Origin: Apostichopus japonicus
Taxonomy: Eukaryota > Echinodermata > Holothuroidea > Aspidochirotida > Stichopodidae
DNA length: 64,000 bases
Direction: 5' to 3'
Assembly: GCF_037975245.1 (NCBI RefSeq)
Contig: NC_092578.1
Span: forward strand, 16,188,821-16,252,820
The notes under the pieces were generated by a model, which saw only the letters and a program-made list of their open reading frames with translations, had not been told where the DNA came from and searched no databases. The position numbers and the translations under genes are program-made. Below, one piece after another: positions 1 through 64,000 of the stretch. The first letter of the stretch is position 1; each line of letters starts with the position of its first letter.

Positions 1-372
1 ACTCTGCTCCAGTTCATAGTATACCAGAGACAGGTATGTGCAACCTATCCCTTTCATAGGGGATACTCTGTCTTCCTTCAGTTCATAGTACACCAGTGAA
101 CTAAGTATATCACACAGGGATACACAACCTTTACAGGGGATATACTCTGCTCCAGTACATAGTACACCAGAGTCAGGTATGTGCAACCTATCCCTTTCAT
201 AGGGGATACTCTGTCTTCCTTCAGTTCATAGTACACCAGTGAACTAAGTATATCACACAGGGATACACAACCTTTATAGGGGATATACTCTGCTCCAGTA
301 CATAGTACACCAGAGTCAGGTATGTGCAACCTATCCCTTTCATACGGGATATACTCACTCTGTCTTCCTTCA
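1..372. repeat. 143-bp-period minisatellite at the edge of a WDR24 exon
   Basis: The sequence beginning GTTCATAGTACACCAG recurs at 81, 224 and 373, a period of 143 then 149 bp. Each unit contains two diverged half-units of about 72 bp (the CTGCTCC-type and the CTTCCTTCA-type halves). The array starts left of the window. Its rightmost copy overlaps the 3' end of the WDR24 exon at 565-359, so the repeat appears to have arisen by duplication of the exon-intron junction. Confidence 0.9.
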
Positions 373-3300
373 GTTCATAATACACCAGCGTACTTTCATA
401 AGCGGGGAAGGAATCGGTGGTGCGGTCCGTCCTACGGAAGAACATCGGGCGTTTAACCGATGTGATGTCGTTCGATATAGAGCCTCTCTGATGGGTATTC
501 TTCCCGGACAGAGCAGATGTGTGGAAGATATCACCATGGAGACTCATGGACAGGCCGACCGGGTTCTGAGAAGGTAACATAAGATCAGCCAAACTTACTT
601 GAGTTGAAAGTTAGAGGTTACAAAATTCAAAAATGGTTTTTTGATTTAGCAAAATTTAAAAAAAAACTAGAAAAAGGGAAGGAAGGAAACTTACTGAAGT
701 CTCTGCTGGTTTCTTGGCATCTTTGAAGACATGTTGGAAGATGTTTCCATCTTTACCAGAGGTAAGAAAGACATTCTGGTCATACCATTCAATACCTGCA
801 ACAACAACAACAATAAAACAGGGTTAAAATGGACAAGCACATCAGAAAGCAAAAAAACTGGGAAGTTTATAAACAAATCTGCAAAGAGTTAAGAACTGCG
901 AGCAATCTTCAAGAAACTGTGACAATTGATTGGTGTCTTTTTCTTATATCACATCACATCATATCACAGTATATCACATCACAGTACATCATATAGAAAC
1001 CACCCACATAAACGTATAAACCCACATCAAACAGCTCAATTTCTAGAATGCACAAGGCACTCCAACATCAAATATTCAATATCAATATATATAAATATCA
1101 AAGTAGGATGTATGAAAAATATGAAATCAATTATTCGATGGCAAAAGATACTAGCGAGAAAGAAGAAAATGCTTACCTACTGTCATTGTACACAAAGCTG
1201 AAGGCAGTGATGGGGATGGAGTCCACAATCACAAAGGCATAATGTCATGGGGATGGGGACGTGGGGGGGGAGGGGTCAATTTAAACAAAGTTAAGTCACC
1301 CTATAAAAACATCTCAAAGAAGCCTACCAAGTAGCCAGTTACACTACAGTCCCCTCAATGCACCTACTTAGTACCCATTACACTTCATTGACCTCTATAA
1401 ACAACATGCCCATTAAAAATGTACCATAAGTAACACTTTCAAAACACTGTAACAGGAACCTGTTTACTTTGAGCAAATTAAAACACTCCTTTTGGTAAAT
1501 GTAAATCTTGCTATTGATGAGAGAACGAACATCTCTCAATGCAAGTTCATACCTGTTGGGGCTTCCTTATGTTCTTCGAATACTGCAAATGGTACATAAG
1601 GCCTCCTTACGTCCCAAACAGACACTGCATTGTCGTCCACCTGAGAGCAGCTAGCGATATGGTACTTCCTCTGAGGGCGCCATTTCACTTTACGGACCGA
1701 CTGGATGTGGTACAGTGTGTAGTCTATGCGTAACCGCCATTCGTGGGATTCCCAGTGCCATATCTACATGTTAATAGATTGTATGGTACAGGTAAGGTAA
1801 AACTGTGGGGTATGGGGGGATGCCGAGTTCTTATTGAAAAAGAAGCATTATGATTTGTGATTAGTAGGGAGAGCTTATTGTAATATTTTGTGGAACGGAA
1901 TAAATGAAAGTTACTTTATCACAAACCTTTCATTATAATCCTTACAAAATACCCCTTCCACCTACCCCTAAATCCATGTAAAATTCATCATATTTCCCCA
2001 AACATGCTAGAAAGAACAGGAATAGTCGGCTATGTTCATACTTTAACCGCCTCCCTAATAATCATCATAACTTAACCTTTTTTCAATCATTTCCCAAAAA
2101 TTTTGAGTGGAAACTATAGGAAAGTCATTTTTAAAGTTGTAGAACTTGTAAAGTTGGAGTCAATGCTGATGGAATTTTGAAGTTTACCTTGATAGTCTTA
2201 TCTCTCCCGGAAGTTGCCAGCCACTGCCTCTCATCTGGATGCCAGTCCAGGCTGAAGACAATCTCTTGATGAACCAACTCTTGCAACAGGACTCGGTCGC
2301 TACGACGGTAGTCCCAGAACTGTTTTGAAAAATACATATATTTTGTTAATAAAATGTTTATTAAATCTCAATCCATCTGCAAGTTTGTTGTTAAAGTGAT
2401 ATTCCAGTGGCCTATGTTGCTCGTTGTTAAAAGAATAATTGTGAGAGCTTTTCTACACCACTAAAAGAAATAACATCCTGATTTCTGGATACAAATACAG
2501 ATTTTTTATTTTTTATTTTGAGGAAAGTTTAGGTATATTCTGGCAACAGCAAAGGTAAGTGTTTTCATATGTTAATGCATCCAATTTTGAAGAGGAAAAT
2601 GACATTGTAACGAAAATCATGAAACAAGTTTGTCAGTGTGTGTGACTATCACATCACACCTATTTGCTTCAAGTTCAGTTAAGGTAGAAAGTGTAACAAT
2701 TTCAAATATCAATACTTCATTTATAATTGGTTGCAAATTCCCCTATGATGTTTAGTATATATTTTTCTTTCATTTTAATAGTCAAAAGAAACATTCCCCC
2801 GAAGTATCCTTTATGTATACACTTAAGGAGTGTTAGCTCAGTGGTTAACGCCAGTGCCTTTCAATCATGAGGTCCCGAGTTCGAGTCACTCCAAGATAAA
2901 TGTATGTTGTCCAGTTACAGAGTTGTTCACAATTGAAAATTCATAATCATGGAGATTAAATATGAATCTAAGTGACTGACTTCGGTCAGCTTGCGGCTTT
3001 GATAAGCCATGATGATGGCTTCTTGGCGAGTTCCTGCTAAAATACATACATACATGTATACCCACTGACCTGGACATATCCGTTATCGGTAGCTGCAGCA
3101 AACATGAACAATTGATGAGGGTTGAACTGTATGTCACGAATACTACCAGAAGAGCTGCCATTGGCCGGAAACGTCATGTCACATTTCTCATTTCGGATAT
3201 CCTGTCGAGACAGACGATGACATTTTTTATTCCAAGTTATGTTTACATAAACTCTGCAAATTGTCTCGCTATAAGGATGTGTGTAATCATATTTGAAATC

Positions 3301-5568
3301 TATATCGGTCACACAACAAGAATCTTGACACAAAACACATCTTTTGAAAGGTAACAATCCTTCCAAAAAGTTTAATTTTTCGACTTACAAAATATTTGAT
3401 AGCACCTCCACTGGAGCCACTTAGTAGCATGTACCACTCGCTTGGATGAAAGCAAACTTTGTTGACAGTTCTTTTGTTATCGGTGAAAACCCTGTCCATT
3501 TTGTTACCCCTCTGAATGTTGAGGTTCCAAGTGACAACCGCACCGTTCGTAGCCCCTGTAGCGAGGAGCTCATCTGGAAACGAGCAAATAGTCAGAAAAT
3601 ATGTCACATTTATGCCAAATAATGTCGAGTGTTATAAGAGATTTTCTGTCTGGATTACATATTCAAGTATTTGAGCCAAGCATGCTAAATATTCAATGTC
3701 TCATACTTTATATCTGTATCGACAAATATCAAGACGAGAATCTTTCCCATAGCTCATGAATCACTCGATTAAAAATTAGCCATTAAAATTTCAGGTGAGC
3801 CATGTTTTCATTTATCCTTGTAGACCCATTAAATAACCACAATAGTGGGTGTTTGAGGCAACCAATTTGCCTAATTTCTGCAAAATTTATGATCATTCAC
3901 AAGAAAATATCCTTAAGTCATATCTGAATTAAAAAACACAGAATTACAAATTTTGCATCGCATAATGTCATATGGAGAAATTTAAAGTAGATACAGATTC
4001 TCTATGTGATGGTGTTTGAATGTAGGTCTGTGATAAAGTGGGTTGAACAATCCCTTTGTTTTCACAGAATTCCTGTCAAATAGGTTTCTATACTTTTACT
4101 TAATATTCTAATGGAGTTTTTGTAATAAGCATTATGAACACTTTTGGGGAAATTTGAAACTGAAAAATATAAAATCATACCAAGGAACCAAAGTGGTTCA
4201 TAATCAAGAAAAATAATTGATATCTAAGTTAATAATCAGTCCAGTTGTGTTACAATATCACAGTACAATACTTATGTCATGGATTTCATTACAAAGGAAA
4301 TGTAACTTTTTATGAAAGGGATTAATTTATATAGCAACTCATAGTAATATAATATTTTCAATCTTAAAATGTTATGTAAAACAGCCAGTTATGCCAGCAT
4401 TGCTGTTGCATAAAAAGGTCTTAACACACATTCATGGTATAGTTGTTGTACAATTAATCATAATGGACATTGGCAGAAAATGTGGATATAATTTCAACTT
4501 AACTGGGCAAAGGAATCAACAGTTGTGCAAGTTGCTCAACAAAAATTTGAAGAAACTTCATCAATCAATCCATCCACAGAAATTATTGTTTGTTTTTTAT
4601 TTGATTTAGTTAGCTCAAATGGCATTGACGTTAATCAATTTAAGTGTTACAATGGGGATAACCCATTCAATGTAAATCCAAGTGTCTTCCCATAGGTACT
4701 AACGACTGACAGCCAGTTTATCATCAACCTTCAAAATATTTCTACAAAACAAGTCATACCTTTGACAGGATTCCACACAACATCATTGCAACTATAGTTC
4801 AGATTGATACGTCCGACTCTCAGATCCTGTTGCTCGCGAAAAGAGCCCTCTTCGATGCTATAAACTTTGAACACTAAAAGAGATTAAGGAAAGATTATAG
4901 TCAAGTAAAGCATCAGTTAAGCATCAGGTTAACTCAAAGCCCACCTTCCACAACTTGCTTTTGAAAGCTAGTATACCACTGATTATTATTTTTTTTGTTG
5001 AGGGGGAAAAGGCAAATGACTGTGTTGCACTTCAAAACAAGACTTACAACCCACAGAATCAGGATGGAGAGAATAATAAAATTAACAACACTACCATTGA
5101 TCATTCTGATTGCCCCTTAAAATTAAACATAAAAGTGACCCCAAAAAAAAAAGAGAATACAACAACATTCATTGAAGATCAAACACTTGCTTGTTTCCAA
5201 AATATCTTGCTAGACATTTCAATCTACTAGCAAATTTGATATCTTATTAAGATCTTTATGTAAAGACAAAACTTAAGACCATTTATAATTTTTTTTTAAT
5301 TTACTATTTAATTTAGTGGTTGATTGAGCTGATCGTTAGATGACTGTAAATGGTACTTTCATATGTCCAGCAAGAAAATTTGTTATATTTAAAACCACTG
5401 TACTGAAATCATCCCTGTGATGTTTAATCCAACACCTAGTCTAGTCTAGCTAGTGTGCATGCCAGAGTGAAGCTCACCCAATCTGCCAGCTGCAGCCACC
5501 AGAGTCTTATCCCTGTTAGTAGAGATGGCGTTGATACCACTATCTACTTGAACACTCGTCGTTGTCAT
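359..5568 (-). CDS. WDR24: WDR24, GATOR2 subunit (N-terminal part, eight coding exons)
   Basis: Coding exons read on the minus strand: 5568-5478, 4873-4760, 3573-3389, 3201-3070, 2319-2188, 1763-1553, 795-695 and 565-359; all phases join without error and give 391 residues. The product matches the WDR24 beta-propeller: [89 protein letters not shown] and [20 protein letters not shown]24 is known as a catalytic-core subunit of GATOR2, which relieves GATOR1 inhibition of mTORC1 at the lysosome. The start ATG (5568) follows an in-frame TAA and lies in an exon whose acceptor gives a start near 5590; a donor at 5711 may close a non-coding first exon. The linker and C-terminal zinc/RING part lie beyond the left edge. 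The donor at 358 (GTGAGT) is the best choice, but the last dozen residues come from repeat-like DNA and are uncertain. Confidence 0.94.
2825..3060 (+). mobile_element. tRNA-derived SINE in a WDR24 intron
   Basis: The head is tRNA-like: an A-box region TTAGCTCAGTGGTTAA, a B-box GAGTTCGAGTC, and ends GGAGTG and CACTCC that could pair as an acceptor stem. The central loop CCTTTCAATC resembles an anticodon arm with TTC, as in tRNA-Glu. An unrelated body of about 170 bp follows and ends in a short ACATACATACATG tail. The D arm does not pair properly and a body follows, so I call a SINE and not a working tRNA. It stops about 10 bp from the donor of the WDR24 exon 3201-3070. Confidence 0.7.
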
Positions 5569-7013
5569 GGTGATTTAAAAGTGTCAGACACTGAAATGAA
5601 ATCAAATTCACAACTTAGACTTATACATAGTGCACTGAAATCAAAATATACCCTGGTTGGTAGGAATGTGAGGAAAAAAATCCATACTAAATAAACTTCA
5701 AATGAACTTACTTCCTGTAGGTTCTTGTCAGCATGTGAAGTGACTATTTTTTATGCATGTCAATCATTTTAAACATATTAAAGCCTACAGTTTTGTTATC
5801 ATTTTATATTCACCTAGCCATGAAATGAGACAAGACTCAAAAGAATTAAAGAAAAATGCACAATACTTACTGCTTTCAAGTTAAACCATTCTTTTTTTAA
5901 ACTGCAGAGTGAACTAATTCCCTGAAATTCAGTTTTCTGTTTTCTGTACTATACTTTCCTAACAGAAAATGTGTAGTATTTACCACAAAACCCAGCTACT
6001 GTATACAGGCAAGATAGTCAGGTAAATATACACCATCACCATGCCAATCTTCTGTAGACTATTATACTATTTTATACTAATAAGTACTATTTGTAATACA
6101 AGCGGGACTTTTATTTTCCCAACAATCGGCAAAGTAAGCTCTAATTGAGTACTACCCCCCCCCCCCAACCAACCAAAAAAATATTAATAAGTACTAGCCT
6201 ATCACCACCATTCCTTTTCCTACAATCAGTTTCATGCCTCCTACCATTAAGCATATGGCATTGAATGTGTAACTTTGCATAACAAATGCAATTATACTAA
6301 TTATACCTTAGGCCTAGGCCCCTAGGCCTTGGTCTAATTCTCAAGTTACGCTAGGTCTGATTATGAATCCATGGGTTAGTAAAACAATCGTTTTTCCACT
6401 AAGCCTGTGTCTCTTTATAACAGACTTGGATAAGCCTAGTTTAATCTTCTTAATGATATAGGTATGATACAATTGAAAATACGTTTGGAACTTGTGCTTG
6501 TAGATAGGCTAACTTCCTATCAGGCTAGTCCTTGTATCAAACAGTGTGAAGGAAAGAATTTCGCAAAACTGGACCAAACATCAAAGACAACGGTGAGTCC
6601 TTTCACGGAGTTACACACGTATTATTAGCAAGACAAGAGCTTCAAACAAAACGTGCATTGGAACAACTTCCTAGAAGGAATACAATACAAGTTCTCAGAG
6701 TTTCTACATATTATCTGCAAATGATATTACCTTCTTGCACTCATTATTTTCATAACTTTTTGAAGTACAGGTTTTCGGCTGAAGTACAAGTTGATGCTGT
6801 AGGATTAACTTAGAATATTTCAGTTATTGGAAAAAGGTCAGTCTTGAATTAATCTGTGTAGTTGGGCGCTGTTCAAACTACGTTTCGTATTATTCCTATA
6901 CAATGTCAAGCAACCAAAGTTTGTTACGCAGGATATACTCGATCATTTCTGTGGCTAGTCTACAAAGTTGACGACGGGCATGTCCAACCTGACACATCCA
7001 TTTACAGTCCAAC
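5569..7013. promoter_or_regulatory. Divergent WDR24/DNAJC1 promoter region
   Basis: This 1,445-bp stretch separates the start codons of WDR24 (minus) and DNAJC1 (plus). It should hold both 5' UTRs and both transcription starts. On the minus strand there is a good acceptor just upstream of the WDR24 ATG (exon start about 5590) and a GTAAGT donor at 5711, suggesting a non-coding first exon. GGCCTAGG-type words cluster at 6303-6335. I see no clear TATA box, and the transcription starts cannot be placed from sequence alone. Confidence 0.6.
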
Positions 7014-10000
7014 ATGGCAGTCCTTATGGAGAGCAGACGACAAGTTTCGACAGGCTGTTCTCATTTATTTCGAAATCGCTTAGGCCTTCTTTGTTTACTT
7101 TTAATAAGTTTATTGCAGTTTCAGAGAACTCACGCTTGGGATAACACAGATTTCGAACTGTTTGACTTGGTTGAGGAAGTCCCACAGAATTTTTACGAAC
7201 TCCTTGGGTTGGATCAGGTAGGCTAAGCACAGTTTAGGTTTGCAGTAGCGGATTCACGATAGAGCCTGAGGTTCAATCTCACATGTATATTATTATTTAT
7301 TATAGGCCTAATCCACATTAGGCATATATACGGTCATCAGTGTTTACCCCAATTTAAGCATGTTTAATTTATCAGTAGAATGTGAACACTTTAACCGTTC
7401 AAAGTATTCCAAGATATTGAGCAATTAACTTCCTGATCTGGTCAAATACATTACATTGAGATATTCAGATATGTAGTGGGCCTATGTAAACATTATGCCG
7501 GTAGGCCAACCCCAAAAGTAAAGAAAGTGCTCAACTTCCATGTAACTAGGCATACAGTCAGTATACCAGATTCTACATTGACAGTCTGCCAAGTAAGCAC
7601 TAAAGCTGTTCTCTGACAATTGTGTATGTAGCTCCAACCTAAAATGCTTTTTTACAAATTACAGTTCAATGGGCACGCATTACTATATTTCTATGAACAT
7701 GTAGTATGTCCAACATTGCAGCCCTGGTTCTTGGATAAGAAATCTACTGCATCATTTACATGTTTGTTTTATACCCTAGTCATTACACATTACCATTGGT
7801 AACTTCACAAGTTAATTAACAAAAGTCAGCTAAGACCACTAAGCTTTGAAAATAAAGGTAAGAGAGGCAATGGTAAAGAACAAATCATACACAATGATGT
7901 GTAGTATGAAGTTGAGATAATATTCCTCCTAGATTTTTATAAAACATGGGCAAAATGATGGCATATACCGAATGTGCTAATCACTACGCAACAACTTAAT
8001 GTTTTACCTTTCTTTTGATACATTTTAGAGTGCAACCCAAACTGACATAAGGAGAGCCTACCGCCGTTTGTCACTGCAATATCATCCCGACAAAAACAAA
8101 GAAGAAGGGGCTGAAGAAACATTCAGGAAGGTAATGCAACCATATGAAACAAGAAGACTTTTGTCAGTTTTTTTTTTAGTTAAATGTGAAAGGCCATTCT
8201 CTTAAAGGCATTGAAGACTCGCCCCAAATCGCGTGCTGAGCTTTGATAAAGTTAACTTTCCGTTGCTTGCAAGTGAAGTAATGCAGACAGTATTGAAACG
8301 TGATACCTTGTATCTTTTATAGACCTGAGATGTCCATCCCTGCAATGTACACTGTGTTGTGGGTATTGACCATAGCTGTATGTATTGACTGTACCCTAGT
8401 GTCTAATTACCGACGGTAGCAAGCTGTGTGTGTGTTTTCTGGGATCGATGGTGGTGTCTAACATTTCTGTTACACCTCATTCGAAAATAGGTCAGATTAC
8501 GGGCATGAGACGTTTCTTTGTGCGCGAGTCTTCACACCCTTTAAGGTACCATTGTAAACGAAACATTACTGAACAAACATTTTTGATACATAGTGATGAT
8601 ACCAGTTGCGTTTGTGAAACACATGCTGCGATTTTTAATAAATACAAAATCAATTCCATTAATTACTGCAGGAAGGAACAATCAGTCAAATAATTTCTCA
8701 GAAAATGCTCAGTTATTTCTTTCTTTTCCTTTCCCTTTTTTGTTAAAGTTAGTTGCGGTTGCAGAAGTCTTGAGAGATGAAGACACACGAAAAAGGTTTG
8801 TAACTTTAGGGCAAAATTACAAAAAAGTCAAAGGATACATAATATTTGCCTCTTGTACATCTACATCGGTACTCTGCAATAGACTGGTGTTCATCTGGCA
8901 AAGGATGATTAGTGACATCACCAAGTCATTTGTTGCATATTAAATCTCTGCTAAGTACCTAGATGTTTTCACTTTGAAATTGTCAGCAGACGTTATTGAA
9001 ATCAATTCTGGAGGCAAAGAGTCTGTTATCGTTCTCGAAAAAAAACTATATTTGTAATCATCTGTTTTGAAGCAAGGTTGGATGAAATTAGCTTGATTGA
9101 GTTGTCTAGTTGTACGAGCTGGCTTCTTAATGTAGGATGGGATAGGAATAGCAGTCTTTCCATTAATCGCTGTATGAAGTACAGATAATCTGTTAATTTT
9201 CCTTCTGATATATAATGGTTGCCACTGGAGGTCAGTCATAATCCGAGTAACTGTACCTGGTTCACGTTTGTACTCATTCTTGACGAATCTCGCCCCTTTC
9301 GCTGGACCATTTCACATTTCATTTGTAATATTAGCTATTTGCCTATTTTTATTTATTTGATTTTGCAGTTGAAAAACAGAAATAATTAAAAGATAGAAAA
9401 GCCATTAAATTACAACTGTTTGCATTGTCTCAGCAAGGAAGTCAATTATATTCAACAATACAACATTGACGTAGACAGATCATTGAGAAAACAATATATA
9501 TCAGTGGAATATTTGGTGTGAATACGTCTAGAACAGTTGAATGACATTAACAAATTATTCGTTTGTCAAGTTATTTATAATAAATATAATAAAATTTTCC
9601 TGTTACATTTTCATATTTTCTAGATATGATGATATTCTTATCCACGGTTTACCTGACTGGAGGCAGCCAGTCTTTTACTATCGAAGGGTCCGTAAGATGG
9701 GACTGTTGGAAGCAGGGACCCTCCTTTCCATTATCTTGACCGTTGGTCATTATATAGTAATGTGGTCAATGTACTGGGAGAGAAAGTTTGAATTGGTAAG
9801 TTAGAAGAGGGAAATATGTACCATTTTCTCGCCCCCCCCCTCCCTGGTTCCTTCTGCTCTCTCCCTTGATTTCCTATCGATTGCCTTGTGTTGTTTCTTA
9901 AAGAATGATCCACGATTGATTGACTGCAAGCATCGTGGTGAAATTAGCATTCATTTTCTGCATGATGATTTTGCGATTTGTTCATTTGAAGCCAATATGG

Positions 10001-13000
10001 TTTTTACAGTTGACTTGTGGTACAAGAGAGTAAACTTTAAGGCATGATGGGCGATACCATAGATGAAAATTTACCAAATAAAACATTTATTATTCCTACC
10101 AGAATTTTAAGTATGAATATACCATATTCACCTGAAATTATTAGTTTAAGATAATTTGCAAATCTTGCATAATTCATGGTTGACACAATAGAAATGAAAA
10201 ATTAAGCAAAACACTTTTGATCAAAACACCTTCTTTGACATGCATGGCTGTTGCTTCCAGTTCACATTTGGGGTAATAACTTAAAACTATAAATATCTTG
10301 AAATAGAAAGGTAGAAATTTGATGGCTAATTTCACTAAGCTATTTTCATAATGTTTCTCTTATATATCTGTCAAAAGGTACAAATTAACCTGTAACATAA
10401 TCCTTTATCAGACTCTTTTTTTCAATTCCTTGAAGACATGCAAATGACAAAGAAACAATATGTTTGTGGATGAAAGCCTTCCAACATTTTATTTTTTAAT
10501 TTTTTTTTAGCATGGATCGCTTATGCAGGTGCATTTCCAATCTGTCACAATAATTTCATCTACTTTCCACGAACCTAATTTTATACTTTATGCCTTTATG
10601 AGAAAGAGAAATAATTATTGTTGTATTCATAGTTTATACTCTGCTTTACTTCCTAATCAGGAATCACTAATCAAGCCCAAAAAGGAGAAAAGGAATAAGA
10701 AAGTCTCGAAACTGTCCGATGATCCTAAACCCGATGCATATGCGATGCTAGAGGACCAATCATTTCTCCCAAAACCTCAAATCACCGACAGTCTCCCATT
10801 TAAGTGCTACAGATTGTCGAAAGCGAGCGTTTTCTTGCTGGTCGTGTTAGTCAAGAATCTTCTCGGGACCGTCAAGGAAAAAATGGAGGAAAAACCGGAG
10901 GAGGAGTTAGTCCCGTCCAGCGAGAGCGAAGAGGAAGAAGAGGCTGATCGTAAACCGAGAGTGAGACAGAAGTTTAATCCCGCTCTTTACGAGTACGACC
11001 GTAACGTGTCGTTGGATCATCTGGATGCATTGAAAGTCGTCCCGGAGGAGATTAGAAACAGACAAGAATCGTCGGCACCTAAAGAGAACAAGGTACAGTC
11101 GGATGCAGTTCCTTGTTTGGTGAAACGTTTTATCGATTTTTACGATTTTGCAGCAGGGATGATGGTAAAGTTTGAATTTTGAATTTTTGAATTTACAGAA
11201 TGACATCTGGACACAAGAGGAAGTCAAACTACTCATCAAATCTATCGCCAAATACCCCGGAGGAACAACAGACAGGTGGGACAAGATAGCGGCCGAAGTG
11301 GACAGACCAGTCAATGTGGTAAGAAAAATTAGACAGATTGTGTATAAAGACAGGAAGTGGTTAGACTAGTCACATACCGTAATAAGTATCTACCCCTTCC
11401 CCCTCCCCTCCCCCTCAAAAGAAAAGACACAGCTGGAGTTTGAGTAGACTGCTGGATTGGTCAATACTAAAAGATTAGTAGACAGATGGGATGGAAGATT
11501 AAGGTGGTGACTGAATGGGGTAAAAAATACTCTGCTATAAGAAACACAGGTGGGGAATACAACTTAAGTATGTAAACCAGTCACTGAGATAACAGCAATA
11601 GACATATGGGAAGCCAATAGAAACAGCCTTTATTATTATGGCATTAGTTGGAATTGTCTGTAAAAACTTCTTGAAATAATATTCAAAATTTAGTAATATT
11701 TAATAACGATAAATCTCGCATAACATCAACAGAAAGGCCTTGATAGAGTTGAATGGAGCAAGGGAACAGCAACTGAGAATGTAAAACATGTGGCGAACAA
11801 ATTTACTATAAGAGAAATAGTCAAACAGATAATCAGATAATAAAAGTTAAAAAAAGGGTTGATATTACCCTGGCAAAGAAAAAAAATAATTTCTGTACAG
11901 TTTAATGCATTGATACTCTTTCCTAAGTTGTACATTTCTTCTCTCCAGGTTACAAGGAAAGCCAAAGAAATAAAAACAAAAGGCTATGCTACCGCTGTGG
12001 ATGCCAGTATACAAGGTTTGTTTGTACACTATAAATCTATCATGATTAGAGTTGTAATGGGGACATCCACATATGATGTAATAACTGCTTACTTTGTTAA
12101 CCTGACCATCACCTCAAGTATCTGTTTTGTTTATTTGCTTGTGGTTGATTGTAAATTAATAGATTTAGAAGTATATTAGTGTTAAGATGGAAATGTCCAA
12201 GATAAGTTCTTCTGCAAAGAAACAAAGGCATAAGGTAAAATGAGAGGGGATAAAAATGGTCCATGTTATGGAACTTATGGGAAGACTGTAGACTTCTGTG
12301 TAGCTACTGTCATTGATAAAAGAGAGGGGATAGGCCGATAGGATCCATTTCATCTCCAATGCACCAACATATGTATGTAAGACAATGGGATCCCATGGAG
12401 GTAAAAAACAAAACTTCTATTATGAAATCAGGGTATCGTCAGTTATAAGAGTTAATTTGGGCAGACTGGGTAGGTCACAGTTAACATGTGCTAACATATA
12501 TACATAGTACATTAGGATATCATGGGCACCCCAAAACAATATTTCCATTGTTATTTTATTATTTTATGATAGATGACTAACATCATGTTGTAAGCTGCTG
12601 AGGATTAACATGATATGTTAGGACTTGTCCATCTTGATAATGGAATATTTTACATGGCTTTGTATTAAAGCACTGGGATGTCATAAATAACAATACTTCC
12701 ATTGTTCTATTGTGATAGAAGGCTACCATCATGTTGTAAGCTGGTGAGGTTGGCATGTAAATGTTAGGACTTGTCAATCTTGATAATAGAAACTTTTACA
12801 TGGCTTTGTCACACACTGGGATGCGATAAATAAAAATTTAAAATAGCTTCATTCTTATTTTGTGATAGAAGACTACTATCCTGTATTGATTTATGCTGAC
12901 AAATTACATCAGGATTTGTCTATGCTGATAATGGAAAGTTACACACACTTTTGTACTGCTGCTTCACTTTACTATGCAATTTTAATGCAGTCTTGAAATA

Positions 13001-14143
13001 TTGGACTTCCCCCTGAATTTCGGCGGAAAAATTACTGGTCATTCATTTCTCTCTTGATCTGTCAAAAAGGAATAACCGGTGGAGTAAGTCACACTGTCGT
13101 AAATAAACAAACTGGAGAAGGCGACACGGACTGTATATCAATAGCTTCCACTCCACTAGAAGATCAACCAATCACATCGCAGGTAGCTTCCTATGACTAC
13201 TTTGAAGAAGAAGAAGATGAAAGTACGAACAAAAAGAGGAAAAGGAAGAATAAATCATCGAGAAATCTTCCTAGAACAGAAATGATTGTAAGCAATCACA
13301 AGGAGGAGGAGGAAATCGATGCTAGTCAGGATAAAAATATAAAGAATGTCGAGACTTTAGGTGGTAAAGCAGGCAAGTCAAAGACAACTATGGAGCCTGT
13401 CGAGGAGTTAGTGTTTGATGGGGTGGAGTCATGTAGCTGGACTCAGAGACAACAGAAGGTCCTGGAGAAAGCCCTACAAGTGTACCCCAAAGGAACCCCC
13501 GAAAGGTGGGACAAGATAGCATCATCTGTACCCGGGAAGAAAAAGGTATGTCAGAATGATTTAGTTTTTACATTTTATTATCTGATTTAGTATGAAAATT
13601 GTGCACAAATTGAACTAAACTAAAACTGAAAAAGGTGCATTAAATGTAACACTGTGAATGAGTTTATGAATTGGTATTCAAGACTGTCTTTATTAATTTG
13701 ATGTAAAGATGATTTTAGAAAGGATAATTTGGGTTGAGTTTTTTTTTTCAATAGTTATTTGTAAGTTTTTGTATTCCCTTTCTGTTTTCCATGCAGTTTT
13801 GTGTTTTGAAGGGATCTTATGGTGTTTTTAGAACTGTACAATAAGGTATTATACGGTAACAATCTTTGAAAAGTACATGATTGGTCTCAGTAGGACAACC
13901 TAAAAATTCCTCTGTAGAATGTAATTTTGTGGGTTCCAACCTCACTTTGGTGTTAAAGACCCACATGCCCCACTTGCAACTCACCACTTCTTCTTGCCCA
14001 CTTCCAGGCATATTTCGGAGACTGAACTCTTTCCATAATTATATGTCAATTTTCCTCTATTCGTCATATAGGAGGAATGCATCGTAAGATATAAAGAACT
14101 GGTGGAAATTGTACGAAGGAAGAAGCAAGCATCGGAGAAATGA
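7014..14143 (+). CDS. DNAJC1: DNAJC1, ER-membrane J protein with two SANT domains
   Basis: Nine coding exons: 7014-7217, 8029-8130, 8749-8795, 9624-9795, 10661-11092, 11199-11318, 11949-12015, 13070-13545 and 14072-14143. All phases agree and the product has 563 residues, close to the human protein (554). Residues about 24-41 form a hydrophobic signal or anchor; the J domain follows (about 59-118) with the HPD triad at 87-89 that stimulates Hsp70 ATPase. Then comes the family block GLPDWRQPVFYYRRVRKM and a membrane span at about 147-168. An acidic/basic linker leads to SANT1 (about 320-359, WTQEEVKLL) and SANT2 (about 502-553, SWTQRQQKVLEKAL with CIVRYKELVEIV across the last intron). In mammals this protein (MTJ1) places its J domain in the ER lumen to work with BiP, with the SANT part facing the cytosol. 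The first ATG, at 7014, directly precedes the hydrophobic segment. It is convergent with MLLT10. Confidence 0.97.
8202..8544. mobile_element. TTAA-flanked MITE in DNAJC1 intron 2
   Basis: The two ends are inverted copies: the left begins TTAAAGG and continues TTGAAGACTCGC, and the right, read in reverse, begins TTAAAGG and continues TGTGAAGACTCGC. The TTAA at each border (8202-8205, 8541-8544) fits a TTAA target-site duplication, as in piggyBac-type transposition. The 343-bp interior has no transposase reading frame, so it is non-autonomous. Confidence 0.72.
8943..9312 (-). mobile_element. 5'-truncated LINE fragment (C-terminal end of a reverse-transcriptase ORF)
   Basis: The minus strand reads through a stretch typical of the end of CR1/L2/jockey-class ORF2 proteins: VQRKGARFVKNEY, then MTDLQWQPLYIRRKINRL, a segment with PIPSYIKKPARTTR, and TDDYKYSFFSRTITD-SLPPELI. 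Only the last 120 or so codons remain; the reverse-transcriptase core is absent. It lies antisense in DNAJC1 intron 3 and does not interrupt an exon. Confidence 0.8.
12500..12960. repeat. Degenerate tandem repeat, about 145-bp unit, DNAJC1 intron 7
   Basis: The words CATCATGTTGTAAGCTG (12581, 12725), TTAGGACTTGTC, CTTGATAATGGAA and TTTTACATGGCTTTGT recur with a spacing of about 140-146 bp across roughly three copies, the last one diverged. Nothing coding is seen. The remainder of the 1-kb intron (12016-13069) shows no other feature. Confidence 0.75.
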
Positions 14144-16132
14144 ACAGTCTTGGAATACAGAGGATTTCAAAATATCAACAGAACAAACGATATCAGGCAC
14201 ATTAATTTCATATTTTTTTTAATATGTTTTTTAATTATCTATCTCCATTTTTTTTCTTCCGGAAACTTTTTGGCTCAACATTTGTTTACTTTTGGCTAAT
14301 CACAGTGTGCTAATTTGGCCTTAGCATCTCATTATATTTATTCATCTATATTACATGACTTGAAGTAAAGGAAGAGTATAGAATAGCGTTATACTTAGTA
14401 ATGAAAGAGATTGAAAATGATAGGGACTTGTTGCCTTAATTTGAAAACCTCTCTGAATTAATTGTGAATTGTCCAAATTCTAAATTCATATGTTCAAAAT
14501 AATCGATCAGATGATAAAATTTTCTTTCCATTTATACAAGTGCACATCACTGTGATATCCATATGCAGTGCATTTACATTACAGATATGGATTTATGTGT
14601 TCAAATAATAACGTTGCCATACTTTCTTCAGTACACGATATAGATGTTTGCACCATCATTATTGACATTAGGGGTTAGTATCTACAGAGTATGTTTTATT
14701 ATCGGTGGGTGAAATTTTGAGTACAACTCAAGTGTTGATGCTATTTTTGTCCCTATTTAAATAATTCAAGGCCTTTTCTACAAATTCAGGAATATATCCC
14801 GGGATGCTTGTAACGATCCATGCATTCAAGGAACAGTACATATATATGTGTGGACATATTCTTTAACCAAGGAATGGTATGTGAAATCTGGATACTGTCC
14901 ACAAAGATGGAGACACATGGTCACCTTTATCTTACCAACGATGTATGCCACATATGCAACCCAAGTAACACCCTCCTTAATATTCCAAAATAGTAATTGC
15001 AGATTTACTCACCGATTGGAAACAGAAAGCAATTTATTTTTTGTATTGTAGCAGTTTAATGTATGAATATGAGCTCAACTATGCTTTATAGTGCAACGAA
15101 TGGCTTTGTTGATATAACGTGCAATTTTATTTATTTGTTTTCGTTGTTTCAGGATTTCCTTTAGGAAACTATAATTCCATCCGAGTAATTTTCTTGTCGT
15201 TTTATGAACGATTTCTTTGGTGATTGCTATAGTCACTTGGTACAAGGCAAGGCAAAATTTAAACAGGTGTAGACAACAGCTACATTTGCATTGTAACTTC
15301 TCTCACCATGAAATAAACTTGAACAGGATTATAAATTATTATTCTTCTTCCGCTAGTATTATCATGGATAATTTTAATCGTGTAAAGGTCTGTAATACTT
15401 ATCAACATTTAGCCTAGACCAGGGATTTTGAATTAACTTTCCACGAGGGCCAGTGAGAACCGTTGGTCCGGATTGAGTGCCTAGATGGAGCAATGTGCAG
15501 GGTAGGCCATTAGAGTGCTTGAGGTCAAGTCTAAGGCCATGTGGTCCTGCAAAACCTGATAATTGTAATATTATGAGACAAAAACATCTCTTACATATCA
15601 GATTGAAGTCTTTCACAGGCCATATCTGGCCTGTTGGTTGCTTAATACATAGCAGTTTTACCTAGCCTGCTTTGCATATACTGATCTGGACAGAGATTGC
15701 TATTGATCTACCCTGCTGCAGCTAATTACAAGTAAACCATTGCTCCTAATTGGCTGAGTTAAAATACTTGATAAGTTTCATACAGGATACTGTAGTGTTT
15801 AGATTTTAGTTTAGCAAGTCTGGCCGGTTGCTGAATGTGGTTATATGGAATACACAGCTTCAGTTGAGTAAAGTTAATCCCCGTTTTTTGGGGGGGTTAA
15901 ATGTTAGGGTCGACAAATAAGTGGCATATTGGGCTCAAAGACATTAATCAAGGTCAAAAGTATGTTCATACTGTGGTTGTTTTATACTTATTTCAATGAA
16001 AACTATCACAATATTGAAATATTTTTTTCATGAAGTGAGGCTAACATGGTACCAGATTCCCTGCGAGTTAGTTTGGTTGTTTTGCTATACTCTTGCCAGG
16101 AAGGTAGCACAAATCAACTGTTTATAGTGTTT

Positions 16133-16267
16133 GTCTATACAAGTGTATAAATAGACATATGCACAGTATTGAACATAAATCACTGTAGTTGACAGGAAAT
16201 ATGTCTATACAAGTGTGATAAACATATGCACAGTATTGAACATAAATCACTGTAGTTGACAGGAAAT
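16133..16267. repeat. 67-bp direct duplication
   Basis: Two adjacent copies begin GTCTATACAAGTGT and end GTTGACAGGAAAT (about 16133-16199 and 16203-16267). The copies differ by a small indel near TAAATAGAC/GATAAAC. The repeat is intergenic. Confidence 0.85.
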
Positions 16268-16766
16268 GTAATAAAAGGGTACAGGGCTTTAAGGACACTC
16301 ATATCAAATTTGTTAACTTGTTTGTATTTATTATATATTTTTTTTATGCCTTTACAAATTTATATGAAAAATATATAAGAAAACATGTTTCCCTTTGATT
16401 CATTCGTATTGGGTCCCTAAACCCTCGACTATACATCAGTACAAAGCCAAAACAACAGAGAAAGATGTTACTGAAGACCATGTAGGATGATGTAGGCATT
16501 CTCTTATGGTTTATATTAAAGATATTTCATTATTATTATAATTGATTAGTTTTAAGACTTTCAGATGAGGGATTAAAACTTACTTCACTAGGAAAATTCA
16601 TCACAAGAATTAAATTTTGATTTTAAAGATGATACATTTCTGATCAGTTCTGCATTGCCTTCTTTTTTTAGACCAGAGAGTATGCTTATGTTGATGACAT
16701 TTTGAACATGATACTTCAAAGAAATAGATGTGCTCTGGAAATATATCAGGTTTCTATTTTCTCCAC

Positions 16767-17018
16767 TTAAAGAGTAGTCTGTATAGGCCCCAAATTATAG
16801 CATGCTATAATTGCTAGAAGTTTTTTTCAAAAAGTACCTTCCTTGAGGTTTTTACTCTCCAAATTATTCTCAGACATTCTAAATGAACACTCAAGATGTT
16901 GAATGTCCCAGTGAGGTAAATTTCCTCCAGGGTGATAACAAAATAGTTTAAGAATTTTGACCAAAGGTGACCATGTTTGAAAATCTGGCTTATTGGAGCC
17001 AATACAGCATACCTTTAA
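16767..17018. mobile_element. TTAA-flanked MITE, copy A of the GCATGCTAT family
   Basis: The left end reads TTAAAGAGTAG and then TCTGTATAGGCCCC and TTATAGCATGCTAT. The right end is the inverse (GGAGCCAATACAGC then ATACCTTTAA). TTAA borders sit at 16767-16770 and 17015-17018. The outer sequence is shared with the element at 63258-63608, so this is one dispersed family. It has no coding capacity. Confidence 0.7.
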
Positions 17019-18429
17019 TGTGTTCCAGTTTGTATGTGTGTGTGAGGGTTTGATGAGGAAAAAGGGGTGGTGGTGGGGGGGGGGCCAGGAATGTTGCACA
17101 TGCTAAGGTAAGAAGGCATAAATCTCCCGGTGAAGTGCACCATTTATATGGCTATAGAAAGTTCTTGATAAAACCAGTTTATCATCAAATAAGATAAGTG
17201 GCCTTTGTCCACACAGATGATATCCGGCTTAATATAGCACTACTATGAAATAACAAAAACATCTTAAATGATATGTTAAGTAAACACAATATTTCATCAA
17301 CAATTGTATTTCATATTGTACACGTTTGTATAAAACACTAAAATCATAGATCTAAAATGACCGCAAAATTTCTGACCAGTCAACATTTTTTTTTTTTTTT
17401 TTTTTTAGCAACCATTTGGTCATTCATGATACATATTTATGCATCATAATACTGTCAAAAAACTTTCAACAATGCAACAAAAATTAAATTAAAATTAGTT
17501 GAGTGAAAACTTAAAACGCGACATGCTTAAACTCATCGCAACGACCAGCTGATAATCTACTAGAATTGTCAGCTTACTGAACATACATTAATAACTATTA
17601 TTTCAAAGATAGGCAATGACCAAAGGGAGAAATATTTTAACTGGGATAAGGGGTCCTGCCCCTTGCAAACCGTTTTCATTTTGCAGCTCACAGAATGTAA
17701 TTTACATATTTGTTTCTGACTTAAATGAAACTTTCGAGCATAATTTAGCAATCTTTGATGGTCCACAAAAGTGTCAACAGACTAGATTCTTTACTAGTAC
17801 TTTGTTTATATTCAACTGACCTTTGGTAATGCCGTACCTGGTTGAATTACATCCATTAATCATTCATTAGTACCAAAACAAACAAGCTATCTTGTCTGTT
17901 TGTTATAAATAAAATGATGACATTCAATAATCACTTTAATACATACTGTAAATCTGAGGACTTGGCTCTAGTACCAGTGGAAGACTTCAGTCTTGTAAAC
18001 TCATTCAGATATTTTATCATTTGATTTGAAAATCCAGAAGGAAGTATTAAACATCCAACCCTGTTACAGTATAAACTTGGGAAGTCATTAGAAATGAAAA
18101 GAAAAAAAATGAGACATTTTTGGAATACCATCATTCAAGGACGTTAAAGATAATTAAACGGCTGAAAAGTAAACAACTAAAGTAAAGAACATAAAAAAGG
18201 CCTTCAGCTGGATTTAGGGTCATGGTTAGAAATGTTTCAGGTTAAAGAAGATGGATTGAAATATCTAGCATGCTTGGGTATTTGCATGCAAAAATGATGG
18301 AAAAAACTTCCTATCTAATACTGGAAGGAGCAACCAAACCTGACGATCATCATGAGATGGATCTTTGTGATCAACAACTCACCTAAAAATATGTCACAAA
18401 TATATTGCTCTGTATGGGAGATGAGTCGT

Positions 18430-18965
18430 ATCCACCCCTTCCCCCCCCCCCTCCCCTCCTACCAAGAAATAAGAAAGAAAGCAAATGATATTCTTTGCTG
18501 TTTTAACAAAGTTGAAAACCATTTAAAACTCAAGCATATGAAGGGTTGATGATGTCACGTTTAGACTTGTTCAAGTCTTCAGTCATGTGTGCAGGGAATT
18601 ATTTAAAACTATTTTATCCACCCCTTCCCCCACCCCCCTCCCACCAAGGGAAAAGAAAGATAGAAAATAATATTCTTTTGCTGTTTAAACTAAGTTGAAA
18701 ACCATTTTAAACTCAAGCATATGCGGGATGATGATGTCACTTTGGACTTGTTCAAGTCTTCAGTCATGTATGCAGGGAAACTTGCAGGGAAAACTATGTT
18801 GTCCATCCCCCCCCACCAAGGAAAAAGAAAGAAAGAAATGATATTCTTTTGCTTTTTAAACTAAGTTGTGTGCAGTGTGTGCATGGAAAACTATGTTATC
18901 CCCCCCCCCAAGAAGAAAGAAAGATATAAAATGATATTCTTTTGCTGTTTAAACTAAGTTGTTCA
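18430..18965. repeat. Degenerate tandem repeat, about 180-bp unit with C-tracts
   Basis: A C-rich tract, an A/G stretch (AAGAAAGAAA), the word GATATTCTTTTGCTG and the word CAAGTCTTCAGTCATGT recur in this order about four times (for example at 18571 and 18752). Later copies are shortened. Its position fits downstream MLLT10 3' flank. Confidence 0.75.
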
Positions 18966-20814
18966 ACGTCAGTATTTTTATCACATACCCCAAATGATGA
19001 TGGTCGGGTTTGCTTCTCCTTCAACTAAGGAAAAGGAAAACAACTGAGTTTTGATTAAAAACAAAGCAAATTATTCTAAGTGTTATGCAAAAACAAATTT
19101 ATGATCCATGACATTACCTTTTAATGATGTTGATATTTGCCAAAATAAGAGGGCAAAATAAAAGAAAAATTAAATACCAATTTGAAAGTATAATACGTAA
19201 CAAATGTTTTTTGTAACATTCACTATTACAACAATAAAAAGTATTTATATCACAAGTTGCTACATCCAACAGCTGATTGGTCAATTTTGATGTTTGCAGC
19301 AAGTCAAAAGGCATAAGTCAATTAACTTTAATATTACAATCTGAGAACTTGATTTTTACCCTTTATATCGTTTTTACTTAATCCACAGATTCACAACGGA
19401 AAGTGATTGCACAATTCACTGTACACGAACAAAAGACTGAACTGCGTATCAAATAAATCTGACCTTTCTCAAAGTATCGGTCCAATATGAAGCATTCGAG
19501 TCGACATGAATTTTCATATAAAAAAAAAGATGTATGATGTTTAAATTTGTTTTCTGTACAGGATCGGTAAAAAGGAGAGAAAAGAGTAACAACATACGAA
19601 GCCATATGTCTGGTATAATACAAAAAAAATGAAAATGTTTAGAACCCTTTATAGACAAAAAGAGTAGTAAATTACAACAATGTACAGCAATTCATACAAT
19701 TATAAAAATTTACTTTGGTCGTCTGTGCCAAAGGCCGAAACAAAAAGTGACCTGAAATAGTCAAAGAACAGAGAAAAACACTGCCCTCGTTTTTAAGCGA
19801 AAAGTGAAACCACGGAGAAGAATGGCATCTTTGCAATATCACGCAGGGAAAAGGGTTGCTAAAATTTTGGACACTTAAGTGAGATTACTCGGGTCGAGTC
19901 CAGTCATTACCAGTGATCTTCCTGACCCGCAGTGAATGATCGACTCAATTCGCTGTGTTACCTCTACGGTTAAAAAAAAAACTTATCAAACCTATTTTCG
20001 AGTTGGTTCTGTAAATACTCAGAGATATAGTACCTTTATACAAAACTTGTGAACAACACATCTCTTCCTGTGAGAGTAGAATGGTACCAGACATCATGGG
20101 TGCTTTCAGAATTTCTTCATATTTTTTTCTTCTTTTTTTATGCAATGTCAGAAGTTGCTTCCAAATATACCTCGACTAAACTAAAGCATGTCCATGATTC
20201 CAATAGGCACATGATTGTGTTTTAAATGCTGGTCAGGTCATGTAATACAAAAGCTCATATAAGAACAGCAGCAGAGGGGAATGATTCTTTGACTACGGTT
20301 GGAGAAATTAATTGGGGCAAAAACCGGCTGATCTATACTTTGAACCAACTATACATAAACTACACAAAGGAGAAATATATACCAATTTAATTTGAAATGA
20401 ATAAATATATCTAATAGTTAATATTAACTATGTTCTGTAACAATTCTGCATGCATTTCATAACTTATTCACTTGCTAAGTACCAGTTCGAAACAAGGTTT
20501 AAACTTGTTTCATACCTCGATGTAAATGCTTTAAGCGTTTTAAGTACAAGGATTTACTCAATTACTGAAATTTTCATAGTTAAACTATTGCCACAACATG
20601 AAATAAATCATAGCCAATCTAGCCGATCATATGATGTCAAAAGGGTGGCACAAGTTATGCAGCATTTTACGTGGAAATGGTCGCAAAACCTGACCCTGTT
20701 TCTTATGTTTGACCTTTCAAGATCATCAGTATTGCCATAAAATATGCCAGAGAGCCAATAAATGGTCAGTCGTGTGAAGACATCAGTGACCGTTTTACAT
20801 CCACCGTCAAAACA

Positions 20815-21200
20815 TATCTCTTCGGTGAGACATTTGGTCTTCTGGCTGAGACAATTAATGGTCTACCTGAAACATGATTATCCCACTGAGACATTTAACG
20901 GTCTGAGACATTTATTTCTCTGACTGAGACATTGAACTGAGACATTAAACTATCTACCTAAGACATTTAATTGTCTGACCGAGATGTTTAATTATCCGAC
21001 TGAGGCATCTATCTACCTTTTATAGTCTACCTAAAACATTTGTCTACCTGAGACAATTGATTATCTACCTATGACGTTAATTGTCCGACTGAGACATATA
21101 GTTTTCTACCTAAGACATTTTATTATCTACCTGAGACATTTTAACTTTCTACCTAAGACATTTACTGTCTGACTGAGACAATTAACTCTCCAACTAAGAC
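20815..21200. repeat. Short-unit minisatellite built on TGAGACATTTAA
   Basis: About fifteen or more degenerate copies of a roughly 22-25-bp unit combine GAGACATTTAA or AAGACATTT with TGTCTGACTGA or TATCTACCT. Spacing and sequence drift along the array, as in an old minisatellite. No reading frame is conserved across it. Confidence 0.85.
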
Positions 21201-22865
21201 TTGAACAACTGAACATTCCAGATAAGAGCATATGAACCACCAGAAAAGAAGGAAACTATGAGCAATTTTAGCAAACTACACTGGAAGCCAAGACTGCTGA
21301 ACTTTTGAGAGAAAGACATCGTGCCCGAAAACAAATCAACATCACTCTGCTTCACCCAAAATCAACATAGAATGATAGGAACACACATACACTTCTGGTC
21401 TTCAATTGAAATCGGTAAATATTTCATAAAATGTGTGGGACACAAAAAGTCTCACCCCTTTCAAGAAACTGTACATAACTTGCTACATAAGGAGCGGCCA
21501 TAGCATTATTTATTACCACACAGCCTTCTTAGATTGAAACACCAATAACATGTGAGTATTTTCTGGCTTAGGTAGAAATATGACAGCATACGATGCAATG
21601 CAAAATAGTAAATACAACATAAAGAAACCATCGTGTTAACTTTGTCCTTCACCTACCCCCACCATCCCCTTCAACCCCCCCCCCCCAAATAAATCGATTT
21701 ATGCTAATCATTAGTTGCCAACTGCCATGTTTTATCATTTTTTCAAATTATCTACTCTTTTTGAGAAACGCAGGTAAAATAATTTTTAAAGGTGTCCAAA
21801 GAGTGTGAACTGTAATGAAACCTGTAATCAATTTTGTTCTGAGATTTAGTCACGGTACAAAACTAGTTTTCAATCTTAATTGTTGCTGGAATTTTTTTGT
21901 GTAAAGGCAGTTCGTTATTTCAGTCCACACGGGTACTTCACTGAGGAGAGATGCTTATTTTATGTTTTCGTAACATTATTGTTCACTTTTCAATAGAATT
22001 AAATATATACTCAAATGAAACAGGAAATATTTCTACAGTTGTTATACTTATTATAATTATTTACACATTGTTTAAATTTCAACAACAAAAATTATCTACA
22101 TTGTTAAAATATCTCCTTTGTTTGTTTTTTTTCTTTTCTTTTCTTGTTTTTCCCTTTCTTCTTCTTCTTGTGTTTCTTATGATGGAAGCAATTTCTCAAA
22201 GCCTCAAGTTTTTTACTTGCACTGTAAAATTTGATCATAAACTGGTAAATTATCTGGATTTTTTTTGTGTTTTTCTTATTCGTTTGAAAAGATGTGGAAG
22301 AAATTCATTGAAGCAGAATTTTTTTTTTGTCTGGACAAGTTTTCTAAAGAAGTGTGAATGAAGGAATCCATTAAACAATTTGGAGGGGGGAAGTGGGGAG
22401 AATTGTTATATCTGTGTCTTAAGTCGCACACTGCATCATACCATGAAAATTTCTCTGTGTTATTTCCTATGAAGTTATAATGATAACCAGCAATATCTGA
22501 GACACAGAAGAACTGATTTATTTTTGAGACAGGGAGAGAATAGACACAACCCTTATATTTGTTAATTACAGCTTTGTGGATTTCGACTTTTACCCGTCTT
22601 ATTATATGGTATTACCACAGACCTTTTCCTACTGTTGCATCTTAATTTTTTTGATATAAACCAATAATCCAGTAGCATAAATTTTGGACTCAATGAGTGA
22701 CACTGTTTAAGCCTGTACAGTTCATTGTTGTTTAATTCACCTTGGCGTAAGTGGTTGCAATCCAACGGGTGAATCAACAAAGGTATATGAAAAAGTGTCC
22801 CGGAACAGATGCTATACAAAGAAAACCGATCATATACCCCTGCAAGTTGGAGTAAGATTCTAAAA

Positions 22866-22871
22866 TTTATT
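22866..22871 (-). terminator. MLLT10: Candidate MLLT10 poly(A) signal
   Basis: AATAAA on the minus strand about 150 nt downstream of the MLLT10 stop codon (23018). A second AATAAA lies at 22522-22517. Which one is used cannot be told from sequence. Confidence 0.4.
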
Positions 22872-22969
22872 ACCTTGTGAAATTACCACCAAAATGTTTC
22901 TTAAACTTGATTGAAAGGTTTCCAAAAGAAATGTCCAATAATGTGCAGAATTTGAAGTCATTCAAACAG

Positions 22970-23027
22970 TCTGTTGTTAAAAGCTCTGTTAGCTCTTGTC
23001 TGTTGTTAAAAGCTCTGTTAGCTCTTG
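22970..23027. repeat. 29-bp tandem duplication over the MLLT10 stop codon
   Basis: Two exact copies (22970-22998 and 22999-23027) carry TTAAAAGCTCTGTTAGC. Read on minus, the first copy in transcript order contains the stop TAA (23020-23018); the second lies in the 3' UTR. Confidence 0.92.
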
Positions 23028-26000
23028 TCTGTGCCATTTTGCTTCTTTTCACCTCGTGGACTCTGAAAAGCAGAAAACAGAAAACGTTGTCCTAAAATCG
23101 GTGGCGTTCACTGGAAACGAGGATGAGGGCGAGCAGGAGAGAGGCTAGTACATCGGATCGGTTTTATATCAACAAAAAAAGTATTAGTGCACAGAGGACA
23201 ATACAGTGACTGGCAAAAGAAGGAGGGGGGAAGGAACCACAAGGGAAGTGGAGTAGAGAGGGAAGAAGGAGAGGAATAGAGGGGAAGATATGAGGGATAG
23301 ACAGGAAGAGGTGAGGGAAAGAGGAGAGGGAAAGAGGAGAGGATGAGGTGAGGGGAAGAGGAGAAAGGAAGAGACGGAATGAGGCGAGGGGAAGCGGAGA
23401 GGGAAAGATAAGAGGGGAAGAGAAGGGAAGTGAGGGGAAGTTAGGGGAAGAGAAGGGGAAGAGGAGAGGGGAAGACGTGAGGGAAATAGGAGAGGGGAAG
23501 AACATAGGGGCAGAGAGGGCATGAGGAGAGGGGAAGAGAGGGGAAGAGAGGGGATGAGGAGAGGGGAAGAGAGGTGATGAGGCAAGGGGAAGAGGGGATT
23601 GGAAGAGGAGAGGGGAAGAGAGGGGATGAGGAGATGGAAGAGGAGAGGGGAAGAGGAGAAGAGGAGAGGGGAAGAGAGGGGATGATGCAAGGGGAAGAGG
23701 TGAGGGAAAGAGGAGAAGAGAAGAGGGAATGAGACAAGGGGAAGAGGAGAGAAGTCAAGAGGAGAGGGGAAGAGGATAGTGGATGTGGGAGTAGAAGAAG
23801 AGGGGAGAAGAAGAGGGGAAAGGACCTCAATATTTACTAATTATGATTTTCTTTTGTGTCTAAACAAATCAGGAACAGCAAACTAATGGTTCAAACTACC
23901 ACATAAAAGTAACAGAAGTCCAATTTGATAACTATAATAATGATGTTATCATCTAAGCCTCTCCCCATCAAACATCTTACCTTGTTTCTGGCTTGCTGCT
24001 GACCTTGACCTCCTTCAGAATGACTTACCATTGTCTTAGCTTTATTCATTTCTCCGTGGCTTGCATGCGGGAGCATCATTTGATAAACATGATGTTGCTG
24101 CTGTTAAAACAATGTTAGAAAGTTGCATTAATTTCATTTATTTTATCATTTATTTTTTTATTTGCTTACAAAGAGATGAAAATTATCAGCCATTTTAGAG
24201 ATTCCACCTAAGATGTGGGCAAAGTAAATGCACTGGTGAGAATAATGAAAATCTTGCCTTTATTCCTTAGAGACAGGAGGTTGAAATAAATCTCATCTTA
24301 ATTAAAGAAATTACATGAACAAATTAATTTGAAAGAGAGAACTTTTATATTATTTGTGATATGAAGTTGGATTTCAAATGATGAATATACCAACCAAAAA
24401 ACCAGTCAGCTTTATGATTCCTTGCCATACAATTTGCTCAAAATTCCACATAACTATCTGACTATTGTAGCGCAAGTGAGTAGAGCTAGCAAATCAGCTC
24501 TGACACCAACCATCACTTTTATGTCAGTTATTAACTCTACCACCATCAGCAACTTGGAAAAATTTGAAATCTTTCAATTTCATTATTGTCCTTTTGACAC
24601 AGTGCCTAAACTTTGCAGTACTTATCAACGAATGGGAAAGAAGTGGGGAGCAGAGAGGGGGGGGAGGGGAGGAGCTACTTACTGGGGTCATATTCGGTGG
24701 CATTATGGTTGCCCCTGGTAATTGGTGGGAGGTGAGCACCGTTAGTGGAATCACTGTTTGGTTTTGCATAGATTGGGCCACGGAGACTTGTCTCGTCAGA
24801 TCTGCTCGTGCCTCACTCTCACTGAGGGAAATAAAACATCAATTAAACATCAAAAGGAGATGTTAATTATTAATTAATCAAACAAGGTTCATCAAACTAA
24901 GATATTCTATTTCACTAAGTTTACTATGTTGTATATTATTTATACTAAATTTAGTTTACTATACTGGTTTATAATATCATACCCATTTCATTAAATTTAG
25001 CTTCATGACTTTTATAGAACACATGAAGATTGTTGGGAGTTTCTCTTTCAATATAATTAATTTTTAAATTTACAATGTGTGCAGTACAAAAGTTTAACTA
25101 TCTTTTGCTCATAATGTTATTATTGTGAGGAATTCTCAAGTTCCAACAACCAGAACCATCCAAATTTCCCTTCTTGATATATCATGTTGCAATGTTTTCA
25201 CATTCTAACTAACGCTGACCTTGAATACCTCCACTATGAACAAACAGCTTTGACTACTCAATATGTGGCCATCCACATATGTTGACAAGTCATTCATACT
25301 TTGACCTCTGGTGACCTTCAACCACCTTTGACCTCCATTCAATACACTTAACTGTGGCAACTCAATATGGGGCCATTCACACATAAAACTCAAGATTCAT
25401 CCAAGTTTCCCTCCTTGAGATACAATGTTGTCAAGAGTTTCATATTTTGACCTCTGGTGACCTTGAATCACTTTTGACCTCCACTCAATACAATTATGAA
25501 CTCCATCTACTCAATATGGGGCCATTCACACATAAAATTTAAAGACCAACTATGGAGACTTTTTGATGAACATAAAATCCCACCATTTTGCATGTATGTA
25601 ATCCTTAACTCACTCCAATTACATTGCTGTAATTAACTTTACCAATTTCGGACGTTAAATACGTGAAAAATGGGAAGAAAAGTCGGCTTTTTAGGAAACC
25701 TATTTCAGACATTCCTGAAACATTCCTAAGACTACCCAAAATGTCCATTTTCGTGGTCGTTTTTTGATGGGTTATAGTAGGTTTTCGAAGATTATTTTTT
25801 ACACATGTTAATTATGGGTATGTAAACTCCCAAATTAATGGAAAATCCCCCCAAAAAATTTTGTCTCCATAGTTGGTCTTTAAAGATCCATCCATGTTTC
25901 CCTCCTTGAGCTACTACAGTAACAAGGTTTTCATTTTTTGACCTCTGGTGACCTTGGGTCACCTCTAACCGCCACTAAATACAATATATTTTGTCCAGAC

Positions 26001-29000
26001 AAAAATGAGGCAATCCACACCAAAAAACTTCAGATCCATCCAAGATAATCTCCTTGAGATACCATGTTAAACAAGTTTTTCATATTTTGGCCACTGCTGA
26101 CCTCAAAATCAAAACTGAAGATATTATTTTTTGCCTACCTTTTTGGTACTGCTGATGCTGCTCCCCCCTTGTCTCCTCCTCCTGCGCGAGGGGTGGTTGA
26201 ACGTCCGTGGGAGGGGGTTTTCCTACCCTGTGAGGACCCCTGCACAGCTCGACCACCCCCCACGTGACCACTGCCATGAGAATGCAAGGATGACTGACCT
26301 GTTGCACTGTTCTGACCTGTGAACCAAAGTTTGGAAACATCGGAGATTATCAAAACTATTACAAGCCATACTCAACTTTCCACCAGTATTTCCTCCTTTC
26401 CAAATAAAGGTCAATAATTTGACCATAACCAAATAAAATCACCATATTAAAAATAAGGATAACGCAAATCATTACGTTCAATCAAAATTAAAAGCCAAGG
26501 TTTTATCTGCTATGAAATCATTATTGTTCAGGTGTTTGTTACAACCAGACTTGCTGTGATTCCATAGGGGAACACCTATTCTAGCATAGTTGCTTGTACT
26601 CGCCTTGCACTCGTACTCATAGTGGGGGGGTAATTTGGAAATTTAGTCTAGATACTATCGCAAGACTAACTACTTGCACTTGCAGTTAGAGCCTTGCAAT
26701 AATTGTACTCACACTTAATGGATATGCCACATGTACTCTTTGTACTGGCAATAATTACCGGGTCTTTCTTTTCAAAAAGTCACAGAATCTCTTGGATGTA
26801 TTGTTAGATGTTTGTTATCGACATTGTTGCAATAGGGAAATTTCCTATCTGGCATTTGTGATCACAGATTTTTACCATGACCAAGCTTTATCTTCTCTAT
26901 TAAGCCTGTGAGATAGAACGATCAATCGACCGTAAAACATTTAAACTTCATGCTTGACTTTTCTATGTTATACAAGAGGGATGTCAAATAACGATAATGT
27001 TGTTAGGTTGCAATTTGTTTGACTGGATGACCACAGATTTCAAAACAATACTGTCTGTAAGACGTACCTGTTCCTTGTTTGTTCTGGCTGAATAACCGAT
27101 GATGTTGTTCAGACGTCATATGCGATGCCTTCACACCGTGCAAGTCACCACCCGTATGGGCGGCTCCTACGTACTGCCGATAGCTACCACCTCCCGAGGA
27201 CCTATCCGTCCCCTTCACTCCGCCAGGATGGGGCCCATGGCCAGATGGTTGCATCACTGAGTTGGCAAAGGATGGTGACGTATTCTTGCCCTGTTGAGGT
27301 CCCGTGGCATTCTGGTGAGTCGTCACAGCTCCGGAGGAATGATTTTGATTGGTCGAGGAGGCAAAGTGGGCGTGGTATAAATTTGATGATGATGAGGTAG
27401 ATGGACTTGCAGCATGGTTTCTGGCAAGGTTGTGGGGGGATGGGGTATGTCCCTGTGGGTGGTGATTCGAGGGGGGAGAGGCGTAGTTGGAATTGAAAGA
27501 CTGGTTGAGGGACTGGTGCGAATGAACAGAGTGTCCTGACTGGTTTAAGCTGCTGTGACTGCTGCTCAAATCCTTCAAAAGATAAACAATAAATCATCAA
27601 AATAATTGATATAAGCTCAATTTTTTCTGAAAGCACCCTGAACTATTTCCATTGAAACAAAATTGTTTTTCCCTGGATGAGATTTCATAGAGGCACACAG
27701 ATAACATTTTTTTTTTAAATGTTTTTCATTCAATATTTGTTCCAATTTCCTACTTAAAAATTGGGAGCCATATAAATATAAAAACATTTAAATCATTGGT
27801 ATATAGTTTACTTTACATCATCACCTCAGGTAAAATGAAGAATACAGAAACAAAAAACATTTCACTGCCAGTGTGCAACTATGACATCACACCTGTTTGC
27901 TGCAGGCTCACCTATGGTTTAAACTCAGACAATACCAATGTTCAATATCTCAATAATGTTATGCAAGCGATTGCTTGTAAATTTCAACCAGAGGCTTAGA
28001 ATATGTTTCACTTTCATCAATGAAAGAAACACATTTTTCCTCTGGACTTTCATTTTAAAGCAACTGGTTGAATATTATTCCTAAAGGAAACATACCCTCA
28101 TTCATCCGTCCCACCAGATTTGCTTTACTTGCTGAGATTAGGTTCCTTGGAAAAGCTGCGTAGTATTTTATTCATATCCATAAAGGTTCGTTAATTTGTT
28201 AATTACCATTCATTGAAGCCTTTTTATTAATAAAAAAAGCAATTTGCTGCAAAAATCTGATTTCTCATGATTTTGCATGTTAATCTCATACTTACATTAC
28301 TCTGCGAATGTAACACATTATTGTATCTTGGACTCCGACTCCTCGCGTTGGCATCGCCACCCGCAGCCATGCCGAGCTGAGCGTTATGCATTGCATTATG
28401 GGTCAGGGGATGCGCCAGACGGGTGTTGACGGTAACCAGGTGGTCCCTCCTCTGTAGGAGGGCACTGATGTGCTGCTCCAACCGAAGATTCTCCTCTCGG
28501 ATTTGATGGAGGCAGGAAAGGAGAGAAGCGACTGCAAAAAAAACAAAAAATTAATGAAAATGTAAAGCAGTTTAGTCTCATCAGGGAAGCTTCGATGGTA
28601 TTAAGAACATAAATAAAAAATCTGTAGAAGTATCAATAGGTCAGGTATAGATCCATGCTGATACCGATCATATAAATGAAGCCCAAAAAAATTTAAATAT
28701 ACCGTATTTGTATATATATGTATTCAAGTATATCAAAGATACTTTGGATACGACTTTACTTACTGTACTTACAAATATAAATATGTCGTATATGTATTCA
28801 AGTATATCAAAGATACTTGGTCTACTAGTTGACTTGCCGACACCTTTCACCATCCTCCGAACCGTCTCTCATGTTGCTCGCAAACGTCACTCCTAGTGTA
28901 ACAGTTTGGAGTATTCTGGCAACCTTTGTAATGCCAATGTAACATATTCAAAGTTGAAACAATCCAAAATTAGGACATAACTCAAAAATGTAAATTTTTA

Positions 29001-32000
29001 ACTAAAGATTGATTAAACTGTGAAACAATCTCTTAATCACTGCTTTAGAATTCTCTATCGTCTAGAAGTACAAGAGCCATTTTTCGATGCTACAGTTGAA
29101 AGATATGCAGTGATGAAAAGCTAAATGGATATGGTGATCATATCATTTGAGGTAACTTGGATAATGCATTAAGGAGATTAATAATGCTGAACCCTTAACA
29201 TATACCTAATACAGGTGGAAGCAACATGCCCCCATGTCAAGGCTCCCCTGATCATTAATTGTAATGAAGGGAATAATTCATTCTTCACATTTTCTGAGGT
29301 TTCATGAATGGTTTTCATTGTGAAAAAGTACTGAAAATTGTTAAATGGTGGGAAAACAAAAATCTTTGCAACTGTGTAGTAATCTTTTACCACTTTTGAA
29401 TAGCATTTTACCCATGGGGATATAAATACAAGATGAATTATTCGTAGAGATAACAGATTTGTGTTTGCTATTAAATATCAACTTACTGTCGAGGTGGGAG
29501 GAAGAGGATGCCTGGTTCATTAAGAAATCAGCACTTTGGTCCCATTGCTTCTCAAGGAGAGCCTCCATCGTGGTAGGGTTACTGCCAAAGAAAAAGGGGG
29601 TCGAATACCTGCTTGAACAACTATTAGCATCTCAGGCCTTGACTTCATTTCTTAATTCTATTTTCTACATTTTCATATATACTGGCAACTGACTTCCATC
29701 CTTTCTTTGCCATTTTTAACTTTTTATTTAATTTTTATTATCATTATTGCTATTTTTATTTTTAAGATATATTGCCAAACTGCGGATCTGTGGTTTCACT
29801 GAAAATACATGTGAGACTCAAGTCTGCAGCAATTGGCAGTCGCAATACCCAACTGACATGGTACGATATTTATGGCCGCTGTGGGAACCACACACATGAG
29901 AAAAACACAAGAGTATTAACACAAGAGGGAAAGTTACTTAACAAGTTATTTAAGTAACAAGACAATACCACAGCTTAATCAGTCTCATGATAATGAAGAG
30001 ACATGTATATGAGACATCTCACCAGTTAGTATGTCAGTAACTTACTTAAACAGTCAACTTACTCATTTTTTTTGTCTGAGAATGGACGACACTGGCTGGG
30101 TCTTGGAGGTCCGGAGAGACGTCCACTCTGACCAGCGGTGTTGAAGACATCTTGTATGGCACTCTCCTCTACAGGAGGTGATGAGGCAGAGGTAACATAA
30201 TTTGACAATTTTAAAATTTGCACAAATTCAAAATTGGTTCCAAACATGTAATATACATGTATATTATTAAACAATGAGAGGTAAATGTGGCTAAATAGTA
30301 TTTACTGGCTAAATGCCAGTCGATTTATAGAAAGAGGAAAAACCAAAAGGGCACTGGCAGTTTCTACCAGTTAACATAAATTCACGACACAAATCACCAG
30401 TCAAAGAATTGGCATGATTTCCATACCTAACTTAAGCCCTGTGTTATTGCTTTATCATCAGCAAATATTATCGAGCTCTTCCCATAAGCCTGTACAGTAA
30501 ACTGATGTGTGCTGTAATTCAGGAAACTGCCAGCGACAAACTTGATTTAAGCTAAGCAGGTTAAAAAGTAGAATTCAATAATTCTTGTTCATGACCAGAT
30601 GGATCCCACATTGCTATTTAGGACCAATTTATAGAAAAGTTCTAAAAACAAAAATTTCAGCAAGCCAAACAGTGATGACCACTCAACATTCATAATTAAA
30701 TGAAATAATAAAACTCTCTCTTTCCCGATAGGTTTATCGGTCAGCTGTAGACTACTCACCGGGGCTCATCCCATACATCTGAGCTGACACGCCGTAGTGA
30801 CCGACGGCGCAGCTCATGGCTCCGTACCCTCGCCCTTGACCGCTAGATCGCCTCCTCTTCTTCTTGGACGGTGCGTCGTCCGGATCCCGCGTCTTTCTCC
30901 TCCCTCTCGACGCCTTTCCCTGCTTTTTGTGCTTCCGTCTCTCGTGCTTATCGATTTTCAACTCCGGCATGGGTACGTCCGGCGATTCCGGATGCATGAT
31001 TATCTCCGTTGCATCCGTCTTGCTTCCGGTGTCCGCGTCCGCGTTTACAGAGGCCACGTCCGGGTCCTTGTTGCCGAGGCTGCCGACCGGCGTGGTGACC
31101 CTCTCGTTGTCAGTGACGTTCTCCACGTCGATCGATACGGACGAGTTGTGCGAGGCCGTTGGAAGATCTTTCACCGTTAGATTAGCTGTGAGTACCACCG
31201 GCATGTTGGATGCCGGGGTAGGAGTCCTTGATGAAGGGGTGGGAGTCCTTGAGGAAGGGGTAGGGGTGGAAGTCCTTGACGTTTCCCTAGAAGACATTCT
31301 CTTTGGTCTCTCGACAGTCTGTTGTTCGGGCGTGGCCCTACTGTCTACCTCCAAGGACGGCGAGGGGGCGTGCTTCGGTGCGACCATCTCGCCGACCTCC
31401 GCATCTCCGATAGACTTAGGACTATCGACAGACTTTGGACTGTCTGCCGCACTGTCCGAGGTCCCCTTGGGAACCCCTTTGGTGCCCCTCTTCTCCTTCC
31501 CTGACGTTTTCCGTAACTTTGAGAGAAGAGATCCCTCCCCACCAGAGTTATTACCACCACCGACTGCTGCTGTGATGATAGTCTCCTTAAAGTTGGCATT
31601 TGTAAATTTACTTGAATGAGATGAAGATGAGTTTGATGCCATATCTTTACCACTCCCTTCTTTATCCTCCTCTTTCTCCTCCTCCTCCTCCTCCTCGTCC
31701 TCCATCTCCTCCTCCTCCATCTCCTCCTCCTCCGGGATGACTTTCTCCTCATCCTCGGGAGAAGCCTCGTCCCGGGGAGGTTCCACCGTGGGGGTTACCA
31801 CCGGTGGTGTTAAGGCTTGCATGTTTGGTCGCTTTTCGGCTTTAGTTCTCACTTTATCAGTTTTTGATATTTTCTCCACACTTGTATCCTTTTCCGGCGT
31901 GCTGTAGTTACTACCGAGGGGACGGAATGGAGGAATCGTCTTGATATCCCGATCTTTCCTCTGGGAGCGAAAGAAATAAGAGGATTCCTACACAAAGTTT

Positions 32001-35000
32001 ATCATATTGCTTTAACCCATTGGGTGTTAAAAATCAACGAAAGATATCTCCACTACTATAGCCGAGTCAATTTCTGCATAAAGTGCCATTTTTGCTATTG
32101 GAAACTAGTTTGCAACAATTTACCAAAGAGTACTGGGCAGTAAACCACATGTTATGCATGCAATGATGAAACTAAGACACCCTCCTAATGTTCTTTTTGA
32201 CAGTGATAATGAGGATTTCAAATTTTTCACTTGCTTTTGAAGGTTTACTGCTTCTAATATTTTGTTACAGTAGCATTAATTACATGCAAGCCCAAAGAAC
32301 CACACACTTGGGAAGATATGTTTTATAGATTTTATTTTATAGATTTTATATACATATACAGTTCTCTAATGTAACGCTTCAAAGCATGTGTGGGAAAGGT
32401 ACCACTATCCCAATTGTATTAGATAAAGGTTTCAAATTGCTCACACCATTACTAAAAGGGCTTTGAGGGGTAACATAAAAGTATCACAGAAAGGTTTTAG
32501 CACACTACAAAATTGTGCTTAAAAAGTTTTCTGAATTTGACCTATACTTGACCTCAAGTGATAAAGATTGTAAAACAAGGAGAGTTCTTGTGCTTCACAA
32601 AGGTGGATCTACATAACAAACTCAAAAGTTCATCTAAGCTTTACCTTTGCAGCTATTATAATTTCAAGCATTCAGACTGTGACCTCTCATGACCTTTGAC
32701 CTCCACAAAAAACAACAGGGTTCTGGTACTAACTAAGGTGGATCCACAAGAAACATTTGAAGTTTCAACAAAATATTTTGATTTCCCATTTTGACAAGCC
32801 AAGTCATCACACATACATTTACATACACTCATACAAGTGTGGTCAAGCAAGGCAGAGATAGTCTGAAATGTGTCTGAATACAAATTGATTCCACTTTTCA
32901 AAGAGGAACTAATTTTGTTATCAAATAACAACAGAGAGCATTGATCAAAGTTACCAGTTTTTGGTAGTGGTGAGTACAGTATCCTGTATATTTCACATTA
33001 TCTGTGTAGTGTCCAGATTCTTCACACAGTAAACCTTCCGACTGAGCACTAAAATGAAAATTGACAGAAATTTTAAAATAAAACTTTTGATTCACAATGC
33101 TGCACATCATAAAATGTAATTAAACCTCCCAAACATGAATTCTTATTCACTGTAAAAAGTATCACAACTACAATACTAAAATGAAAGCAAAATAAAATGA
33201 AAGAAAACGAGCGACAACTTTACCAGTCTAGCGCTGTAAGTGAACACAACATAATTAAAAAATGAACATACCCTGTAGACAACTGGTTTTGCACTTTACA
33301 CAAATTCTTGGCAAGAATCCAAGAATCTTTTTGCACAATTGCAATTGTTAACATGGCCTATTCAGACTAAGAAACAATGCACCGCAGTCAAACACAATGT
33401 AACAACGTAACCACGTAACAACGTTTGATAAAAACTATGTATATAACTACAGTAGTAACCTATCGCACTAACTTGCACAGTGCTTCTGAGGGCTCCAGTG
33501 AGAATAAAAATTACAACACATGGAAAGCACAGGTTACAAAATCACTCCAAAACTTGTGCTTCTTTTAAGAAACTGCAAGCAATATCATGGATGCAATCGG
33601 ATTCCTATAAACCATCTGTGACTGACGAAAAGATTGTATTTTTCGGAAAATCGGCCAGAATCGATACTGGTGATATCGACGCAACACTAGTAAAAAACTT
33701 CAAAATTATTCCCCTGGGTGGGGGTGGGGGGAGGAGGCACTTACCATGTGACATGAAAGGATTGCTTGCAGCCATTCCTGTTACAAGTCATACATGCACC
33801 TGTAGTAGCTTTACTCTCCCGACCTTTGGTTTCGCAGAGGAAGCACACCTGCGGACAAGACAAGCGCCAGCCTGTTACGCTCGTACGTATATGTAGAACA
33901 ACAAACATATTATGATGGCAAGATTACATGACCTTTTGGCTAAAAGCCCCTTTGGATGCAGTTGACACAAGTAATATTTGGCAGTGAAAGCTCAAAGTGA
34001 CGACCAGCTCACACAGGAGTAAATTAGTGGCTGCACTGTTCAAAGCATTTTAGACATTCATGAATACCTTTAATCTAATTGCTGACAACAGTTCAGTTCA
34101 GTATAGGTTCTCTTTACAAACAACAACAACAAAACTGTGAAATATCTTAAACTATGTGTAGCATCTGTGCTGAGGCAAATTCTTTTTAAGCCTATTGCAG
34201 ATAAATCATTCACAATGCCCTTGTTAACTTATTTAAAATAGTTTTATTCAAAACTGGACTTAATGATCTATGTCGGAAAAAGAAACAAATTTCCAAGGCG
34301 AATGTGCCATGGCATGAAGCTCATGCCATCTGCAAAGTCTGGACTTATTTTTTAATGGTCGTCCAATGGTCCGATACGAACAAATTCCTATTTTGTCCAT
34401 CCAAAGTCAGCTTTGATGGATGTATGTTGTTTACATCACATTCCAATTTTACTGCAACCAAATACGTAAAATGATAAATTGGTTACGCTCTGCCCATTTG
34501 GAGACACTGAAATTAAACAAGATAGTCGTAGGCCTAGGCCTAAAAACCAATGGTTATTGTTACCAGTCGAAAACCTGGTATGCTATTCTCCAAACCGACA
34601 AATATCTCCTACAGTGAACATGGTTGGTCAATTTTTTTTTTTTTGGCTAACATTCTTCGTTACTTTGTCCGAGGGACAACCAAAAAAACATCCCTCTCAA
34701 ATTTGCCCTGAAATTTAAAAATATCTGGCTGGGATTTCCTTGATGATTAATATCAGAACGTATGTTAAGTACTGGCTGGAGCTGTTGGAAGGATGGTTGG
34801 GGGTGGGTGATTGGTTGGGGAGGGTGATTGGTTGGGGAGGGTGATTGGTTGGGGAGGGTGATTGGTTGGGGAGGGTGATTGGTTGGGGAGGGAGGGAGGG
34901 TGATCGACTCACTTTGTTATATCTGTCATGAGGAACTATCGACAGTTGGATTGGTTCCATGGATGTAACATTTCCAAAACGAACTTCTGGGATATAGAGG

Positions 35001-38000
35001 GCGCACACAACGTGAGCCCATCCTGCAAAACAAAATTAAAGAATCAAAGGGTAATTCATATACAATGTTTATCAAGAAATCCAATGATGATAAGAACCCA
35101 TAAAAGATGACTTTAGGCAGAATTTCAGTCTTGATATATTTTTTCGTCCAAAGAAACGGAGAACTCAAAAGTAAAAGTTTGGACAGCTATTCTGATTTTC
35201 GAGTTCTTCACCTTTAAATACGCTTTAAACTCTGGGATGCTCCTCCGAAGAGCTACATTGATTATGATGCTGTCAGCTCCTCGGTGCGGGCCTAAATGTA
35301 AATGTGTTAATCCATCGTTTTTGCTAAATTTAAATTACCCAACCAAAACAATGTTCTTTTATAAACAGAGCACCTTTTGAATGACATTCAACACAACTTG
35401 TCCTTGACAAAGTTATACTACACTGTGAACGTGTCATCTGACAAAACTTGACAAGTTCTATCCAATCAATCTGAGAATGTACTTACCTCCATTATCTGTT
35501 CTCTTAAGGGCACCTTCCTTCTGAGGACACAACTCACACCTCTGTTAAACAAATGAAGTGTAGAAAAGGTTCTTTACACAAATGTCTTGACACTAACATC
35601 GCACATCCTAATGAGAAACTTAAGTTACAAAGTAGTATTTTAAGGATATGAGGCAGTGAAACAAATAAAAAAAGAACAAATATATATATATATATATATA
35701 TTTGTACTTTCCTTCGATGTTCTTTGCCATAATTGTGCCCTTTGAAACATTAAAAAAATTTTCTTCAAATTCTAGCCACCAAAACTGAGCATGTATTGTT
35801 CCCCCCCCCCCCCCCCCCCTTTCAATATCATGTCAATTCCTGGTTACATTAAAATTCATGGGTTATAGTATAAACTATTACCAACCCATCTGAAACCCTA
35901 GTTCATGGAATGTGAAGTGACAGAAAGTTCCTATAATACATATTTTACACCCTGAGCACCTCCCACACGACCCCTCCCCCCAAGAAAAAAATAAGATAAA
36001 ATTCTTCAAACAACTCACCACTCTTGCTGCTCTTTCCTGTGATTCACACTTCCTACAGTACCATGGTCCAGTTGGAACCGAGACTATTCCATAACATGCT
36101 ACCAAAGAAAGCAAATAACAAATAGAAAACATAAACCAATTTGAACTCATGCAATTTTGTCTTTGAAATGCATTTCACTCCAAAACACAATTCTGACAAA
36201 TCACAATATATTCTACTGTGTATAATGAAGTGTCTCAATAGAAAACCATATTGTTACAAATGTAGCGATCCTTAGATTGGATAACGACCTCTCCAAATCC
36301 TATCCAGTCCAAAAACGTTATTGGGTATTAAAACTGACATCATAAACATAATCTGACAATTTTATTTTTCATTCTGTAATCATAGGAAGAGTCTACGTAT
36401 AAGTCTGTACAAGTTTGTCCGGACATTCAAGAAAGAAATTGTTACAATCCTTCATAAAAATCTGGAATCATGTCCATATATATAGTTTTTTTCATTACGG
36501 TGACCATTCATAAATGTACAAGAAAGATTAAATGGAAAGTTTTATGATGCATACATAATTTTTTGGAAAAGAATGGTGTATTAGGCTTGATCACAAAAAT
36601 TTGACAATTAAATGTATTTTACTGTGGAAAGCTATTTGCTAGTAATTTTAAAAAGGCCTGCTGTGCTATTTCAGGTAATGTCACTGTACTCCCTCTGTAA
36701 AGCAGTGTTATACAGAAGTTCCTTGCATGGACAGTGAGGTTTTGTTGGTGCCATTATTGCAAAGGAATGTACATAAGATGTGTATGGATGTTTCAAGAAA
36801 GTTGGCCGAGCATTTCTAGCCTATATATGTACAAGGAACCCTTTAAGCTTTCACCAAGGTCATGATACATGGCAGAGTCACTGCACATGATATTTGCTTG
36901 CATTTTGTTAATTGTTCACATATCTATAAACTTCATTCTGGATTGCATTTTACTGCAACTGAATAACAAAACATGGCTGTTTTTTAAGTAGCAGATGCAG
37001 TAGTGGGGATGTCAAGGTGAAGAAACATTTGTTTTTCAAATTGCCCACAACATTTCTTACATTTCAAATTTTACCGATCCGGATTAATTTTCTAACTACA
37101 TAATAGTGGTGCTGATTCCAATTCTCTAATCACTTATCAGAAAGACATGTAATATTTTATAAATCATGATTTCAACCACCACCCCTAGAAGGGTGTGATA
37201 TGTGGAAACCTTTTCTTTTTCTGATTTGTTGCCCAACTGTGCAGGATTCACACATTATGCATATCAATAGGATTAAAACCCTTAAGTGACAGATGCAATC
37301 CTCTGTTCCTTTTTGAGCTTATTTGTATTATTTATTAGGCCCTAGATATCCAAATGAAATGTTACAAGCTAATTGTGGAAATTAACTTGCTGTGTTACAT
37401 CCCATGAAATTCTAACACCTGTTGCTACACTACTGTATCTAACTTGGGTCTAGCCAAGGGTTAACTTAGGCCCTAACTTACTAGGGGCTGTTAAACAACA
37501 AATAGTTAGGCCTAGGCTAGCCTACAGTATTAGGAAAGGTATTTAAAGCATAACAAAAATAGACATTGCTGAAACTTTGCCGTAAATATTACCATTCAGA
37601 GCTTTTGTTGTGGTTGGTTCAAAATTTAATATATTTTATGAGTTACATGGTGAATGTTTATTGGCCATTACCAAAACTGATATGTACACTGTATTCCTAA
37701 CCATACGTCATCAGTTTTTATGATTATAGTGTCAATAGCTTGCGAACATTTGGCGGCTATATGGTTGCCAGGATTAGCCCCAAAATATTACACATGTACA
37801 TGTACATTCCTGACAAGTCAACTTATACATTTCAACTTAATTCATTAAACCTATTAGTGTATTTATATTTTATTTGATAGAAAACCAACCCAGAATGCAC
37901 ATGTAAGCTAGTGTCATATCTTTCTGAATTGTTTTTTAACAACTTCTAGCCTAATGTACAGTGGTGGTAGGGCTAGGCCTATGTACCACTGTCTTCAGCA

Positions 38001-38800
38001 ATTGCTCACGTTTGCATAAGCCTTGTGACAGTTTAACTTTGAATAGAAGTTAGTGATTCATTTCCAAATTGCATTATACATGTTGTTTAACTTATTCCAT
38101 TCATTTCTTACGGAAATTTTTTTCTGAGTTTGGATTTGATCTGACATTGGCTTACATCAATGTAATAACAAGTTCGGGATGAAGTGTATTGGTTTGAACT
38201 GGGTTTACTCCAGTCACCAGACTTAAATCAGGGTGTGTTTTCCTTAATGGTTTTTGATCAAACTGTCAGGAAATGTTAAAGTCCAAACTATCATTTATTT
38301 TTCAATTAAAAAATCGCTTTATTGACCTTGCATTACACTAGGCTAGACCTACCAAACCAATCCTGCTTCTGTAGCCTAGTGTGGGCCGAGGCCTAGTGAT
38401 AAGAAAAGTGTGATGAAACTATAGAATTTATATCATTGGCTTTCTAGACAACCTTAATCATACCAGTGTTTCCGAAAAGGCGATAAGTAGGAATAATTTT
38501 TTTGGCGATGTTAATTTTTCATTTGCGAATTGCAAACGCTGCTGCATATTCGTAATTTACGCATATATGCCTAAGCCTAACGTTAGACATATGAATAACA
38601 AAACACGATCCGAAACTGAACTTGTTTATAGCTTTAGTACGTATATTTGTACGTTAGGTTAGCAAACCTAACGTTACAAACACCAACAGACCTTGGTGTA
38701 CTGCAACATTACACCCGTGACCGTCGCAATATACTAGTGGATTTTCTGTCCAACCACGCTCATCACCACAAACGCAACATCCACCAACCATTTCCTTCAT
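23018..38800 (-). CDS. MLLT10: MLLT10/AF10 histone-reading DOT1L cofactor
   Basis: Fifteen coding exons on minus: 38800-38692, 36098-36019, 35541-35487, 35022-34913, 33848-33745, 33048-32955, 31960-30760, 30168-30063, 29581-29487, 28531-28296, 27572-27068, 26316-26139, 24821-24683, 24100-23981 and 23062-23018. All phases agree, giving 1,058 residues (human about 1,070). Residues 5-184 form the PHD-zinc knuckle-PHD module (GGCCVCGDERGW, CYGIVSVPTGPWYCRKC, CELCPQKEGALKRTDNGG, WAHVVCALYIPEV, GACMTCNRNGC), which in AF10 reads unmodified H3K27. The long exon is acidic, then has SKFTNANFKE and a basic cluster (RGRRK, KKKRRR). Residues 626-633 are the octapeptide EALLEKQW; a zipper follows with L/I at 655, 662, 669, 676, 683 and 690. 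This OM-LZ binds DOT1L. The C-terminus is Q/S/H-rich. An in-frame TGA precedes the ATG, so the N-terminus is shorter than in human. AF17 (MLLT6) shares the layout; one ancestral gene would serve both. Confidence 0.95.
23218..23822. repeat. 600-bp polypurine tract in the last MLLT10 intron
   Basis: The plus strand is almost only A and G, built from degenerate GAGGGGAAGAG units with occasional GGGATGAG variants. On the MLLT10 transcript it is a polypyrimidine run, 156 nt upstream of the terminal exon acceptor. The C/T-only open frames on minus are by-products of composition and not genes. Confidence 0.93.
25140..26110. repeat. Degenerate tandem array with TGACCT direct repeats, MLLT10 intron
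   Basis: Units of about 130-150 bp carry CAATATGGGGCCATTCACAC, CATCCAAGTTTCCCTCCTTGAG and TTTGACCTCTGGTGACCTT in that order, about five times with drift. A MITE (25539-25883) interrupts one unit. In three units TGACCT-CTGG-TGACCT recurs exactly (25302, 25448, 25939). Confidence 0.85.
25539..25883. mobile_element. TTAA-flanked MITE nested in a repeat unit
   Basis: Perfect inverted ends AGACCAACTATGGAGAC and GTCTCCATAGTTGGTCT sit directly inside TTAA at 25539-25542 and 25880-25883. Removing the element and one TTAA rejoins CATAAAATTTAA with AGATCCATCC, which aligns with the uninterrupted unit (CATAAAACTCAAGATTCATCC split by eye). The 345-bp element has no transposase. Confidence 0.85.
28715..28819. 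repeat. Direct repeat pair of about 28 bp, 75 bp apart
   Basis: TGTATTCAAGTATATCAAAG with flanking bases occurs at about 28718 and 28794. Each copy also contains the imperfect palindrome AAGTATATC-AAA-GATACTT. It lies in MLLT10 intron 9 (between 29487 and 28531). Confidence 0.8.
32520..32780. repeat. Related TGACCT-bearing repeat in MLLT10 intron 6
   Basis: TGACCT occurs at 32538, 32549, 32680, 32690 and 32697, followed by CTCCAC as in the array at 25.1-26.1 kb. It looks like one or two diverged members of the same family. Confidence 0.6.
34797..34893. repeat. 18-bp minisatellite next to an MLLT10 donor site
   Basis: Five near-exact copies of GGTGATTGGTTGGGGAGG. The array ends about 20 bp from the donor of the MLLT10 exon 35022-34913, inside intron 4. 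The plus strand has many G-runs. Confidence 0.92.
35683..35819. repeat. (TA)n and poly(C) simple repeats in MLLT10 intron 2
   Basis: An alternating TA run lies at about 35683-35702 and an uninterrupted run of 19 C at 35801-35819. The exact lengths may be affected by sequencing slippage. Confidence 0.85.
36099..38691 (-). other. MLLT10 intron 1 (2.6 kb), no gene seen
   Basis: A large first intron between the first and second PHD exons. I find no exon-like block with family similarity. GGCCTA words gather near its 5' end (37.5-38.6 kb) and a perfect 10-bp hairpin lies near the donor; both are reported as findings. Confidence 0.7.
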
Positions 38801-39414
38801 TTTGCCCCTTCCTCATCGCAAAATAGCACCGCCATTGAGAATGACCAACAGGCTACTCGATCACAAAACATTTGCTTTCCCTGTACATTTACATATCCAG
38901 GTACTGTAGTTTTTTAGTTTTGTCCGTGCGCCAGAATTCCACGCAAGTGCAATGAACTTTGACCTCAAAATGTATTTTTGTACCTGTCAATCAGTTTGGA
39001 TAGTAATACTTTGAATAGGGGTTTCCCTTGTGACTTGCCACTCGGAGAACATGATTTCTAGGCAAATTCCGGATGTTGTAGAAAATTTATGAACTTTTTC
39101 AGATAAATATATTCATTTGAAGACTTTCTTGGCAATTTCAAGATCGGTCGCATCTCACCTATGCATTGGTGGGATCATTAGATTGGTTTTACCAGTGTGT
39201 ATCACTGATTCTGGCCATGAATCCTCTAACGTTACCTTTCCGTAACCATGAACGCCAATTGATGGATGAGCTGCGGAAGACAAAACCTTCGCAGTCTTGA
39301 TTATTTTCCATTATTTTAGGCAGTGTGACACTAGGCTCAACCCAAGGCCGATAAGCCGTAGTCAGTGCGTTGTGCGACGTTTTCGGATAACGAAAGATCT
39401 CTCACTAAATCAAA
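38801..39414. promoter_or_regulatory. Compact divergent MLLT10/CCDC148 promoter
   Basis: Only 614 bp separate the MLLT10 ATG (minus, 38800) from the CCDC148 ATG (plus, 39415), so both 5' UTRs and the shared promoter must fall here unless upstream non-coding exons exist. I see no clear TATA box. Confidence 0.75.
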
Positions 39415-42400
39415 ATGACTGGAAGAGATTACAGGGCTTTTTTAGGCGTTCATCGCAGTGGAAACAAGGAAATTGGCAGAGCTGAAGAAGCAGGTGCCTA
39501 AATTAACGACTAACGTTATTATACTTAGGAAGTTAGGACCTAGCCTAACTCACTGACTTAGGCCAAGGCCTGGACTAAATTTAATCAGACTACTATTGCC
39601 AGTTAGCCTAGGTTTCAATCGTGAAATGGCATCGCAAACACAACTAAGAAAATTGCAGTTTACACTGAAATAAAAGTTCATATGATTTTTTAATGAAATT
39701 CAATCAGTTAAGCTAGTTGAATTTGATCATGTCAGTGATGTGTATGTCCGAAGTATGTCCAGTAAGAAAAGCTGGAGAGTCTTTACATTTACAGGTCAAA
39801 ATTATCATCAACATGATTAAAAGCTTCAAATTATTAATGACTATGTCCAATAAAGAACATTTTGTTTCCAACAAATTAAATGCAAAGATGTTACCACCAG
39901 ATATGGCCAAATAAAGAAATATACAACCATAGTAGGATACTTAGCCCTAATTACCCCCTCTTCCCCCAGAATAAAATCAAGAGTGCTCAGTGCCCCACCC
40001 CCACCCAACCAGCTGACAGATTATTACAAAACACCTAGTGTGTTATATACAGCATGTGTATATATATGTCACATGTACAGTTGAAAATTCTTTAACACTT
40101 TAAAAATTGCAAAATATACAAGCAGTTTTCATCCAAGCACACTCCATTTTATCAAAATTTCTCAAATTTGCACTCCCTTAGATCCATCTCTCTGATGATA
40201 AGAGATTGTACCCCGACCCCACCCCCCCCCCCCCGCACACACACCAGTTTACAGACGTGGTGGTTGCACCTTTGCCTACTGTATGAATCTCTGATCACCT
40301 CTGATAACCCCTCTTTTGGAATTTCAGATAAACTTCTCATCAGGATGAAGGAGGGTTTCGGGAGCAGTAGATATCGACATCAAGATTATGACAAGTTACG
40401 TTCCCTGGCTTTACAGAAGAAAATTTCCGCCAATCGCTCCCTGTTGAAGATGAATCAATTACAAGCTGCCAAAAGAGAGCATAAGGAGAATACACTGCTG
40501 AAGCAACACAAGACTGTATTGAAGCAGAGTATGAACAAGTTGGACAGCGCTGGGAAACGAGCCAATTTCGATCAGAATCAATTCTTCGATGAAGCGGCTT
40601 CCGAAGCGTCCCATATATCCATGTTTATGCTTAGTATGGAAGAATTGAAATTGGAACTGGATACAGAGCGGGAAGAATTCAGGAAGGCGACAGTAGCACC
40701 CATATGGAACCTTCGAGAGGACCTAGGAGGATGGCTGAGCGACTATGAATCCAGACTCAAAGAAACGGTCGACCTGGCATTAAGGGAAGACCACAGACAG
40801 ATCGGTGATGTCGTCAAAGATGTACGGCTTCAACAGTGTAAAGTTTTGGAGCAACTGAAGCAGGAACAAACGGCGTTAGAAAATGATTTAGAGACAGATT
40901 TTTTCAAAGCGGTGACGGACAGCTCGTCTAAAATGGTCATTGAAGGGGTACCAGAAGAGGCAGAGTTATTAGAATGTCCTGATGAAAATTTGAAAGATCT
41001 TGTTTTGACAGAATTTCTCTTACTGGATAGGAAGTTTAAGGACAGCTTGAAGGAACTAGATGTCAAATATGAACATATAAAAAGGTTGGTTTACAAAAGC
41101 TTGATAAACCTTCACTTGTTCTAGGATGATATGGTAGACCAGAACTGTTTTGCCAACATAATATCAACCTCTTTGATGGTCGTTTTTTTTCACAGAGTAT
41201 CTTGGTATTATTGCCAATATGGCAAGAAATATGCTGAATAATAATGAATTATTAAACACTACAACAGTACATTCTTAAATGCGCACATGTGTGTGTATGT
41301 CTTAAGACAGACATTAAAATTCATAAAAATTGTAGTATAAAACATAAATTAAATAAATTTATATTTTTATACTACAATTTTCATAAATTTTACCATTCCC
41401 ACCCCTTCCCTGTCTTCTCCTTCTCTCTTTCATTTCAGAAACATATTACTATTATTTCAATTTTGATTGATGAAGTAATGTCAAACTTTTCATCTATTCC
41501 AGGAAAAAAAGTTAGATGACATTTAATTGTGTCATTTATACAAGTTGGTAGCAACAATATAAATAGTTTCCCACCTATACACGCTTTTCTATTATGTTCT
41601 TCCATGCAGACCTCCTCTCGGTGGCTGGAGACGAGATGATCACTTCCTATTTCTAGCAGTTCTGGAACAGTACCCCTTCAGTCTCAGTAACAGAAGAGCA
41701 TTGTACATGGATCTACTTCGTAGGTGGTTTCCTCGTAAGACAAGAGCAGAGTTGGTAAGTGAACAAAGTGTCTTAGCTATGAGAATTAATCAAAAACTGG
41801 GAAAAGTCACAAGATTTTGTGTGTGTGATTTTTTCTGTCAGTTCTATTTTTGCAATTTACTGATATATATCCATAAAGATGTATTTCTTTGCCAAACCCG
41901 CTTCCTGGCCACTTGTTGGGTTTAGTCTTATTAATCATGGATGTAATCCCTGGTTATACCTAATCTACTGTAACGACGTAGTAATTGTATTAGTGATTGC
42001 ATTCCATACAATGCCATCATTACTGTATGTCGACGACAGTATCTTATTAGTAACATAGTTACGGGCCTAAGTATGATGCATGAATGGAGTTCCTTGTGTA
42101 TAGTTAGTGTGCACTGTTGAAATGAGTGCACTGTTGAAGTGAGTGTTAAAGTGAGTAGGGGATTCTTTCTAAATTATCAGTGCATGCTGTATGTGTATCA
42201 TATGTGTGGAGATATAAATTGTTTGTAGTGTCTATAATGTTTATACCTAGATTTGCTATTACCCGAAGATCTGAAGTGCAACACATATGTTTTCAGTGAT
42301 CTCAGAATTTTCTTCTAAATCCCATCTTCAAATGTAAAACTGTGTTGCATCATTAAACTTCATAGTAAATATAGACGGACAGCAACAAACTTACATTGTG

Positions 42401-45400
42401 GCTTTTCCCTGATTATTCTCTTATTTCGAATTTGGTTACTCTGAAATAGTTAACAAAATGTACAGCTCAACACATTTTCATTCGCTTTCAACTACAGCTG
42501 CATAAAATATTGTAAAGCACAATTCTTGCAGTTGATTCTGAGATCACAAATGTATCATGTTTGAAAAAGGAGTGAGTACATATGGCTGTCAACCACATTG
42601 CTGTTCAGGACTTATATGTTTATTTCTGAGATGACTCATTCAAATCCCTGTCTTACTGTCAATTATTCCTTTGCTCTTTCAAATTTGTTTGAAATTTATA
42701 TTTATAATTTTCTGTCTTATTGGTTGTCTCTTTTTTCTTAAGGTGAGTCATGAAGACTGGATAACAAGTAACAAATATTTCCAAGAACTGAGAAAGACTC
42801 AGATAAACGGTTGGGCAAGAGCCAAAGAAGAACTCTACCAGAAGGCTGTGGCCACATTCGCAGATGCATTTCTAGCTGAGGAATTACAGAGGGTGGAGGC
42901 CATCAATGCAAAGAAACAGAAAGAGATTTGCAGTGCTCTTTATGAAAAAGTAAGTTGGAGTTTATATATTTCTTTTTGGTTTTTTTTTTGGTAAACTAAC
43001 TCCAGAAGACATTACAAAGAAGACTATACAGAAGTTACAGCCTTACTAAACTCCTATTTGTAGTTCTCACAAATTCAAACTCATAAGAGGTAACTTGTAA
43101 ATATAGTTGCGTGCGCCGGTTTGTGGCTGCACCCTATGGGAAGTCCCCCGGGGGATATGTGGTTGTGGTGCACTGTGGTGCCCCAGGAGAGATTGATTGA
43201 ATTGTGCACACTTTGGTGTGTAGGTGTGACAAGTTATCAATGACCAGGGTTAAGTTGTAAAGTCGTGTGAAAGGGCCTAGGCCCTGAACAAGACTGTAAA
43301 CCTAAATAATATTAATGATTATTAATGCAAAGACCCAATATATGAGGTCAATGATGGGCTGGACGTGACCCAGAGTACAGGATAATCCCATTAATCTGCA
43401 GACAATGTACGTAACTATGGATTATATCGTGCGGCTATTGCAAAGTTCACTGAGGTTTAAACTGACAGTTTGTATGACAATGATCAAGTATCGAACTCAT
43501 AGGTAGAAAACACACAAAGATATACATGTATTTTTGTCTTTGAAGTGCTTTTTTCTGGAAAGTTTGCAGATTATCACTGCAAAAACATGCACTTTACTTC
43601 TCTCTGGACAGCACATTTGGTTGTCCAACAAGTGTTATTTTAGGAAATACTGTTTGCTCTTTGCAGTCTCTCAGACAACATCACACAAAAAGTTTGTGTC
43701 ATGACATCAACTTGTACAGTTTATACGACCAGCCAACCATTCTATTGCAGCCCTAGTTGGTGCATATGACAGGTTGAATATAGTCACAGGGGAAGTACAA
43801 GATGTGATGAGGCTTTCAAATGACACAAATACTAGATGGATTAACATGTTTGTCCTGTGAATCAATTGTTAACACTAATCTTCAATTTGTTTGACAGCGT
43901 CCTGCAGTATTTATATAATTTTTCCAAAAATTGTAACTACCATGATTTACTATTTTTCAACTTTTGGTTAGGTAGGTTTGAAGTAATGGTGTAACTTTTT
44001 TCATGATTCATAATTGGTTTCATATGTTTATCATGTTTCATATTGGATTTGCTATTTTTCAACTTATGGTAGGTTTGAAGAAATGGTGTAACTATTTTCG
44101 TGTTTCATATTGGTGACAAATATTTTGACATAAAAAAGCAAAAAAAAAAGGAGATTCTTGCTATAATCTAAACAATCTTTGAATAATTCAGTTGTTTTGT
44201 TATCCATTGTCATAGGTTCAACAGTGGCGTGAGAGAAAGCTAGAGGTTGCGAGACTGGAAGCAGAATTGCAGAGGAAAAATAGAGAGAAACTTGATCGTG
44301 AGAGGCTGATAGAAGCAGAGAAGGAGAAGAAAAGGAGAGATTCTGAGAAACAAAAGGTAAATTAATGAATTTTTGAGTCCTTGCCCGAATGTTCAAGGAA
44401 TCTATGCGATGGTGATTGCATGTGTATGTGTGTGTGTGTGTGTGTGTGTATGTGACGCTCTTGGCTCGTAAACACAGGGCGGGGCTTTAGTTGATTTTCA
44501 CTAAAATATCTTGTAAACACGTTAACTGAACGACAAGTTAGATTGAAGTCATACTTGGTACATAGAAGTGCCATAGTGAATAGAAGAGCCCTATTGATTT
44601 TAGTGCTCATCTCAATAATATTAATGAGGTCACAGGGTCAAATGTAAACATTTCAGAATTGAATCATACTTTGTGTGAAGGTGTTGGTAGATAGCAGGTA
44701 CATGATAATGTATGTTCATTGTGCTATTATGCTTATTAATTAGGGGGCAGGACTTGAGTTAATTTTTGGTAAAAATAGCTTGTAAACATGGTAAGTTAAC
44801 ATATTTAGTAGGTAGGTCCACAGTCAGTGAAAGAACCTTGCTGATCAATTTAATAAAAAATGATGAAAGTTTGGGATAATAATCTCAATTGGCAAGGAAT
44901 GAAAATAAGCTTACTTGCTTTCTGGTTTTGTTTCTTGGTTTGGATGATATTCAAAATAATTTGCATTTACATTTAGGGAAAAAAAAATTCTCAAAAGGTG
45001 TATAATGGATCTTATCTCTCAGGTAGAAGTCAAATCTCAAAGATTTAAATTTGCTGATTTGAATTATCTCCCTTGGGATGCTCAAAACTGATCAGCAAAA
45101 TATTTTATTTAACAGCACTGTTAAAATATTTGCATCATTAATTAGGTTAACCTGTTCCATGAGAAGAGACAACAACAAGAGGAACTTGAAGAGGCAGAAA
45201 AGAGGAAGAAACTGGAATTATTGCAACAGGAGTTGGAAGAACAAGCCAAGATAGATAAAGAAAGGTACATAATATCTAAACCAACTTCTTGAATTTGGTG
45301 TGTACTTTTATCAAATCCACAGAGTATTAAAAAAAAAAAAATTACTATTGATAAGATTAACCAACGTAATATTTTTGATTGGCAACAATGATGATATGTT

Positions 45401-47882
45401 TACATGTTTTTTTTATTTTATTTTTTACAGTGACCATGCTACATAACTAATTTTTGTAACAAATTGAATACCATAAATGGTATTTATCAACGTTTTGCTC
45501 TTGACATGATACTCGTTGGTTGATCCAAAAAATAAAGTTGGTGTCCCTGAAGATGCACCAGTTTGTATGAAGTTAATTCGGGGTTAAGATCAGCTATTGG
45601 TCCCAAAATTTAGCAAACCCAAAATTGCCAGTAGGTTTCAAAAGTTCTTTCTTACAGTCTCTGATCTGTAAAATTATTCTCAGCCATAAAAGAGTACTAT
45701 TAAAGTAGCCCATTAAATAACTCTCTGTGAATAACAACTTTTAGTGAGGCTGTAAAATTCTGGTTGAAATTTGAGCATGGCTCACCATTATCTGACAACT
45801 CTAGAATATATTGAGAGCGTTGTGGTCAAGTGGTTAAGGCTTTGGACTTGTGATCTAAGGATTGCGGGTTTGAGTCCTGGCCAGATCATTGCGTTGTGTC
45901 CTTGGTCAAGGCACCATATCTCCATTGCCTCTCTTCACCCAGGTGTATAAATGGGGACCTGTGAGATAAAACTGTCTGCTGGGCGCTGTTTAGGTGCTGC
46001 CATGTGTTTGACAGGTTATCATTGACCGGGGTAATATTGTTGTAAAGTGCATAGGAATGCATTTGCATATTGTTGCGCTCTATAAATGAATATATTGTTG
46101 AATACGTATGGCAATACTGAAGACCTTGATAGTATTTCTTAATTTTATTCATATGTTGTCGATATCGATTAAATTGATTTTGTTCTCCAGGGTAGCGTAC
46201 AGGAGAGAGGTGGAAGATGGAAAGAGGTTAAAACTAGAAGAGAAGAAACACCAGCTATATTTGGATGAAGTAGAAAGGGAGAAACGATTGGATGCAATTA
46301 GACAATTGGTAAATTAATGAATATGCATTAGCTTGATAACCTTTATCCAATGGAAACAGGATATCCATACTGCTCATACTGTCTTTGCCTTGAAAGCATG
46401 ACAGAGAAAGTATTGTTTAATAAAGGTTAAAAGGACATGCAAAATTGTTGTGCCAGTGTTCATTGTGGGTTATCAGTAGATCATATTTGCAGCCAAATAG
46501 TGTCCCCCCAAAGGGGGGGAATAAGGAAGACATTTAGACCACGTCACATGGATAGAAGTCAACATTCTATTTGTATAGATACCTCTCTATATTAAGTGGA
46601 AACAAATCTTTTGTATTTGGTAATGTCTCCTTTGAACAGGTTTCAGATTTTGTAAAAAAATAATTAACTGTGTCCTTCTTCCTAAATTTCTTTCACTCAC
46701 AGGTAGCAGTCAATGTCGAAAGTGATCCCTACAGAGTTATGAAACCAACAATGGTAATAACGGGTTTCTTTCTTTCATTCTGTTTCAATCTTCTAGTTTA
46801 CATTGCAAATATTTAATGTGGGTCGAAAAAATTTAAAAATTAAATGGGTTTTTCTAATTTTCTTTCTTTTGTTTGCTCTCAGGCATCTAATGCTAAGCTT
46901 GGTATAGGTACAGAAGAGGATATTAATATTCAGAAACCATTGTTTGATATGCGAGGATTCAGCTCAGAGCAGGTGAGTTTTATAATGCGTAAAGACTGAA
47001 GGGCACATGTTGAATATGATATATAAAAACTTTATCAGTAAAGGACAGGGGTTGGGTAGGGGCAAGGTGATGATTATATCAGTCTTTTCTCGATCCAAGG
47101 TTGAGTCAAGCCACTGCAAAAGAAATGGAATGGAAAAGATTTTTACGATTTGAAAAAAAAAATTAGTCCGGCTCCCTCAGAATCAGTCATGAAATAAATT
47201 GACAAGCTTGGTTGGAATAACCAACAATTATGATGTATGCTACCTTTTTCATTTTGGTCCCTGCACCAGTCGACCCTAAGCATATTACTCTTGGCACTTT
47301 CCTGCCTGTATTCCACTATTCTTCAATAGATTCATTACAGTTACTAGTACTAAGTTGGGTACAAAAATCTGTTAGGTTTGTCTTCTCATCCAGAAAGGCA
47401 CAATAAGCAAGAAATATACCTCCAATCACAATATCAATTTCAGTCCCTATTCTTATATGATGAAAAAGTTAGGCTAAGGAAAGTTGGTATGAAAGTGTGG
47501 TAGGTCTAGACTTGATATTGACATTTTGTTTTGGAGAGTAACAAAATTTCTCCAAATTTAAAGCATCTGATTAATAGTGGTATTGACCCTATCTATAATT
47601 ATTCTATCCATAATTAATCTATAAAGAGCACAGTTTCTGTTAAATTCTAATTTAATGGTGAGAGAAACTTGTGCCACAAACTCATCTAGTTGCTTTTAAA
47701 AATAATTTCGTTTGTTTGTTTTGCAGGTAGCTAATGACCCAAGGGTAAAGCTGGAACAGGCACTGAGACAGGCTGGGCTTCATGAAAACCCTTATGCAAG
47801 AAAAATGATCTTTGATACCAAACCTCACCGGCCTCCACGAAAAGATATGGAGTCAACAGTGTTCAAGAAATTAGATAAGTAG
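39415..47882 (+). CDS. CCDC148: CCDC148, coiled-coil protein
   Basis: Ten coding exons: 39415-39493, 40328-41084, 41610-41754, 42743-42949, 44216-44356, 45146-45264, 46191-46308, 46703-46753, 46883-46972 and 47727-47882; phases agree and give 620 residues (human about 590). The family signature appears along the length: DYDKLRSLALQKK, TLLKQHKTVLKQ, FFKAVTDSSSK with LECPDENLK, DHFLFLAVLEQYP, LYMDLLRRWFPRK, a long charged coiled coil (VQQWRERKLEVARLE through KRLKLEEKKHQLY), then VNVESDPYRVMKPTM, EEDINIQKPLF, DPRVKLEQALRQAGL and the near-invariant end PPRKDMESTVFK. The 26-codon first exon is supported by its phase 1 donor, which completes the GAT codon of the next exon, but has no strong similarity. 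The molecular role of CCDC148 is not established; many such coiled-coil genes are cilium-linked, which is only a guess here. Confidence 0.95.
43080..43290 (+). mobile_element. SINE-like fragment in CCDC148 intron 4
   Basis: The stretch GACAAGTTATCAATGACCAG with a following GTTGTAAAG matches the tail of the SINE at 45811-46095 (GACAGGTTATCATTGACCGG, GTTGTAAAG). The upstream part (GTGCGCCGG, GGGGGATATG) looks diverged, so the 5' border is uncertain. Confidence 0.5.
43945..44125. repeat. Imperfect direct duplication of about 105 bp
   Basis: CTATTTTTCAACTT, GGTAGGTTTGAAG, AATGGTGTAACT and GTTTCATATTGG recur in the same order in two adjacent copies. It lies just upstream of the CCDC148 exon at 44216. 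Confidence 0.8.
44421..44450. repeat. (TG)n microsatellite
   Basis: A nearly pure TG run of about 30 bp in CCDC148 intron 5. Confidence 0.9.
45811..46095 (+). mobile_element. tRNA-derived SINE in CCDC148 intron 6
   Basis: The head has an A-box (TGGTCAAGTGGTTAAGG) and a B-box (GGGTTTGAGTCC) spaced as in a tRNA. The body holds GTCCTTGGTCAAGGCACC, TCTCTTCACCCAGGTGTATA and GACAGGTTATCATTGACC, and an AT-rich tail follows. This arrangement is common in echinoderm SINEs. It ends about 95 bp before the exon at 46191. Confidence 0.8.
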
Positions 47883-48743
47883 GATTTCTGACCGGAGAAG
47901 AAAACCCAGACCTAGCTGGTTTGATGGTTTGGAACTTATGATGGCTGCAAGCCTGTTCTAGTTGGTCTTTCTGAGATCAATGTTGAATTTACAAGTAGAC
48001 AGAAGCAATGACTAATATCTGATTCGTTTCGACCATTAAATTTGATGAATATTCATTAGGTTGCATCGTTGGGCTCAACTGCATAACAGGGACAATGGGA
48101 TTGGAATGAAGGGGATGGGTGGGTGGTGGTGGAGGAGGAGGAGGAGGAGGAGGGGGGGAGGAGGAGTCAAGTGAAGGCCAAGGGTATTAAATATTGGACA
48201 AAAGCAGTACACATTTTGCTAGAACTCAGGATTTGTCCAGTCTTCTGTACCTTTGCCTGAAATGATCTGAAGATGGAAGTTGTATACCGTCTTGGAATAG
48301 ATATAGGAATAGATGTTCTTCTTGGTAATTACTTCACAATATTGTCAGACTAGAGATATATCACAAATTAACTAGATATTTTATCTATTGAAGCTTAGTT
48401 CACTTATGTGCCTTTTAATTGAGAAAGCACAGATGTATCAGAAGTTACCTAGAACTTCACATAGTGAAGTCCATTTAGTCAGAGCAGTATTCCAATTATA
48501 TTTTAATTTTACAATTTTTACTTGTCTTTGAAATTATCACATGTTCTGGACAAGAGCCAAGGAATACAGAGTTTAATGATGACCTTAGTAATTAAGAATT
48601 AGTCAAACTATATCACCAGTGTTATCTACGGTGACAAAGACAGAAAATATAAAATATAAAAGTGCAATTAATCGAAGTGTTCTTTTGGTAATTTATGTCA
48701 AAACTCTTCTATCGTAATAAACTTTCAAAATAAATCAATAACA

Positions 48744-48861
48744 TAAAACTGTTAGCAAACTGCTTATCCACTAGAGAGCCTGTGTAATAGAATGTGTAAA
48801 AGTAAGTTCGCCTGACGTTTCCATCCTAGCAGAATCTTCTGCAGAGGCTAAATGACAGAAT
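48744..48861. repeat. Half-copy of the 51.3-kb hairpin element
   Basis: From AAAACTGTTAGCAAACTGC through CCACTAGAGAGCCTGTGTA and on to ATCCTAGCAG it matches 51330-51430 nearly base for base. It then jumps to GCAGAGGCTAAATGACAG, which corresponds to the inverse of the other arm, so this copy lacks the loop and the second arm. Confidence 0.8.
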
Positions 48862-50741
48862 CACATAATAAACTTTCAACTAATTTTTGAAAAAAGGAAA
48901 CAAAAGAGGTGACTAGAACAGGATTTTTTAGACGAGAGATTTCGAGAATACCATGTAGCTATCCCTGCCATGTAGCTGGTGTGGATATTTTCTTTGTAAT
49001 GGTCATAATGGCTACCTTCTATAAAACCAGAGATCACAACTAGACCTCACTCAATACAACCTAGCAGGAATGGGATTTCAAGAATAATTGTGTCGTTCCG
49101 ATATAACCAGTGTGTAACTGGTAACCAGTGTAAATGGTAACCAGTCATATGTAACCAGTACAAACCTCTTGACTACAACTATGGCAAAAAAAGAAAATGA
49201 CACTCAGTTTAGTGTTAACAAACCATTACCTCTTTATTTATCACAAGTGTATACAGACCTCTATAAATTCTGAATAAGTGGCAAAAAAAACAAGATTCTC
49301 GATATGAGACCTCAAAAGAAATATATGTATAACAGATATTAACAATCCAAATATGGAACACAAATCTTAAGTGTTATCTTTTTAACTTTCCAGGAACTTT
49401 GGTCACATAATTTTCTTTTAACACAGAACATTGTCGAAGATTTCACTTCCACATGTTTTCATGTCAATGAAACAATTTGTGTCATCACTTGGGCCTCTGA
49501 TATTTCTAGCAAATACACGTCAACCATAAAATCATGCATTAAACAAAGGCCATCACGTTTACTGCGCTGTCAAATAAGTATTTATAATTACAAAGTGAAC
49601 AGCTTAAAACTTCTGCTGAGATTTCCACATTATGATAACAAACATGGTATATGCAACAGAGATGTGCTGAAAGAGAAGAAACAATGCCCTCACGTCTTGG
49701 GTTATTGTATGACCATGTTGTACACTGTACAGCAATTATGTTTTACATTGACTATCTTGCAATGCTGTCTCTTTGGTACAGTGTGGTAAAATTCATGTTA
49801 TTATTAGGTGGTAGCATCCACAATTATCAAAGTTGACTATAGTTTCTGTTCTTAATTACCCGTAATTAGTCACATTCAAAACAAAACTATTATTTATATA
49901 TTTTTCTTTCCATGGGTGTAATTCATGAAAGGAAATTGCAAAGAAGAGGCAATCCCAGGCTGGTCTGTTTAGCAAATTTCTGTTTGTTGACATAAACAAG
50001 GGCAAACCTTATCAGCATTACTTTTTACTTTAAGCTCGTTGATATACTTAGAGAATATATACAGCTGTGAACCACTCGGAGTGTTCAAAAGTAAATAACA
50101 CTTGCGAAACTCGACCAATCAGAATCAAGTCTACCAGTCCCATAAATATAACTAACAAACAAACAACCTGGGATAAGAAATCTTCCAGTTCTGTGTTTAG
50201 CCCAGGTCAGAAAGTTGAACTTTATAACATGTGTTTGCTCATATTCAACTATTTTGAAAAGGATAATTATTATTAACAAGTAAACAGTGCCAATCAGATT
50301 ATATTGATAACATAGGGGCTTGTCTTAATCTAAACTGAAACACAATCACAGGTCATTTAGATGTGTAAACCAAACTATCTGGCTTTTACCTGAAAATTAT
50401 TAAACTTCATAAAGAGGTGTTTGTTCTTGGCAGATTCAAAGTTAACAAATGTGAAGCACTCTCTGAGCTACTATATTTTTTTTTTTGGTGTATGACGTTT
50501 TGATTTCTAACCTTTCCTCTATAGACAATTCAAATCTGTATTACTAAGATATGTTTACACCAACAATATGATAGCCAACCAAAAGAAAAGATGGATTCAC
50601 TCAAAAAGTTACTTAAAGCTTTAACATTTACTTCACTAAATCTTAAATTCAGTACTATATGTACAACTGCACAAAATGTAAATTTTTGGAAGATGATCAA
50701 AATACTATTCACAAACAGAGTGAGCTAGTGCTGTTAAAGAT

Positions 50742-50764
50742 GCACACACACACACACACACACA
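50742..50764. repeat. (AC)n microsatellite
   Basis: An uninterrupted CA run of about 23 bp in intergenic DNA. Confidence 0.95.
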
Positions 50765-51329
50765 TACAAAAAGGTAAAAAGACATCACGGATAGGATAGG
50801 GTGTTGAACTGATGCGATTAGATCAATATATCCATCTTGAATATGACAGCCATTTCTGAACCCAATTTGAACAAAATAATTGACCCGTAAAATATTACAA
50901 ATTAGACAAAAGGGATGTATAGATACATATTGATAAGCTCTTTCACCAAAAGACTTTGATAAATTGCACAAATATTGAAAACCAAAAAAGACAAAAAATG
51001 TTGGCAAGACATTTAAACTGGAAACAAACCCTCTAACATGAAAACAGAAGGGAAAGAAATATGACAAAAGGGTGGGAATGGCAAAAAAAATGAATAAAAT
51101 CAAATAATTGTCTTTTGGGTCCCCTCTTTTGGTAAATTCTGGACCTGCCACTGGTAATGCAATACTAGTGACCTTTCAATTTGCACTAATATTCTGTGTT
51201 CAGTTCAAGACAAAAAAAAAACATATTTTATGATATGTGGTACTGAAAATGACCATTCAAAAAATAATTTGAGTGCTGTGTATTTAAGCTGAAATATATA
51301 ACTTATATATATATATAACTCAAAATAAA

Positions 51330-51530
51330 ATAAAACTGTTAGCAAACTGCTTATCCACTAGAGAGCCTGTGTAAGAGGATGTGTAATAGTAAGTTGGCCT
51401 GAGTTTTCGATCCTAGCAGGATCTTCTCCAGAGTGTGTGTTTTTGTCCCTTCTGTTACTGTTACTTGTCATTTAGCCTCTGAAGGAGATCCTGCAAGGAT
51501 CGAAAAGTCAGGCCAACTGACTTTTACAAA
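51330..51530. mobile_element. Long-hairpin repeat element
   Basis: Arms of about 50 bp at 51383-51432 and 51477-51527 are imperfect inverse copies: TTGGCCTGA, TTTTCGATCC, GCAGGATC and CTCCAGAG in one arm all recur inverted in the other. The 44-bp loop is TG/T-rich. The flank at 51330 is shared with the copy at 48744. It has no coding capacity, so it is probably a foldback or MITE-type repeat. Confidence 0.75.
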
Positions 51531-53599
51531 TATGTATATAACTCAGTTGAACTAATATAACTGCTTGTAAAATGGATTTACTGACTTAACGCTTACCTTC
51601 CACTTCTTTTCTAGATACTGAAATATGTTCATATCAACTAAGAAAAACCTGATGTTAGACAATAAGTACATGTGTTACACTGAGCAAATTAAGGTACATG
51701 TGTGCAATATTTCAATTGTTTCTCCCCCTTGGATGAGAAAGTCAGAACGACCACACGGTAAACAAAGATATCATACAAAAGTAACATAGATAAAGAAAAC
51801 AAACACAGAACAGGCCATAAAGGAACAAACAATAAATATACTCAAAAGAAAATATGACATCATCATGAAGATAAATATAACTTCAGAAATAATATGAAAA
51901 CTAAATCTATAAACATAAAATATAGAAAGTTCAGACAAAAAGTACTATTAATCTTAAATGTTTAAGTAAGTTACCATGCCAACTGTTAAGTCACTAATTC
52001 ATATATACAGCATCCACTACATCACAATTGTGTCTGTGGGTTTGTTGACCATTCATATCGATGTGCAAAACACAAACAACACACTTTCAGAGTGAACTAT
52101 AATTTCAGCTTAATATTTACAACAACTATTTATCAACAATAATAGGAACAACTGTCTTTCACTATTAACTGTCGTGACTGTGAACATTAACAGAAGCACA
52201 GGGAGGGGTCTCATGCAGTCGCCATGTTAATACTGAGGAGGCATGTCAAAAATAGAACAATTGGTTTCATTATTACAAAAGATTGACGAGTAAGCTTGCA
52301 TCGTGAATTTGTATCATCTTTTAATACTGTTTCTTACGAAATATATTTTTAAGCACCATTTTAAATGCATCAGTAGGTTTCCTTGCAATATGAAGGCTGT
52401 TATTTCTCTTCAATAGAGTCAATTTAAGATTATAAACTATACTGGTTTCACAGATATGGATAGGGGGGAAATGAAAGAATCTCTAGCAGATTCACAAATC
52501 TACACATAACTTGTTGCTTAGAATGTTAGATTCTCAGGAAATATGAAACCCAATGATCCACACTCTCTCTAGGCAACATCCATAGGAAATGTTCTCGTTT
52601 GTGAAGGATATAGACTAAGAAAGCGTACTCTTTTGTTCATGGAAATGCACTTTCTATAGAAAATATCATTGCAATTGAGACTAACTGTGATATCGAGGTG
52701 TATAAAAACTGTGCATAATTAATTAACATAAAAATAATTAATAAACATAATGAATGAACAAAAAAAAAATTTAAGTATGTTAAGCTGATTTCTAATGTTA
52801 ATACCACTCAGTACTGTCTTACCATAGCATGCTTTGAAGCACTCGTACTGGCAGTTTGAACAGTTTCAAACTTACTGTCTAATGGGTAGTAATTCGAAAT
52901 AAAGGTGATCATGAAATTTAACCAGGTGTTTGGTTGAAAAAGATTAAAATTAGGCAAAAAACCTAACTTGCTTTGTTTCTTTGTTTTTTTATTACACAAG
53001 GTGATATTCCATCTCATTATTAAACCATATTCGGTAAAAATTAAATGGGTAAAATTAAAGCCAAAAATAGCACCGAACTCGAAGTTGCGATCGAAAGACT
53101 TAAAATGACAGAGAAAGATATAGGAACTTACAGATTCCGTTTCCCATCAAAGTCGAGAATGGGCCATAATTGATGTAACTGATAAGTACTCTCTCTAAAC
53201 TTGGCATTTATAAAGCTTATCTGCAAAATCATTGCGTTAGATTTCAAATTTATTTTCCTGCAGATAAGTGCACATAACCCACTCTAAGTTGACATTACTC
53301 TCGATCTGCATTTGGAAACTTCTCAAAGGGACACTACAAATTCAGAACATTTGGAAACAGAACAGTACCAACTATTTCCTGAGAAAGACAAAAATCGGTG
53401 GGCAGCGGTGGTACGATAAAAAACGGAGCTACAATTTCTCCTTCGAGTCACTTGTCTACATCATTTCTTGCACAACCCGTTTTTCTTGGACATCATTGAA
53501 CAACATGGACAAATGTTTTCAGACAGGACGTCACTCAACCTCTTCAAAGTCGTCCGCCTCTCGAGGAAGACAAAGGGGAAAAGGGAAACCAAATTTCCT

Positions 53600-56500
53600 T
53601 CATTTCTTTTTGTTCTTAATCTTTGAGTGGATCTCCTCATCTAACTTTTCCAGAACCTTCATGAAGCCCTCGTTCGGTTTCACGTACCGCTGTTCTCTGA
53701 GCTTGGCCAGTTCTTCCTGTAGGTGGGCTTTCTCCATCTTGATGAGGTAACCCAGGGTCACTGTGATACACCTGGACACCCCCGCATTGCAATGGACCAA
53801 GACTCGCCCTCCGGTCAGAAGGGCATCGTCGATGAATTTGAAAGCTTCTGGGAAATACCTGCGTGAAGAGAGCAGCGAGATCCCTGTTAAGTTGAAATGG
53901 TTCTATACATTGTATTTGCAGGGGGTTTAATTGATGTTTAACTAAAGATATCATAAAATGTGAACATAAAATTCAAAAAGTTTAATTTTGAGGGTTAATT
54001 ATTAATTCATGAACATTAACATCTTCAATGCATACAGCTTATTAAAGTTTACGATGGTAATTAATATGAAAAAGCTCACTTTCTGATGTTGATGCATGGC
54101 AGGTCACAGATCGGTAGAGATAGGTAGGTGAAATCTTCCGGAAACACATTGTGCATCAAGATGAGGTTGAGAATGTGCGTGATACCATTCTCTTGTAAGA
54201 TTTCAAAAGAGTTTGCGACATCTGACGATCCTGGTGGTTAATTTCAACAAGAAAACAAAATCTTGTTAAATTTATGACATCCCATGGCAAAAACCCAGTG
54301 TTGACATTCTTGTGCCATAAAATGCTGAAAACTCTATTGTAACCTGTGCATTTGTGAATCCTTTGGTCATTTTGCATCTATAGGGCATAAATCTGGAGAT
54401 GTGATTCCATAAATTATGTCCTACATTCAGTTTATAAATCTAATTTATCGTACCACTCTGTTTTAGTTTTATAGTGCTCATCTGAGGGAAAGGTTGGCAA
54501 CTTTTGTCAGTTAAATATCCTTTTCTGGAAAAAGAGCACAGTAGTGATAGAGGGTATGGGGGTGGGGGGAAGTAAGGTCTATGTAAAGCTGCAAACATTC
54601 ATTTTTAAAAGGAAATTAGAATCTGTTGGATATGATTCTTTAATCCCACTCTTCTCCTTGGCTCCTCTCCTCCAGTTACTTTGCCAGGGCTTGAAATAAC
54701 TCGAGTAACAGTCGAAAAAGCTGGAAGTGATATTCAAGCCTACGACAGTCTGACCCACAGCCCTTCCCTCCCTCCTTCCCCATCCCCGAAGAAAAGAAAA
54801 TTCTAGTCTAACCAAAAGATTTCCGACCTTCAAATAACTGTCTTCTGCCCCGCGCCCCCCCCCCCCCACATCCCCTCGCAATAAATTCTGGTAATGCAAT
54901 GCTGATGACCTTTGATTTGCATAGACAGTCTTGTGTTCAGTTCTAAACACACTGGAATATCTCAATCAAACTTCAATACTGCCAATCATCTGCTGTGCAC
55001 ATAGACTAATGCTGTTATAAAGTTCAACTTTGCATTTTCCTATCTCTAATATTGACAATATCTCACTTTGAGACCTGGTTTGTATTTTATCTACCTAATG
55101 CAGACTGTACAATCTGGGTGTTGTCAGACAATAACATTCTTTCATATGTTATATTAGTAAAAAATTTATAGATGTGAATATGCTGATATAAATGTCAAAG
55201 CAAATATATAAAGTCTTGATATCTTCAATTGCTCAGTACTACTGTATGTCAAAAGCTATTACACATTACTAGGGCAAGGTTGAAAGATGTTTGCTTCTGA
55301 TTATCATTGTACAGTACAAACAGCACATTTGACCCAAAAATGTAGCAAATTAAGAATGACCAATCTGATTGTTGTACACTGTAAGAGAGATATTCAGGTT
55401 TGGTTAATAGAACACCAGCTTTGGGCCAGAAAAACTCCCCTTCGGGTGAATTAAATTCCTACCGCATATCAATATTTTTGTTTCATTTCAGTATCGCCAA
55501 AGTGATGGAGGGTGATACCAATTTATATTTTACCTATTTGCCATGGAAGTATTTTAATTATTACTAAGCAATCTGAATTTAATGTAAGCAGCTATTACTC
55601 TGCTGGGCAACCTTCAAAGCTCATTTAAGTAGTCCAAACAGACACTTTGTCCTCTCGGGCAACAGGCAACCATTAAATATTTGCCATGGAGTTACTAATA
55701 TCACGATACAATGTGACATCATATGGTAAAGTTGCAACACACATATTATGATTTCTCTTCATAGAGTGTTGGCACTGAAACCAATGTCTTCATTATCTGG
55801 GGCAAGTTAGGTGGCCAAGAGGTGCAACCTTTTTGGTTCAAAATTTTTCAAAACCCATCTCCATTACAGAAATAAAATTGTGTCATAAATCAAGGGAAAA
55901 AAATACAAAAATGAGGCACCATGTGGATGATGTCATATTTAGCCTTGTGTGTGAAGAGCATTAAATCTGTGATATCTCCCGAACAGAACAACAAACAGAA
56001 CAACGGAACAAGATCTTTCTTAGCTTTGTTGGAAAGTCGTGAGGGTTAAATGTCTATCACATAGACCAATAACAAATGGTTGGGTTTTGTGTGTCCTATA
56101 AGTTATGACCAGACTACTTATATTTAGTGACATACACTTTTACTGCACAAGTATGAAACTGCAGTGTAATAAACTCAATGAATTTTGTGGCAAAGTATTT
56201 GCACTAAGAGTAAGTTCTCTCATTTTGAATACAAGGCTTAACATACACACACAAAAGTTCAAAGCAGCTTAATGGCAGACATTGAAATTGAGGGCCCGAG
56301 AGGGGGTTAAGCGAAATGTCCCTGTATAAGTTTACATAGATCTAGGCTAAATCCAACACCAAAAGTGTATCTACTTTGTACTAGAGTATGTATGACACAC
56401 TGCCCAGCAAGCTAGAAACTTGGCTCGAACTGCCTTGGTGGAAATGTTGGTTATTTTCAGTCACTGTCTAAAAGTAAATTCAAAAGCCGGTCGAATCGAT

Positions 56501-57741
56501 TTATCAACTTCACCTAGAGCTCATGGTCACCTGAACGGATTATTGTCTCTTTGTATGCAAATTATCTTAAGCACACAGAATGTCGATCACTGGATCAGTC
56601 ATTATTTTAAGAAAACAAACAAGTTTATATTGATCACGAAAAGATGACACCTATTGTACAGAGTAGTGTTGTGTCTACTCTGTTCACAGAGTACTTCCTG
56701 AGCTGTTACCCTTTTACCCTTTCCAGGTCACGACCCAGCCAATGAATGACGAGCCAAAGGCTTTCTAGAACAAACGATCAACTTCAACCAACCACTTCAC
56801 TGAAAAATAAATGCTAGGATCAAAGTCAGAACTAACAGCACACAATTAAGGGCCATTATAGGCCACAAAATTTAGAATGCTAATACTTGGCTTTAAATTT
56901 TTGAAAATTTAAATGAATATCCTGGTGGTTCTGAAAACTTCAGATTATCTCCAGAGCATCTCAAGATCATCTCTAGATTATCTCCAGATGTCAAGGATTG
57001 TGAAAATTGGATAATTCAATCTCTCAAGAATAGCAGTGAAATCCTTGTTCAAGTTGGAGCACGAGTGACCATCTTTAGTATATTCAATAACCTTTGTTAA
57101 AGGGATACAATTTTTCATTCTTTCAAATATCACTTACATTTTTTTTACGGGAAGTGGTGTGAAGACAGGATTGCTAGTAACTGGAGCATATTATGAGCTG
57201 ACAAGGTGATTAATGAATGGAGAAGTATTTTCCTAGCTATGTCTTCACTCTTACTAAGTTCTACTATACTAATATATATTTTTCTCTCTCTTGCTATCAA
57301 GCACTTTTATGATTACCACTCCTATCTAGTTTTAAGATCCATTTCAATTTTTCTAACAAAAGGAAAATGACTTCAAAGTAAACTTTGTTCATGATAGACT
57401 ATAAGATGTTTCACCGTGTTCAACCCTATCCCTTCCCCTCCCCCTCTTAATCACCAAACAATCCTCAGGCTCACAACATCATAATAGATACTTGAATGTG
57501 ATTATTATTGGAAAATCAACAACTTACCAACAAAGAGATTTGGTCTAACGGCCACAATCTGTAAATCGGGGGCATAGTCGACCACAAACCCCTCACTGGA
57601 TTCCTGCAGCTTTTCTGTTCTTGTTATTCCAGGCATGGTGTGTCTCTCTAAGTATTTCTCTCCAGTGCTGGTGGTTATCTTCGTGTCTACTTTCTTCAGT
57701 CCACCTCTCTTGAACTTCTCTATTTGATCTGTGAAACTCAT
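53600..57741 (-). CDS. DUSP19: DUSP19-like dual-specificity protein phosphatase
   Basis: Three coding exons on minus: 57741-57528, 54230-54080 and 53858-53600, phases agreeing, 207 residues (human DUSP19 is 217). The order of blocks follows DUSP19: an N-terminal basic stretch, GFVVDYAPDLQIVAVRPNLFVG, a SSDVANSFEILQENGITHIL segment, DFTYLSLPICDLP, YFPEAFKFIDDAL and the P-loop HCNAGVSR. The catalytic cysteine is C145, the P-loop arginine R151 and the likely general acid D114, so the enzyme should be active. Mammalian DUSP19 (SKRP1) acts on or scaffolds the JNK pathway; that role here is inference. The exon carrying the start begins at 57767, with no earlier in-frame ATG, so 5' UTR exons lie upstream (a donor-bounded candidate ends at 61312). 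The residue after the P-loop is C, not the usual A, and the tail is lysine-rich. Other atypical DUSPs are the alternative call. Confidence 0.87.
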
Positions 57742-57865
57742 GGACTTGTCACAGTTACTGCTTAGCTCTGTATTAACAAAGAAAAGGAAAGCATTTAATC
57801 GGGGTGGCAGTCCTTTGAAGAATATCACATGGATCAAAAGTATATGAGAAAAGAACGGGGAAGAA

Positions 57866-58174
57866 TAATAATAATAAATGAGACTTATATAGCACCAAAT
57901 CAGTAGACAAAAGTCACTGCTCAGGGCGCTTTACAAAGAAAGCAGATTAATTTACAAAAGAACAAGTGAAAAGATGGGTCTTAAGTAGACTTTTGAATGT
58001 AGAAAGTTTAGAGCATGTTCGAATGTGATCTGGTAACTTGTTCCAGAGATAAGAGCCAGAGTATTTGAAGCTTCTGTAACCATAGGTCTTCAAGCGTGGT
58101 TTAGGAACAGTTAAATACAGTTTGTTGGAGGAACGAAGTGTGCGAATTGGAATATATGGCAAGAGAAGGGGCAT
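57866..58174 (-). mobile_element. 5'-truncated LINE tail (L2/CR1-type) with (ATT)n end
   Basis: The minus strand encodes the typical last 70 residues of such ORF2 proteins (TLRSSNKLYLTVPKPRLKTYG, YRSFKYSGSYLWNKLPDHIR and STFKSLLKTHLF, each split here by eye). A short 3' UTR with AAGCGCCCTGAGCAGTGAC and TGGTGCTATATAAG follows, and the element ends in ATT repeats (57868-57880). The core reverse transcriptase is missing. It is in the DUSP19 5' UTR intron, same strand. Confidence 0.85.
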
Positions 58175-59560
58175 GGGAAGGGTTAGGAAATGGGAAGAGT
58201 TACAGGAGGATAGACAATGGGAATGGTTAGGGGAACGGAAGGGTTACTGGAGGGGAAGAGGAGGGAAAATGATAGGGATGTTTTGAAGAATGAATCTTTA
58301 GTTCCTTGTCAGTTTGTTGGCGGTTACAGTAGGTGACTGTCAATTACAATTCACATATTTCTGATAATGCGAAAAAATCACCCCCACTTCCTCCATGTGA
58401 TTTGTTTTCAGTAGCCTGACACATTTAGCAACAAACACAAATTAATGCAATACTTGGTATTTGCTTCCCCAAATAAGTACTGCTTAATTACCACAGATCA
58501 CCTTAGTGGCTCATTTCCTGATTAAATTCAATTGATATTTCAGGCACTTCCTCCTGTGTTTGATATCCCAGGGTTGCTACTAAATCACTGAACATGACTA
58601 AATGCACATGACAAGTACAGTACAATATATATTGTCACATGATACCGTATGTAAAGTGTCTTTCTCAAATATCCAGGGTTATCCCATGATCGAGCACTGG
58701 TAAATCACTGACAGGCTCTTTGAGCACATATCATATGTCATGGCAATGCATTGTCACATGATGTGTATAACTCAGCTCATCATTTTTTACTTAGAACATT
58801 AAACTGAACCATATGGGAGTAGAGAATGAGGCATTGTTACACAAACACAATTGAAATAAACTGTAATTAGTACAACATTGCAGTCTTTAGTTTACTTCAT
58901 TACGACATTACTAGATCTATACAAACTTACAAATAATGCAATATGACTACCCAGTCAGAGGTTATTAAACTATTTAGGTTCCCTCTGTATGAAAGTGATC
59001 TTTTAACCAAAGGCAGACCACACAAATTATAACAGAGCTCCATGAAATAGTTTTGGGATATTTATTCTGTCATGAAGATAACCTTGTCTGGAAAGTCATC
59101 ACATTTACAATGAAACTATTGACAAATCTGATTGCAATTTATTTTTAATACAGTAAATATATAAATGCATTTTCATTTCATCAAGTCTTTGGGTTAGAGC
59201 AGACTACCTTAATTTTACTGAACCTAATGAATGTGAAACAAATATTTCAAAAATTACTCAACTGGATACCTTGTGACTTACCTGGACAGTTTGCTTAATC
59301 CCATGCATTAGAAACAAAGTGGATAAAATTAATAAAATCCTTCTTCCACAAAACTTCCTTAGAAAATAACAAACACCTCAATCACCTTAGTTAAAGCTCT
59401 GCGTAAACTTCTTGGTTCTGACTCACGACAACAAGTAATGGGCAGTTGGGCACCGCATGGACTATTTTACAATGCTACTGTATATACTCTGACTACAAAT
59501 CTGCTAAAATATGGCAATACACTGATCAAGCTTTATGATAAGATATTTATATATAAAGTA

Positions 59561-59561
<1 letters not shown>

Positions 59562-59599
<38 letters not shown>
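59562..59599. repeat. (AT)n microsatellite
   Basis: A pure TA run of about 38 bp in the DUSP19 5' intron. Confidence 0.95.
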
Positions 59600-59606
<7 letters not shown>

Positions 59607-61292
59607 TTGTGTTCAAAGAGCAGGTTGAACACGAGGCGACCTCGTGTGACACAACATATTTTTTCATCTTCACCAATATTAAGTATTTATAACTATACAG
59701 AAAGTTGCACACAAAAGCCAGGTTAGCTCTCTTATCTTTAATAGAGTATATAAGTGCCAGCTAGTTGTCTATTATTAACCCAGTTGTACTAGGTAAACAA
59801 AATGCTTTGGGGATCTTGTCAACAAGCATCAGAACCATAGGCACTATCTGTTCAGAGGAAATGAGCTTATTTGTAGACGACTGATAAACAACTCGAAAAG
59901 ACCAACTTAGAAACATTTGGAATACATGTGTCATTTCCATTTACTTATCACCTAATAGTGAATTAGATAACAAGAAAACCTGGATTATTTTAACCTATAA
60001 GCTACAGTATGTTCATTATCCTGATTACGTGTTACTGGGCCAGAATCTGGATTACATGGATCTGCAAATCTACAGAACCATTCTTCATTTACTAGAAATA
60101 TTTTTAGTCACTGACTTATTTAAATGGTAGTTTTTATAAGTTTGATTCAATTACATAAATTTGCAAACAGTTACAGCACAACAGACACAGATACTGAAGA
60201 GAAAAATGCTGGCATACTCTACTATACTGTAATATCACAACATATGAGTACTATGTATCGTCCATTTTATAGGTGGAGTTCATCGATATGCGGTGCAATA
60301 CAAGGTTTTCAACGTCTCTCAAAAGTCAAAATTATGAAAATATACACATATCTACAGTAATAGGGATAGAGCTAGAATATCATGGTTAGAAGCAATCACA
60401 ACCAAATGTCTGACAAGTTGGAGACTGTACAAATGTTGATAACAGAAAAGGAAAGGTTCCTTCCTTGTGTTCATACATGCCATGTGCATGCTGTATGTAT
60501 ACTCTTGTAGAATAAATGACACATGAAATTTGCAGATGGTATATATCGGAATCGTGATCCACAATGTTAATACAGTATTATGCTCAACTCCAATCTTAAA
60601 TGAGCATAAAATGGACAAACACTGTCTGTATAACTGAATTGCAGATTAAATTTTTGAAGGAATCAACGGATAAGCTGCCAGATCATTGTTAAGTACTAGC
60701 AGTTGCAGGATAAATGACAGAATGTAGTAGGCTGCTACATGTACAGATCTTCAGGCACGAGTAAGCAATGGTTGGAGGTCAAAATATTATTGAGTGGATG
60801 GAACACGCACCACCAAATTCGGATACTCCCTGAGGAACTGCTTAGTAGCAGGTCAAAATCTCATTGAATTAGGAATAAAGATACTTATCCTTACCAAAAT
60901 ACAAAATTTTTGATCGAATTCCATTCAAATGAACAGAAATACTATAGGTTAATTAAACAATATAAAGTTTGCATGAAAGACCGTCTTCATGGCCTGCAAT
61001 TAACACAAGTTATGCTGGCACTGGACCTATACAAACTTAAGCAATGGGCTGAAGAAGATGGAACTTACAATTATATATACAAAATGGGTCGCTATAAAAG
61101 CTTTTATTTATTATTTTCAGAGAGAAATGACATAAGAATTCATGGTTTCTGATGTGTCGAAGAAATTTGGTGCAAAATTACACATACTATTTTTAGTTTC
61201 CCCTGGCAATCACTTTGCCACTAAATATTATCTTATTATATATATAACATAATTATAACTGAAAAAAACTCAATATGAAAATCTTAAAATAT

Positions 61293-62917
61293 ATTAAATT
61301 TCTTACCGACCACAGCAACCACTTTGAATGGCAATCGTTCTTGGAAATGTCAATTTTTGGTTTGCTCTAGCCTAAGTTACGACTTACAGCTTACAGGTAC
61401 CTATCACTGCTAATGTTACTTTATGTTAGGCCTATCGAACTAGGGTAGTTGTCTGATATAATCTGTATTATTTTCATCAACCGAGTTGTATTATTACGTT
61501 ATATTTGTGATATATGTATAAACTTCCCTGTACCTTATACTAATACTAATTACAAGGTTCAAGTAAGCCCTAGGCTAGGTTCACCATGAAAGCGGTATTA
61601 CTAGTTATACTTCCATGGTTCAAACATTGTCACACTGAGTCACAGTTTGAACACGCGTTTGCTAAGTGATAAACCTAACAGAAACAATAACATTGTCAGT
61701 ACGTCGCAGAGACCTAAATTTGGCTACAAAAGAAGTGAGTTAGTCCTAGAAAGAAGAAGAAGTTTCTTGCTGCACTCACGATGGAGAACTTATTCTTTGT
61801 CGATACTGCATTAGATGATCCCAGATTTGCTCTGTTAATCTCCTTTATCTTCAACTTTCTCTAATAAATGGTGAGAGCCTCAGTGTGTCTCAAGCCCTAC
61901 TCGTTCGCTGTTATGAAACTGTTCCTTTTGCTAAGGCGCTAGGCATGTGTACATCTCTTGTTCGAAATGAAAGGCTTTGTATAGCAACGGAGTTATCACA
62001 TGTGAGTCAAATGGTAAACAAGTCGTGACCTTGACCGGGTCACCTATAGAAATACAACGCCGAAAATTTATTTCTGGAAATTGAATTGAGATATTACCTA
62101 ATCACATTTATTGTATTGTAGAGTTGCTTTCAGTGTTATTCCTCTTTTCGTGGGTACACAAATTTTTGTTGTGAAAAGAATTTCCCCCAAAGTGCAACAA
62201 CTACATGTAAAGGGGATCACGGGTAATTCCCGGTTACAAGTTCTCTGTCCCAGTATTCATGCATGCTGAGCGAAATTCTAAACTGTCTGTGCATGAATCA
62301 GCTGATCATTAGAAGAATTCGTATCTCATGTCTATCACTTTAGACTAACCTAAAATTAGCATTAGAAATTATGAAATAAACACCGCCAACTGAGCTGCAC
62401 TTTTTTGAAGCATATTTACTTCTCTTCTGTGGAACAAACAAGCAACATCAAAGTCCAGCTGAGTACTTCTTACCAGTACCACTGACTGAAATTGAGAACA
62501 GAATAAGGCCTAACTGTAGTGTAACTGTTAGGCTTAAAATAAATTCGTGTTGCACGTGTATTTATTTGCGTTTTCAGCTAATTGCGTCTTCTTCCTAATT
62601 AGTGCGAACAGTTTTTTGTTTACTATGCAGACTGTTGTTCGTTACGTTAGCCTTTAGAGTTTAGACCCTGTTAAAAGACCTAATAGATACCACTTGATAC
62701 TCAGTTGATCACATGTCAACTTACAATAGTTGGAAGCCTGTTCGGCCTAGTCACACATATGTAATTACACAGTTATCTGACGCTGCACTGCAAGTAATGA
62801 TATTAGTGGTTCTATTTACCTGGCAGAAATAGGCCACAGAGTTTGTTGGAATTTGTAAGCACATACCAAACAGGTAACCTGAAACAGTTTAAAGAACAAG
62901 ACATCTGCAGTTTAACC
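61293..62917. promoter_or_regulatory. Divergent DUSP19/HACL1 upstream region
   Basis: It lies between possible DUSP19 5' non-coding exons and the HACL1 start. On minus, donors GTAAGA (after 61312) and GTGAGT (after 61780) could end alternative first exons; spliced to 57767, the first gives a short frame with an upstream TGA and no new Met before the assigned start. The HACL1 5' UTR should fall in the right part. Transcription starts are not visible. Confidence 0.45.
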
Positions 62918-64000
62918 ATGGCAGACGACAGTGATATTGCTGGAGCAAATGTTATTGCTGATGCATTGAAGGAACAGGTTAGTTGTTCAACTAGTACAAC
63001 ATTGCGGCAAGGGTGCAGATCTCATACCATAAATTTGAGAGTTATTGGCACGTACTACTGAGGCTATAGAAGCATACCCTTTTGTATACAGATATTAGTG
63101 AACTACAATTTTTTTATAAATCTAAAAACTTACAAACTTGTTTATTATGAGATCTATGGATGGAAGCTTCCTATAGGGATGGGGAGAAATGACAATTAAG
63201 GAAAATTATAGATTTCTTATTGTGAATAAATGCAGTTTAATTGGTTTGTATAAATGATTAAAGGTCTGCATTATTGGCTCCAATTATAGCATGCTATAGC
63301 TGAGAAAGTTTTGTGACTATGTAATCGACCTGCCACAGTCTTAAATCCACCTCAGGCTCTAAGATTAGCCTGAGTAGCTTCTTACCACCATTAGGCTCTT
63401 TGTGTAAACATTGGGTGGAAATATGTTCATGTCTACAGTGTAGTTAATCATACAATGTTCCCACAAAGACCCTCATGCAAGAAACAATATGTGGCAGGCT
63501 TTTGCAGACTAAAAATAGGTAAAAAGAGGTAATTTTACGATTATGTAATCTCAAGAAACTTTTCCATGATAGCGTGCTATAATTGGGGTCTATACAGCAG
63601 ACCTTTAAGCCTCATCTGAGGACAATTTTCCATATAAATGAGAAAGTACTAATGCCTTCTATATTTGCATGTATGCCTGTACAAATTTTGTATCCTATGT
63701 TGAGAAATATGAACCCTTGCATGTAGATGTTCTGCCATCAAGCTGGGTCCGTTGTGTGTATATGTTGCAGCTTCAAATTTTGGCCGTTGATGAGCTGTGC
63801 TCCAACAGAGGAAGTAATGTGAGTTCTATATCATGATGCAAGTAATAAAGTTTTCAAATGTTATTACTCAAAACAATGCAGAATAGACACTCTCTTTTTT
63901 TCTTTCAGGGAGTAGAGTATGTATTTGGAATCGTTGGCTTCCCTGTGGTAGAAATTGCCATAGCACTGCAATCAGCTGGTATCAAGTACATCGGGATGAG
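62918..64000 (+). CDS. HACL1: HACL1, 2-hydroxyacyl-CoA lyase (first two coding exons, cut by window end)
   Basis: Exons 62918-62977 (20 codons) and 63909 to the window edge, joined in phase 0. The product begins [20 protein letters not shown] and continues with [19 protein letters not shown], then a [10 protein letters not shown] block. This is the start of the N-terminal ThDP-binding (PYR) domain of 2-hydroxyacyl-CoA lyase; E35 is at the place of the glutamate that activates the thiamine diphosphate cofactor. In animals this peroxisomal enzyme cleaves 2-hydroxyacyl-CoA to formyl-CoA and a shortened aldehyde in alpha-oxidation of phytanic acid. The reading frame stays open upstream of the ATG, but residues align with the family only from this Met. 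ILVBL and oxalyl-CoA decarboxylase are related, but the GIVGxPVxEIA and GIKYIGM segments favour HACL1. Confidence 0.94.
63258..63608. mobile_element. TTAA-flanked MITE, copy B of the GCATGCTAT family, in HACL1 intron 1
   Basis: TTAAAGGTCTGC begins both ends when the right one is read in reverse, followed by CAATTATAGCATGCTAT on the left and CAATTATAGCACGCTAT on the right. Borders TTAA lie at 63258-63261 and 63605-63608. Outer sequence matches the element at 16767-17018. No transposase frame is present. Confidence 0.85.

What the first reader, a model, noticed from the sequence alone, without database searches (positions are those of the whole stretch)
7014..38800. Tail-to-tail DNAJC1-MLLT10 linkage matches the human locus
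The sequence shows DNAJC1 (plus) and MLLT10 (minus) as convergent neighbours with no gene between them. In human, MLLT10 and DNAJC1 are also adjacent and convergent on 10p12. If this is an invertebrate deuterostome, the pair has stayed linked in the same orientation for over 500 million years, which suggests constraint such as regulatory elements of one gene lying within the other or coupled 3' ends.
Basis: partly seen in the sequence, partly recalled or inferred. Interest (0 to 1): 0.7.

Follow-up and report, generated by a model that had tools for sequence, protein, structure and literature searches.

The report
Convergent DNAJC1 and AF10 gene pair
Two ordinary animal genes, a chaperone gene and a chromatin gene, sit tail to tail here much as they do in mammals; this is probably an old neighbourhood that was simply never broken up, and nothing found shows that it is kept for a purpose.

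Summary
DNAJC1 lies on + (CDS 7014-14143) and one AF10/AF17 (MLLT10/MLLT6-type) gene on - (ATG at 38800), convergent, with no recognised gene between. Identity is strong: the PZP module is 146 of 184 residues identical to human AF-10, the OM-LZ region matches AF-10, and the + gene has one J and two SANT domains. Coupled 3' ends gain no support: about 9.8 to 14.3 kb with tandem-repeat arrays separates the coding ends. Mammalian adjacency is supported by passages in print; the human strand orientation is recalled. No animal genomes could be searched and the window's own genome was unreachable, so the cross-phylum test was not run and the deuterostome premise is untested. A null model gives 1.7 chance adjacencies per genome pair with full scrambling, 47 within 24 linkage groups, 59 within 30. 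Against the reading, vertebrates kept fewer ancient blocks than shuffled genomes give. Shared descent is likely but unproven, and selection for linkage is undemonstrated; passive retention is the default. Interest is low to moderate.

The parts
7014..14143 (+). DNAJC1 orthologue: hydrophobic leader, J domain, hydrophobic segment, two SANT domains, lysine-rich C-terminus; about 9 coding exons as joined by eye
   Evidence: exons, splice sites, stop; Pfam DnaJ 5e-22, Myb 5.8e-12; PDB
14072..14143 (+). last coding exon of DNAJC1 with stop codon
14144..23890 (.). intergenic stretch; tandem repeats at 16.1, 18.4-19.0 and 20.8-21.2 kb, purine-rich array at 23.25-23.8 kb; no gene recognised
23894..28403 (-). 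stretch in which the 3' end of the AF10 gene may lie: probable Ser/His-rich ORF 27006-27593, unproven candidates near 26.3, 24.8 and 24.1 kb
   Evidence: no Pfam match for the 24.8 and 24.1 kb candidates; codon score inconclusive
28404..38800 (-). AF10/AF17 (MLLT10/MLLT6) co-orthologue: PZP exons 32955-38800, large low-complexity exon about 30.76-31.97 kb, OM-LZ exons near 29.5 and 28.5 kb

Best explanation
Two ordinary animal genes, DNAJC1 and the AF10/AF17 gene, are convergent neighbours in this genome as in mammals. Shown: the identities, the orientation here and the lack of a recognised gene between them. Inferred: the adjacency comes from a common ancestor. Inferred with less certainty: it persisted mainly passively, because few breakpoints fall in a given short interval and gene order in slow-evolving animals is reshuffled mostly within ancestral linkage groups (recalled); no regulatory or 3'-end coupling is needed.
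For: Identities. Mammalian adjacency: a sheep table row lists MLLT10, DNAJC1, COMMD3, BMI1, SPAG6, PIP4K2A (PMC11591336, passages seen); human SNPs assigned to MLLT10 and DNAJC1 both lie at 10p12.31, 22.03 and 22.32 Mb (PMC4406179, passage seen). Null (10,000 genes, 20 repeats): 1.7 chance adjacencies (0.1 convergent in both) with full scrambling, 46.6 (3.25) within 24 linkage groups, 59.3 (3.9) within 30, i.e. about 0.5-0.6% per neighbour pair under the generous models run. Against coupling: a gap of about 9.8 kb or more holding repeat arrays and a probable retroelement fragment inside a DNAJC1 intron (8.94-9.31 kb; by eye, no Pfam match), so insertions were tolerated.
Against: No third genome was examined, so passive retention and selection are not separated, and chance re-linkage inside a linkage group is not excluded. 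In a 49-genome survey vertebrates lost 84% of the blocks new in the bilaterian ancestor, and the vertebrate ancestor inherited 70 blocks, fewer than the 110, 120 and 124 given by shuffled genomes (PMC8851819 section 5), so vertebrate agreement with old gene order is not above chance for such blocks (three or more genes, looser than strict adjacency). From the other side, the same survey finds 256 new bilaterian blocks against 45, 48 and 56 in shuffles, which leaves room for constraint rather than passive retention.
Confidence: 0.5

Rival explanations
1. Genomic regulatory block: enhancers of one gene (AF10, or another neighbour) lie in introns or the intergenic stretch of the other, so breaking the pair is selected against.
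For: Known class: conserved adjacent pairs kept because regulatory regions of a target lie in an unrelated bystander (PMC8851819, background passage). The deep age, if real, fits.
Against: No conserved non-coding sequence could be sought; neither gene is a typical patterning gene (recalled); the gap bears repeat arrays.
Confidence: 0.18
2. Chance re-linkage: the two genes share an ancestral linkage group and became neighbours independently here and in vertebrates.
For: Scrambling inside linkage groups gives 47 to 59 shared adjacencies per genome pair by chance, 3 to 4 convergent in both. Vertebrates inherited fewer ancient blocks than shuffled genomes give (70 against 110, 120, 124). The flanking genes here are not neighbours of the pair in human (recalled).
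Against: Per pair this is about 0.5-0.6%, and four neighbour pairs were on view in the window, so about 2% that any would match by chance.
Confidence: 0.18
3. Coupled 3' ends: overlapping or mutually regulating 3' UTRs keep the genes tail to tail.
For: Convergent orientation here and in human (recalled).
Against: About 9.8 kb or more separates the coding ends. The first AATAAA past the DNAJC1 stop is at 15312 (1169 bases). Poly(A)-like hexamers are common in the stretch (22 on +, 28 on -), so they do not fix either transcript end but show that the transcripts need not meet.
Confidence: 0.05

Closest known systems
Human/mammalian MLLT10-DNAJC1 neighbourhood (10p12.31)
   Same: Same two genes listed side by side; same tail-to-tail orientation (recalled)
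   Different: COMMD3, BMI1, SPAG6 and PIP4K2A follow in the sheep list; here a WDR24 gene lies beyond DNAJC1 and a CCDC148-like gene beyond AF10, so only the pair is seen to be shared in this window
Ancient metazoan microsyntenic pairs (Irimia et al. 2012, content recalled; paper not held)
   Same: Two unrelated genes adjacent in distant animals
   Different: That work compares many lineages; here two, one of them unnamed. Whether the pair is already in its list could not be checked
Genomic regulatory blocks
   Same: Unrelated neighbours kept together
   Different: No conserved non-coding elements, target gene or contacts shown

Membership tests
DNAJC1 orthologue | One J domain followed by two SANT domains | tested here: met
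DNAJC1 orthologue | ER leader and transmembrane segment | tested here: inconclusive
   Hydrophobic stretches read in the translation; no predictor run
DNAJC1 rather than DNAJC2 | Closer to DNAJC1 in every shared domain | tested here: inconclusive
   First SANT matches DNAJC1 2cqq; second SANT scores higher to DNAJC2 2m2e (67.6 bits) than to DNAJC1 2cqr (55.7 bits), over stretches of different length; no tree built
AF10/AF17 (MLLT10/MLLT6) | PHD-knuckle-extended PHD (PZP) module | tested here: met
   E 4.9e-107 to AF-10, next family (BRPF1) 6.9e-41
AF10/AF17 (MLLT10/MLLT6) | Octapeptide motif and leucine zipper (DOT1L binding) | tested here: met
   AF-10 6jn2 E 7e-10; binding itself not tested
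MLLT10 rather than MLLT6 | Closer to MLLT10 than to MLLT6 in a tree | not tested
   None of the 23 sequences is named MLLT6/AF-17; no tree built
Deeply conserved microsyntenic pair | Adjacent in several distant lineages | not testable with these tools
   No animal genome collection is held; the genome search unreachable
Genomic regulatory block | Conserved non-coding elements of a target gene inside a bystander | not testable with these tools
   No related animal sequence to compare

The most novel reading that the evidence does not exclude
DNAJC1 and the AF10/AF17 gene have been kept convergent since at least the bilaterian ancestor by selection, with control elements of the AF10 gene inside DNAJC1 or in the gap between them, and this linkage survived vertebrate genome duplication only in the copy that kept DNAJC1.
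Probability: 0.12. Interest if true: 0.45.

Novelty: new member of a known kind. Interest (0 to 1): 0.25.

Why it matters
MLLT10 is a leukaemia fusion partner and DOT1L cofactor (recalled), and risk variants at 10p12.31 are assigned to one or the other gene. If the pair were a conserved regulatory unit, variants in DNAJC1 introns might act on MLLT10. As it stands this is one more likely case of old gene neighbours.

Tried and rejected
A further gene in the gap: 16 of 17 ORFs of at least 70 aa in 14.1-23.1 kb went to Pfam; the ORF at 22870-23091 (-) was left out, as were the low-complexity ORFs of the purine-rich array. A codon-usage score trained on the recognised exons did not separate well: PZP exons scored -0.06 to 0.11, the best of 52 gap ORFs of 50 codons or more scored 0.17 (22993-23145, +, overlapping a 29-base tandem repeat) and the second -0.02; for the 27.0 kb ORF the two stop-bearing frames scored higher than the open one. 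It was not relied on. Rfam and tRNA scans: nothing. One scan of prokaryote genome contigs for stray animal DNA with the PZP protein: 7 pattern matches, none a relative.

Literature, all ten searches: DNAJC1+MLLT10+synteny 0 papers; ancient microsynteny terms 61 papers, 20 listed, 2 opened (PMC8851819 abstract, sections 5 (part 1 of 2) and 6, and passages; PMC9023564 passages); DNAJC1+MLLT10 30 papers, none on gene-order evolution by title and start of abstract (passages of 4 of the 30 seen); DNAJC1+microsynten 3 papers, of which 1 was opened and its three matches are DNAJC19 or its pseudogene; MLLT10+microsynten 0; COMMD3+BMI1+DNAJC1+synteny 0; MLLT10+amphioxus 0; PIP4K2A+PIP4K2B+MLLT6+MLLT10 0; conserved microsynten+gene pairs+amphioxus+passive 0; CACNB2+CACNB4+Hox+paralogon 0. 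An idea that the pair belongs to the Hox-bearing linkage group rests on recalled human map positions only and was not pursued.

Full report
Observation. The window carries a DNAJC1 gene on the + strand and an AF10/AF17 gene on the - strand, facing each other. DNAJC1 starts at 7014 and its stop codon ends at 14143; exon pieces with splice sites were read. The protein joined from them has a J domain (5e-22) and two Myb/SANT stretches (5.8e-12) in Pfam. In the PDB sequence search the first SANT matches 2cqq and the second 2cqr, both DNAJC1, although the best single hit is the second SANT of DNAJC2 (2m2e). The leader and the hydrophobic stretch after the J domain favour DNAJC1 over DNAJC2, by recalled architecture.

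The - strand gene starts at 38800. Its PZP module, joined from six exons, matches human AF-10 over 184 residues (E 4.9e-107; the next family, BRPF1, 6.9e-41) with 146 of 184 identical. The octapeptide-leucine-zipper region matches AF-10 (E 7e-10). In an invertebrate this gene would be the co-orthologue of MLLT10 and MLLT6 (recalled). Its 3' end is unsettled: 28.4 kb is the end of the last exon with homology evidence, a 196-aa ORF at 27.0-27.6 kb is probable, and candidates at 26.3, 24.8 and 24.1 kb are unproven.

Between the genes. From 14144 to about 23.9 kb (as far as 28.4 kb if the unproven exons are not real) nothing recognisable was found: no Rfam family at gathering scores, no tRNA, and no Pfam match above a curated cut-off in 16 of the 17 ORFs of at least 70 aa in 14.1-23.1 kb. 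Tandem repeats fill parts of it (16.1, 18.4-19.0, 20.8-21.2, 23.25-23.8 kb). Coupled 3' ends are therefore unlikely, though transcript ends are unknown: poly(A)-like hexamers are frequent on both strands, the first past the DNAJC1 stop after 1169 bases.

Match to mammals. A sheep selection-scan table lists MLLT10, DNAJC1, COMMD3, BMI1, SPAG6, PIP4K2A together (PMC11591336, passages), presumably in map order. A breast-cancer table places SNPs assigned to MLLT10 and DNAJC1 at 10p12.31, 22.03 and 22.32 Mb (PMC4406179, passage). That the human genes are convergent is recalled; no call shows it. Beyond the pair the neighbourhood differs: a WDR24 gene lies on the DNAJC1 side (one ORF, PDB WDR24, E 1.6e-16), and a CCDC148-like gene (name recalled, no Pfam match) and a dual-specificity phosphatase (Pfam DSPc 1.5e-17; DUSP19 by recall, not the best hit) lie on the AF10 side.

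Chance. In a simulation of 10,000 genes (20 repeats), two fully scrambled genomes share 1.7 adjacencies, 0.1 of them convergent in both. With scrambling confined to 24 linkage groups they share 46.6 and 3.25, with 30 groups 59.3 and 3.9. One given neighbour pair thus has about 0.5-0.6% probability of matching by chance in the generous models, and the four neighbour pairs on view about 2%. Pairs are known to give more false positives than blocks of three (PMC9023564, passage), and a survey of 49 genomes found that the vertebrate ancestor inherited 70 ancient blocks, fewer than the 110, 120 and 124 of shuffled genomes (PMC8851819 section 5).

Mechanism. The same survey finds that blocks new in the bilaterian ancestor exceed shuffled expectation (256 against 45, 48 and 56), and some such blocks are attributed to regulatory blocks or coexpression. 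Nothing found here places this pair in either class. Passive retention is the simplest account and is marked as inference.

Novelty. No held paper found by the searches listed under Tried and rejected discusses the deep linkage of the pair, as far as titles, abstract starts and the passages seen show. The main published list of ancient pairs (Irimia et al. 2012, recalled) is not held, so prior description cannot be ruled out.

Noticed in passing
1500-3650 (-): WDR24-like WD40 gene, divergent from DNAJC1; one ORF (2131-2367) matches GATOR2 WDR24 in the PDB (E 1.6e-16).
   Followed up: partly
40300-46300 (+): CCDC148-like coiled-coil gene (name recalled, no Pfam match), divergent from the AF10 gene; about 1.5 kb lies between the AF10 ATG and its first exon as read, its true start not determined.
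   Followed up: partly
53600-57930 (-): Dual-specificity phosphatase gene with an intact HCxxxxxR motif, perhaps DUSP19.
   Followed up: partly
8943-9311 (-) and 57950-58243 (-): Protein fragments that look like the C-terminal end of LINE-type reverse transcriptases, the first inside a DNAJC1 intron; by eye only, no Pfam match.
   Followed up: partly
23254-23819: Long purine-rich tandem array just beyond the possible AF10 3' end; gives long low-complexity ORFs on the - strand.
   Followed up: no
25246-25985: A unit of about 103 bases present three times, the others 64% and 82% identical to the reference copy, in the AF10 3' region.
   Followed up: no
34794-34892: 17-base G-rich tandem array, 97% alike, in an AF10 intron right beside a PZP exon.
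   Followed up: no
1-388: Tandem array of 143-base units, 95% alike, at the window edge.
   Followed up: no
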